From the NCBI GenBank assembly GCA_963969365.1, contig OZ017762.1:1364001-1428000 (forward strand): DNA of 64,000 bases. Reading direction: 5' to 3'. This DNA is from Asterochloris sp. CNOR1. Its lineage: Eukaryota; Chlorophyta; Trebouxiophyceae; Trebouxiales; Trebouxiaceae. Positions 1-64,000 of the stretch are shown here, piece after piece (the stretch's first letter is position 1; the number at the start of each line of letters is the position of its first letter). Under the pieces are notes generated by a model. The model saw only the letters and a list, made by a program, of their open reading frames with translations, made no database searches and was not told where the DNA came from. A program made the translations under genes and the position numbers.

Positions 1-61
1 GTGCCTGTGTGCGTCTGGGCTGGGCTGTGCTGGCCACGCTGGGCTGCCATCAGCTTTGACA

Positions 62-485
62 GCTCTACAGGTTTGTTGGCAGAGACGCTCTGTGCCACAA
101 CCTTGCAGGGCGCTTCAGCTATCAATGGGCTGCCTACGGCGCAGTCTGCCTGTTCATGAATCACCTGCTGCGCAGTCTGGCTGCTGTACATAAGCTGCTT
201 GGAGCTCCACAGCAGACCATTGCTGCTTGGGAGCTGACTTTCATCCGGCCTGCTTTTGCAGTCCTTGGCAGCTGACACTATATGTATGACTGACCACATG
301 TGCAGCAGCCTGCAGTAGATAGCCCTCCGGTCCCTGCAGGCAAGATCTACGCCAAGGCTAGGGCACTCTTTGTGGCTCCCAGCAGCCAGCGCCTCGCCAA
401 GGACGTTTTCAACTATCTCAAGGATGGAATGGTGATCAAGGCCCCAGCCGCTGGCGCTTCACCCATTACTACAGGCTCTATGTAG
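62..485 (+). CDS. Possible 3' exons of an unrecognised gene
   Basis: Two open stretches read on the plus strand. The first (about 70 to 273) encodes a mixed hydrophobic/basic segment with residues such as MNHLLRSLAAVHKLLGAP and then meets a stop. The second follows a good CTGCAG acceptor near 329 and encodes GKIYAKARALFVAP and onward to a stop at 483-485. No donor joins them cleanly and I recognise no family. They could be the last exons of a gene whose body lies before the window. The case rests only on the amino-acid composition and the acceptor, so it is weak. Confidence 0.25.
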
Positions 486-680
486 ACAATCAATGGTGGA
501 CCATAAAGATCTTGAGAATACTATTCAATTGATTGAGTTTGGCAGATTATTTGCCATTGGATTTGGTACTATTGCCTGTGCGGTGTTACGAAGCTGCACT
601 GGCTGCTGCAAAGCCAGACTGAAGAGCCAGCTCATGGGTCTGGTGAGCTTAACGCTGAAGCTGTTGCTGTCATTGCTTGT

Positions 681-3232
681 TCAGACCATGTCTGCAAGCC
701 TGGGATCATTCTGCAGCTGCTCTCGCAGGGCTGCCTCAATCTGCCAGTCACGCAGGATCCAGCTGCCTTGAATGAGAAGACACAGGATGACAAGGATGCT
801 TGCTGCTCGAACAATCAGGTCCACTTCCTTGGGTGGCTGCCAGCCACTCCCTACCCACAGCACGTTCACCAGGGTGACCGCCAGCAGCAGGGGCATTGCC
901 GTGCACAGCCACCTACCAACCTGCACAGCAGAGGAGTGTGCAGCACTTGGAGGCCTCTGCTGAGTTTGCAGAGTGTATCTGCACCCTCTGGTGCCGATAT
1001 TTTAACACAAAACAGCGCAAGAAAAAGAGGTGCATAAGGGCCAACAAGCCCAGCAGCAGCACCTGGCTTGGGCTGGTACAACCCACCTCAGGCGGCGCTT
1101 CACTGTAGTCTGATGAGCTGCTGGCCCTGCTCCCTGCAGCAAGAGACCTGCAGCAGCACGGAACTGGTGCATAGCCACCAGTGGGGCTATTCCCAGGTGA
1201 CCCGCAGCCTTGCAGAGGCGGATGGCTCTGTGCCGGCTATCAAAGGAAGTTGCCCAACTCACTTTTGTCCCTGTGTGAGCAAAACCGCTGCCTTTGACAG
1301 CATGTGCCTGTGCGCCCCAGAGCTGCTGCCAAAAGGCTCCAAGACACACCCACCTGCTGCTGCCTTCTTGGAGGCGACTCAGATCAGAACCAAATGTTTG
1401 TTCAGCCACCAAGCAGCAGAGAGCTGCAACTTGTAGGAAGCCACAACACGTCAGTCACATCTGCAGTCATGGCTGTTCCCACTAGCACTCTTTGGACACC
1501 ACTGAGGGGCTCAGCACTAGAGCACTGATGTCAAAAGTACTCGAAGGGTGCCCTGAAGCACGCAGAGAACCATGTGTAAGCAGCATCCGCACCCATGCCC
1601 AGGCCTGTGCCTCCCCAGAGCCTCCATGGACTATGCAGGCTGGAAGCACCCACACACATGTCTGCTCCCTCACAGAGGCTCTCAGTGCGCAGGGTCACCC
1701 TCAGCAGGTCCTTCAAGGATGCAGGGGCCATCTGACAGGCCCTCTGTTGCCATCTGCATCTGCAGGGTTTGCAGCCCTTCGTGTGCTGCCCCATTGCCTC
1801 CCGACCTTGCAAGGCAAGCAGGGGAGCAGCTGAAAGCCCTTTGCTCTGCCAACCGCTGCCATCCGCACCTGCGCATGTGCCTCTGCCTCCCCAGGACCTC
1901 ACTGAGCTGCCGCCGAAATGCCCTGCCCCTCCGAGGACGCTCTGAGTGGCGGGTGAGCTCCCTCACCCTTGCGGCGATGGCAGCTGGCAGGACCACCATC
2001 GTAACTTCATCTCCGTGTGTGGTGAGTGCCATGACTGCCAGACGGCGGGCATTGGCCAGACTCAGGCGGCTGCAGCAGGAGTGAGAGGGCTGACTTCTGG
2101 AAAGCATGGCAGCTTGCACATGCCGAACACTTCAGGTAGTGATTGCCATGACCCCCAGGCGGCAGGCGCTGGCCAGGTTCAGGCAGCTGCAGGAACATGG
2201 TCAGGAAGGCTTTGGCTGGCGGCCAGGCCCAGGCGGCTGCAGGAGCAGAGAGAGAAGACTTTGACTGGTGGCAGCATCATGGCCAGTCAGAAAGTGCCGC
2301 TGTACCCCATGGGGTGGCAGGGCGCTGCACAGAGGCTGCCTTGCCTCATGACAAGTCAGGTGGCGCCCTCAGGGTCTGCATGGCTGCGCAAACCTTGACC
2401 AGTGGCAGATGCCATCTGATTGTGGGTGGCGATTGACCAGTGCCGGGCAGCAGACGGATGCGTTAGGGAATCCTGGCTGCACAGGTAGCTGCTGCTGGCA
2501 AGTAGTGCTGGCAACGGCATCAGCACGGTGCATGGCACACCCAGAGCCAGGCTCTAGTCAGGCTGAGGCGTCTGCAGCAGGAGTGAGGGGGCTGCAGTGG
2601 TGGCAAAGCGTGCAGCAGGTGGCACAGGGGCCAAGCAGCCTGCCATGAAAGCTGTGCTAAGGCGACTACCGCCGAAGGCAGAGGGACTGCATCTTGTTGA
2701 CAATGGAAGGTAGCACGCCATCTGGCCAGCCTGCACTTTGAATGCCCTGGCAAAACATTTCTGTCCCATATGTAAGCCAGGCCTTGGCGCAGTGCGTCCG
2801 TGCCATTGACAGGTGTGCCCATCAAGGCCTGGCAGCAAGGCTTGAGATGGAGAAAGGATGTGCAACCTGGCTGCTGGTACACTTAATGCAGTATTGTTGC
2901 CACACAGAATGCTGCAAGCAGCGCAGGGCTTACTTGGCTTGCCCCTCAGCAACTGAATCAGCCAGTCTTGGCTGCAACGCTGCCAAATACTCCTGCCCGC
3001 AGATCTCGCAATTGAGGCTGCACCGTTCACGGCACCACTGCAGCAGGCACTCTCGGTGCACCCAGGCACTGCTGCCAGTGCAGCCGCAGGGCGAGACCAA
3101 GCGCTCCGCGTCATCGCTGCTCAGGCAGATTCTGCACTCTCCAGGGGTAGCCTGCTCGACATCTGCCTGCTGCAGCAGACCTTCCTGCTGCTCTGTGTCT
3201 GGCTCCTCTGGCCCAGACATGCCTACATGCAT
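681..3232 (-). CDS. RING-CH (MARCH-type) membrane E3 ubiquitin ligase
   Basis: The first exon (3232 to 2934) carries a complete RING-CH zinc finger near residues 32-75. It reads CRIC, 12 residues, CGC, 7 residues, H, 2 residues, C, 12 residues, CEIC, which is the exact C4HC3 spacing of the family. These domains bind E2 enzymes and ubiquitinate membrane proteins. The exon ends at a strong GTAAGC donor. Exon 2 starts at 2069 after CTGCTGCAG in matching phase (residues RLSLANARRLAVM onward) and ends near 1965. The last exon (920 to 681) encodes two hydrophobic segments, CTAMPLLLAVTLVNVLWVG and AASILVILCLLIQGSWI, then a short charged tail ending ADMV. This fits the membrane part of MARCH proteins. 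Exons between about 1900 and 920 are not resolved, and assigning the tail to this gene is inference. Start is M1 at 3232 or M5 at 3220. Confidence 0.72.
2126..2590 (-). repeat. Three ghost copies of the MARCH exon-2 acceptor edge
   Basis: The true exon-2 start (2069, with its CTGCTGCAG acceptor) is repeated upstream in intron 1 at about 2126-2200, 2207-2262 and 2522-2590. Each copy keeps the CTGCAG acceptor followed by a recognisable version of the exon start, for example CTGCCTGAACCTGGCCAGCG compared with CCGCCTGAGTCTGGCCAATG. The copies are diverged and their frames drift, so they look non-coding. They lie only on the intron side of the real exon. Confidence 0.7.
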
Positions 3233-3523
3233 TGATGAACAATGTGTCGCTGAGAAGGAACTCAGATGCAGATTTGCTCTGCCTTACCCGTGTGCAGGAG
3301 AGGATGAGCGTGCTGGGAACCTGTTCCGTGACCCTGATCAGGTCTTCCCGGCATGCGAATTCTGTCACCTCAATGGCACGTAGTAATGATATGAATCCTG
3401 GAGGTCTAGATTCAGCACATGAGAACCAACAGTAACTGATGTGATCTATCAAGTTCAGCACAGAATTCAGATCTGCCCCTGGTGCTCCATTTCATTTGCA
3501 GCTACTGCACAATAAGCGGCAGC
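3233..3523. promoter_or_regulatory. Shared upstream region of two divergent genes
   Basis: About 290 bases lie between the start codon of the RING-CH gene (minus) and the first usable ATG of the coiled-coil gene (plus). The divergent layout implies a bidirectional promoter. I see no clear TATA box or repeated operator-like motif. This is inferred from position only. Confidence 0.4.
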
Positions 3524-6500
3524 ATGCACAGGAGGCAGGACAGACAGAGCCTTCTGAGCCCAGGCAGCCAGGGCCACAGGAACTCATCCCCTCATGGCTT
3601 TGCCATGCGCAAGTCCACAGCCAACCCTAAGCTGCAGGGCATGCTGGCACACAGGGATCGACAGTGTGAGGTGAGGTAGCATGCAGCTTTGAGATGCCTC
3701 CTGACAGCCAGGCTGCCCTTGCACAGCTTGCAACATGTGACATACTGCTGCTTACGGCATTGGTGAAGCACATTGGCCAAAGCAGGCCTCAACAAAAGAT
3801 GCTGCAGCAGTGTCACCCTGTTAAATGTTTTGGGGTCTCTCGTCTGCAGGACCTCCGCAGGCAGTTGGACGTTGCACATCACGGGAAGCAGCGGCTCAAG
3901 TCCCGGCTGGCAGAAGGTGCCTCATGTGTTGCATTCCAAATCTGCATGTGGCCGCAAGCACAGCCTCAGCTCTGTCCTGCCCGTGTTACGGCTGCCATCC
4001 CGCTCACAGACAGCAGCAGCATGGCACTATGAGCTGTGCATCAGCTGCACTGTTGGCTGTGGCAACCTGCATGCTTTTGCAAACATTTTTCGCTGCGTCA
4101 CTGCTGCCAGGTCAAGCTGCAGTCTGCAGAACGGCTGGACGTTGCAGTGATGCTGATGTTGCCTGCAGCCATCAGGCGCAACGAGAACCTGGTGCAACAG
4201 GTGCAGCAGGTGGACCGCCTGCAGCAGCAAAACTCTCAGCTGCAGCAGACCGTATGTGCCTTGAGGCAGCAGCTGAACAAGGAGACAATTCGGCACCAGC
4301 AGCAGGCCAGGGCAGCAGGGCAGCATGGGCGGGGGTTTGCAGAGATGCAGCTGCGGCATGGGGACGCCCAGCAGCAGGTGCGCCCATGTGCACCTCATGT
4401 CGCCGCAGCACAAATGTGCTGCCTCGGGGGGAGTGCCAGGAGCAATGAGTCTCATCATTGGATGAGGAGATGCAGCGCTGCACCCTCCAGCCACCAGCAG
4501 CATTCCAGGACTGCACGGCAGGGGTTTTGCAGTCATGCTCTTGCTGCACGTGACGCCCAGCAGCAAGTCACGTGACGCCCAGCAGCAGGACACGTGAAGG
4601 CCAGCAGCAGGTGGACACCTGCTTTTTGTGTTGCTGCTGCCACTTGCAGAGCGTCTAACTGCTGCTGCTGCGGCAAGACGCTCAGAACGGGCTTTGCACT
4701 CGTCACAGCTCCCAACCTGGCTGCACCACCATCCTTCGGAGTGCGGGAGCTTATGTTGTGCCTCCTCTGCAGGTCTCTGTGCTGCTGACAAGCCTGGCAG
4801 CGACTCAGCAACCCCAAAGAGGTGTGCAGGCATTCCTGCTGCAATACCTGCAGGTGTCGAGGCTGCACCACAAGTTGGCAGCAGCCCAGCCCCAGGTTTG
4901 CAGGCATCCCTGCCACCAATCCTGCAGGTGTCGACGCTGCACAACAACTTGGCAGCAGCCCAGCGCCAGCTGCGCAGCCTCCAGAGGGAGCTGGCTCAGC
5001 GGGAGCAGCACCTGCAGGCGCTGTCCAGCGACCACCAGCAGCTGCTGGCCAAGTACACCCAGCTGAGCGAGATCGTGGGGGAGGCACGCCTGCGGCTCAA
5101 TGCTGCGGCTGTCCTCACCAACAAGACGCTGACAGAGGACCATGCCAAGGTATTTTCAAGCACTGTTGTGAGGGGCCTGGATGGGGTATGATAGGTGCAC
5201 GGGCTCAAAGGGGGTCATCCAGGAAAAGTAGGGTCCTGTTGGCAGTCTCAAAGCAGTCGCCATATCAATCCTGGCAGGGATTCATGTCGAGGTGAGAGAG
5301 TTGTGATCGGCCTCAGCACTGATTGGGTTGGCACGTTGGGCCGGCATCTGAAAGCTGCAGTTTGACTTAGCTCTGCAAGCGTTAGGTCAAGACATATTCC
5401 ACAGTCACCAAACTGACTGCTCAGAGTCCCTGCTGAGGGCATCGGGGAGCAGCTGCAGAGGAGCTGGGCACGAGCTTGTGCAGTCCCTCAGACATGGCAG
5501 GTCCTCCACGGCTCACCCCTGCTCCTCGGCTGCAGCGGGCGATGCGCAAGTGGACCCAGGGGGAGCTGGGCACTGCCCTGCGCAACCTGAAGCAGCGGGT
5601 GCCCCACTTTGCGGGGGGCAGTGGGGGCCACAACAAGGAGAACCAGCAGGCCCCCACAGCAGCTGAGCACAGGCGGCGCACATTGCAGCATGGCGACGAG
5701 GTGAGAGGTCACGTGTGGCCGGGGATGCTGCCGTGTCATCTGCAACGAAGACCAGCACCAATGGTGGCTTGCATTGCACCACATCATGGTTATGGGCTGG
5801 CAGCCACAGCAATAGTGTTGCAGTGCATTGGGTGCGAGCACTGAGGTTTGCCCTTAAGGGTGCACACTGGCAGGGCACAGTGTATTGCAGCATGGAGCTC
5901 AGTACTTGGAGACAGGAGTGCAGCCATGCGCAAGGGCATGGGGCTGTGTGTAGTGCAGGAGTTCCCGCAGTTGCCAAGTGCAGGCAGCGTACAATGCAGC
6001 TGAAACTGGTGAGAGCTGGCAGTATCAGGCATAATGAGCTCTTTCAGTTGAAAGTGGGAAAGTGCATTTCGAAAGTGTTGCTCGGCTGAGCACTGGTGGC
6101 GCGGGTTGCACAGGCAAATAATTGGGGTGCTGGGCAGGAAGATGCTGGCTGGACTGTTTTCAAGCAGCAATGATATCTAGGACCAAGAGGGGCCTGCTAA
6201 GGAGCATCGGTGGTGTACAGCACAGCAATGAGGTGGGTCCTGGACAGCCGCCCTCAAAGCAGGCCTCCTAGCGCACTGTTATGGTTGTGGGCCAGGTGCC
6301 TGAAAGGGGATAATCTTCCTGCACACCGTTCTATACCTGATGCCTTGCCTCCGGTGCTACAGGCCTTTGCGCCGCTGGGTGGCAACAGGGCTCTGCAGCA
6401 GCAGCGCCAGCCTTCTGCCAGCAGGCAGCCCCTGCACCCGGCAGACTTTGGACAGCCTGCCCTGCAGCCAGGCTTCACAGACCACCTCAAGCCTGCAGCA

Positions 6501-7469
6501 GAGTGTGCATCAGAGCAGGAGCTGCGCAAGGTGGGTTAAGGGAACATGTCTGAGTTAAGATGACTGCAGCAAAAGTGTTGTGTGCCCCATGGTCTGTAAG
6601 GCAAGGCTCCTTTGCATGAGCCATCGGCTGTGTGTGCATCAGGGCAGGAGCTGCATGGGGTAGATAGACAGTGTCTCTGAATCATGCTGAAGGACAACAG
6701 TTGGAGTGTGCGCTTGTCTATGAGGCCTGGCTCCTCCACACAAGCCTGCAAACCCAGTCAAAGAGGAGCTGTGCAAGGTGGGGTAGCAGCGCCTCTGAGT
6801 TGCTGTCGGGCAGCTGAGAACTGCAGTGCTCCCTTTGAGGGGCCCGCTCTGCAGCCAGGCTTAACAGCCAGGTTTCAGGGCATGAAGGGTGCTTGCCTAG
6901 AAGCGCTTGTAAGCAGGGGAGTGAGAAAAGCTCAGTAGCATGACAGCTGACTGGGAAGGAGAGTCTGGTGCAGTTGCTTACAAGGTCATTTAGCAATGGA
7001 AAGATGGTGCTGGACTGGCTACAGATGCTTGCTGGTGTGGAGCATGGCATGCTTGATCAGCACAAATTCATCTTGACGCCGTTCAGGTAAGAGTCCCACA
7101 GCTCTCTGCTTGTACCTGTGAGTCAAGAATGCCTGAATGTCGCTGCTCCGCTGCTGCAGCAATACTTATACTCCTCCACTGATTGTTGTTGCTGTGCTGC
7201 AGGAAACTAGAGTGCTGCTGCAGCAGGCTGCCCAGCAAGAGGCTATTCAGCAGCACCAACAGCCAGCAGGGGGACTCATAGCAGGTATAGCTGAGCTAAC
7301 GGGGCTGCACTGGGGCCAGCAGAGGCCCAGCGTCTTCAGTACGGGGGTGGCACCAGACTGGTGGCCGCTGTCACAGGCAAGTCTTTGCTGGGACAGGGTT
7401 CAGACCTTGCAAAAGTTGAAGGCTGCGGAGATCATCAGTGGCGAGCTTATCGACGTAGGCTCCTGCTGA
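3524..7469 (+). CDS. Coiled-coil protein of unknown family
   Basis: The exon chain is mostly phase-checked: 3524-3670, 3850-3916, 4169-4377, 4928-5149, a possible 14-base microexon 5278-5291, 5484-5700 and 6363-6530. Likely later exons are 7025-7086 and a last one from about 7203 to the stop at 7467-7469. The N-terminus is basic and Ser-rich (MHRRQDRQSLLSPGSQG). The middle is a long Gln/Leu-rich coiled coil with segments such as LVQQVQQVDRLQQQNSQLQQ and LRSLQRELAQREQHLQALS. The C-terminal part is Pro/Gln-rich with a basic patch (RLQRAMRKWTQGELG). No catalytic motif is visible. A structural or cytoskeletal role is possible, but that is a guess from composition. The last two exons do not join in phase with the sites I chose, so the 3' end is tentative. 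Confidence 0.6.
4530..4890 (+). repeat. Ghost exon edges in intron 3 of the coiled-coil gene
   Basis: The end of exon 3 (GACGCCCAGCAGCAG then GTGCGC at 4378) is copied downstream at about 4520-4615, including repeated CACGTGACGCCCAGCAGCA blocks. The start of exon 4 (CCTGCAG then GTGTCGACGCTGCACAACAA at 4928) is copied upstream at about 4849-4900 (nearly identical: GTGTCGAGGCTGCACCACAA) and more decayed at about 4770-4815. One intron therefore carries ghosts of both its edges. Confidence 0.75.
6625..6800 (+). repeat. Two ghost copies of a donor edge
   Basis: Exon 6363-6530 ends GAGCAGGAGCTGCGCAAG then GTGGGTTAAG. Downstream copies lie at about 6640-6700 (GGGCAGGAGCTGCATGGGG) and 6750-6815 (AAAGAGGAGCTGTGCAAGG then TGGGGTAGC). 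Similarity continues into the following intron sequence (the run of GTCTGAGTTAAGATGACTGC compared with CTCTGAGTTGCTGTCGGGC). Each copy therefore contains both exon end and intron start. Confidence 0.7.
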
Positions 7470-7872
7470 TACCATCAGAGCCTTGTCATTAGAGTCTCAT
7501 GATTACACGCAAGCAGTCCTCTAAGCTTCCTTTTGACTCACAGGTGTGGGAAAGTGACAGAGCAGCTGACAGGGCAGACTTGACAGACGTGGCGGCTGTA
7601 CATGATGCAGTGCTGGTGCATTTGATACAGCAGCAACAGCCAAAGGACCCAGGCCGATGATGGGCAGGAGTGTGAAACAGCAGCAGCAGCCCAATCTCCA
7701 GGCTGCTCACGAAATGCATCAGACGACGCTATGACTCTGCTGTAAAGGCAATAGGCGACTTGACGGGATGTCTGTAGCATGGCATGCCTGCAGAAAAGCC
7801 TGTAGTGTGGCGCTGCATGCGCTGCTTGTGAAGGACCCCGCCTCTGCATACTGGGGTGCACGGAATTTGACC
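7470..7872. other. Intergenic between convergent genes
   Basis: About 400 bases lie between the tentative stop of the coiled-coil gene (plus) and the stop of the sterol isomerase gene (minus). The region should hold both 3' UTRs. I see no gene, repeat or clear polyadenylation signal in it. Confidence 0.4.
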
Positions 7873-10586
7873 TCAGGTTGACTTCCTGTCAGGGATTTCG
7901 CTCTCAAATACACGGCACTGCTGTCGCAGCCACTCCTGATGCGATATCATGGCAGAGGTCAGGTGACGCCCACTGCGACCCATGATGAGCAGGGGAGCCT
8001 GCATAGGTAGAGCACATCGAGACTGTGCTAGCAAGGCGCTCGATGAGCTGATGGGGCAGTGCACATCATGGCAGGGTGGCAGAGTGCACATGCTGAGCTT
8101 ACATCACATCAATGCAAGGTAAATGGTGAAGCTTAAGTCTGAAACTCATGTATTCAGGCTGTGATGCCCAGGAGACACTGCTTCTGCAGTGGCGGTCTGC
8201 TATGCACATGTTGCAACAATGCCTGCAGTGTGTTGCGGCTGGCAGAGCAATCTCCCCCACCGCTTACCAGCATATAGATGCCATTGATGACCACAAAGTA
8301 GGTCTGGGCAGTCCAGTCCGGGCTCAGAAAGATAAAGCCTGTAGGGGCACCCCAGACCCGGCTTGCAGCTGGCAGAGCAGTCGTGGCAAATCACTCGGCA
8401 GTAACCTTTGCACAACGACGCAGCATACAGGCAAGTGCATGACTCGGCAGGCGTCAGACACCAGAAACTGCAAAGACTGCATCACCTGACAGGGCCATGG
8501 TCCCAACATAGACCATCATACCCAGCATCTGGCTCAGGCTGACGGCAAGGGCCACGATGTCAACCCACGGCTGCTGCAGGAAACGGGCAGGACCCATGCT
8601 AGTGATGTGCTGAGCACACAAGAGATTTTGGAGCCGTGCAGCACTGTGCACTGCTTGAAGACGTAGTCATGCCCCGGAAGTCCACAGCTGCATCGCAGGT
8701 ACAGGTTCAGCGTAGGCAATGATATGTCATGTCTGTGGCGCTTGCAGAGTGTCGGCAAGCTGCTGCAGAGACGACGGCATGCCAACAGCAATGTGGTACG
8801 AACGCGAAAATTTCCCATGATGCAGCACTGATCGCAGACGCAAGCATGACTGCTCTCCCTGCCTGGCTGAGCACATCACACTGGCACAGGGCCCCTTTGT
8901 AAGACAGGCACTGGTCTGGGGCATAGTCAGGCTCAGGTGCCCATTAGTGGGGCATTTGCATCCAACTCTGCATTTGAGTCCTATTTCCAGTCCAGCCAGG
9001 GGTGACTTCCAGCCATGCTGCGCATGACGCACAAGAGCCAGTGGGTCAGGGAGAGCGTTTGCAGCTGAGAGATGCCTTGGCTCACTGCGTTGCTCAGCAT
9101 GCCCCACAAGAGATGCCTTGGCTCACTGCGTCATTCAGCATGCCCCACAAGAGATGGCTTAACTCACTGTGTCATTCAGCATGCCCCACAAGAGATGTCC
9201 TGGCTCACTGCATTGCTCAGCATGCCCCACAAGAGGTGCCTTGGCTCACTGCATTGCTCAGCATGTTGCACAAGAGATGTTTTGGCTCACTGCGTCATTT
9301 AGCATGCCCCACAAGATGATGAAGCACAGGGGGCCTTCCAATACAGCTGTGATGGTCTCCTGCGCCAGCATGAGTGCATCACGGCTGGCGAAGCGAGAGT
9401 CTGCCCTTGCATACTCCTTCCCTGCAGGACAGAAGAGAAGGTGCATCTTGAGCGCAGCACGCTGGCATGGACTTGCCTGCCATACCTTCTGGCCTTGCAG
9501 GCCATCTGAGACCAGCAGGTCTCTTGCAAAGCTGCCTGCAGTCTGCAGCTGCTTGCAGCCAGCGAAATGTCCCCCCAAACAGCATGGTGTGCATGAGATG
9601 TAGGCCAAGCAAATGAAGAGGCACTTGCACAGCACAGATATCACTAGTCCACACCTGTGCCACACTGTTCTGCCAAGGTGGCCATTCCTGCAAAGTGTTA
9701 ACCAGGCAAGAACAGGCACTCACACAGCTCGTAGATCCACATGTGAGCCTGCTTATTCTGCATCAGCTTTGGAAACCAGAGCCAGGTGCCCTCCAGCAAT
9801 ATGTGGACAAAGCCCTGTAGCAGCCAAGCAAGATGAGAGGACAAGCGTGTGATTCTGCAGCCCGCCGGCCCATATATGCTGTAAGGAACTGCAACACATG
9901 TGAAGGGAAGCTCTGGCAGGCATGACATTGGCAGCCCAGCAGCATTCCCACCGTCCATGCAAACCAAACAAAAACTGCCCTGCAAAAGTTGGTGACAATT
10001 CAGAAAAGATGTCACAAGCAATAGCAAAGTGCAGCCCAGGCGGTGCCAGAGCTCCTGGTGTGCTTGAAATGTGCAAACATCAACATGCCACGTGCACCAA
10101 TGGCAGGGCTGAAAATTGGTGCAGACCTGCTGGCAATGTCAGGGCTGCCCAGTCTGCCTGCAGCAGTGTTTAGTCAGTGTGGGGACATGGCCGTTGTGCA
10201 GTGGCCTACGGTGGGGCTTGAGAAAGGAGGCAGAAAAGGTTTCCTGCCTGTGCTAGATGTGCCAGACAGTGCAGTCCCTTTCCTCCCTCTGACCACACCT
10301 CCGTGCAGAGCAGCTACAAGGGCACATCATTTGTTGAGGTGTTGACAGCTGAGCTTGATGTCTGTGTGCATGCAGAGCAACTACAGCCTTCATACAATGT
10401 GATCAGCATCGAACCTGAGACGCGCCATGCAATGGCCACCACAGCCATTGAGCATGCAGCAAAGATCAGGCCGATTGCAAAGGGGCCCAAGCGGGGCGGG
10501 TGGTAGCCAGGCACATCTGCAGTGGAGGGATAGTAAGGGTGGCTGTCCTGCTGCATGGCGCTCAGGTTGAAGAGGTCTTGTGCCAC
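7873..10586 (-). CDS. Sterol C8-C7 isomerase, emopamil-binding protein family
   Basis: Resolved exons: 10586-10415, 9814-9724, 9421-9291, 8573-8486, 8338-8268, 7998-7873. All later junctions are in phase. The protein starts MAQDLF and soon shows HPYYPST before the first membrane helix, as in EBP/HYD1 enzymes. The next exon has GFVHILLEG, matching the catalytic His and Glu of the second helix. The following exon reads WKEYARADSRF and then QETITAVLEGPL, the third signature with the essential Glu and Thr. Two more membrane segments follow (VDIVALAVSLSQMLGMMVY and TYFVVINGIYMLAPLLI). The tail ends DRKST. These enzymes move the sterol double bond from C8 to C7 in the endoplasmic reticulum. One short exon between 10415 and 9814 is not resolved. 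The donor after exon 9421-9291 sits in a 41-bp tandem array. Confidence 0.87.
9069..9314 (-). repeat. Six-unit 41-bp tandem array built from an exon-intron junction
   Basis: Six units of exactly 41 bases: 9069-9109, 9110-9150, 9151-9191, 9192-9232, 9233-9273, 9274-9314. On the minus strand every unit contains a version of TTGTGGGGCATGCTGAGCAA followed by TGCA or CGCA and GTGAGCC. The unit at 9274-9314 is the real end of the sterol isomerase exon (residues ILWGMLNDA) with its donor at 9290. The other five are copies inside the intron. All keep the GTGAGCC donor. As 41 is not a multiple of three, use of the next donor would shift the frame. Confidence 0.92.
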
Positions 10587-11870
10587 TGGGCACTGCTCTG
10601 AGAGAAGTGCTAGTGATATTCAGTGGCTGAGTCAGCTGCATCCTTGTGTGCATGCCCCTTTGCCTTCTTGGGCAGGCTCTGCCAGAAAGCCCACTGTGCC
10701 TGGCTGGGCCAAACAAGCTGCGCTGACTACACACCAGGCCATATGCTCTGGAGGGATGGCCCTGCAGACAGCCATCAGGGGGCTTGAAGTTCTGCAGGTC
10801 CCTGGTACATATCTCCCCTGGTAACCTTAGCTGCTGTGCTGCACTTGCTCAAGCAGCAGGATGCATGAGGCAGCTGCTCATGGCAATGCCTGATTGGTGT
10901 GTGAACTGCATGCTACTGAGACCTCAAGCCTAAGGGATCAATGTGCAGATATTGACCTATGTCAGACCTGGCTCACCTGTACTCCAAGTGACAGGACCAT
11001 GTGATGTGGCATGTTCTCCACCAAACAGCAACTAGCAAAGTAAGGCTGTGAGACTGGTCAGGTTCTGCGCTCTAATGACAAATGCAGCAGTGAGCAGGCC
11101 AGCACATGGTCATACAATTTTTGCTTGTCAGCCTGCAGGCATTCAGCAGTCCACATCTGCCTCAGCTTGCCAGAGTGGTGCAAAGCTTGTCAAAGGCAAC
11201 TCCTCAGCTGGGTGCAGTCCATGTGCAGCCCTCTGCACCCCGTGTGGGCCAGGGAGGCAGGATGCAGCAAGTGCTCCACTGTCCATGACAGGCAGGCACC
11301 ACCCCAGCAAGTTGAAGGGTGGCTTTGCATGTACAGCATTTGGGCTCGACATCTGAAGCACTCAGTTCAAAGTATGTCCACCTTGCTGCATGAAGCGCTT
11401 CTGCACTGGACTTGGCTCACATCCATGATAAGTCACCTTGCATCATTATCGCAATGCTTGAGCTCTTCTGCTGCATTTCCATTAATGTGCAAACGGCTCA
11501 AGGCAAAGTCTGGATTGGTGGCAGTCGGCAAGGCCTGGCGCTCTGCCCTGGCCAGACCAGAGTCTCACATCACGCACAGCTGCTTTCTGGAGGTCCACAG
11601 CTGACAGCTGACACCTCGGAACCCCTGCCAGCCTTGTTGTCGCTCGTCCTGCACTCCCCACCCAGGCTGACCAGGCGCAGCCCAGATGGACAGATGTCAA
11701 GCTGAGTGAACGCATGGTACCCATTGGAAGTGTTTAGACCATACGGAGTGCTGTAGGTCTGTCAGAAAGGCTGCATGAAGCACAGTTGCGCCCTATAAGT
11801 TGCAGCCATGCTGGCAAGCCCATTGCAGGACAGGCCGATGGCCGCCGCCGGCTGCAACACTGCAGCTGAG
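10587..11870. other. Gene-poor stretch upstream of the sterol isomerase gene
   Basis: No open frame here shows a recognisable family or a chain of in-phase splice sites. The part next to 10587 should carry the promoter of the minus-strand sterol isomerase gene. Otherwise I see nothing specific. Confidence 0.4.
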
Positions 11871-12134
11871 CTCATCTCATTGGCAGCCCCGCTGGCGCAC
11901 CGCTGTAGCGGGGGGACATAGCCCGCTTGAGCTGCCCAAGGACAGCTGAGTCCGCTTCACCCACAGCCCTGCTGGCGCAGCCACTGCACCATGGCAGTGT
12001 GGCCTCCCTCGGCCGCAGAGGTGCAGGCTCAGCTGCGTGTGCAAGGTGACGACCTTGTTGTGAATGCACTGCATCACCGTCAGCTGACCACCCTCAGCTG
12101 CGCTTGTGCAGAGCACCAGGGGACTGCCAGCCAA
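11871..12134 (-). pseudogene. Eroded ankyrin-repeat relic
   Basis: On the minus strand one frame reads LCTSAAEGGQLTVMQCIHN and, about 75 bases on in another frame, ACTSAAEGGHTAMVQWLRQQ followed by GCG and a stop. Further on, SGLSCPWAAQAG is visible. This matches the repeat type common in algal ankyrin proteins (C-x-x-AAEGGH-x-x-x-x-QWLR-x-x-GCPW). Two adjacent units in different frames, with a stop after the second, indicate a decayed fragment. I found no flanking exons. It may be a relic of a larger ankyrin gene or a transposed piece. Confidence 0.6.
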
Positions 12135-12526
12135 AGGTCAGGCTGGCACTGCAGGAGTCACATGTCCCCCACCGCTGCGGCACCTTCTGGATGAGAAGCT
12201 TGAGGAGGTAAGCACATACAACACCTGTGTGAGAATCCCACGCCTCCAGCCTTCAGTATTCACGCATGCGCTGCCTTCGATATGCGCCGTTGTCACGACT
12301 ACATGCAGGGATGAACATGCCATTATTGCAAGATTTCGATCACAGCGTGAGCCTACCTGACACAGAAAGGCAAGCCCAGAGCCAAGCATAGCAATCATGC
12401 AGGCCACATGCAGTTGCCAGGTGAGCCTGCCAGTCCGTTTGTACAGCCTGTTGACAGTCCAGGCTGACACCGCCTTCTGTGGAGGCAAGCCATGTATAGC
12501 TGCTTTCTTGCATACACTGCCGGCCA
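12135..12526. promoter_or_regulatory. Probable upstream region of the ELIP-like gene
   Basis: About 390 bases between the ankyrin relic and the first ATG of the ELIP-like gene. Position implies promoter and 5' UTR. No TATA box or light-responsive element could be assigned by eye. An upstream exon with transit-peptide sequence cannot be ruled out. Confidence 0.3.
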
Positions 12527-14644
12527 GTGCTGCAGCCAGTTGTGAGCACCTCAGACATCTGCAGCCAAGTACTGCCATGGATCCTGCAGGCCAGTCAGCT
12601 CCGTAGGCTGCACAGCCAGCAACGCAGCGCTAGGCTTGCAGCATGCAGGCCCCAGCACCTGGTGCCTACCAGTCGCAGGAGGATGCAGTGCCGGGCAGCA
12701 GCTGAGCCTGACCCCATGAAGGAGGCAATAGGTTCTCCCACAGTGGGGAAGCTGGACATGTCTCCCGACACTGAGACCTTCCAGGAAGTCATGGCCTTCA
12801 CGGGGCCAGCTCCAGAGGTGAGAAATCGCACAGTCGGCATCCGCTTTGGCCGCCTTTCCAGCAAAGACTGGCATTGCAGCACGGCAACTGCAGCATTGCA
12901 CACGCCAAGCAAGACCTGGTGCCTTGTGGTTGCCGGTCAAGGGCCCAGTGCGTCAGGTGAGACAGAGCCTGGCAGTGTGTAGGCTGTCTGTCTGCTTGTG
13001 TGTGTGTGAAATATGCAGGCAAACTGAATGTGTGTCCAGACTGAGAGATCTTCAGGAGATCATGCCCTTGCAAGGGGCCAGCCCTAGAGGTGAGGCAATC
13101 CCCTGCAGGTCCTGGCGTGCACATGAGGTGCCTTTGGTGAGGCAGTGCCTGGCAAACTCACCAGATTATGGCGTTCAAGGGCCTAGCTCCAAAGCTTAGC
13201 CGGCATGTGTCAGGCGCTCACTTCGGCCTCTGCTTGTGGACCGACAGCAGACCAGTGCGGTGGCTAAGACGAGCATAGTCTGTCATGCTCAACATTTGGT
13301 CATGGTCGTGAAGGATCCATGAGGTCTGTTGATTGACGCCTGGCCGGGTACATTGTATGTGTGCAGACATAGGTGTTGCTTTGGGGTGGCTCTCAAGTTT
13401 CCTCAACAGCCGTCCTGTACACCACCTGAGCTGCTGTCTCCAGGAATGGAGCCCCCTCCAGGGACTCAGTGAAGGCCCAGCTGCTTGGCCACTCACCTGT
13501 TGCATACAAATGGCTGTGCCACGCACAACACTGATAGCCTTATCTGCCATGCCACAGAGGACTGGTCGGCACCCGGCTGTGGTTGCCGCCGCCCTGCCTT
13601 GCTGTCTTGGCTCAGCCCAGGTCATGTGCAGACAGCACCCTCCTGCCCGCACCCCACCTGCACAGGACCAACAAGCACCTGGCCATGGCTGGCGTCATGG
13701 TGAAAGCTGCGTCCAGGGCATCCACTCACATATTTGTCCTATGCAACAAGTTGAGCTGTGATTGGTGGTTGCAGAGGATCAATGGGCGCCTGGCCATGAT
13801 CGGGTTCGTGGCCACCGCAGCTGCCGAGGCTGCCACTCACAAGTCTGCCCTTGAGCAGATCCAGATAGCCCCCATCAAGTTCACCATCACCATGTTTCTG
13901 ATCAGCCTGGCCTCCCTCATCCCCAAGTATGCCAGTGGCACCAGCCTGGCGGCGATCACGCAGGCCTGCAGCCGCGACGGCATGCCCCCGCAGCTTAGGT
14001 GAGGGGTGAGATGTAGAGGCTTGCAGATTCAGCTGTCAGTGGCAGCAGCCCAGAGGTAACGCACGCTGATCTGCATCCAAGACAGCATGCTGACGGCGCA
14101 GCTCAGGTAGCTTGGGGGGAGTCCAGAGGGCACAAGCTGCCTCCAGGAGAGCATGCCAATCCAACCTTAAAGTAATGTAATGGCACAAGAAGACAAGACA
14201 AGGGCTACCACTGTCCGCAATAGACCTGTGGCAGCGGCCACTGCCTGGAGGCAATGTCACAGGTCTGCGCTTGCAATGGCACACTAGGTGAGGGCGTTCC
14301 AAGACTGGCAGGGGGACGCTTGCTTGCATCCCATGGTGTGTTGCTGCCCTGTTGAAGGGCGGCTGCTCTTGCATGTGCAGGGCCAGAAAGTGCCCCGGCC
14401 TGTGACGGCATTCCTGCTGTGAGCTGGCACACCTGTATGGGTGCTCATGGATGAGCAGTCCATGATGGTCAAACCAGCAGGTTTCCAGTGCAGGGATGGC
14501 TTGCACAGCTGCAAACAGCAGTCCATGGGCATGAGGCCATGGCTGATTGACTCGGTGCCTGTTGCCTGCAGGTTCTTCAACAAGACTCATGAGGTCTGGG
14601 TCGGCCGTGTCGCCATGCTAGGTGTGGTTTTTAGAGCTTTGTAG
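12527..14644 (+). CDS. ELIP-like chlorophyll a/b-binding protein
   Basis: Three exons join in phase: 12527-12817, 13775-13998 and 14572-14644, giving about 195 residues, typical for early light-induced proteins. The N-terminus (to about residue 60) is rich in Ser, Arg and Ala and poor in acids, as in chloroplast transit peptides. Exon 1 ends FTGPAPE. Exon 2 begins RINGRLAMIGFVATAAAE, the first chlorophyll-binding helix with its ExxNGR-type motif, and continues into a second helix (FTITMFLISLASLIPKYAS). Exon 3 has NKTHEVWVGRVAMLG, the start of the third helix. These thylakoid proteins bind free chlorophyll and protect against light stress. Oddly, the frame ends nine residues after VAMLG's start, so helix three looks short. 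An alternative donor at 14622 (GTGTGG) could lead to another exon that I could not find. Confidence 0.85.
12925..13740 (+). repeat. Ghost exon edges within ELIP intron 1
   Basis: The real exon-1 end (GTCATGGCCTTCACGGGGCC to GAG then GTGAGA at 12818) recurs at about 12920-12975, 13035-13110 (ATCATGCCCTTGCAAGGGGC then CAGCCCTAGAGGTGAGG) and 13150-13215 (TATGGCGTTCAAGGGCCTAG). The start of exon 2 recurs at about 13660-13740, reading RTNKHLAMAGVMVKAASRAS compared with RINGRLAMIGFVATAAAEAA. Three donor-edge ghosts and one acceptor-edge ghost make up much of this intron. Confidence 0.8.
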
Positions 14645-15105
14645 CATGCCTCCAGCACACAGATCTTGGCCAATGTCACCTTGTGCAGTGCATGCCTGCC
14701 AGCATTTGATGCCGAAATGCTGGCATGCTGTGGCTGTTAGCTTCTGTGTAGCGCACATCTGCAGCCCCTCTGCACGCCTGGTCAGAGATGCACAACTCGA
14801 CTGCAGTGCTGAGGCAATGACTGCAAGTTCGAAAATTGTTGAAGGCTTGCTGGGACGTCTGCAGGGTTTTCTGGCCTCGTGGGCGTAGAGCTTTTTCTTG
14901 GCAGGGCATTTTTCGGAGGTTGAACGAAGCTGTCTTCTCCTGGCTTTTCTGAGACGTGACACTTGAACCTCACACTGCAGCATATAATGTGCTGGCGCAC
15001 ACTTCGCATTGCAGTGGTTGAAATTGCAATCACTTGGCTGAGCTCCTTTTCTGACAAGTACATGTTTGAGCTGGGCCAATAGTCTGCACAATGCTGAACA
15101 TACTT
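14645..15105. other. Intergenic between convergent genes
   Basis: About 460 bases between the ELIP stop and the stop of the large minus-strand coiled-coil gene. It should contain both 3' UTRs. I see no gene here. A missing final ELIP exon could lie here, but none of the acceptor sites I tried gave a helix-like continuation. Confidence 0.4.
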
Positions 15106-18100
15106 TTACAGTGTTCTGCTTCCCATTGGACTGGGGGAAACCCTTCCTGACGCAGTGGCGGGCACGCCCATCTGGCTGGGTGATGTCCTCCCAGAGCTCA
15201 GGGCCCCAGAGCCGATGCTGGGCAGTCTCAGCGCAGACTGCAGCTGTTTTCCCCCGCCACTGCGCATGGACATGAGGCTCCTCAGGTCCCTCCCTGCTGC
15301 AGCCTGCTCCTGCATGACTGCAGCTGCTGCCACTGCTGCAGCAGCTGCAGGGCTCTGCCCTCCCAGCATGACCTTCCTGCTGGCGGACCGCTGCAGGATG
15401 CTGCGCAGCTGCGCCCCATCAGGGGCATTGCTGTCGCCCAGCTGGCTGCTGGCGTTGCTGCCGTCCACAGTCTCTGAGAAGCGGACTGTGCCCGTTTCAC
15501 TGAACTGGATGCTTGCAGCTCGGCTCATCCCGGTCTCACTCCTGCGCGAGTCCAGACGGCGGAGGCTGCTGGCAGTGCCTGCAGTGTTTGAGGGAGGTAA
15601 GAACATGTTTGCATTGACTGACAGGCAGCATTTGGGGAGCATGGTTGCCTGAGAGAGATTTGAAGCAAAGTCGCCGAAGCAAAGCAGAAGCCCTTCTGAC
15701 AAGTAGTACAGATGCAGGAGGCTGTGCAGCCAGGCGTGAGTGGGGAATGCACACTTGACTCACACAAAAGCGCACCTGACAGGTAGTGTGCAGGCAGCTT
15801 TGCCGCCTGGGAGCAAGGGCTCAGCAGGACCACGCCCAGCTTCTTCTCCTCGCTGGCACTGAAGGGGTCCTTCACTATGTTGACCTTGCCAGTCGCCCTG
15901 CACAGGCACGCATCATGCTGAGCTACTCCCACACACAGGTTGGTAGGCTCCCAAAGTTGGCCGGCTCCCCTCTGCCGCCCAGCCAGTGGCAGCTGCTCCC
16001 AGGGCCTGGCAGACATGCAGTGCTCCTCAAGACAGCGCTGGACTCAAGAGAGAACCCTTGCTGCTCACACAGCGCTAAACATGACAGACGGCCCCTGCAT
16101 TGTCAACCCTGCCCATTGTACTTGCAAGGCACATGGGCGACAGGGGTTCAGTGCCACTCATTGCAAAGGGCATGCCGCCCCCTGTGCACTGCTTACTCCT
16201 GCTACCACCTTACCTGGCTTGCCCTTTGCAGGCAGTATCCGCAGCACTGAGCCAAAACCCGCCCACCTCTTGCCCATCAGGCAGGAAAGCAGCCATTGCA
16301 ACGCAGCCCAGGGCGGACTCTTGACAGCCTCAAGAGCAATGCGATTGCTCAGCGCACCCCCCGAAGGCCACCATCATCCAGCAGTCCTGGTGCAAAGCGC
16401 TGCTGCAGGGCGCGACAACACCCTTGCAGTTACCTGCAAATGCATCACCAGGCTGAGCCAGTGCAACTGTGCCCTCGCATACAGCCAGTGCAGTGAGGTC
16501 TTTTTGCACACCCTGACTGCCGCCACCATCTGGCTGAGCAGCAGGCAGTAGCTACGCTGGCAGCGTCAGGCTATGGTGAGAGGTTGCTCGCCTCTTGACG
16601 GCAGCCATCATCTGGCTGAGCAGGAGGCGGTAGGCCACCCAGGCAGCCTCAGCCCTCTCAGGGTCTCGCGCATCAACCATCCCACTGACATGAGCCAGCA
16701 GCTCCCAGTAGCGGCCGCGCACAGGCTCAGGGACCAGCGAGACCGCCTCCTGAACCTGCAGGCAGAGCAGGTGCACGCTGGTGCAATTAGGCACACACAA
16801 AAGTATCAGCACTCGCAGGACTGCATGCATGACCTACGGCCACCGTGGCACCCATGCCACTGGACCTCCTTACATGATATCAGCGGCGCCCGCCCAGGGG
16901 CTCGCAGTAGTGTTGGTGCCTGAGCCCCAGCCACGGGCGCCGCTGACATCCCGCTTCATCAGGGCACCCGCTGTGTGCAGCTGACGGCACCACCAGTGAC
17001 ACCCTTGCAGGAGGTGGCTCAGGACCAGCAAGGCAGCCTTCTGCAGAGCAGAACATGGCTGCTGTGATTTGCAGTTGGTCGCCTGGCCGTCAGGGACCAT
17101 TGCACACCTGAGTCAACAGGGGCTCAATGCCATGCAGATGCTTTAACTCAACACAGACCCCGTCTTTGTTCGGAGCACCCTGGCCCGCTTTCTGGGCTCC
17201 TGGAGAAGCTGACGGCTGCGCACCTGGGCTGACAGTTTTGGGCGCTAGGAGAGGCTGACAGGTGCTCACCTGGGCTGACAGGGGCTGGACGCCGTGCATC
17301 ACAATCGTCTCCAGGGTGACATACATGGGCTCCGCAATGGCAGCAACATCCTCGGGCTGGCGCCACCCGTTGGCTGGCACAGGAGTCAGCACCTGTCCCT
17401 TCATTTCCCTGCAGTGGGAGGCGAGAGTTGAGTGTGCTGTAGCACTTATGCCTGAGGCTGCCTCCTCGAACAGCACACAGAGCAGCACCTGCCCCTCTCC
17501 ATGCAGACAGGGTTTAAAAAGGGACAACAAGACACCACATGGCATGGTGTAGGCAGCCAGTTGGGCACATATGCTGCAGGGCAAGCGGCGGTCTGCATAG
17601 AGGCCTGATGGGTGCTATGAGGGACTGTGCAGTCTGTGATCCAAGCCATCAGAGCTGCTGGGTTTGCCAGGCTGATGCCACAGCTGGGGCCTCAGAAACA
17701 CTGCTCAGCTGCATGTGTGGGCCAGCACCGAGACCCATGGCAGCTGGGTCTCGGAGCCTGGGTCACCTCGTAGCTGCAGCGCACACCTGTAGTCAATGCG
17801 CCACATGCCTAAGCCATGAGCACGGGCAGAGTGGATCCAGCCTGCTTGGGTGACCTCGGTCTTGTCAGCAGATGAGCCACGCTGCAGGACAGCAATGTAA
17901 CAAGTTGGTGACTGCTGTGTATCTCAGGCCTGTCTGCGCAGAAGGATGAGGAGCATGGTGTCAATACCAGATGACGCAGGGCAGGAGCTAGCAGACAATT
18001 CAAGACATCTTCCTCTGTGCATGGCCTGCCATACCACGCTTCAGGGCAGGGGCTGTGTGTGCTCCTGATATCAGTAATGTCCAATGTGGCTACATTACGT

Positions 18101-21100
18101 GACGCTGCTCACCTTGACAGCTGCCTCCCACAGCACCTGCAGGCGAACTTCGTCCATGGTGGGGTCCGCAAAGAGCGCCGCTGCATCTGACTCCTCCTGC
18201 AGCGACCATGCCGGCTGCTTTAGTTGACAGCTGTGCATCATGCAGCGCACACTGCACAGAAGGTGTGCACTGGCAGAGCAGTAACTGGTCTGCACCCATG
18301 GCATCACATGACAGGCTGAGGCAGATGGCAGCCATATCAGGTTGTATGTAGCCCATGTGGGCATCAGCAAAATGCATCCATGACTGATGGCTTGGGTTTG
18401 CTGTCCCTTCATCCACCATCTTTGAGGAGACGCTGGTGGAGATGTAAAAATGTGTATCATGTTGTGCACAGGTGACAGCACTCAGCCAGGGCCTGCTGCC
18501 ACGCTGATTGCCCAGAGTACTTGGCAGACTTTAGGCGTGGGCTAAGCACCCACCATGCAGCAAACTACAAACTGACACACCAAGGTGTGTTTAGAAGCAG
18601 TTTGTTCACCTTGTGATGTAACGATAAGTTTGGCCCGCATTCATGAGCAGGTCAGCAGTGAACAGGAATACCACCGTTATGTCATACTAATGAGTCACAC
18701 CATGCTCAGCATGTTATGTGCAGCTCATCAGATCGTCCGAAGCTCACCAGATCGCTGGTCCCTGTCTGCCATGTACAAGGCGGCAATCAGGCAGAAGTCA
18801 GCCCGCTCTGCATTTGTATGCACCACTGCCCAGAGGAAGCTGGCCTACCCTGTTGATGGTCCAGTCGGCGTTGGTGTCCACGGCTGTGAAAAGAGCCACC
18901 AGACTGGCATGGTTGACTTCCAGACGCCGCTCATACTCAGCCGTCAGGGCAGCCATCAGGGCCTCTGAGGACAGCATGCCGCCTGGTTCATCCTGCAGGA
19001 AAGGGAGGTCTCCTGGAGTTCAAGATGAGCTCAGAGAAGTCAGCAGGGCATCTGAGGGAAGGCAGCCGCCCAGCTCGCCCAGCAAGAGGCAGACAGGGGC
19101 TGACTTGTCAGTGACGCAGATCTTGCAGAGGCAAGCGTGGGCAACTGATGTCAGCAGGGGCCTCTTCTCATGCAGCCAACAGGCCGGTCCCAACATGAAA
19201 GGCACATGGCCTGCCCTGAGTCAGACCTCATTTGAACACCCACAGACAGTGTGCAGACCCCGCCCTATTGACATGAGCTGAACTGAGTGCCTGCCATCCC
19301 CAAGTCCCCTTGCAATCCTGTGCACTGCTGTTGAACAGGCTGCACACGACATCAAGTGCTTGAGCACAACCTGCCTAGCCCCTGGGGTGCTGCACCTGCG
19401 GAGCCATCCTCCCAGCAAGCCTGCAGCGCCCAACCAGATCGGACTTCTTCAGCCGAGCCTGGAAGACTCACCTCACATCGTCGTCCAGGTCGTTAGACAC
19501 ATCCTGCACAGCCTCCAGCGCCCAGGTGCTGCACAGCCACTCTCCCTACAAGCCTTCAGGGCCTCACCAGCAGGGGCTCAAAGGTCAGCGTTTGGAAGTC
19601 TCTCAACCTCTCATTGTCTTCCAAGTGCTTGAACACAGCCCGCACAGCCTCCAGCGCCCAGGTGCTGCGCAGCTTCAGGGGTTGGTCATCATCAGGGAAC
19701 AGAGTTGAGATGGCTGGGGGAGTGCAGGTCTGGGCCAGGGCGCGGATCAGGGCCTGGTAGAACTCCCAGTCTTGGGGTGCTGGCCTGCACCAAGTGGGGC
19801 ACAGGGATGAAAAAGTGGCAGACAGGCACTGGCAGGCCCCAGGCATTGGGGCAGGACGCTGACAAGGTTCTGATCAGGTCCCTAGTCATTGAGGCAGCCC
19901 GCAGCAGACAGCGTCATGCCTGCTGCTGGTGCTGCGCAATGGCTTACAGGAGTCCTGCTCTTCCTCATGACACACACTTGCTGCAGCTGCCAGCCAGTTG
20001 CAGACGCAACCTGCATGACAGCCCTCACCTGTGGCTGTCACTGGCAGCAAGCGCCCCCCAGCTCTGCTCATCAAGCACTCCTGACAGGCAGCCTGTCAGC
20101 GGCAAGTCACCCTTGAGGCCGACATGTACATCAGGGCTCTCTAAAGCTCCACCTCCTGTGTCTGAGCACGCAGCCTGGCAGGGCACTCCCTCGTAAACGG
20201 CCACCTCATGCAGTTGGCGGACCAATATCTCCCACATTGCTGCAAGTTTGCTCACCAGCAGCGCACATCAAGCTCCTTGGGCAAGCAGCCCGTCAGCTGG
20301 GCAAACGCCTGCAGGCGCAGGCTTGCGCTGCAGTGCTTCTGCACCGTCTTGATGAAGTCGGCCAGGTTGGTCTCAGCCAGCGCCTTCAGGCCATACTTGT
20401 TCACATGCCAGTCATAGACCCACTGAGTCACCTGCAGGCAGTGCCAGTCATGCAACTACTGGGTTTTAGAAGCACTGGGTCGCCTGCAGGGGTGATTCCA
20501 CATGTGCTTGCCACAAATAAGTGCCAAGGCCATTCAGACACCCACCAGCTCACCACAGCAGACAGCACACTATCTCCTTCACAACAGGATCTCCACTACA
20601 TGGGGTGCTTTTAGAACCCGTTCTCTGTAATGCAACCCAGCTTTCTCCCAGGACTGTGCAGATTGAGCTCATGCCCTGGCCTGGGACGCCCCTATGTTGG
20701 CATGCCAGGGCCAGCCTGACCTCAAGCAGTCACATCATCACAAGCTTGCTCACCGACTTGCCCTTGTTGGCTTCTGGGTCTGCATAGTCCTCTGCCTGTC
20801 TGTCTGCCCACAGCTGCGCCACCATCTTGATGGCCATGGCCTTGGCCCTCAGCTTGCTCTTGGGCCTGAAGGCAGGAGCAGACAGTGATACTGAGTGAGC
20901 AGTGAGGGCAATGAGGAAAAGGATGGGAGCAAAATAGTGACACCAGCTGAGCAGTGAGGGCAATGCAGGGAACTATGGGAGCTGCCTGATGAGAAGCGGT
21001 GGGAGGCAGCCAGGAGATGCACAGGCGGCTGACAGCACAATGCGAGGCCTGCACATGGTGCAGCGGCTGACAGGCTGCATGGGGGGCCCCCTGTTGCGCA

Positions 21101-24100
21101 TTCCTTGACAGCTCTGTAAGGCCGCCGTATGCAGCAAGTCGAGGGCTGCCCACCTGCTGTCCATCATGGGTGCAAAGTCGCCCATCCAGTTGACCTTGTT
21201 CTTCTTGGGCTTGTAGGTCGGCCTTCTGACCTGCACTGAGCCAGAGTCAGCGGTCACACTGGCCTGAACACAGGAGGCTCAGACTGTACCTGCCAGGGCC
21301 AGGGAGGGCACAGTGATGCACTTAGGGAGCTACTGCTGATGCACAGCCAGGATGCAGATGGTGGTTTGCCTTGAGCTCTCATGTCCCCCGCCTCCTGTGA
21401 GCTTGTGCACAGAGCCTTTGTACACCAGAGACCGGTCCAGTGCAATTCAGCATTACCATGTCAACACCAGGGCGCACCAGAGGGGGCCAGGGTACACTCT
21501 ACCCCACACCAGACTTAACAAGCACAGTGCAGCGCATGGCGCTGCATTGCAGCAGTGGGAGTGGGCACCGCCGGATCAGGCATGAGGATACGGCTTTTCT
21601 CACCACTCAAGCTGCCCTGCAAGGGCCAACTATTTCAGCTCAGAATAGTAGCGCACCTGGCGTGGCACTACCGGCTCCGGCATGGGATCTGTCTGAACGA
21701 CACAGTGGTCCCACTCCTTTGGCTCAGGCAGCAGCGCTGCCCTGGCCCTACACACAGGCAGTGAGTGCCAAATCAGGCAGGCCATCAATGATCCCTCAGG
21801 CATGCCTTGAGGCAATCAATCATACCAAAACAGCGCTTTGGAATGCAGCCATCAGCACTGTTGTGGCCCTGCCATGGAGCGGTGCACGTTGGCAAGCCCT
21901 ACATCTAGCAGAGCTGCATCTGGGGCAGTCAGGCAACAGGCGTGCCCAGGCCCTGCAACAGGCACAGCTGCAGCTGCATCTAATGCCGCAGCCATCCCTG
22001 CACCTGCCCCAGCTCTGTGCTGAGGCGCCCACATCACAAGATGCTGCAATGCAAGAAGCCTGTGTCTTGGCCAGAAGCCGCTGCTGAGGTTGCAACTGCC
22101 CCTCAGGCGTAACTAGCACCGAAATCTTTAAGGGATCAAGAAGTGGTACGAAGACACATAATGTACAGGAAAACACATACTGAACCAAGCACAACCTCAA
22201 GCTCTCACCTGGCCTTCACCAGCTGCCTCTTCTGGAACTGCAGCTGCCCCTGCACGTCCGCCAGCTCCGCCGTGAGACGCCCAACCTGCCCACGCAGCTC
22301 GCTCACAGACTCTGCCAGCTGGGTTTCATGGGCCTCTGCCTGCTCCACCATCTGGCGTCCCAGGTCCTGGAGGTCCTGGGTGAGGTTCTGCAGCAGCAAA
22401 CAGCGCATGAGCATCGACAGGCAGAGCAGCGTGAGCTGGCAAGACCTGGGTGTTCAACAGTAGAGGGGCCCATCTGCCTGAAGCAGGCCCACGCTGCATA
22501 GGCACAGGCGTCAACATCTGACATCATTGCAGCTCGCCTAGACACACAAGATGTGACCTATGACCAGCTCTCACTGCGGCATGCTCGGAGTGAGAGGCTG
22601 CAGCAGAGGCACACAGCTCAGATGTCAAGATTAGCTTGTCACAAAGATACAGTTTGTCAATGAGAAACTCAGCAGTGTGCTTCTGAACGTTGCAGACTGG
22701 CCAGAGCGTTGCAGCACCTGCCACCATGCCAGCTCTGCGGCAAATTCACAAACATGTTTCACATATGGCTGAATGCCACTCCCTGACAATCAACGAAGAG
22801 ATGAGAGTCCACATTGGACATCAGCTCTGCATCGCTTACTGTTATGTTGGTGGTCAGGCGCCTACGGTCCGCCACTGTGACGTCCCTCAGGTTGTCCAGC
22901 TCCGTCTGGATCCTGTCGCGCTCTGCCACAGCTGCATGGCAGACCTCCTCCTGCCTTCAGGCAAGGGCTGCACTGTGACTTGCTGACAATGAGGCAGGTG
23001 CACTTTGACACAGCTGCCTCCTCCTGCCTGCATCTCAGAGCACTCAAAAGCTTCCCTGCCCCACTCTGTTCCAGCTGCTTGCAGGGATGACGCAGACACA
23101 CTTCTTGTTGATGTATGCCCTGAGCATCGCTGGTACAGGTGCCTGGCCAGACCTTTTGGTCTGTTGCCCCTGCAGGCAACAGATGCACTGAAAAGATGGC
23201 GAGCCCACTCTGCCACAGCTGCCTGGCAGACATCACAAGTCAGGCTCCCTGCCCTAATCGGCGAGACATCCCAGCAGGTTCATGGCAACAACATGTCTGA
23301 CTTTTGTGGTACCAGACAGGACAGTGGCTGTTTTGCATGTGTTGTGCAGCCATGCCTTAAATGCAGTGAGCGTGCCTCATCAGGGTCATCCTCTCCATGT
23401 GACCGCCTGCTCTTGCAGCCACCAGCTCCCTGGACGCTCCCTGGACTTGCTGAGTTCACCACGCACAGACATAGTTCCCTGAAGCCCAGTTGACCACCCG
23501 TCACCTCTGGCGGGCTGCCTCTGCTTCGCGCGCTGCCCGCTCCCCCTCTCCCAGCGAGTGGAGTGCAGCCTTGTGCCGCACCAGCAGCCGGGCATGCAAG
23601 GTGCGCGCCTGCTGCGTCTCCGCCATCATCAGGTGGATGGCCTCCCTGTAGCGGCTGCGCAGGGTCTCTATGACCCCTGCCTCCTCGCTGCACCAGGAGG
23701 CCACCTGCAGGGAGCAGCACAAAAGAGTTGCTGCTATGTTGTGTAGCCAGATGACACATGCAGACAGGTACCTGAACTCTCTGGGCAGGAATCATCAGAA
23801 GTGCAGTCTCCTTGCCAACTCAGGGGTCCACCTGCAGTCACTCAGACTGCTGCTCCTGAATTGGTTGTGGCTGGGCTGAAGCAGCAGGCGCCTGAGAGTC
23901 TCCAGAAATTCTGCCTGCATGCGACGCCTGGAGGCCAGGTGCAGGCAGCACCCAACGGCAGCTACTGCCTGCACCTTGCCGTGCAGCACGAGATGTTCAA
24001 GATGCAGCCTCCTTGCTGCACCAGGAGGCGGCCTGCAGGAAGTGGTTTCTCAAGCTTGGCTCTGCTTCTGGGCTTGGACACTCATAGCTGGCATCATGTA

Positions 24101-27056
24101 GAAGCAAGATGTCTTCGCTGCGCAAGGGACGGCCTGCAGGTTGGACACACCGCCCCTGCTCTTTCCAACAACAGCAATGCTGCGACATGGACTCCTGGAT
24201 GTTCAGCACCCATCTTCCTCGCTGGCCGGATCCTGTCATGCAACATTATGTGGCTTTCAGCATTCCCCAAAGGCGCCCTTATCTGGCTTTTCAAGGGCTG
24301 GGTGCTGTCTTGACAAGGCTCCTCTCTGCTTAGCTCGCTGCACGCTGAGCACGCCACCTTGCAGACTGTTGTGGCCGCTGCATTACTGTATGCTGAGCAG
24401 TTGCTGATGCTGCATCCCCAGCTGGCGGGCAACCTCCTCAAACAGCCACCCAGAAACACAGAGGGGCCTGAAGGCATTGAAGATCACCGGCAGTGCTGTG
24501 GCTGGCAGTTTGCCTGCCTGGCCACCGTGCACGTCAGCAGGTGCATCCTCAGCAGCTGCTGAGCGGCCCACCCTAGCAAAGGTGAGATATTGCAACCCAC
24601 CCGGCTCACCAGCTGATGTGCAGCCTCTTGCAACAGGCCACTCAGTGTCCCCTGCGCAGGTGCACAGTGGCTGTGCGGCCTCTTGTAGAGGCACCTTCCC
24701 CAGCCAGCAGTACAGCCGGTAGCGCCAGCCATCTTGGGCGCTGCCTCCTCAAAGAAACAATTCAGGTAGGAATGCAAAGTCCTTGCCCAGTGTGACAGCA
24801 GCAATGCTGTATTACTGCAGGCAGGAGTCAGCCATGCAGGTAGCCCCAGCAGTCCTACCTGATGGGCTGCCTCCCCAAGCAGGCTGTCCAGGAACTCAAA
24901 GTCCTTCCGCAGGATAGCGACATCCTCCCCGACATGGCGCATCGTGTCAGGCGGACGCACCGTCCACTTGCCGCTCATCTTTGCCTGCACACACAAGCGC
25001 GCAGTGGACTATAGCAGGATACAAATGAGACCGCTGGCCGCAATCAGCTGAGCTCTGCTGGTCTTGAATGTTGCCACCATCCACTTGCCGCTCAACGTCA
25101 GCATCATGGGCATAAAACAAGGGTATGCATGTAGTGCTGGGTCAAGCCATACTGCCCCTCTTTAGCTTCAGGGCTGCCCCAGAAGATGCTCATGGAGGCG
25201 CATCCTCACATTGCCCCAGAGACTGCGCGATTGCTTCTGGGTGCTGACCTTACAGCGCACCCTCAAGCAGCATCTCACTTAAAATGGCCCACGCACAAGC
25301 TGCGCAACATCATATCAGCTGCATAGACAGCATTGACTAGCAAAGGAATGCTTCTCTTGAAAGGCTCGGGCTGTCTTCTGTGGCCTCAACTTAGGTACAC
25401 AGAAGTTGACCTGCAGGATGTCTCCGCCCTCACTGCACAGCCTGCAGCGCACCTCTCAAGCAATGCACTGCAACACCAGCCAACTAACCTGCAGTGCCCC
25501 CTCAGGCAGCATCTCGTCCAAAACAGCCTGCAGGGCTTTTGCATTTGTCCTGGTTGTGGGTCGCACAGGCTCCTGCCGGTAGGCGTCCACATGCTGCTGC
25601 AGGGGCTCTGCCAGCAGCTCCTGCAGGCACAGGCAGGACTTCTGGGTGGTCATGCAAACCAATTGCTTAAACAAGGCATGTGCATGACATGCCTGTCCCA
25701 TTCCCTGCTCTGCTGCCAGGGTCTCTGCCAGCACGTCCTGAACAGCAACTGCTGGGTTGAGCATAGAGCAGACTGTCGATGAGCTCTGTGTGCGGCAGAG
25801 TGCGTGTGCTGCAGGGGCTGTGCCAGCAGGGACAGCAGGCACAGGCCATGTCTGGCAGCTCCAGCTCACAGGCAGGGACACAACCCTCTGCACATACTCA
25901 CTGGCAGTGTGCTCTGCTCTGGGGACAAGCTGTGGTGTGGCGCCTGGCCATCCCGTGGCTGTCTGAGCAGCCCTGCCTGTTGCAGTTGGGCATCTGCCTC
26001 AGCCTGCTGCTTTGCCTCAGCCTTGGCCCTCAGCGCTGCCTTTGTGGGAGACCGCTGCCGCCGCCTGCCCATGAGGCTGGCTGCATCATGCCCTGCAGGT
26101 GTGCATAAAGCTGTATAAGCAGTGCGGCACTTGCATTCAGGTCCTGCTGCTGTAGCTTCACAATGCCTACTGCCAGCCCTGCAGGCAGATAGAAACCCTC
26201 TCTGAGAGTCTGCACACAAACACCTGGCTGCATCAAGGTACAGGCCGTTGTATCCCCCACAAGTGTTGTGGATCCTGTCTGATTATGCAGTGCAACATGC
26301 AACTCCAATGTAATCCGCCGTGCAACTCACTAGCAAGCTTGCGGCTGAGGACGAGCAAGGTTGATCTCTGGAACACTGTGCTTGCAGTGTGATTATGAGG
26401 CTGGCGGTGTCTTGCCTTGCAGATCGACAGAGCTTCCACGCATGCGGGCAGGAGTGGAGTGCACAGCGTCACTGCAACAAGCGAGAGGCCTGTTGAATGG
26501 CTGCCAGCTGCGAGATTGCCGCCTCTGCAGCAGTGCCGTTGTTGATTGCCTGCAAATTCTTCTGCTCATGGTCTTAGTGCATCTGCCTACAGGTCCGTGC
26601 CGCACACACAGGAGTGAACGCAAGGCTAGAACTAGCCCTGAATGGTAGCAGTGACACACCTTTCATAAGCTGCAGCGTCGCCTCAATGCCGGCCATCTCT
26701 GCCCGCAGCACCACCAGCTGCTGCATTCCCTCCTGCACCATCTGATCCTGCAGGTGCCTGCTCTCCTCCATCGACAGCTCATTGTCTATTGCCTCCTCAT
26801 CAGCTACAGGCCTGCTGGACCTTGCAGCTGGGATCTCGGCCCCAATTCCTTCCCTCCCTTCTGGCGAGGGCGTCCTGGGTTGAAGGCTGGCATGCTCTGC
26901 TTGCTTGGATGCAGAGGCTGCTGCAAGGGCAGCTGCACTGAACACACCAATGCGGCTGTCGGCCAGGCTGGCCAGTTTGTGCTGGTATGAGATGTCATAG
27001 GATGCAGCAAAAGGGATGCCTTTGGTGGCCTGTTTGGTAGGCCTGAAGGCGGGCAT
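15106..27056 (-). CDS. Large multi-exon coiled-coil protein, unknown family
   Basis: Exons that fit splice sites: 27056-26660, 26092-25902, 25620-25489, 24984-24859, 23704-23505, one near 22950-22840, 22387-22209, 21225-21154, 20865-20754, 20431-20256, 19784-19568, 18992-18849, about 18810-18745, 18196-18113, 17408-17270, 16755-16592, 15897-15776, 15578-15106. Most junctions agree in phase, so this is one protein of roughly 900 residues or more. The N-terminus is Ala-rich and charged. The middle has coiled coils (ETQLAESVSELRGQVGRLTA). Further on come Trp-rich helical segments (VTQWVYDWHVNKYGLKALAE) and a possible EF-hand loop (DTNADWTINR). The C-terminus is Ser/Ala-rich low complexity ending SPMGSRTL. 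I recognise no family. An axonemal or cytoskeletal role is only a guess. Phase is unresolved around 22950 and 18850. Confidence 0.65.
17105..17245 (-). repeat. Donor-edge ghosts after exon 17408-17270
   Basis: The exon ends CAGCCCCTGTCAGCCCAG then GTGAGC. Downstream (lower coordinates) the minus strand repeats ACTGTCAGCCCAGGTGCGC near 17220-17245, and GGCATTGAGCCCCTGTTGAC then TCAGGTGTGC near 17100-17135. Both copies keep a CAG/GT junction. Confidence 0.65.
19030..19545 (-). repeat. Ghost edges around exons 19784-19568 and 18992-18849
   Basis: Part of exon 19784-19568 (the region encoding STWALEAVRAVFKHL) reappears at about 19500-19545, sharing GCCTCCAGCGCCCAGGTGCT on the plus strand, and in more decayed form at about 19335-19405. 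The start of exon 18992-18849 is echoed upstream at about 19035-19080. Orientation and order follow the rule seen elsewhere: donor-side copies are downstream and acceptor-side copies upstream. Confidence 0.6.
22900..25850 (-). repeat. Cluster of ghost exon edges in the large coiled-coil gene
   Basis: Acceptor-side ghosts: for the exon starting 25620, copies near 25705-25745 and 25805-25850; for the exon starting 23704, copies near 23915-23945 and 24000-24045 (plus strand CTGCACCAGGAGGCGGCCTG compared with the real CTGCACCAGGAGGCCACCTG); for the exon near 22950, a copy near 23195-23240. Donor-side ghosts: for the exon ending 25489, copies near 25430-25470 and 25250-25290; for the exon ending 24859, copies near 24725-24770, 24600-24640 and 24415-24455. 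Confidence 0.65.
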
Positions 27057-27245
27057 TCAATCGGGCTGGTTGGCGAAGCTGTGGTTAAGTATAGGTCACA
27101 TTATCACAGGCCATGTGACACCCTGTAACTCGACCTTGACTTTGCTGCCAGGTCCGTGTTCCACCTTGTCTCTGAAATAGGATCTGTGCCATGAGTGTTA
27201 GTTACACACCTTTGTCAGCGACAGATTCACTCCATTGAACCAGTA
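27057..27245. promoter_or_regulatory. Short gap between tandem minus-strand genes
   Basis: About 190 bases lie between the stop of the ATPase coiled-coil tail (27246) and the start codon of the large coiled-coil gene (27056). It must hold the 3' UTR of one and the promoter or 5' UTR of the other. No clear motif is seen. Confidence 0.35.
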
Positions 27246-30200
27246 CTAGCTCCACATTGACAGCTGTTGCATTTCTGGCTTACGCAGCAGCAGGAGCTTC
27301 TTCTCACGCAGGTGCTCCTGCTCTTCACGCAGATAATGGCACCCATCCTGCCATGTTCCTGGCTTGGCGCTGCGCAGGATGTTTGACTTCCTTCTCCATT
27401 CCATTGACGTCCTTTGCAACGTCCTTCAGCTGCCGCTCCAGTGTAGATGACTCTGAAACAGCAGGTGCTGAGCTGTATGCTGCTTGCAGCAGACTGCATA
27501 CACATTGGCAGCGGTTCAACAATGCAGAAAGCCATTCAGCAAGGTTGGCTTTCAAGCATGCCTGCTGCACCCTCCACCGGCAGTGGCATCCTACCTGAAC
27601 ACTTGATAGGGAGGGCAATGTGCCTCTGACGGCGGCGCATACACTTAATGAGGCTTGGCCTGTTGCACTGGGAGTGTGGCAGCCATCAAAGCCTGTTCTC
27701 CCACTTGGCATGCTGCAGATTGCTCAGGTGTTCTAGAAGTACAGCTATTAGACATTGATGACAGCTACAGCCTTGTTGAGGGCGATATCTGCTGGACTTG
27801 GCATTGAAGGTCACCTCTGGAGAGGCTGCCTGGCAGGCCAAAACCGGTGATGAGAGACCTGATATGGCCTTAAAGCTTGGATTGATGCTGTTCTCTGTAA
27901 GCAATTGTCAGGAACTGGGACTGAAAAAGAGACCAGCACACGTGCAATCAGCCCTGTGGTGGATTTGGATTTTGAGACTAGAGTGCTGTAGCACAGTGCA
28001 CCATGCAGATTTCACCATGCCCAGCACTCAAGGCCAATAGCTCTACAGGCATTCACTGCCTGCGCCACCTGTTAATTGTGAGGCTACAGAGGTTACACAG
28101 GCAGCATGGCATGGAACACTCAATGTGGAACCAGCAAACTGACAGCGCTCAAGTGTCTGCCTGCAGCAGAAGCTTTTCACCTCAGTGCCTGACGGAAGGG
28201 AGCCACCCTCATGCAATACAGGTCTGTGGTTCAGGGTCACACAGGGTCACAACATGTCGTGGCCTCGGGCCACAGGCCTTTCCAAAACCATGCAGCACTC
28301 ACTCGACGGCAATCAGCACTGTAGACATTCATGTGCACCTGCCTCACGCACCACTGAACATTGCCTGCATACCTCGGCAGCTTGCTTCAACACACCGTCC
28401 CTCTGCAGGAGGCGCATACAGTAGAGGTGTGTGGCTGAGGGTGCAGTAAGCACAGCCCTCTGGCGTGGGCCAACGCCTCCAATGGAATGTCCCTTGCCCA
28501 CACTGCAGTGCAAGGAAGGCTGTACTTTGATGAGGAGTTCTTCTCTGCGCGCTAACAGGCAACAGCTTCAAGTAGCACACCGCTTACCTGATGCCGGCAT
28601 ATAGGCCAACAAATTGGCTTTCACCATGGCTTGCACAGCTTGCTTGCCGCCTGGTTCGGGTAGGCATCCCGAGCAATGACTGCTGGGTGGTCAGCCTCTT
28701 AAACAAGCTGTAAGATGGTGCAATACTGCTTTTGGCTCCATGGGAGGCCTTCGTTGATGCCAGACTCCACCTCGTTCAAAGGTATGCGCCAAATCTTCTT
28801 CAAGGCTGCAGCATGGCGAAGCGTGCTCACAAGGCATGCACATGACAGCTTGGCGCGATAAACCTCTCAGCAGACAAAGCCCACCTTGTGTCCAGTCCTT
28901 GAGGGTTCTGAAGTGTCTAGAGGCTCTCAGCAGGTATCCTGCGTTGCCTCCACACACCTGTATGTTCATGACCAGATGTTCAAGCGGCATGCGGCAGCCG
29001 CCAGAGCACTTGACAGTGAACAGGCAACAGAGCAGGGGATGACCCTTGGATACACGCATGGACACGCACCTCAAAGATCTCAGCCCACTCAGCATCTGTG
29101 ATGCTGGCCCCCAAGGTATGCTTAAGATATAGCCGTGCCTCTGGCTCCGGGAAGTCTCCGACCACCTGGGTCTCAAAGAACGGACCGTCCAGCTCTGCAG
29201 TGGCACCTAGGAAATGAGCATGCGCAACAATGTGGGCGTCAGCCAAGTGAAGTCAAGATACCCACTCTCAGTTATCCAGGTGATGAAGCTGAAGTGGCAA
29301 GTATGACATGAGCCCTGCGGGACTGCTTGCTCACCTGCAAAGCAGCAGTGCACACATGGCACTCTCTGACAGCAACACCTCAAGCACAACCATGCAAAGG
29401 CAATCTCACATCCACAAGGAAACTTAGCAGGGCATCCAGATCAGCCTCCATAGCTGCACCGCCCTTGTACCACTTCATGAGGACATTTGCTTCATCAATA
29501 CTGATGACAGGCAAGGGTCTGTTGCTTGATGTTTCTGTGTTGAGTTTGAGCAGGTCATTATAGGCTTTGATGACATCATTCAAGCTGCAGGGCGTGGCTC
29601 CCTCAAAAACCTGTTGCAACAAGCCTGGCAGCCGTACAATGGGCTCCACCGGGGCCCACCATGGCTTGCAAACCTTGCAACTGCCAGAAGTAGAGGCAGC
29701 ATCTGCTACTTTGCCGGTGGTCTTGATGATTTGCTTCAGCTCGGAAAGTTGCTTTGCCCCCTGGTCCTCAAGCACTTGTGCCATGACGCCACCATCAGTC
29801 AGCTTCTGAGACCTTTCCATCCACAAACGCAACCAGGCCCTTACGCTTGTTCTTCCCCACCAGCACCTCCTGCAGCAGCCGCGACTTGCCACTGCTGCGA
29901 GGTCCCACAACAACCAGCACACTGTCAGGATCCTGCGCAAGCTGATCCAGCAGGAGGGACTGCTCAATTTCCCTGTCGAAGAAGTCAGACCTGGAGAGGG
30001 CCTGCAACACACCAAGCTGTCAGCAGAGTACAGACGGCAATTGGTGGCTGCACATACTTTGGCCTGCACCTTGAACTTCACTGAACGAGGTCTGGACCTG
30101 CAAGGCATGAGGCAGGCGGTTACTGCAGGCCAGGAAGTGCCTTCAGCTCTCTTAGGCATGTACCTGAGTGCTGGGCACCCACAGTGAGCGTGCAGCCTGC

Positions 30201-30261
30201 GATAGCCGCACATCTGCGCACCACTAGGCAGTTGCAGAGAAAGCCTGCCATAAGGGGCCAT
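27246..30261 (-). CDS. P-loop ATPase with C-terminal coiled coil, possibly decayed
   Basis: Candidate exons: 30261 to about 30163 (MAPYGRLSLQ), one near 30085, 30001 to about 29810, about 29805 to 29412, about 29206-29070, 28957-28885, 28805 to about 28702, pieces near 28630-28560 and 28500-28415, and a tail ending at 27246. The Walker A motif is GPRSSGKS. A Walker B-like strand is LPVISIDEAN. Later blocks (VVGDFPEPEARLYL, VCGGNAGYLLRASRHF, LPWSQKQYC, VKANLLAYMP, TAPSATHLYCMRLL) and the charged tail LREEQEHLREKKLLLLRK fit the archaeal-type ATPase family that is expanded in algae. Two places (near 29808 and near 28460) switch frame without a convincing intron. The gene is therefore either decaying or has exons I misread. 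Function is unknown. Confidence 0.55.
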
Positions 30262-30354
30262 GCCGACAAGACACAGGTGGATTGAGCATTTGTCCTCCGA
30301 CCTAAGCACTAGGTCAGAAGCCCTAGCGCGCCAAAGTTCCCCAGATCCATCTTC
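30262..30354. promoter_or_regulatory. Short bidirectional gap between ATPase and recombinase
   Basis: Only about 93 bases separate the ATPase start (minus) from the first ATG of the recombinase gene (plus). Such a head-to-head layout implies a shared promoter or a single inserted unit carrying both genes. No motif could be assigned. Confidence 0.35.
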
Positions 30355-32930
30355 ATGCAGCACTACCAGGTACCATCTGCTGAGTACAGCAGCTACATCA
30401 ACCAGGTCATCAGCCTGGGGCTGGCTGAGGACTACATTTCACAACTGCGTGCCAGCTGCTCCCCAAACAGGCCCCCTCCCCTCAGAGCGGCCATTGATCA
30501 AGCCTGCAGACACCTTTCTGGACTGGTGGATGGATCTCCAGCCAGTGCCGGCCTCTGCCCCAGGTGTGCACAGTTCAGAGACTTGGGGCCAGCAGAATGG
30601 AGCACCAGTCCCAGAGGCAGCAGTTGGCTTGGCAGCAGCCATGCTTATCACCCCTCAGGAGGAGGCTCGTATCCTACAGCTCAACCAGCTCATCAATGCC
30701 CGTCATGCTGCGGCTAAGCCACAGAACACAGCCCAGGCTGAAAGGTCTGCTGCCAAGCTTTGGAAGGTATGCGCCGCATGGCCTGTGATCCCGTTCTTCA
30801 TGGCGCCCTTGATGCTTTCAAGGCACATGTCACTCACACCAACCCGATCCTGCAGAGATACTGTGAGCAAATGGTGTCCCCTGATGGCGACATCATGTCT
30901 CAGGCCAAGATTCTTGAGTTCTCGATGTGGCTTGTGGACGAGGCAGTGCAGCAGAATGGTGCTCGTTACTCGTTCAGCAGCGTGGGGTGAGAGGCCTTTC
31001 CCCTGCTGTGTCTGAGCTGTGCTCAAATTCCGCCCTCCCCAACTTCTGGCCTGGTGCATGCAGTGATTATCTGTGCCACCTCAAGGAAGTCCGCAGAGAG
31101 CAGTACACCCAGGGCCGCATCACCTCAGATATACCTGCACCCCTGGAGATCCAGGCAGTTAGGGACTTGCTCCGTGCACGTGGCAGGGAGATGCAGGCTG
31201 AGAACCTCGATGCGTAAGTGGCAGCTCAGGTGGGTATCAGCCTAGTCAGAGCGTCTTGTGCAGATAGAATGATGGCGTGTCTGACCCCAGCTTGTTGCTT
31301 GCATCTGCAGGTGGATGCCGCACTGGGCGCAGGGCAGCTTCGCCAGTCCCTGCAAACAGCTTCCCAGCAGAAGCAGTGGCAGTGGGCCCATCTGCTGAGG
31401 TTGGCAATGACGTTCATGCCAGCCACATTGGGCCGCTCTGATGACCTGCGCAAGCTTCCCTGGAGTTGCCTGGCACTGAGGACGCAGGATAATGTGGGCC
31501 CAGTGCCCTCCGTGGCAATCCTCTTTGGTAGCATGCAGGGGAACACTGTGAAGCCTGGGCAGGTGAATATTCCTGGTGTCGTCAGGTATGCGCATTCATG
31601 CTGTCAGTTAGGCAGTGTGCTGCATTGTGTTCTCAGTCAATATGCCTCCTCTGCCACAGGTACCGAGACCATCGCATCTGTCCTCAGGCAGCGCTTGCCG
31701 ACCTGGCTGTCGCCACCTTCCACAGAGGCATCAAACTTGAGGATCTGGCCAAGTTCATTGTTGCCGCCCCTAGCATGCAGGGGAATCAGCGGATGAGTGG
31801 GGAGACTCTCAAGGTTCACCTTCGGCAGACTTTTGAACTTGCTGGTGAGCCAGTGCATTGATGCTGCAGCATGTGGACACGGCTGTTGGTGACATCTGTG
31901 GCTTGTTACACCGCAGGCGTGCCCTGTGGCAGGCTTGATGGGTACTCAGCTAAAGGGGAGGTCAGCCACAAATTCAAGAAGCATGGTGTGGAGGCGGCTA
32001 AGAGCGTGGGCATTAATCAAGCGGAGATCAAGATGGCGGCAAGGTATGCAACTCAGGCCATGCTGCGCATTTCTGAACAGGATTGTCCCCAGCTGAGCAG
32101 TGTTTTGCCTTGCAGGCATGAGTCTGACACCACAGACCTGTATTGCATCTTTGACCCGGACACAGCCCACAGGCTGGCTGGTTGGGACGGGACTGGCACG
32201 AGAATCATCGTTTGGGCCAAGCTGAGTTCAAGGTAGGGTCACTGCAGTGCCAGCGCTTCTCACGCAGACCACCAAAACCAGGGGAGGGGGGGACTGATCT
32301 GGTTGTGTTCTGCAGGCTGAGGAGGATGTGCTGGACCGCATCATCTTAGGCTTGACAGTGCTCCTGCGCCAAGCTGGCATGCGATGCCACCCTGCACATC
32401 CTTTGCTGGCGCCCTTGAGGGCCATCGACCACCTGCGGCAAGTGTTTGTGCAGAATGCCAGCTTGAGAATTGATTCATATGGGAACCAGTGGCTTCGCAC
32501 CATCCCGCCAGCCGCCAGTCGCCTTCTGCAGAGCGCTGTAGGCAAGCAGCTGCGGCAGGAGACAATGGACAAACACGTTGCTGCTGAGGCGGTCCTCAGC
32601 GACAGAGCTTTATTTCAGACTGACCCAACGCTGAGCGCTGCGGCCCCTAGGTGTTGTAGTCAGACATGCATTGCTCTTCTGAACCTTTGCCCTTCCATGT
32701 TGCAGGCCTTCCTTTCCAAGACGCTGGGTGGAAAAGGGGCGACGCCTATGCCTTTTGCCCCGGTGGTGATGCTGCCTCAGGTGCCTCTTTCCGGTGTCTA
32801 GCCTCCAGCATCAGCCAAACCCATCCCATTGGTGCCTCTGGCTTCACAGGCCAGCTATGGTGTTACTCTGCTGCCTCAGTCCCTCAGTGCGCTGAGCGCC
32901 TCGAATGAGAGGGACTCCTTTTTGTTCGAG
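30355..32930 (+). mobile_element. Crypton-like tyrosine recombinase gene
   Basis: Phase-checked exons are 31311-31585, 31660-31844, 31917-32043 and 32116 to about 32232. Flanking exons lie near 30610-30988, 31062-31215 and 32313-32650. The catalytic core fits tyrosine recombinases. The first Arg block is ATLGRSDDLRKLPWSCL. The C-terminal box is SHKFKKHGVEAAKSVGINQA, where HxxK stands for the usual HxxR. It is followed by AARHES and the nucleophile Tyr in DTTDLYCIF (codon at 32141). A domain follows with residues such as EEDVLDRIILGLTVLLRQAG. Cryptons are DNA transposons of this build without reverse transcriptase, and none is seen here. I could not join every exon into one frame, so it may be eroded. 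No terminal repeats were identified. It could also be a domesticated recombinase. Confidence 0.6.
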
Positions 32931-33567
32931 AAGCAGGTGTGCAGTCAATCGCCTTTCAGCTTGAGCGCCTGTGTATTGGTCAGACTGTGCTTACCCTGGT
33001 GAGCTGCAGGTCTGGAAGCTCTCAGAACTTCAAACAGTCCCAGAAGCATTGAGGCATTTTCCAAGGTCTCAGCGGTGCCTTCAGACTTCCGCAGGTGGCA
33101 TGGCAGCAAGAAGGAAGCAAGAGCCAGCAGCACGGCCTTCTCAAGATTCTCACTGGAACGTGAGCGCATCCCCGCCACCAGGACAGTCAGGTCACTCCAG
33201 CAGCTATGCAGCAGGTACAGCAATGATTCCAAGCTGCTTGGCAAGCGTAAGCAGAGCGGCTAAGCAAGCCTTTGATTGTTTGCTGATCTGCTTTGACGAT
33301 TCCTACCGCCATTTACCAGCACAGGTCACATGTCTCTGCTGAAAGTCATAATTCACCGAGCGGTGTAACATTTTACTCAGAAAGTGACATTTCACTCCAC
33401 AAAATCAGATCTCATGCAGGGGGGCAAGCCTTCAAGGCTTGCCCCCTGACAGACTACACTTGAAACACTCTCTTGGTCTACATGAATCGAAGATCTGCAT
33501 GTCCGCGTAACCCTTTCTCTGGGCCAATCAACCACTTCTGGCTCGCCACTGCACAACAAAGGTTCCA
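32931..33567. other. Non-coding, A/T-richer stretch with a hairpin
   Basis: Base composition is more A/T-rich than the neighbours around 33340-33420 (runs such as TAACATTTTACTCAG). The word ACACTTGAA or ACTTGAA recurs several times between 33460 and 33660. No gene is visible apart from the hairpin noted separately. It may be the 3' flank of the recombinase element. Confidence 0.4.
33419..33446. repeat. Near-perfect hairpin
   Basis: GGGGGCAAGCC, loop TTCAA, GGCTTGCCCCC: an 11-bp perfect stem in an otherwise A/T-rich stretch. It could be an element end, a transcription-end structure or chance. It lies about 500 bases after the last recombinase exon. Confidence 0.6.
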
Positions 33568-34578
33568 CTACACTTGAACTTCACTTGAAAGTATCAACCT
33601 GAGGGAGCTGGCCTGACCAACACATGCAGTGGCTTTCTGGACCTGGCATCGGCTACACTTGAATCCCTGGTGGCGAAAGAGGACCTCCTGGGGGCTTCGA
33701 ATGGGCTGCACTCGCGCAATTTGCGCATCTGTTACAAAGTCATACGGTGTGGGTACGTGGGTGCGCTCCACACCTGTGCTGTGGCATGGTGATTCAAACA
33801 ATTTTATGATCATGTGAACAAGCTTGCATCATCCGGCCTTCATCACATCAGCAATAACAGCTGCCGGCAGATTGTAACTGACACATGACCTTGCTGGCAC
33901 ATGACCAGCCGTCCATCCAGGAGGTGGGTAGTCCTCGAACAGATTGATAAATGCCTCCTCATAGTGCTGCCTCAGCTTGGCAATTGACAGGTTGCCACGT
34001 CCAGATTGTAGTTTCCTGACAGGCTCAAGAAGCCTGAATCGATAAAAGTCAGGAGGGTGCGCCTCTAAAAATTCATGAGCGACCACCAGTGACCCCTCTC
34101 GCAGGCTTCCATTGGGGCCTTGCAGGTACTTCATGGAGCGCTTCCGCTGGACAGTCTGCTGCTCCTTTGGGAGGGCCTTGAACTCCTCCTCATCATAGGC
34201 AGGGTTGTGAATCAGGTTGCCTTCCTTAAGCTTTGGCACTGTGCCAAAAGAGCTCTTGGCCAACACCCTTGGCAAGGCGCTCATTGTGCAACCCACACTC
34301 TCTGCGGCGGCTTCCAGCAGACGCTCGACTTGTCGTACGTCTTGCATTGCAACTCTGGAGTTCCTGCCTTGATAGCTGCTGTGGCCACCTGCACTGGGCC
34401 TTGCCGCCCAGCACCAATTCTGGCGCCTCCATGCAGGATCTCCCGCTCTCCTCCGCACATGAACTCCACTGTTGATGATATGGTATGCACAATGACTTCG
34501 CATGATCGCCTTGCCAGGCCAATGACAGCATGTCATCGAGAGGTGACCAATGCATGCCTGAATGCTAAGCATCACCAT
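33568..34578 (-). CDS. Unknown protein; soluble, charged
   Basis: A 249-codon frame runs from 34578 to the stop at 33829. Only the part from about 34370 looks protein-like, with segments KLKEGNLIHNPAYDEEEFKA, LVVAHEFLEAHPPDFYRFRL and YEEAFINLFEDYPPPGW, ending IADVMKAG. Composition is charged and aromatic, with no signal or membrane segment. A second open piece (33813 to 33568) has a CxxC (FKCSRCQVQK), but nothing shows it belongs here. I recognise no family. Its place beside the recombinase makes a mobile-element gene possible, by position only. Confidence 0.4.
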
Positions 34579-35055
34579 TCCACAAGGTCATCCAGTGCTG
34601 CTGAGGCATTGACTGCACCCCTGGTTCCACAGGATGTGGGGTGGCCTGCATTGAGGTGGTGCTGGACCTTGGTCTGATGTGTAGTACAGGAATGTCAAGC
34701 ACTATACCTGCCCATTATCTCAGATTTTAAGGCCTGAGTTCTGGACTTAAGAACTGACAGCTGAGGGATGAACATGGTGAGTAGGCTGCTTCCGTCATCC
34801 AGCTGTGAAGATTAAGGGTAAGCAGCAGAACTCTTCTTGCACTCTGACAAGTCAGCTTTGATACATCAGGGGGCATGTTGCAGGGAGGGATCTGAAGCAG
34901 GTCTCTGGTCAGGCAGCCCGGATGAGCAACGAGGAGGGCCATTCAGCCAGAGCGCTCAGGGCAGACATCTCTGCCAGGAAGTCGTGGCACTGCTTGTTGA
35001 TCTTTGCTGGCACTGCTGGCCTGGGAGCAGGCCAGACAATCGACAAGAAGCGCTG
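34579..35055. other. Intergenic upstream of the unknown gene
   Basis: About 475 bases between the unknown minus-strand frame and the WBP11 stop. It contains the WBP11 3' UTR and possibly the promoter of the unknown gene. Nothing specific is seen. Confidence 0.35.
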
Positions 35056-38000
35056 TCAAGCCAGGGCGCCCAGGGCAGACATTTCTGCCAGAAAGTCCTG
35101 GTACTTCTTGTCCGTCTCTGCTGGCACAGCCGGCTTGGGGGCAGCTGCCGGCGCCGGCTTCTCCAGCGCAGGCAGCAGCCCAAAGCCAGCAGCCACGGCA
35201 ACGCCTGGCCTCCCCACAGCACGCAGCCTCATTGCATTCTGGTCCCGCCGCACTCGGAGGGAGGCAGGCACCATGGCTGTGACAGTCTTGTCATCTGTGG
35301 CCCGCGGCATCTTGATCACTGTGGACTGCCCCATCACCGTGGGATTGGCGTCCTTCTTGGCTCCAGGGGGTGCCCCTGCACAGGACACAAGGTGGACGTT
35401 GAAGGAGGACGTGATGTTGGGGCCGCGGCGACCTCTGCCTACAGGGCAATACCATGCATGCATGGACTGCTCGTGGTCACTTTAGATGCAGGCCACAGAT
35501 CACAGCCCATGCTGATGACTAGACCACGTGGATCAACCCTGAACCTGCCATCAGTAGCCTGGTCAGCCATTCAGCCTTGCTGTAAACAGTTGGCCACAGC
35601 AATGCAGAAACGGGCACCATGCAACAGGCAGTTACAACACCACTTCACCCTGCGGAGTCCATCTTGATCTAATTTGCAAACCCCATGATGCAATGGAGCC
35701 CTCTGCTTCAGCATTAGCAGGCCCATCGTGCATGCACACAGGCTAGAGACCAGCGATTTCCACCTGCTGGGGGCGGCATAGGCGTCCGGAAGCCTGGCGG
35801 GGGCATCATGGGTGGTGGCAGACGCCCAGCAAACCCTGGAGGGGGCCCTGGCGGCGGCGCCAACCTGCCGGGGGGTGGCCCTGAAGGCAGCGCCAGACCC
35901 GGCGGGGGTCCCACAGGCGGCGGCAGCGGCTTGGCCTGCGATGCAGCCCCCTCCATGCTCCCCTCTCCTGCAGCATGATGGGCAATGTCGAGATTGGGCA
36001 GGTCTGCAGTGGCCTGGGCTGCTGCATGGCAGTGCTCTCCTCCCCTCCCCTGCACCGGGCAGGATGGAGCAGTGAGCAAGCAGCAAAATGCACTCTGTAC
36101 AGCGCCTCAACATGTGCTGCTGTTGCCTCCCCACTCCTCTTGGATGCTGCACAGTCATGCAAGATTATGAGAGTGGCAGCTTGCGCAGTGATTCCATGGC
36201 CGCGCAGCAATGCTCCCCTTTCTGCAGAACGAAGCAGCAGACCGGCAGGAATCGGTGGTATGAATGGTGAACAAGCCTGTGCTGCAGTGCGCTGCATTGC
36301 ATTTCTCTCTTGTCCTGCAAGGCACACAGATGCGGCTGTATGTGCAGGAAGCAGCGGTCTCTGAGGCTAGTTGAGAAACAACAGGCGCTGCACGAAAGCC
36401 ACTCACCTTGTCCACCATTGCTCATGCCAGGTGGCGGGCCCTCCGGTGGCGGCAGGGGCTTTGCAGCCATTCCAGGGGGCGGCCCAACTGGCGGCGGAAG
36501 TACTGCAGCACGTGACACCAAAACTTTAGCCTCATGCAAGCTACAAGTGCTCTGTCAGACAAGCAGGCGTGCCGCAGAGAGCAGTGGTGACCAGGCTTGT
36601 CTCGTGGAAGTGTCCCAAACCTCTTCTGGCCGCAAGCAAAGCCAGATCAGCGGCGGCATACAGGCAGCCTTGTGCAGCAGCAGGCTGCATGTCACACCAT
36701 GCTAAAGCGTGCCTCCTGGTGCAGGGTAAATTGCAGCAGCAGACCTGTCCTCTTTCTGAGCAGGCAAGAAGGTCTCAGAGCGCAGCAGCGACAACACGTG
36801 AGCATGTAATTGCAGAGCAGCAAGCCTATGGGGATGCTCGCCTCGGTGCTGAGCCAGCAGACAGGAGCACCCCTGGAGACGCTTCCATGCATGACCATCC
36901 AAAACCATTCCAGTCACAATTAGGTGGCACCTCACCCGCAGACCCAGGCGCTGGGCCAGCAGGCAGGGGCGCCTTTGGGGGTGGCGGCAGCAGTGGCCGC
37001 TCTGCTCCTCCTGGGGCAGGCCCTGACGGCAGCGGAGGCGGTGCCGGCATGGGCAGTGCCAGATGTGTGCCTGCGCACAGCAAGCAGTGAGCTCAATCAG
37101 CGGCTGCCAGTGGGCCAGCGATGGCACAGGCAGCGCCAGGTCTGGGGTTGTGTGTGCGCACAGGATTCAAGTGGCACGAGCGGGCCTGAGCTCTGCCTTA
37201 GCTGAGGTAGGTCTTTGAAATCGGCCTCCGGCCACTGATGCAGATAAGCACGTGACATGTAAGCATGTGCACAGCGCCGTGGCACGCTGTCTCTGAGCAT
37301 GCAGAGAGGCTCTGCCAGACATAGCCAGGCTTGACAGACTCAGAACAGCTTGTCCAGGTCTCGGCTGTGGAGCAGAAGAGACATAGGCGGCCCAGTAGGG
37401 CCACCTGCCAAAAATTCCCTCAGCAAGCGCAAGTGCGCTTTGCCCACCTGGCGGCCCAGCCTGCGCCCTGCCACCGCCTGCAGCCAATGGCCCCTCCAGC
37501 GCCACAGTCTGTGCCCTGCATGCGCACTCATACGTGAAGCCTTGTGCGGCCATTGGGTTGCTTGACGTATCACAGGCACATGGCCACCCCTTGACAGTCA
37601 TTGTGCCAGGTCAGGCAGCTTGAGAGCAGTTCCTGCCTGCACAGAAGCCCTGCATGGAGCAGACATCTCATACTAGGGGCAGTAACATAGCAGCAGCTGG
37701 TGTCTTGCTGGCCCCAAAGCACAAGGGTGACAGCAGTCAGGTGCAGGCCCCAGCATAAACATGACCAGTCGGCAGCAGGTCCTCAGGGTTTTGCACTAAA
37801 CCTTGAGCTCTGCAGCGTTGTCTGAGGTCGCAGGCCTGGGCTTACATAAGCACAGGAGGCACATCAACTGCCATCAGGTGCAGGCAAGGCAGCCCATCCA
37901 CCGCCTGCACATGTTGTGTAGACCCACAATTGTGTGACACATTGGGCTCGATTGTACCTCTGCGGCTTTCCTGGCAGCAGCAAACCCCAGGGGGGTACTG

Positions 38001-39864
38001 CCAGCACAGCCTCGGGCCGCAAACAGTCTTCTTGATGTGCAGAGTCAGCTCTGCAAGCCTCACTTGTATCTCTGTGGCTTTCCCGGTGGTGGCAGGCCCT
38101 GAGGGTTTAGTGTGGGGTGCCAATACACTGAGTCCTCCACAGGCTGGTGAGAGCCACCCAACCCAGGGTCAATCACGTACGCCCCCTCCTCGCCATTTGT
38201 CAGCATCCGCACCTCCCCCTCCTGTAGGCGGCAAGAGGCAACATGATTTGTGGGAACAGGCACGTTTGGGCCAACTCAGCAGTGGCCTTGCCTCCTCCCA
38301 ATTTGTATACACACACAGCACAGCCTCATACCTGTGCTCCTTGGCAGCATTCTCAAAGCACAGCAGTGTCTGCCATCGTGGACAGCCAGGTATACTGTAC
38401 ACCTAGACAACCCCTTCAAGCCGCTGCTGCATTCATCTCGAACATAGCATCCGCAGCCAGCTGCATGCAGTGCGGCGCAGAGCTACAGGCACATGTGCTC
38501 CATGGCTCCTCTTTTCACACTGCCTCCTCATGATCATGCAAATTTTTGAGGCACATCGTCTGGTCGCAGCCGCTGAAGACCTTCAGCCAGGACTGATGCT
38601 TCTTGCTAATTCGCCACTGCAGTGCTGTGGAGCGTCACTTTACTTCAGTCCCCTTTGCCTTATGTGGCTGTGCAACCCCTCAAAGCCATCCAACAGGGGG
38701 ACCCCGCTTGCCTTTTTCTTCTTCAGCGCCGCCTCATAAGCACGTTCCAAAGCGACCTTCTTCAGGCGCAGCGTCTGATTGGGCACACGCCCCTCCTCTT
38801 CCTTGTTGAACACGGACTCAAGCTCAGCCTTGATGGCGTCAGGCTGGGACTGCAGGGCACAGGGTTGAATTTGGGGGTACACTTTGCTCGAACTTTTTGT
38901 GCATCCCCGAAGTTACTGGCTTCATGGACCAGTCCAACAATCTGCAGAGCACTTTCTCAAGCTCAGCCTTGAGCTCAACTGCTTGATTGGTGACAATTGA
39001 TGGGGCATCACCCAGGCTGCAGGCCCCAGGTGGTGGTGCAGTCTTAGAGCCGGGCCTTTGAGTCCATGCTGCAGTCCAGCTAGAACTGCAGGGCAGCAGC
39101 CAGATACACTGCTGGCTTGCCAGTGGACAGCGGAACAAGGATGCCCCAGCTGGTGCCCAATTGAAGGTCCCCCGGTCTTTTGGCACAGACATTGGCAGGA
39201 ACTGATGAACTTGTTGTGCATGAAAACTACTTTGCAGCCACTTGTTGACTGGCAGCTCTGCATCAGCCAAACAGTATGTCTTGCAGAAGTCTTGGAACAC
39301 ACAGCCAGCTGTAACGGCGCCACCCTGCAGGGCCTGGTCCTGCCGCTGGCCATTCCTTTGTGCTTAGACCTGCCATCTCCTTTGCTGCCATCCGCAGCCC
39401 ATGCAGCTGCCTTGCAGGCTGCCTTGCCTCATGCGGCAGCAGCAGCCTGGGCACGCTCTCAAGCTGTGACGCAACCAGCCATCCAGCGAGTGAGGCCCAC
39501 CTGCAGGGCATGTGCATCTCGCTGGAATTTCCTCTCCTTCTTGTTCCTCGCAATCTCCTTGGCACGCTGCGTCTTCCTATAAGCATCAGCCGGGTTCATC
39601 TGCAGGGGTAGGGATGGCATCAGAGGGTTCTTGTACAGCAGTAAGAGCAGGGGACGGGCCAACACCGATTGTAACAGCTGACGGTGTGCGAAGCAGCAGC
39701 TTCGCCGCAGAACAGGTGTGCAGCAAGCAGTGTTGCTGGCACGTCACCTTGCTGCGCTCATTGCCTCAATTTCTGCTTTCAAGTGACAGTTGCACATCTC
39801 TGCCGCACTTCAGAGCACTGCTGCGTCAGTTGCTTACCTCCCTGCCACCTTTCTTCTTCACCAT
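35056..39864 (-). CDS. WW domain-binding protein 11 homologue (splicing factor)
   Basis: Exon 1 (39864-39838) reads MVKKKGGRE and joins in phase to exon 2 (39599-39501), [20 protein letters not shown] then KERKFQRDA. This is the Wbp11 N-terminal domain. Exon 3 (38849 to 38712) has [20 protein letters not shown], equivalent to the second helix of that domain. Exon 38221-38064 ends with [20 protein letters not shown], a conserved box. Several Pro-rich exons follow (about 37074-36937, 36509-36408, 35975-35765) with repeated PPPxGPPPG ligands for WW domains. The last exon (from about 35378) has [13 protein letters not shown] and ends [12 protein letters not shown], as in plant WBP11. These nuclear proteins act in pre-mRNA splicing. 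Exon 3 seems to end at a GC donor (GCAAGC). Some middle exons remain unresolved. Confidence 0.85.
38940..38990 (-). repeat. Ghost copy of WBP11 exon-3 start
   Basis: The minus strand reads GTTGAGCTCAAGGCTGAGCT then TGAGAAAGTGC here, matching the true exon 3 (GACGCCATCAAGGCTGAGCT then TGAGTCCGTG) about 110 bases further on. As in other genes the acceptor-side ghost lies upstream of the real exon. Confidence 0.6.
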
Positions 39865-40549
39865 GCTGCCTCAAAGTGGTACCAGCCCTGCTGTTAACCT
39901 CGAGTAAGGTGCTATCTATACTGATGGCCTATACTGAAGGCTTTGCAGCTCTCATGGTACAAGTAATGCCTTCAGATAACAGTTGCGTGGCTTCTCAGCC
40001 CAGATGCACAGACAAGCGATTTCCTCTGGTCTGCCGTGCAGCAATCTGCTCTGCGGCAGGCGAGAACTCCTTTCTGTGTCAAACTATAGTGTTTACTTTC
40101 CTTCTGCACAAGTACCCAAAGACTACCCAGCAGCTCAGGCCTGTCTGATGTGAATCCATATGAGCATTGCAGATGAAAGAATGCAAAGAGAAGAGCTGTA
40201 TTGAGACTGCACAAGCATCCCAGGCGGGATGCAGCAGTTTCATGGGGCCATTCAAACAAAATGCACATCAGCAGAATTGACAATCAGGATGGCATGAGAC
40301 AGGGCAAGGCGGAACCTGACTAGATGTCAGAAATATGCAGAAAGGGCATGCGATGATATGTGAGCGGGGGCTGGTGGGGCAGAGGCCTGTCTGCTGCAGC
40401 CCTGAAGGGCAAGGCCAGGCAGCGTGCTCATGAATGCATGTTCTCTCACACTCTGAAGTCTTGGGGTCGTGCTAATTATGCTGCAAGATTGCAATACTTC
40501 TGAGGAGCAGCTGTTCTTGCGAGGGAGCTGCAGTTTCAGCAGCAGGGTG
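39865..40549. other. Intergenic: GDPD 3' side and WBP11 promoter side
   Basis: About 685 bases between the start of WBP11 and the stop of the phosphodiesterase gene, both on the minus strand. It must contain the WBP11 promoter and 5' UTR and the phosphodiesterase 3' UTR. I see no gene, repeat or recognisable element. Confidence 0.4.
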
Positions 40550-42686
40550 TCACATGGCGACCTTTGAGCTGGACAGGGCAGCGGCAACGCCAGCGACGTC
40601 ATCGGCAATGACTCCATGCACCCCCAGAAAGAATTGCTTGCGCACCCACTCGGGCTCGTCATTCTGCGTGCCAAAGGTCAGCACCTGCAGCAGGGGGCAC
40701 AGACAAGAGCTGGCTTAAGTTGTGCAGTCTACTCTGCAGGGCTGGACCTGCATCTGCGCAGGCAGACCTGCTCCGGCAACAACAGATGAACAGGGGTCCC
40801 TGCAGCATGTGCAGTGCAGGCCAGCTCTGGCGCCTCGACAGCATCAACAAGGTAGCATCAGCTGTACAGGTCTGTTGCTGCAGGACCCAGCCGCCCTTTT
40901 CTGGCCAAGCAGCTGCCTGCGTGCAGAGGCGACCACAGTAATCTGCTCAAAAGAAACTCCGCTGCCCACCAGCAGCCAGACAATGAGTGCTGGTCAGAGA
41001 CAGGCCCCCTGCTCACCTGCAGGCCCTGATTCTGGGCAGCCTCCACACAGTGCTGCTCCTGCCTGAGGGCGGCCGTCTCCAAAATGATCCCCTTCAGTCC
41101 TACACTGCTGGCAAAGGCGATAGCTGCCTGAATGCTATTGCGTCGGGGGTCAGCGTACAGCTGCAGGCCGCCGTCTGACAGCAGCATGACTGGGGCATCC
41201 TGGCGGCTGGCCAGCTCGGCGCACATGTCCGGGTCAAAGCTGCTGAACAGGATGGTCCGCCTGCCGCCATCTGCAGGGCAGCGACAGAAGGCATTTAGGC
41301 TAGGCGATGTGTGGGTGGCAGCATGGGTGGGCAGATGCTTCATCAAGTCGGCTGCGGTAAAGCAGCTTGCAGCAGAAGCCCAAAGGTACAAAGCTGGACA
41401 GGTTGGGGAAGCGCTGGCACGGCAGAGAGTTCTCCTAGATCTCAGCATGAACAGACCTCTGCAAGGCAACAAAACAACCAGATCTGCTAGCTGATTGTGA
41501 GGCAGTTCCAAGGCAGTGCAAGGACGTCAGTGCTTACCTCGCTGCCTCTGCTGCTGCACAATCCTCAAGATGGCGTCAGCCATGCGCTGGATCTCTGCAG
41601 GCGCTGTGCAGGGAGCGCTGTCAGGGGTCGTCATCTTCACCTCAATGTCAAAGGAGACCTTCTCAGGTAACTGCTGAAAGAGCTCTGCCAGAGTGGGCAG
41701 CTGGTCATCCTCCTCCACACGCCAGAGCCTGCAGGCATGGCGGCAGAAGCTCAGCCCAAGTGGAAAGCCAAACCCAGCCCTGGCCTGCAGGGACTCGGGT
41801 CCCACTTCGTCAATGCAGACCAACAGTGTGCAGGCACAGGCGTATCATTGCAGTCTGCATGGCGGGAGGGGGACCTCTGACAGGGGCAGAGGACGACAGA
41901 GCGGAAAGAGGCATGCCAGGAAGTCCACAAGTGTGCAGTCAAGTAATGCACTAAGAAGCCACAGTCATGACGTCTGACGCACCAGGCCCGCAGAGCACCT
42001 CTAAGCAGAGCAGAGGCCATGCCACAGAGAGAAAGAGGGACAAAAGACGCTCAAGCATGGGTATCGAGCGCTGATGCCTGTGTCTGCACAGAGTGCATGA
42101 CATCCCACCTGCTGCCTGCAGGCTTGCCCTGGGTAGCGGATCTGAGCAGGGGTTGGGCGGCTGAGAGGCCAGCTTGGGATACTAGCCCCTTGAACTGCTC
42201 GAGGGTCAGATCACAGATGGCCTGCGCCTCCGGCTGTTCAAGGCTGCCTGTCAATACGGTGTTGTCGTGCCAGATGACTGGCACGCCATCAGACGTGACC
42301 TGCAGGGATGTGTTGCTGATGAGTCATGGCTGAGTGGTGAAGACATGGACAACTCAGATCAGCATGTGGCCAGCGCTGAAGCATGTCAGCAAGCTGAGGC
42401 TGTCTGCGCATCCCCAAAAGCAGTAGCAGCTGCCCTGCGCATGCGGGCATTTAGCAAAGAGGCGGCTGCCGCAGCCCTGCTGGCATGCAAGCGCTGTGCA
42501 CATGTACCGTCTGACCTAGATATCAAGCCTGGAGGCCCCTGTGCACCTGCAGGCTGCCTCACCTGGACATCAAATTCGACAAAGCTAGCACCGCAGGCTG
42601 CCGCCTGCTGGAAGGATCTGAGGGTGTTCTCCCTATACCGCAGACTGCCCTGCCTAGAGGGCACACCGAGGATGTTCATGCCCATT
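40550..42686 (-). CDS. Glycerophosphodiester phosphodiesterase (GDPD)
   Basis: Five exons join in phase: 42686-42563, 42299-42109, 41728-41538, 41270-41017 and 40684-40550. Family signatures appear in order: YRENTLRSFQQAAACGASFV then EFDVQ (metal-binding Glu and Asp), VTSDGVPVIWHDN (catalytic His), VSFDIEVKM (metal-binding Glu), ILFSSFDPDMC, KGIILETAALRQ, then a last exon with FLGVHGVIADDVAGV, ending SSKVAM. The enzyme cleaves glycerophosphodiesters into glycerol-3-phosphate and an alcohol. The hallmark HRG that precedes GMGMN must come from an upstream exon ending in GG. The first exon here starts with the single base completing that Gly codon. I could not locate that exon, so the N-terminus and targeting are unknown. 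Confidence 0.88.
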
Positions 42687-45600
42687 CTGCAGCAGGCAGC
42701 GTGTTATTAGCTTCCCGTGTGCCCTGGAGGCAGCTGTGCAGTCTACCTCATGCAGCCATGGGGACGGTGCTGCACCCAGGCGCAGATGCTGCGGGTGTAA
42801 GCGTGGCAGAATCTGGGCTCTGCATGCTGGCTGCAGTGCGCATGCATGAAGCAGCATGACTTGCCCTTATGTGCCCAGCAGTATACTGACGAACCAGGCA
42901 GGCCAGATCGGGCAGATGTACATGCACAGCTGGCATGATGTAATAAGTCTGGTGCATGTGTCTCAGGGGCCACATGGCCCCAAGCCACTTGGTTCATCCA
43001 TCAACCTACCCTCTGTGCCCACCCAGCGCAACCACATCTGTGGCCCAATGAAGCAGCTCTCCAAATTGCCTGGCCGGCGGGGCTGTGATGCATGGAGGGG
43101 GATTCTGCAGGCAAAAAGAGGGCTTGGCAGACATCTGTGGAGCACTCCCTGTTTGCACCGCTGACCACACAAGACGACCTGCCAAGTCATGTACTCAAGG
43201 AGAGCGCATGTGACACAAGCATCAGCATCGGTGGGCACAAAGCATCTCTGGGCACACCTGGACTTCTTGTTCAAGAAAGCCTGATTTTGTTTGATGAAAA
43301 GTTCCCTCAATGATGCCTGCCTGCTGGGCCTTGCCAGTTGTGGCTGGAAACGCCTTGATGAGAGATGCCTGTCTGGTAAGTTTTTGTCTGGGCTGGTTAT
43401 CAGACTGCTGGCAGCCACGAGGCGCCTGTTGCATGATGGGCAAGCCAACTGGCATCGGCCGGCTGCAGCAGTTGACACGCAGAAAATGGCTCTGAAACCA
43501 TGAAAGTTGTAGACTTGAGTGAGCGGATCAGATGCACCTGTTGCCATTCATGCAATGGTCGCTGACTTGAGTGGAGATCAACCACAGGAGCTGTCTGCTG
43601 GCTGATCTGCTGGACTGACTGTTGCAGTAGTGAGGTATCACAAGTACAGTACTAGTGGGGCAGGAGCTGATGCCCGTGCTGCATTTCATTAGCCAGCAAG
43701 GGGCTGGCCAGGTGATGCCGGCCACCTGAGGCCCAAATCCATTTGCCATCCAAAGTGCCCTGCAGGCGGGAATCTCATGCCGCAGGATCACCCATAGGTG
43801 CATGCTTATGTGCTGCATTGCCAGGCACTGAAGGCACACCCATCAGTGCATGTTGCATTGCTGAGCACCAAGCACACCCCATGCATTGCGTGCAGCATCG
43901 TTCAGCATGCTGAGTAGAAATGCAAAATGGAAGATCAATTGCTGGTTCTTGTGTGCGAGCACAGACCATGTCTGCTCAATGCCAAGCTGTTGAGAACGCG
44001 CTGCGTGCGTCTGACGGCCTGCGCAGTTGTCAGCAGTGGCTCTGGCAGCAGGTTTTGGCGCCAGGGACCTCTGCTGCTGCAGTGCATTGGAGTGCCACCT
44101 GGCCGTGGAGGAGCAAGAGCAGCTAGGCCTGAGTATCAAGTGACTGTAGCTGCGGGGGTTAAGCGTGTAATTGCACCTCCATGCAGTGGTAAACAGCCAA
44201 GAGTGTGATGAGCCAGCATTTGCAGTCTGCTCCTGGACTTCTAACAGCAGCTGGGCACAGGTGACTGGCCCTTACAGCTGTGGGGGTTGCCCCACATCCA
44301 TGCAGCGAAGCACCAACCATGATGTGTGCACGAAAGGTGCCAGCATCATCGATGCTGCTCCCAAGGAGCACGGCAGTTGGGCATGAAGGATCAGGCCTGC
44401 AGTGATCTGCTCTGGGTGGTGGGCAGATGACTGTCAGGCCTTGCAAGAGTGCACCAGCAGCAGGCATGAGAGGCTGAGCATGCATGGCACGCCCTGCAAT
44501 ACCAGACCGGCAGGACAAAGCAGACACAGGATGGCACTGGCAGCCATGGCATGCTGTCAGTCACGATGTTCATTCAGACACGCAGCACTGCATTTTCATT
44601 GTAAGGCAAAGTCGACAGATACCATCCAAGACAGGCTACTTGACTGCACCCCAGCTGGGAAAACACCTGTGACCGACCTATCCTGCTACAGGGCAACACA
44701 AGGAACAGGACAGGAGCATGTATTATTGCTTTGCTGGCCTGTCTTTGTCGCAGACATGTGCTGTGAGTGCTGCTGCCCAGCCCCACATCAGACAGCAGGC
44801 GACTCTGGTGTGGACTAACAGCAGATATAATGCTTGCCTTCAAGAGCTGAAGACGGACAAGCTGTTGTGCTGAGGATGTTGCATGTCAGCATGCTTAGGG
44901 GCCATACTGCTGCCCTCACTGGCAAATGTGGCACGGTAGCTCCTGTCTGGACGCCATACACGCCCTGTCCTACACAGGGCTCCAGCCACAATTGTCAGCC
45001 ACCTCTGGGTGAGCTGCAGGCTGTTTGTTGGGGTCAAGGCTGTTTGCTTGGGTACACCTGAATTGCTCATGTGACTGCGTGTCCTTGAACTGTCTGACTG
45101 ATCAAGACCTTAGCAGGTTGTAATAAGTGCAGGACCGGCATGCATTAAGCTTTCAAATTGTCATGGCTGCGGCAAAGTTCTGAGGGCTCAAATTCAGATT
45201 GCAAGTACAAGATCCAAAGGCCAGGCTTTGAGCAAGGACAAGCCACTCCTTGTCCCATTTGTTAGCATGACCTACCTCGAGTGCCCACACTACTTTGATA
45301 TCTCACGTCCAGCCTCGCCGTCAGAACACATCCATCTGACGCCTTTCCCACTGATCTTCATCAAGGTGGGCACTCCTGGGATTTGAGAGCTGCCGTATGG
45401 GGCTGCCTGCAGTATGGGGCTTCGGATCTGCTGCACCCTGGCCACCTGTGGGGCGACAAACAGAAGCCACTGTCTTTGCCTTTATCAGGCCAGGGGCTGC
45501 TTTGAGCGGATCAGGGCCCTGGTGCTTACGGGTATGGCGACCTGGCAGCACCTTTGTGTGCCGCACCTCACCTGGATGCCTCGCAGCGTCTCCTCGTGCA

Positions 45601-45733
45601 GCCTGCAACAGCTGGGGGCTCAGATCACTGTTTGGGTCGCTTTTTGAAAATATCTTCTGCTAGCAGGCTGTGCAGGAGCTCTCGCCATGCACTGATCCAC
45701 CCCAGCCTGCTGCAGAAACGTTAGCACAACACA
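42687..45733. other. Three kilobases without a recognisable gene
   Basis: The first exon of the GDPD gene should lie in its left part, but no CAY-CGN-GG/GT junction could be found by eye. A possible minus-strand exon near 43380-43260 (residues RQASLIKAFPATTGKAQQAG) has a donor but no family signal. The right end should contain the THI4 promoter. A two-copy repeat lies at 43805-43895. Confidence 0.4.
43805..43895. repeat. Two diverged copies of a ~45-bp unit
   Basis: TGCTGCATTGCCAGGCACTG and onward (to CACACCCATCAGTGCATG) is followed by TGTTGCATTGCTGAGCACCA and onward (to CACACCCCATGCATTGCG). The copies are adjacent and diverged. They resemble the exon-edge arrays elsewhere, but no exon is known here. 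Confidence 0.5.
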
Positions 45734-48687
<2,954 letters not shown>

Positions 48688-48828
48688 GTGTCGCACCCCA
48701 TCAACTCATTCGTGTGCGTCCCACAAGCCCCCTGCATGTACCCCATCCTTTGTCCAGCCTGTCCTGCCCTCAGCCCTCAGTGAGAAGAGAAAAGGAATGC
48801 TTTGCCAGTGTACCAGTGAACTATCCTC

Positions 48829-48928
48829 GCATGCCAGGGGTGCCAGGCCGCCAGCTTTCAGCGGCAGCTTGGCTGAGATCATACCCTCACCACCGGATCA
48901 GGGCAATTCCTGCGTCGGAAGAGCATGC
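48829..48928 (+). promoter_or_regulatory. TPP riboswitch aptamer in the THI4 3' UTR
   Basis: All aptamer parts are visible. P1 is GCATGC (48829-48834) pairing with GCATGC (48923-48928). P2 starts AGGGGTGCC (48836-48844) and returns with TTGGCTGAGATCATACCCT, which contains the conserved CTGAGA loop and the ACCC pairing. P3 is GCCGC paired to GCGGC around CAGCTTTCA. P4 is CCG/CGG in CCGGAT and GTCGGAA, instead of the usual CCT/AGG, so the change is compensatory. P5 is CAGG, loop GCAATT, CCTG, followed by GCG. TPP binding in plant and algal 3' UTRs changes splicing or 3' processing. Here that would give feedback on THI4. Possible acceptors follow at TATGCAG (about 48995). Confidence 0.93.
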
Positions 48929-50376
48929 ACATCCCCTTTGCGGGGGCCCATGTCTATTCTCCCAGCGGATTTCTGCCTCAGTCCCATTACTTATGCAGGA
49001 TTGCTTACTGTTTGTGCATTGCTATGAAGTATCCCTATGCCTCTCGTTGAGGATTTGTGTGTAAGGTCCTTTTGTTGAAGCCTCCTTCCGTGAAAAGGCT
49101 TGCTTACACATGGGGGGCTGTTAATGTGCATGGCAAGGCCTTGCCTTGAAGAACAGGTGGGACATGGACAGGACAGGACAGGCAGCAATACTATCAGGCA
49201 GAGCCACACTATGGCTGCCAGTCGCCTGAATGCAACAGCACAGGATGATGAAATCAAGTTGGGTGAGAGACGTACTGAACGATGGTGTAGGACTTTACAA
49301 CGGTTTTGTGGACACTGTGAAGCTGGGCTGTCCCTGTAATGGCCATCAGCAGCTTAGTCATGCACTCGAGTGCACGCCTCAGAGCACATGTAGCTGCAGT
49401 TTTTCAAGTCCGCAATCGAGATCCATTCTTGATCAGCACACAACACAGAGTGCCTGCTGTCTCTGCATGTGAGCTTCGCCTTGCATCGGGGTGTTCATCG
49501 AGGCCTCAGGAGCACATTAGAACTACATAATCGATCTGGTGAGTGCCCCTGCAGCAAATTGTGTTCCTGTTTCCAGTTGCCAGGGTGCAGCATCATTAGC
49601 CAGAGAAAGCAAGCCGCGCCCACCCTGCTGCCTGCTAGCACTTACCCCTGTCATGCCCGCAGCGCATGTCCCCCTGCAGGACCAATGACTGGCTCAAAGC
49701 GGTGCAGCAGGCAGGGGACTTTGTTGCTGCAGCAGTATAATGCTGGCGCCCTGCCCTCGCTGGCAGCGCCACGGCGCTGATCGCCTCCGCGTCAAACACC
49801 ACTCCAACCTTAAAGCTCAGCAAGCCAAGCCCAATCAGCCAGCCAGCCAGGGAGCGGGTGGCGGATGCATGGGCATACAGTCCGTTTTCCAGCTAGAGCA
49901 GCCTAGAGGGGCATTCCAAGGGGGTGCAGGCAGCAGCAGCACTGCCAACAGGCCCCTCCTTACCTCTGTGGAAGCCTCGTATTCATCAGGGTGCGGCTCT
50001 CTGCTCACAACTTGAGTAAAGGCACAGCCTCCCGGGTCTGCTACGTGGCGACCAGCACTCAGCTGTCCCCAGACTCTTGCTGTCATCTGGCAGGAAAGCC
50101 AGTGGCCACGGCTGCATACAGTGTTGCTTCACCTTGCTCATCATGCTTCACGGTGTCCCTGCAAGCATTGTCTGTCTAGGTGTGCCTGCCTCTGCCCTGC
50201 CCAAGGCATGAGGACAAGGGCTGCTCTGCACTGCCTGCACAGGTCTGGCAGTTGCCCTTTCCGATGCCCTCACTGCAGCATGCACTCTGTGCACCATTTT
50301 GCGGGCTTCTGCAGATGCTGCTGTGTGAGGCTCTCTCTGGCGTGCCTGCAGGGCTGCCAGGGCTCCAGCCACCACC
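48929..50376. other. Mostly non-coding; possible minus-strand exons
   Basis: After the riboswitch there is THI4 3' UTR. On the minus strand a piece at about 50030-49962 (VVSREPHPDEYEASTE then GTAAGG) and one at about 49813-49680 (VGVVFDAEAISAVALPARAG) have good splice sites. They could be two exons of a small gene, but I recognise no family and found neither start nor stop. The right end should carry the promoter of the phosphatase gene. Confidence 0.3.
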
Positions 50377-53300
50377 ATGAAGCGCCAGTCCAGCCTTGTG
50401 AGGCAGCTCTCAAGGTGAGCTGGCACGCTGGTGACATGCTGCTGGAGGATGCTGTGCTGCACTCCCTGAAGGAGAGCTTGCTGCAAAGGCCTCTGGAGTT
50501 CGGTGGCCAGGCACGATATGTGAGATGCCAAGTGAGCCCGCAATCACAGGATGCTGCCGCCATGAAACCTTGTGTAGGCAGCATTAGGCATGGCGGTGTG
50601 CTGCATGTTTGAAGCAGTGCTGAGCCTCCGAGGCTGCAACCCCAGGACCGCAGGCAGCCGCACAACAGCGCCTTGCATCTGCAAGCATGCTTGAATGGAA
50701 GCGAAGCGCACCTGAATGAAGCCTTCTCAGGCTTGCTATGTGTTTTCCTGCAGAATCCTGCGGCCGTCTGTGGGAGCTGTCAGTGGAAAGCTGCCTGCAG
50801 TGAATGGAGCAAGGTCTGGCATGCGCTCAGGTGCGCATTGCTGCTGGCCTCCACTGGGATGTCTTCGTGGGAACTGCATCCCGCAGCTACCTGGTCTCAT
50901 ATGCAACCTATTCATCAAGGCATCCTGTGCTGCACTGAGTGACCCTCCTTCCTATTTGGAGCCTGGCACAACTCTCCACCTGTCAGAGATACCTCTGCGC
51001 CTGCGCCCTGCTCATTGATTGCAAACGACTTCTGGATGTGATGTGCCTGTTGAACAGCTGATCAGCCTGGCGTGATGGACAGAGGCGTTGCACAGCCAAG
51101 ATTTGCCCTTGGTGCTCCATCAAGGGCCTGCTGTTGGACTGCCTTGGCGAATAGAGGCTTGAAGGCGGCCTTTTTGCATCTGGCAGCATGCCACACCTGC
51201 AGTTACAAATTCCCCTGTGCAGGGCTGGGAGGCCTCCCCTGGCGGACAGAGGCACTTGATGAAGCTCTGTTACATTTGGATAGCTGGAGCGGGTGGTTTG
51301 GGAGGACCAATGGGCGGGATGTCATCAGAACCCTGATCGCAGAAGCATCGCCGTCAGAGCTGAACCACATGGTGCGCCTCCAATGTAGTGTGGGTGCAGA
51401 GAGACCCTGCAGGAGCCAGTCTGCAGGTTGAGACAGACCTTGTGACGCCATGCAAGGCTAAAGTGGACAGACTCTCGTCATTGCAGCTAGCACACTCTGC
51501 GATGTCAAGGCTGCAGCTTTAATCCATGCCGGCAAAGCTGCTTGGCATGCTTGTGCAGCCTCACAAGCCCCTTTGCAGCGCACTCCTGAAGCCTGCACAT
51601 GACCGGCAGCCCCAGCAGGCTTTGCTGCCACAGTGGCTTGTCTGTGCCCTGCAGATTGCCAACAGCAACATGGAGCGCTTCTGGCGCCTATGCAATGCGG
51701 ATGTGAGGGAGGTCCTGCAGCCCAGGCTGCCAGAGCTGCGCCCCTCAGCTTGTGAGGCAATGATCTCCGGCCTGCAAAAACTGTGAGTTCGCTCATGCAC
51801 TGCGCTGCAATGCTGTCCTGGACTCAAATTGCAAGTGTACATGGACAACCCTGGCAGCAACCTGCTGGCTGCTCCTCAGCCCTCCAGGCAATCATCTCTG
51901 GCCTGCAGAAGTGGGTGTTGAGAGAAGAATCCTCGGCCCTGCTCCTTAGCCCGATGCCATGTAGACACAAGGCAGCCTGCATAGCAAGACCCTGCTGGCT
52001 GAACGTTCAGCCTGGGAGGTTGCGGGTCACTGGCTCGCAACAGGATTGTTTTGATGCTGTCAGAAGCCCTGGGTCTTGTGGCAGCCTCCAGCACAGGGGC
52101 AGGCACAGAGGCCTAGCTCCAATTCCGCAATGCTGCCTGGTTTATGAAGGTGCATCTTCCTGCACAGTGTCTGGGCCTGCTGGGGCATGGGCTATGCAGC
52201 AGCGGCGCCCTCCTGCAGCGACCTGCACTCAAGCTTGCATGGTGCTGGCTGTTTTGCGCAGGGCTTCCTGCTGCGCAATGTGGGCCTGCCGGGGGGGTCA
52301 GCTGTGCTGCAGACGTAGTTCCTGCAGCAAAGTGTACTCAATCTCACACTGGTGTTGGTCTTGTTGTGCAGGGGCATCTTTCATGTGCTGCAGAGACATT
52401 TCCTGTAGGACATGAAGTGTGCTCCCACATTGGTGCCGGCTATGTTGTGCAGGGGCATCTTCCAGCGCAACCTAGGCCTGCGCGGATGGTGGGTGGACTG
52501 GGTACGTGACATCTTCTTCAGCATGCATGGCAAGGACCTCACCGCTCTCAAAAATGCGCTGGACGATGGAGGGGATGCCCACAACATCCACCAGCTGCTG
52601 TACACTGACATCCTGGTGAGAAATGATTTCATGATGGTTTTGTGAGCTGTCAGGCACCTGCTGCTGGTGCCGGTGCAGCACACACCTCGGCTTGTGCTCG
52701 GCTGATGTCATCCAGCTGCTTGCAGGACAACCATGTGAGGGAGGAACTGCTGACCCACATTGCCCGCGAGGCAGCAGCCGTCAGAGAGGCCGGCTGGCGC
52801 GCCCTCAAAGTGGTCTCGGATATCGACGACACTTTCCTCTGTAGTGGCGGACACTTCCCCTCTGGTGAGCTTCAGCTGCTGCCTGTTTAGTGAGGTTACC
52901 TACAGGAGCATGTACGCCCATTCTCATCTCTAGTTGTAGGGTGGCAGTTGTCTTTGTTGACTGTCAACTGATGTCCTGCGGGCAGGTGCCAGACTTGCAC
53001 AGCGCTATACCCCTGCAGGCGTCGATAAAAGCTTCCCCAAGGGGACCATCTACCCTGGCGTGATTGCTCTTTACCGGGCCCTGACAGAGGCCAAGCACTA
53101 CAGAAAGATGCATCGCATCACCAGCCGCCAGCAGCTGTTCAATGGCAATGGCAACCTCAGCAGCCGTGGCGGTGTGATACCAGCCTCAGAGCTCAGCACC
53201 GCCATGGAGGAGGTGAGTTTGCTTGGGTTTGTTTAATGCATATCAACAAGCTGCTGTATGCAAGCGACAGACAAGTCACAGCAGAAGTGGCCTTGTGCCG

Positions 53301-56300
53301 GCAATCTCTCAGCCACTTGCACTCTGCAGCTGTGGCCCCAGGATTCTGCTCAGCTGGCCTGCACAGTGACTGCCTGCATAAATCTTTCAAAGCCATGTTG
53401 GCAAGCCCTTTTGGCCGAGCACGCTGCGTCTCATATCTGCTTTGGGAACCTCTTTGAAGCCCCTGTGTGAGCCCTGAGCAAGCTCTGTCTGCAATGTGCC
53501 TCCCTGCAAGCTTTGACTTGCCTGCTGACATGCAGTTGGCCGGCAGGGGGCCACCTGCAGGTCATCGCTGTCGTCCGGGAGGTGTGGCAGTGATCAGCTC
53601 ACCTCACTTCACACCGCCTTGCACCCTCAACAACCCTCATCATGGCATGCAGGGCGCCTGCTGTGTGGTAACCCTGGCAGTGTTCAGCGAAAGTGCCCTG
53701 CACCTGCCCCGTGGCGCAACGCTCAGGAAGGGTGCAGCTCAGTCACCCAAAGTGAACTAGCCAAAAAGTGCTGCACCTTTGCAGGTTGCTGCTGTACTGC
53801 GCGCCTGGGGGCCCACTGGCTTGGCATGTCAAATCTGTAGGTGCATAAGTGTCCATTGCTGTCTGCAGGCCATCTGCTGAGCAGTCAACCTCGCCAGCGA
53901 CCAGCTGATAACTGCCTGCAGGCAGTGCCTGATCCAAACCTTTGGGTCTCCCCAGCGCCGGAGTCCCTCCACTCCTGGTCAGCACCTGCACGTCATAAGC
54001 CCTCTCAAACCTGCCTGCAGGTTACTTGCTGCGCAGTCGACCCCGGGAGTGACCAGCTGACTGCTGTGCACCTGCCCCCTAGTGCCACGCTGGAGGAGGC
54101 AGCCCAGAGGCTGGGCCAGGAGCTCACCGATGAGGACGCCGCTGTGCAGCAGTTCTGGGTCAACCTAGAGTCTGGGGACGACCTCCCGCGCCTGCCCTAC
54201 GGCGACCCCATCTTTGAGATCAACCTCGTACTGCTGTCAGCGCGGCCAGGGGGCAAGAGGTGAGCATGCTGGCAGCCTTAGACTGCATGCGCGCTCATGC
54301 TATGAGGCACATTATGGCATCAGCATGTAGCTCTGGCTGAGGCCATTGTTGAGGCGGTCGCGCTCATGACATCAGTGTACATCATCATGACATCAGTCTG
54401 GGGGGAAAGCCCTTGGTGGCGGGACGTGCAGGCCTCAAGTTCTGCCTCATGGTGCCCTCATGAGCAGCTGTGCCATGAGCATCATGGCTCAGATCTTTGC
54501 GTGACTTTTGTGTGGACAATTGAATCCTATGGTGTTCCAGGGCTGTAAGAGCAACGAAAGGGGTTCCAGCATTAGTTTGATCTCCAATGCTGCAGCGTGT
54601 GCTTTGCTAGCGTATTGGCCTGCTTCATTGTTCACAACTCTGCAAGCCTGACATGCCCCTGATTTAACAGGGAGCCTCTTAATTCAGCTTCAAGGACCCA
54701 CTCTCCTGGGGCAGTGGCTTGCTGTGCGTCTGACTTAAGGATGTTTGCAGGAGCTTGTTGCCTCTCATACGCACCTGAGGGCATTTTGAAATGTATGTTG
54801 ACCCACCCTGCAGGGGTGGTGGCCTGCTAACTCGCCTGACGTATGGACGCTTCCAAGAGCTGGTTGCTTCCGGGCACATGCACGCGCTGCCTACCCTCCT
54901 GCCAGGACAGTGGCACGCTGGGCTCAAGGCCGTGAAGAGTATTCTCAGAAGAATTTTCATCAAGAGGGATCGCGCATGGAAGGCTTACACCAAGGTGCGC
55001 TGCTGGCATGGGGATGTGTGTTGCCTGTTTAATGGCACCCTGTTCCTGCAGCGTCAGCAGACTTCAGCTGCGCTCCAGTGGTCAGGCAGATGCTATGTCA
55101 GCCTTCCTGTTGTATGTCCAAGACCAGTCAGCCCGTGCCTGCAGGCATGGGCACCGGTGGGCATGCACAAGTACCACTCCTTCATCGAGTATGTGCAGCT
55201 GTACCCTGAGTATGACTTCATCATGCTGGGGGACAACGGGCAGGGGGACGCCATGTGTGCAGACCGCGTGATCATGAAAGCAGGCAAGCTGGGGGGAGGG
55301 GCATGTGGGGCAATGCCTGTGAAGTTAGTGAGGCAGGGCATGGGGCATATATTCCTCAGCAGTGGTCAGCACTGACTGGCATTTTGGCCTTCGTGGGCAC
55401 TTGGCGGCCATGTCTGAGCATGGGCGAGATGAGAGTCGTCCAGAACATGCCGTATAAAAAACTTGCTGACAATACACAGGGGGACGTACTACGTACTGAC
55501 CACGCAACATCGTAACAAACAACCTGTGCAGTCTGGAATGAAGAGCAGCAACATGTGGCCGGTGTGTGCCCTACGAGTAAAGTGTTGAGCTGCCCTGGGA
55601 TGTTTGGCATGCATTGTGTGGGGCAGCTTGCACTGCTGCACAGCATGCTGCACATGACACCTGTGTGCAAATCTCGTGGGGCTACCGAGTGCGCTCGCAT
55701 GCGGCATGGTGGGGCAGTCGGGGCTGCTAGGCTGCAGACCTGGGTTTGCAGCTGGCAGGGCACTGGGCATTGATGGCTGTGCCTGTCCTGAAGGCTGCTG
55801 CAGCTGACCCATTTGCGCCTGATGCATGCTGTCTCAAATGGCCAGAGCACCCTGAAGGCTGCTTCAAACTGTTGTGGCGTGTCTCCAGTGCCCTGACTCT
55901 TGAGACAGACCTCGTGTGATGCTCTGCAGCAGATCAGCATGGCCTGATGCAAGACCACCCTGGCGTGAACATGAGCGGCAACGTTCCTCACTTCCATGGA
56001 GCCCTGATTCACATGGTCCAAGATCAAAAGCACACCCTCAGGTGAGCTTGCTGTGCTGTGTCAGGCTGCCACCTGCACAGTGCTGCACAGGGAGGTCGGG
56101 TGGCAATTTGCTGCAGGGTACAGGGTACTTGACCTGCCTGTGAGGGGACACTGGGCAGATAGGCAGCGCTGCAGACACTGTGAGGCGAGTGCAAGTTGGA
56201 GAGCAGAAGCGGACGCTCTGCTGGCTTGGTTGAGGGCTGCCTATGGCTGCTCCCTAGATTCACCCTACGCATGAACGGCTTAAGTTGTGGCGCTGCCTGA

Positions 56301-57902
56301 CAGCCATGATGTCAATCTGGAATATCATGGATCTCATAGCAGACCTTGGCGGACTGCAAAGAGTGGCATCTGCCATTGCACCTGCATTCACGCCTCTGCG
56401 GAGTCTTGCACCGATCTCTGGGCTTGTGCATGCTGCTGCAAGTCCAACACCAACCCCTGCAGGGCGTGAAGTTTGACGACCCCAGCGAGATGAACTCCCT
56501 GCTGGACCGCTGCTGCAGTCTTGCTGCCCTTGCTTCGCATTGCTTGCGTACAGGCATGTGGCCAGCCCCATTGAGAAAGTGCCCTTCTAAGCTCGGGCAA
56601 ACAAGCGCTGTCTCCCTCTGGCACCTTGAGCTGCGCCTGCTGCTAGGCAGTATGAACCCCGGAGAGAGCTTCACTTTGAGCAGCTCGGCCAACAACAAAT
56701 CGCACCTCCTGCAGGGCGCAGGAAAGGCCTGGCTGTTGCCTTGTTTCGTGTGCCATCACTGCAAACAAATGACAACAGAATAAGCACCGACCTGTGCCTC
56801 CACCTGCAGGGCTGTGGAAAGTGACGACCCCTCTGAGAATGACGCCCTTCTGAGCGCAGCCGAGCAGGGCCAGTCTACCCATGGGCGCTTCCAGTACTTC
56901 AACACCTTTGTGCACGCCGCACTCATTGTGTACGAGCTGGGCCTGCTGGATCTAGTCTCTGTCAAATATGTGAGTCCCATAGCAGGCTGCACAGCAACAC
57001 AGCGACCCTGACAAGTTATGTTCTGCACTCGCAGCGGTGCATCGCGTCTACATCTGGATAAAGCAGGGGCACGCAGCATTGATGTTGGCTGGTGCTGCTC
57101 TCATTTGCTGGGAGGCAGCAGCGACATGTCGTAAAACCAGGTCCTGGATGCTTCTGCGTGCCAGTCCTCTATGTCTCCTCAAGTCATGGCGGCACAGGTG
57201 AGGTAGGACCCCTCCAGCTACTGTGAGCTGCCTTTGCAGCATCTGCAAGGATGTTGACCAGTAATTGATGCAGTGCTGCTGCATATCAACCCAGGCTGGT
57301 GATTGAGGTGTTGGCACAGCATTGGAGGGGTTCTTCTTGGGGCGCTTGTGGGCAGATCTGCATGGATGTCAACCAGTAGACACTTGGCGATGCAAGTCAT
57401 GCCAGGCGACCAGTGATGGGCAGCTTCACCCTTCCTCAAGGCATTGATGCTGCTGCAGGTTGCCATGGAGGCAGTGGAGGACTTCATGCGCCTGCAAGCC
57501 CGTGCCCGGCTGGGGCAGCAAGGATTCCGCCAGTGGCAGAAGCAGCACGCCTACAAGATCCAGGAGGTCAGTTTTGTGGTCCTCCCAGGCGACACAAGAA
57601 AGACACACCAAGCTTATGTTGCAGCACGGACTGTCAAGGCTGCTGCCTTGCTCCAGATGCGCTTGTAGGAGTCACCAAGTTTCAGGCTAGCCGCCTGACT
57701 GCACTGCCCTGCACTGGCTTGCCTGTCACTTTGACTGCACGGGGCAAACACAGCAATGATCATTGACATTTGAGACACCTGTGTCCTGCAGAGCCTGAAT
57801 CATGACATCACAGAATTGAACCAGTTACTGCCAGAGGGAGAGCGGCTCGAGCTGTTGGATATGGTGCAGCCAACTGCACCGCGGCAGAAACGTTCTGTGT
57901 GA
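50377..57902 (+). CDS. APP1/DUF2183-type phosphatidate phosphatase-like protein
   Basis: Exons that fit phase: 50377-50414 (start, tentative), 51223-51371, 51655-51782, 52453-52615, 52726-52864, 53019-53212, 54021-54259, 54814-54994, 55145-55283, one ending 56041, 56810-56969, 57459-57566, 57792-57902. The HAD catalytic motif is VVSDIDDTFLCSGG. Next come GTIYPGVIALYRAL, NLVLLSARPGG, HALPTLLPGQW, IEYVQLYPEYDFIMLGDNGQ then GD, and a C-terminal block TFVHAALIVYELGLLDLVSV. This order is that of the App1/DUF2183 family. The fungal member dephosphorylates phosphatidate at actin patches. The N-terminal half is Trp-rich and conserved-looking (GLRGWWVDWVRDIFF) but of unknown role. Two extra exons (53019-53212 and 54021-54259) lengthen the span between DIDDT and SARP. 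Exon 55145-55283 seems to use a GC donor. Confidence 0.82.
51855..52405 (+). repeat. Ghost edges in the phosphatase gene, first cluster
   Basis: The end of exon 51655-51782 (GAGGCAATGATCTCCGGCCT then GCAAAAACT/GTGAG) is repeated at about 51880-51925 (CAGGCAATCATCTCTGGCCT then GCAGAAGTGGGTG). The start of exon 52453 (GTGCAG then GGGCATCTTCCAGCGCAACC) is echoed upstream at about 52255-52300 (GCGCAGGGCTTCCTGCTGCG then CAATGTGGGCCTG) and 52365-52410. Confidence 0.75.
53640..53925 (+). repeat. Ghost copies of exon 54021-54259 start
   Basis: The true exon begins after CTGCAG with residues VTCCAVDPGSDQLTAVHLPP. Upstream copies lie at about 53648-53740 (GACCVVTLAVFSESALHLPR then GATLRKGAA, still protein-like), 53780-53830 (acceptor plus a short match) and 53864-53925 (CATCTGCTGAGCAGTCAACC). 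The first copy aligns over about 30 codons, so it may once have been a whole exon. Confidence 0.75.
56450..56700 (+). repeat. Ghost copies of exon 56810-56969 start
   Basis: The real exon starts CTGCAGGGCTGTGGAAAGTG and encodes VESDDPSENDALL. At 56458-56515 the sequence CTGCAGGGCGTGAAGTTTGA encodes VKFDDPSEMNSLLDRC, an obvious copy. A more decayed copy near 56645-56700 keeps GAGAGCTTCACTTTGAGCAG. Both are on the intron side. Confidence 0.75.
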
Positions 57903-58166
57903 CAGGCGCGTAAGTGCCCCGTCACATTTGTGGCAGGTCCACTAGAACATATTAACTGTAGCTCCTGCTTTCTCCCTCCCCAACAGTGCGTGTTTTGATC
58001 TTTCCCCAGACACTGGACTGAGTTCATGTGCTGGACCAAGTAGCCACTCTCAGTTATGTGTATCAACAGTGGGATTTGAAAGCTTAAAGTCTTTCATGAG
58101 AGTCATGGGCTGTGGCACAAGGGCCTGTGACATACAGATGGCCCTGCACTGTACATAGACTACTGC
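57903..58166. other. Intergenic between convergent genes
   Basis: About 260 bases between the phosphatase stop (plus) and the DUF1232 stop (minus), holding both 3' UTRs. No other feature was noticed. Confidence 0.4.
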
Positions 58167-58868
58167 CTACATCACTTTCTGTCGCTGCTTTCTCTGATAC
58201 AAAAGCCACCAGCCTGCCTGGAGGCTCGCTGCGGCAACAAATGTGGTGGAGAGCATTGCAGTAGCTGCTTTCTGCCACCATTCTGGCAGCAGGTGCTTCA
58301 TTGCCCAGTGGATGCTCAGCAAGATGCTGGCATTCCAAAGCACAAAGACTGCACAGGTCCCTGCAAGACTGTGCTCTAAATTGATGGGGTGGCTTGCTGC
58401 CCTGGCCCGAGCATAGGCCATGATGTTTGGAGGGATGAGCCACACAGCGAGAGCAATCAGGCCTGCATGTGGCAGGCGCAGAGAGCCAGACTTCATCAGC
58501 AGAGGTCCATGCTGCAAGGGGCAGGGTTGACCCTGGTGTGCACCTGTCGCCCCACCTGGCAGCAACAATATGTCGTCCAGGAAGCCTATCACAGGCAGAA
58601 AGTCTGGAATCAAGTCAATCGCGCTGCAATTAATAGTACGGCATGCTAAACTGTGTCTGCCGAAGTGTTGATCTGCTGCTGGTCACCTCAGAGCGTATGT
58701 GAGGGCCACAGCAGCAATCAGCTTGGGCCAGATGCTGACTTCTGGATGTTGCACAGCGTAATACAGGGCGAGCACGGATTGCTTGAGCCTTTTAGCTGCT
58801 CCTCTGATACGTTGCACCAAGTTCTCAGGGGCCCCCATTGTGCGCCTGGTCTGGGGCTGCCCCTGCAA
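58167..58868 (-). CDS. DUF1232 (YkvA-like) membrane protein
   Basis: Three exons join in phase: 58868-58687, 58623-58556 and 58462-58167. The spliced protein reads KLIAAVALTYALSAIDLIPD then FLPVIGFLDDILLLPG and LIALAVWLIPPNIMAYARAR. This is the DUF1232 signature (short helix, Asp-Leu-Ile-Pro-Asp, Leu-Asp-Asp, then a Leu-Ile-Pro-Pro box). Two further hydrophobic helices follow (CAVFVLWNASILLSI and LSTTFVAAASLQAGWWLLY) with a basic C-terminus, RKQRQKVM. Family members are small membrane proteins of unknown function. Start is M1 at 58868 or M11 at 58838. The long open frame on the opposite strand is its shadow. Confidence 0.85.
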
Positions 58869-58899
58869 ACAAGCAGCACCCCCTCAGCCAGGTCGCTGA

Positions 58900-59400
58900 T
58901 GTCATGGTGTATGGGGGCGGAGGCTGATGTCCACCTGCAGAGCACTGCCAGCCAGAGCCAGATATGGTCGACCAAGCGTAGACTGCTGCTCAGACAGACT
59001 CCATTGCCAGCTTCAGCTATCGGGTCGGCCTTTGCCAACAGCGACCTCAGGGCACTATCACTCGCCACTGATGGGAACTGCGCCTTGCGCAGCATGGAAG
59101 TCCAGACATCTTCCTCTCAAGCACCACACGCTTACCAGCTGCAACTAGCAGAGCGCCTATCTCCCTCAAGGTCAGTGGAGGTTCCAACTCTGCCGCCCTC
59201 GCCGCTGCCTCAAGCGTCTCCTGCGTCATCCACTGCACCTCTATCCCCAGTGTATCGCCTTCTGCATAGCCGTACTGCAGCATCACCCTGGAGAGCCGCT
59301 GCCTCCTGTCAGGTGGCGACCAGTCCTGGCAATCAGCTCCTGGATCGTGACCATGACTGGCCTGCAGCAGGAGCACGACATCTACTGTCCCCACCAGCTG
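58900..59400 (-). CDS. Possible exons of an unrecognised gene
   Basis: One piece near 59270-59140 reads YGYAEGDTLGIEVQWMTQET and on to LREIGALLVAAG, with a GTAAGC donor. A second near 59060-58940 reads SALRSLLAKADPIAEAGNGV and on to DHIWLWLAVLC. Both look protein-like. I could not establish start, stop or family. They could be upstream exons of the DUF1232 gene or a separate gene. Confidence 0.35.
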
Positions 59401-60800
59401 AACCAGTGTTCTATCTGCCCAAGCAACTGAGGACACAGACGGCCCCATGGCCGGCGCTAGTCAGGCGCAATCATGGGGCGCTTGCACACACTGTCACTCA
59501 CTGCACATTGCAAATGACACATGTCGTGAAGCGTGAAACAGGAGACAGGACACACAGGGCCTCCAGGCGTCCAGGGCCTGCAGAGAGGCCACCTTGTGAG
59601 CGCGCAACACCTTTTCTGCAGGATACCAGTGCAGTCAGATCAGCAAGTGTAGTCAGACGGATCAGTGCAGTCAGATTGATCAGTGATGACAGACTGAGCG
59701 AGCTGTGGAGCATCTATCGTGTCCATACTCTGCAAGATGTGCATACAGTATTAAGACTGTCCAGTCAGTGGACTCCTGAACCAAAATGCATTCTGATGCC
59801 TCACAGGAGTGCCCCAAGAAGTTGCTGAGGCCCTCAGCCTCTTGAGTGGCTGCTACAAAGCAGCCCCCTATGGTGCAGACCTCCACTCACACCGAGAGGA
59901 ACAGGCAGGAGACCTGACGGCCTGCTCCTGCACGGAAAGGTCTGTGTGGTGCTGCTGGCCTGGCTACTGATCAGCTCCTGCGGAAGCACCGCTGCCTGCA
60001 GTACAGGACATGCTGCATGCCGCCAGAACTTTGGGCTCCCAGGCATTTGCAGCGGAAGCAACGTGTGCGGTGACATGAAAGCTTCTGCACAAGCGTCAGG
60101 TGCTTGCTGTGCAGGCACATACATGCAGCATCAGGTCAGGTGTTGCACCTTCACTTGTAGAGCGTCGCAAGGCCTCTCAGTCTAAAAGACAGGCACGCCT
60201 GTCGCGACGGGTGGTTGTGGTCGCGCACCGTGTCCCAGGACCCTCCGATGATGATTTAAATTTAAAGTCCGTAGCCTCAATGCACGGGCATAGGACTATG
60301 ATCATTTCATCCCACCAATGAACTTTGCTGAAGGTGTAGGGGTACAAAAAGAAGCAGTACAGGCATATCAAGCAGGTCACTGTACTTGGCTGGTAAAGAG
60401 GGAGCCGGCGCTCATAGCAGGCCTTGGCACTGTGCTGGGCTTCATCACCACGTTGGACTGCTAGCTGAGGTTGCTGCCCGAAATGCAAACACCCTGGATC
60501 CTGTATGGCGCAGGGGGGGGCTCAGCCCCCCTGACTGGCTTGCCACGCCCTCTCAGCTCGTAGACTTCGCAGTCATGAGAGAGTTATGCTTGGGTATGAC
60601 TGTGACCAGCAGTCTTCCCCTCGCAGGGCACCAGGCTCCAAGGCGGCACACCCCAAGCAACAACTCAGCATGGGGACCTTAGGGGAAGACAATCATGTGA
60701 TGAGTCTAGCGCATTGCTATGAAATTGGGGCTCTAATCAGCAGCTGGTGAGCTGGGGACACATCACGGCACATAGAGGGGTCACCCAGGGTGTCTGTTCC
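59401..60800. other. No clear gene; 3' flank of the LINE
   Basis: Downstream of the LINE stop (minus strand) this holds its 3' UTR. I could not find the poly-A or short-repeat tail or a target-site duplication, so the element's end is unknown. A short plus-strand frame near 60160-60320 (basic, SKRQARLSRRVVVVAHRVPG) has no supporting splice sites. A G-run/C-run hairpin lies at 60513-60531. Confidence 0.4.
60513..60531. repeat. G/C-run hairpin
   Basis: A run of eight G, then CTCAG, then six C can fold into a short very stable stem. On the minus strand it lies in the presumed 3' UTR of the LINE. Its role is unknown. Confidence 0.5.
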
Positions 60801-63800
60801 TCATTTAGGCCCAGATGTGCCCCCAGTGATGCCCAGCATATTTGCGTGCTGGAGCAGTGCTGCCCTGATGTATGTGGCCACTCGGCTTGGTGGTTGTTCA
60901 AACAGCGTTGCCAACGACTGCTGCTGCTCCGCAAACAGGTGGCTGTGAGCAGACCGGAGGTCTGCAAGTCCTGGGCAGTGTAGCAGGATATGGCTTTCAT
61001 CCTCAATCTCATTCGGTGACCCACAGATTCGGCATGTCCGGTCCTCTCGCTTGAGCTGGGGCAATAGGTATCGCCCAGTCTGTACGCGCAGCTGGTGGCT
61101 GCTGCACCTGATGCTGGCATAGGCTCTGCGTAGCCTGAAGCCTCTGATCCTGGTCAGGTATGTCTGCATGGCATAGGCCGTGTTGGGACCCCGCATCTGC
61201 ATGTAGGTGGCCACGGTGGCGGCCTGGCAGTCCCTGAAGCGCTGCTCATGCTGTTCCTTGCCAGGGGCTGTCTCTGCGCTGCCATGTGCCTGTAGTGCAC
61301 AGAAGGGGGCCAAGGAGAGGTCGCGGTACAGCGGCAGGTAGCAGACGCCGTCATACATAGCCCATAGCAGGGGCTCCTTCTGAAGCTTCGGCTTGAGGTC
61401 CCAAATGCGTTGTCTGAACCTGTCCACTTGCCGCTGCCAATGCACTGCCAGGGGATATCTGCCAAACTCAGCAAGTGCAATCAGACTGTGTGTGTGGCAG
61501 TGGATGCCAAGCAATCTGCGCAAAAATTGTGCATGCAGAGACTCAAGCTGCGCTGTGGCTTGTGTGCCTGCTCTGTGGTCCCAGAACCAGACCTCACAGC
61601 CATAGCTCAATATGGGCAGCACCAAGGCATCAAACAACTTGCAGATGCGGCGCGGGCACGTCAAACTGATCTGTGCACAGCGCCTGAGCATGTTGTTCAT
61701 GGTTTTACGCGCAGCTTCCAGGTGCTCGCCAAGGGATTTGGCAAAGCCCTCCTTGGTGGCTTCAAACCACAGGCCCAGGTACTTGAATGAATCCGAGCGC
61801 GTCAGGGGGTGCCCACTGTATGTGAAGGTGCTGCATTCTTGGCGCTGTGTCTCAAACACCACCACTTCCGTCTTGACCAAACTGACTCTGAGCCGCCTGT
61901 TTTCACAGAATATCTGTAAAGCATTCAGCAATCGTTGCAGTCCTTCTTCACTTGTGCTCATGAGCACCAAATCGTCTGCGAAGAGCAGCAGCGGCACATC
62001 ATGAAACATGAGCGTGGGTGCATGGTTTCCTTTAACTTTGCGCATGACCTTGTCCAGCACATCGATCAGCAGTCCAAAGAGGAGTGGGCTGAGGGGGCTG
62101 CCTTGCTGCACTCCTTGCAGGCACCTGAATGCCTCAGATATGCCCCCTCCAGCCCTGACCGCTGCTGAGTCTTGGGCGTACATGCTTTGCAGGCAGCTCA
62201 TGAAGTGTCCACACACCCCCAGGTTTTGTAGGACAGCCCACAGCACCCCGCGATCCACTGTGTCAAAGGCCTTCTCAAAATCAACAAAGCAGCAGAAAAG
62301 CTTGCTGTTGTGCCGCCTATATTTTCTTACCAGAATGTTCAGTGTGCTCAGCTGTCCAGCAGTGCTGTGGCCCCTGCGGAAGCCAGCCTGCGGTGGTGCT
62401 CTGAGATTGAGCGCTTCCGCCCACCGGGTCATGCGCTGCTCCATCACTGTGGCAAATAGCTTGGCCAGCACAGGAACGACCGTGATTGGCCGGTAGCTGT
62501 TCATGTTGAGAGGATCCCTCCGTTTTCCCTTGTATACTGCAGTGACTAGGCCAGTGCTGAGCGACGTGGGATAGGTCCCCTTGAGCATGCTGGTGAACAG
62601 CTTGGCTAGGCAGTGTTGCATGTGGAATGGCCCATGCTTCAGCAGCTCTGCACTCATGCCATCGATGCCAGCTGCTTTGCCAGCACTCAGTTTGCGCAGA
62701 CCAGCCCGCACATCAGAAATGGTGCAGTCAGCATTCAGGAAAGCATCTGTGCCAATATGTACTCCTGTGATGGTGTCTTCAGGGAGCAGCTTTGGAACGG
62801 CAGCAGATGCGGGATGGCTGCCCAGCACCTTCTGCATGTGCGCAGCCTGGATGGCACTGGACAGCGGGCACCCAGGGCGCCTGCGCCACCCTGCTATGCG
62901 ATGAAGATCCGGCAATGAGAGGTGATCCATGCGGCGCATCTCGTTGGTCAGAAACTGTCGATATTTGCGGCGTCGGACAGCCCGGTGCCTGCATCTTAAA
63001 CTGTTAGCAGCAGCGTGGTGGGCAGTCAGCACAGGAGCCCTTGCTGCTGCTTTCCATTCACGCCATGAGGCCCAGCATTCTGCATCAAACCACACCGGAA
63101 ACTGGCGGGGTTTCTGGCCCCTTCCCTTCTTCAGGGCAAAAGTCTGCACAGCAGCGTCAGCCAAGCATCGTGTCATAGTCAGGACCCCAGCCTCTGGGTC
63201 TGCACAGGCCGCATCTAGCTGCTGCTGGTCTGCAGCACACAGAAAATGCTGCCAGTACTGCTCCTCCCTTTCGGCCTCAAACTTCACAGCAGGCACTTGC
63301 AGACACCCTGCCTTTGAGTGGGCTGGCTGGTCAGCCTGGCCATTGTAGGCTGGGGGCTCCTGTGCAGCAGGCAGCCTGAACCGTGCCATCACAGGGTGGT
63401 GGTCTGAGCAGCTCATGTATGGTGTGCTTACTTTCTGCAGGACTTCAAGCCGCTCTGCCCAGGGGTAGAGGGCTGACGAGGCCATGTGGTAGTCCAGCGT
63501 GGTGCGCACCACACGCTTGCGGCCGCGCATGAAGGTGGTCCTGCCAGTTGGGTCGCCATGGACTCTGCCATTGAGAATGAGCAGGGAATTGTCCTTGCAG
63601 AACTGCAGTTGCTGGCGACCTCTCCTGTCTACTGCATGGGGGCACTCATTTCTTCTTTCTGGCACGTGCTCTGGCAGTTCATCTAGAGCCTGTACAGCAT
63701 CAGGGATTTCAGGGCCCTCCAGCATCACATGGTCTGGCAAGGTCCCCGTGTGGGCATTGGTGTCCCCACACACCCAGAACTGAACACCTCTGGGCAACTC

Positions 63801-64000
63801 TTGAGAGAGTAATCTCATGTCTGCAGATAAATCCTTGAAAGTGGACAGATCTTTGTGCTTGTGGCCTGGGGGCATGTAGCATGTGGCAAAGGCAACGTGC
63901 TGAGGGTGATCACCCCCCAGGCGAACATGCAGCCACAGGTAAGTGCCATCTGGAGCACATTTCCAAACAGAACAGCGGTCAGCCCACTCGCGCTTTATGT
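60801..64000 (-). mobile_element. LINE ORF2: endonuclease, reverse transcriptase, zinc knuckle (5' partial)
   Basis: A single frame runs from the window edge to the stop at 60801-60803 without interruption, over 1,060 codons. The APE-type endonuclease shows GDTNAHTG and SDHHPVMARF. The reverse transcriptase blocks are present in order: YRPITVVPVLAKLFATVMEQ, QAGFRRGHSTAGQ, FVDFEKAFDTVDR, GVQQGSPLSPLLFGLLIDVL and LLLFADDLVLMS, with the catalytic Asp pair intact. A C-terminal zf-RVT-like finger reads CRICGSPNEIEDESHILLHC. The build is that of a non-LTR retrotransposon of L1-like type. Chlorella Zepp is a known algal relative in kind, though I cannot assign the clade. Translation upstream of the first Met stays open to the edge, so the ORF continues outside. 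An intact frame suggests a young copy. It is also the only long intron-free gene here. Confidence 0.93.

Follow-up and report, generated by a model that had tools for sequence, protein, structure and literature searches.

The window analysed here, a single 64-kb stretch of a green-alga-like genome, carries copies of exon edges in the introns that adjoin those same exons, and this real local excess affects about a quarter of the introns in the window. We propose, with a probability of about two in three, that the best explanation lies in many old direct tandem duplications that were not targeted to any site, and of which those crossing an exon edge were tolerated and kept visible by the conserved parent. 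Single boundary-crossing duplications were already known; neither this density nor the enlargement of introns by them turned up in the literature searched.

Results

Exon edges recur in their own adjacent introns

When exon edges were scored against their own adjacent introns, 30 of the 198 junctions of the refined model set (18/99 donors and 12/99 acceptors) had a match at p<=0.0034, with 0.7 expected, which bears out the original observation that introns hold decayed copies of the neighbouring exon edges. The first model set gave matches at p<=0.005 for 16/103 donors and 14/105 acceptors, with about one expected overall. At p<=0.01, the refined set has at least one copy at 35/198 junctions, located in 29 of its 106 introns, with about two junctions expected. 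These copies (49 in total; examples in Table 1) are in direct orientation and number one to four per positive junction, 25 of the 35 having a single one; 37 alignments cross the junction and the other 12 involve the edge only. Two of the 35 junctions, at 4853 and 4927, represent one 74-bp duplication, counted twice. The description of the introns as filled was too strong: 77/106 have no detectable copy, and 7,082 of the 39,547 intron bp lie between a parent and its farthest copy. It is plausible that at least seven genes are affected, as had been claimed.

Controls point the same way. The reverse complement of the query matched the same intron in 2/208 cases, and deep-intron 60-mers matched the remainder of their own intron in 4/84. 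Self-matches are more frequent at junctions than at other exon positions (30/208 vs 6/113 for exon middles; Fisher p=0.015). Acceptor edges matched the downstream intron in 1/62 tests and donor edges the upstream intron in 1/62, in agreement with the order noticed earlier, acceptor copies upstream and donor copies downstream of the exon, which largely follows from tandem geometry. Stretches delimited around Pfam or PDB matches were positive in 7/38 tests at p<=0.01. A model-free scan found 67 local direct ungapped matches (score >=17, offset 10-1009) and 0 and 0 in two equal-sized far sets of 1000 diagonals, and BLAST found 42 matches at score >=20 within 1 kb, with 0.57 expected from far pairs. 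Chance similarity between stretches of CAG/CTG-rich, low-complexity DNA sharing a common splice consensus would fit the uniform splice signals and the CTGCAG-rich look of the DNA by eye, and is nonetheless next to impossible, being ruled out by the far diagonals and by the identical queries run against other introns of the window.

Table 1. Exon edges and their copies in the window.
Feature	Span	Strand	Evidence
EXPERA/EBP exon end (exon 9291-9421)	9068..9321	-	41-bp array, 6.2 units by TRF; EBP E=3.8e-15
Donor edge 4294-4379, copy 4492-4568	4294..4568	+	score 35, alignment
74-bp tandem duplication	4820..4977	+	TRF; 53/70 columns identical; best of 11,130 mismatched pairs = 35
Donor edge at 6530; copies 6619-6654, 6736-6800; 6833-6870 from deeper in exon	6482..6870	+	scores, alignments; gapped match 6490-6622 / 6619-6746
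Chloroa_b-bind exon acceptor edge (13775), copy 13659-13740	13659..13851	+	BLAST matches, Pfam; p=0.017, short of the cut-off for positives
Donor edge at 13998; copies 14034-14129, 14229-14281	13930..14281	+	scores 29.5 and 19; alignments
Acceptor edge 18944-19000, copy 19031-19087	18944..19087	-	score 23
Donor edge 20233-20340, copy 20039-20142	20039..20340	-	score 25; alignment
Donor edge 22198-22283; copies 21947-22031, 22059-22103	21947..22283	-	scores 27.5 and 17.5; alignment of first copy
Acceptor edge; copies 25710-25740, 25807-25846	25594..25846	-	scores 21.5 and 30
Donor edge 35059-35144, copy 34945-35030	34913..35144	-	score 56; 118-bp BLAST match; entire 114-bp unit alignable
Wbp11 donor edge 39480-39563, copy 39302-39385	39302..39563	-	score 26; alignment; Pfam
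Thi4 donor edge at 47103, copy 47153-47222	47059..47222	+	score 20; alignment
Acceptor edge at 52452; copies 52128-52190, 52240-52329, 52347-52383	52128..52523	+	scores 20, 28, 23; alignments
Acceptor edge at 54020; copies 53645-53742, 53859-53929	53645..54107	+	scores 33 and 29; alignments
Acceptor edge at 54813, copy 54695-54764	54695..54870	+	score 31.5; alignment
Acceptor edge at 56809; copies 56456-56513, 56553-56621	56456..56884	+	scores 24 and 21; alignment of first copy

Tandem units go with longer introns

Among matches offset by 40-500 bp, the median offset is 155 (5-95% = 46-371). At 4820, 6490, 9068, and 34913 unit length equals offset and the units are adjacent, two pairs being alignable nearly end to end (6490-6622/6619-6746 and 34913-35030/35027-35144); most other copies are too decayed to reveal full units. 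Short units form minisatellite-like, head-to-tail arrays at 9068-9321 and 4547-4611 (TRF). The first consists of six units; in the five intronic ones beyond the parent, the end of the exon is repeated together with a donor GTGAG, and four exceed the copy threshold. The second, of 22-bp units, reiterates the final bases of the copy at 4492-4568. The copy at 13659-13740 is missing from the positives because the HMM took part of it as an exon (13632-13699), a call that is probably wrong.

Introns with copies have a median length of 499 bp (n=26) vs 264.5 bp for those without (n=80; p=3e-4), as expected if introns were lengthened at the DNA level by direct tandem duplication across exon edges. The original interpretation holds in part: the duplications do cross exon edges, but they need not be specific to junctions, edge copies being easier to see on account of their conserved parent.

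Copies decay neutrally and keep decoy splice sites

The copies decay neutrally and do not evolve as spliced alternative exons. Their mismatch at codon positions 1-3 is 0.238, 0.206, and 0.274 (ratio 1.23, 1.05-1.44), and among the 42 of 49 with >=21 aligned exon bases, gaps shift the frame in 30 and an in-frame stop occurs in 5. Many decoy splice sites remain, as predicted, since splice dinucleotides are retained in 23/33 aligned cases (GT 14/19, AG 9/14). The intron flank past the splice signal, unselected by alignment, is similar in 7/32 cases at p<=0.05 (7/37 in a second count), a scarcity expected if both intron copies drift. Inside aligned copies, intron-side identity is 0.80-0.83 vs 0.76 on the exon side, and still 0.79-0.80 over 270 bases past the splice signal; an unmeasured share of this similarity comes from the 9068 array and from the conservation of splice signals. 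Just two copies are young (>86% identity), which speaks against the ongoing process originally pictured.

Simulations of duplication

In runs without duplication, exon-involving matches numbered 2-3 and junctions scored as positive 0-1. In the window, 63 exon-involving matches were observed; of the 85 merged matches, 16 are intron-intron and 4 intergenic, and several of those away from exons lie in introns without detected exon copies. Steady, ongoing, unbiased duplication was rejected, as it produced too many intron-intron matches (72-84 vs 16 observed) and too many young copies (10-16 vs 2). Four old unbiased runs gave 52-64 exon-involving and 28-50 intron-intron matches vs 63 and 16, and had more positives than observed among both junctions (40-48 vs 30) and introns (35-42 vs 26). 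When unbiased duplication was confined to d=0.6-0.3 with an exon rate of 0.1, the counts were 57-63 and 18-20, and 62-64 and 28-36 in a second simulation set; an exon rate of 0.3 left too few exon-involving matches (39-45) and more intron-intron ones (22-23) than observed. Two old runs with duplication at junctions only gave 79-91 and 17-20. Flanks were similar in 6-11 of 38-50 cases in old unbiased runs and 11-16 of 34-43 in ongoing ones, and old-burst runs had intron-side identities of 0.65-0.69 vs 0.72-0.76 on the exon side. In these models, whose parameters were hand-chosen with two or three seeds per setting, untargeted duplication comes near the data only if it ceased about 0.25-0.3 substitutions per site ago.

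Discussion

Old, untargeted duplication followed by the filter of exon conservation could account for the pattern in a few steps: 1) in a past period the genome would have fixed many short direct tandem duplications, by events of replication or repair, with no need for site targeting; 2) selection, acting as a filter, would have removed most of those lying inside exons; 3) a duplication over one exon edge would leave the exon intact, the first copy staying exonic at a donor edge and the last at an acceptor edge, with the remainder becoming intronic; 4) each such event would add one unit and one spare splice site to the intron, the outer sites presumably being used and the copies skipped; and 5) the copy would then drift neutrally, the parent being held by the exon. 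Because the exon conserves the parent, exon-edge copies (divergence d) should stay recognisable, while intron-only duplicates (about 2d) fade. The few young copies suggest that the process has slowed down; duplication does not look ongoing. Several observations sit uneasily with this account. First, the 16 intron-intron matches are below the 28-50 of the old unbiased runs. Second, the aligned copies match their parents on the intron side as well as on the exon side, unlike in old-burst runs. Third, divergence at third codon positions only slightly exceeds that at the other two, and is less than expected if synonymous sites of the parent were free. Fourth, the required halt of duplication comes without an explanation.

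The first of these observations leaves some room for duplication that was itself concentrated at exon-intron junctions, e.g., through transcription- or splicing-linked breaks, so that introns grew mainly by exon-edge duplication. Among 53 local BLAST matches, 33 span a predicted junction and 5 are intron-intron, where rotation gives means of 17.8 and 17.4. With 16 intron-intron to 63 exon-involving matches, the window also comes closer in this proportion to old runs with duplication at junctions only (17/79, 20/91) than to old unbiased ones (28/64 to 50/52). Yet conservation of the parent exon alone yields much of the pattern in simulations, and duplications away from exons do occur in introns and intergenic DNA; we regard such targeting as unlikely. 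A shade more doubtful is its fuller form, in which a transcription- or splicing-linked process prefers junctions, much intron length consists of exon-edge units, size grows outward from the splice sites, and a reservoir of decoys is seeded.

Two further readings are far less probable. Templated insertion in break repair, or copying that was error-prone at birth, rather than exact tandem duplication, would fit the scarcity of young copies, the many copies shorter than their own offset, and the equal similarity of intron and exon sides inside alignments; the excess of direct orientation over the reverse control, the intact tandem units, and the mostly dissimilar unselected flanks make it a very improbable source. 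In tandem exon duplication with mutually exclusive exons, exon-derived copies adjoin their parent, as here. An origin of the copies as decaying or working alternative exons (mutually exclusive or with alternative splice sites) gains from the retained splice dinucleotides and from the HMM calling 13056-13089 and 13632-13699 exons. We hold it to be equally remote: the copies are mostly partial edges, their frames are shifted and mismatches nearly even across codon positions, and the alignment of Thi4 with 1rp0 has no insertion at the joint beside the copy at 47153-47222. The codon-position and frame tests argue against working alternative exons. The tandemly duplicated exons treated in the excerpted text of PMC5740500 differ in that mostly edges are copied here, drifting without coding constraint.

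Among known systems, the closest is a potato RdRp gene, in which, according to the excerpt of PMC4974935, a tandem duplication over an intron-exon boundary took along 3' signals of the intron together with the start of the exon. Boundary-crossing tandem duplication is common to both cases; the potato event, as recounted there, is single and recent and gave rise to a new intron whose donor was recruited, whereas here 49 old copies lie at 35 junctions, donor and acceptor, some repeated, and lengthen introns. A new intron can also arise when an exonic segment bearing AGGT is tandemly duplicated (passages of PMC3443670 and PMC4974935, citing Rogers 1989, Hellsten 2011, Gao and Lynch 2009). There, too, tandem duplication and redundant splice sites alter gene structure with the protein unchanged; as those passages describe it, however, the unit is exonic and the intron new, while here units adjoin one edge of many introns. 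The AGGT signature, an intron equal to one duplicated unit, is present in 1/106 predicted introns (4854-4927, exactly one 74-bp unit with CAG/GTGTCGA at either end) and absent in the other 105. Introners resemble our case in adding intron DNA in bulk, but copy themselves into many genes (PMC9860276, in the portion cited), while similarity here is local: introner-like sharing between genes of the window was 0 at score >=17 in both far sets, and far BLAST matches numbered 4 at >=22 and 0 at >=24. A literature search, with subscription journals largely outside its reach and hence a weak indication of absence, found no account of duplications across junctions enlarging introns en masse, or occurring at such density.

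These observations bear on why green-algal introns are long. Core-Reinhardtinia algae have introns of 198-343 bp with no usual short peak, and the driver, likely ancient, is left open in the text drawn on from PMC8226300. The median intron of the window (268 bp in the first model set, 295.5 bp in the refined one) falls inside that range, and that text proposes no duplication mechanism. Exon-edge copies are datable fossils, each recording an intron-enlarging event because the exon preserves the parent, so that a genome alone suffices to measure how fast, when, and with what bias introns were enlarged. They also offer natural tests of how the spliceosome chooses among near-identical adjacent sites, e.g., the five GTGAG decoys behind the EXPERA/EBP donor.

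Materials and methods

Gene models were derived from a self-trained HMM (130 exons, 120 introns) on the one 64-kb window, from DNA alone. In the refined set, 14 predicted exons <15 bp were counted as intron, which gave the 106 introns and left 99 donors and 99 acceptors testable by length. Several model chains fuse neighbouring genes; hence we counted by junction or intron, not by gene. Each exon-edge query was scored against its own adjacent intron, the null being length-matched pieces of introns >4 kb off. BLAST self-comparison is blind to small offsets (it missed the 74-bp duplication at 4820), so an ungapped diagonal scan was added. A Thi4 query against viral contigs found no related algal contig. 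HMM errors include inserted tiny exons and one misplaced Thi4 exon (about 46686-46743 by eye). The models are supported by Pfam/PDB matches to Thi4, GDPD, Wbp11, Chloroa_b-bind, and EXPERA/EBP, with APP1 below the Pfam cut-off, and their splice consensus in the window is CAG/GTG.G at donors and TGCAG/G at acceptors.

Exon edges are duplicated within their own introns

Exon edges in the window match their own adjacent intron more often than far introns. When 60-base exon-edge queries were aligned to the adjacent intron and to length-matched far introns (cut-off p<=0.005), the adjacent intron won for 16 of the 103 donor edges and for 14 of the 105 acceptor edges. These 30 of 208 positive edges stand against four controls: reversed queries (2/208; Fisher p=9e-8), wrong-side introns (2/124; p=6e-5), exon middles (6/113; p=0.015), and deep intron pieces (4/84; p=0.025). 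A second test, with longer queries and predicted exons <15 bp counted as intron (106 introns, 198 junctions), was positive at p<=0.0034 for 18 donors and 12 acceptors, out of 99 each; at p<=0.01, copies, i.e. decayed same-direction duplicates of the exon edge, occur at 35 of these junctions and in 29 of these introns, with 1-4 per junction and 49 in total. Stretches delimited by homology, whose limits we set around the matches, were positive at p<=0.01 in 7 of 38 tests. A diagonal scan free of gene models looked for ungapped direct matches of score >=17: 67 turned up at distances of up to 1 kb, and neither of two far sets of the same size contained any. Local inverted matches in the whole window amounted to 8.5 at score >=20, against a far direct expectation of 0.57, and palindromic CTGCAG words are perhaps behind this excess.

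Many of the alignments span the splice site, the array at the end of the EXPERA/EBP exon being the clearest case (Table). Of the copies in which the site was aligned, 14 of 19 at donors still have GT and 9 of 14 at acceptors still have AG. The DNA from the parent, i.e. the exon edge proper, to its farthest copy makes up 7,082 of 39,547 intron bp. Introns with a copy have a median length of 499 bp vs 264.5 bp for those without, a gap that is partly expected because long introns have more room for copies.

Table. Positions within the window of exon-edge copies and of other features
Feature	Position	Strand	Observation
EXPERA/EBP exon end	9291	minus	41-bp array repeats exon end and GTGAG donor in five intronic units
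Acceptor	54020		two copies
Acceptor	52452		three copies
Donor	6530		two edge copies and one copy from deeper in the exon
Chloroa_b-bind donor	13998		two copies
Thi4 donor	47103		one copy
Tandem duplication	4820-4977	plus	74-bp unit; exactly one unit forms predicted intron 4854-4927
Short tandem array	59627-59697		18-bp unit, inside a predicted long intron
Mis-spliced Thi4 exon	within 46455-46980		
Thi4 exon with conserved 14 residues	~46686-46743		placed by eye
Predicted gene, reverse transcriptase-like	58828-63540	minus	
Predicted 402-residue protein	30530-33049	plus	

A search for an exon copy in the predicted long intron that holds the 18-bp array detected none.

Copy-parent mismatch at codon positions 1, 2 and 3 is 0.238, 0.206 and 0.274, and the ratio of 1.23 (1.05-1.44) is unlike that of constrained coding duplicates. 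Frame-shifting gaps, of partly uncertain placement, were found in 30 of the 42 copies (out of 49) that align over 21 or more exon bases, and an in-frame stop in 5. The implied divergence of ~0.24-0.34 is biased downwards because older copies escape detection. Past the splice signal, 7 of 32 unselected intron flanks are similar at p<=0.05; pointing the other way, the intron side within the alignments (0.80-0.83) is no less similar than the exon side (0.76).

Unbiased or targeted duplication

Among 53 local BLAST matches, 33 cross a junction (rotation mean 17.8) and 5 are intron-intron (rotation mean 17.4). The diagonal scan gave 85 merged matches: 63 in which one side or both involve exon or junction sequence (a class that leaves out exon-exon pairs), 16 intron-intron, 4 intergenic, and 2 exon-exon. 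Duplication targeted to exon-intron junctions would account for this exon-involving majority, but detection alone would largely do so too: an exon-edge copy would differ from its conserved parent by d substitutions per site, and an intron-intron pair by ~2d. Since duplications away from exons also occur in the window, we prefer old tandem duplication without site preference, with a probability of about two in three.

We simulated the evolution of the window by duplication, substitution and deletion, with small indels added in later runs; runs lacking duplication produced nothing like the observed pattern. Unbiased duplication that ended 0.3 substitutions per site ago yielded 57-63 exon-involving and 18-20 intron-intron matches at an exon rate of 0.1 (observed 63 and 16), and 39-45 and 22-23 at an exon rate of 0.3. 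Parameters were hand-picked, with two or three seeds each, and the simulations therefore speak for the near-sufficiency of unbiased old duplication, not for its uniqueness. A separate later set with the same stop gave 62-64 exon-involving and 28-36 intron-intron matches, and the old unbiased runs of this later set overshot the positive junctions (40-48 vs 30 observed). Runs with old duplication at junctions only gave 79-91 and 17-20, which, scaled down, would also fit, with an intron-intron to exon-involving ratio rather better than that of the unbiased model. Because the later runs miss this ratio, and because the observed intron-side similarity lies above that of runs in which duplication stopped in the past (intron side 0.65-0.69, exon side 0.72-0.76), our confidence in the unbiased model is slightly reduced and that in targeting raised, though we still hold the latter to be improbable. 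Ongoing unbiased duplication was rejected, as it produced an excess of intron-intron matches and, in one run set, of young copies.

Relation to known systems

In the parts of the literature available to us, tandem duplication is an established source of new introns (PMC3443670), potato RdRp carries one duplication spanning an intron-exon boundary (PMC4974935), and core-Reinhardtinia introns, which are without the usual short peak, are described with the mechanism left open (PMC8226300). Intron gain by tandem duplication and a single boundary-crossing event are thus known, whereas our literature search found no description of intron enlargement by boundary-crossing duplications on a scale comparable to that seen here, in one 64-kb window with predicted gene models. 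Predicted intron 4854-4927 has CAG|GTGTCGA at both ends, and its donor and acceptor surroundings are identical in 53 of 70 columns (maximum of 35 among 11,130 mismatched pairs). Each of the remaining 105 predicted introns stays at or below the 99.9% level of donor-acceptor similarity. Intron 4854-4927 matches the AGGT model of intron gain and is a candidate for it, provided that it is truly spliced.

Gene models

The DNA is eukaryotic, with a GC content of ~57%. We read 1-24000 and 45961-47100 by eye and handled the remainder by script. A small HMM, self-trained on the window from eleven peptides taken from long ORFs, predicted 130 exons, 120 introns and 15.4 kb of coding sequence, with sharp splice signals; it mis-spliced one Thi4 exon. 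Pfam searches with six of ten predicted chains, then two more, gave matches above cut-off to Thi4 (E=1.2e-88), GDPD (8.1e-39), Wbp11 (1.2e-13) and Chloroa_b-bind (1.2e-7), and below it to APP1_cat (7.6e-6) and ATPase_2 (1.2e-6). The Thi4 product aligns with 1rp0 over 272 residues (E=1e-105), and another predicted gene matches EXPERA/EBP (E=3.8e-15). Together, these proteins point to a green alga as the likely source. The reverse transcriptase-like gene had no match in a Pfam search; its weak PDB similarity to LINE-1 ORF2, R2 and another reverse transcriptase (E=0.003-0.03, residues 154-261) suggests that it is probably a decayed retrotransposon. The 402-residue protein, whose best Pfam match is not credible (E=0.13), looks, by eye and by its motif, like a tyrosine recombinase.
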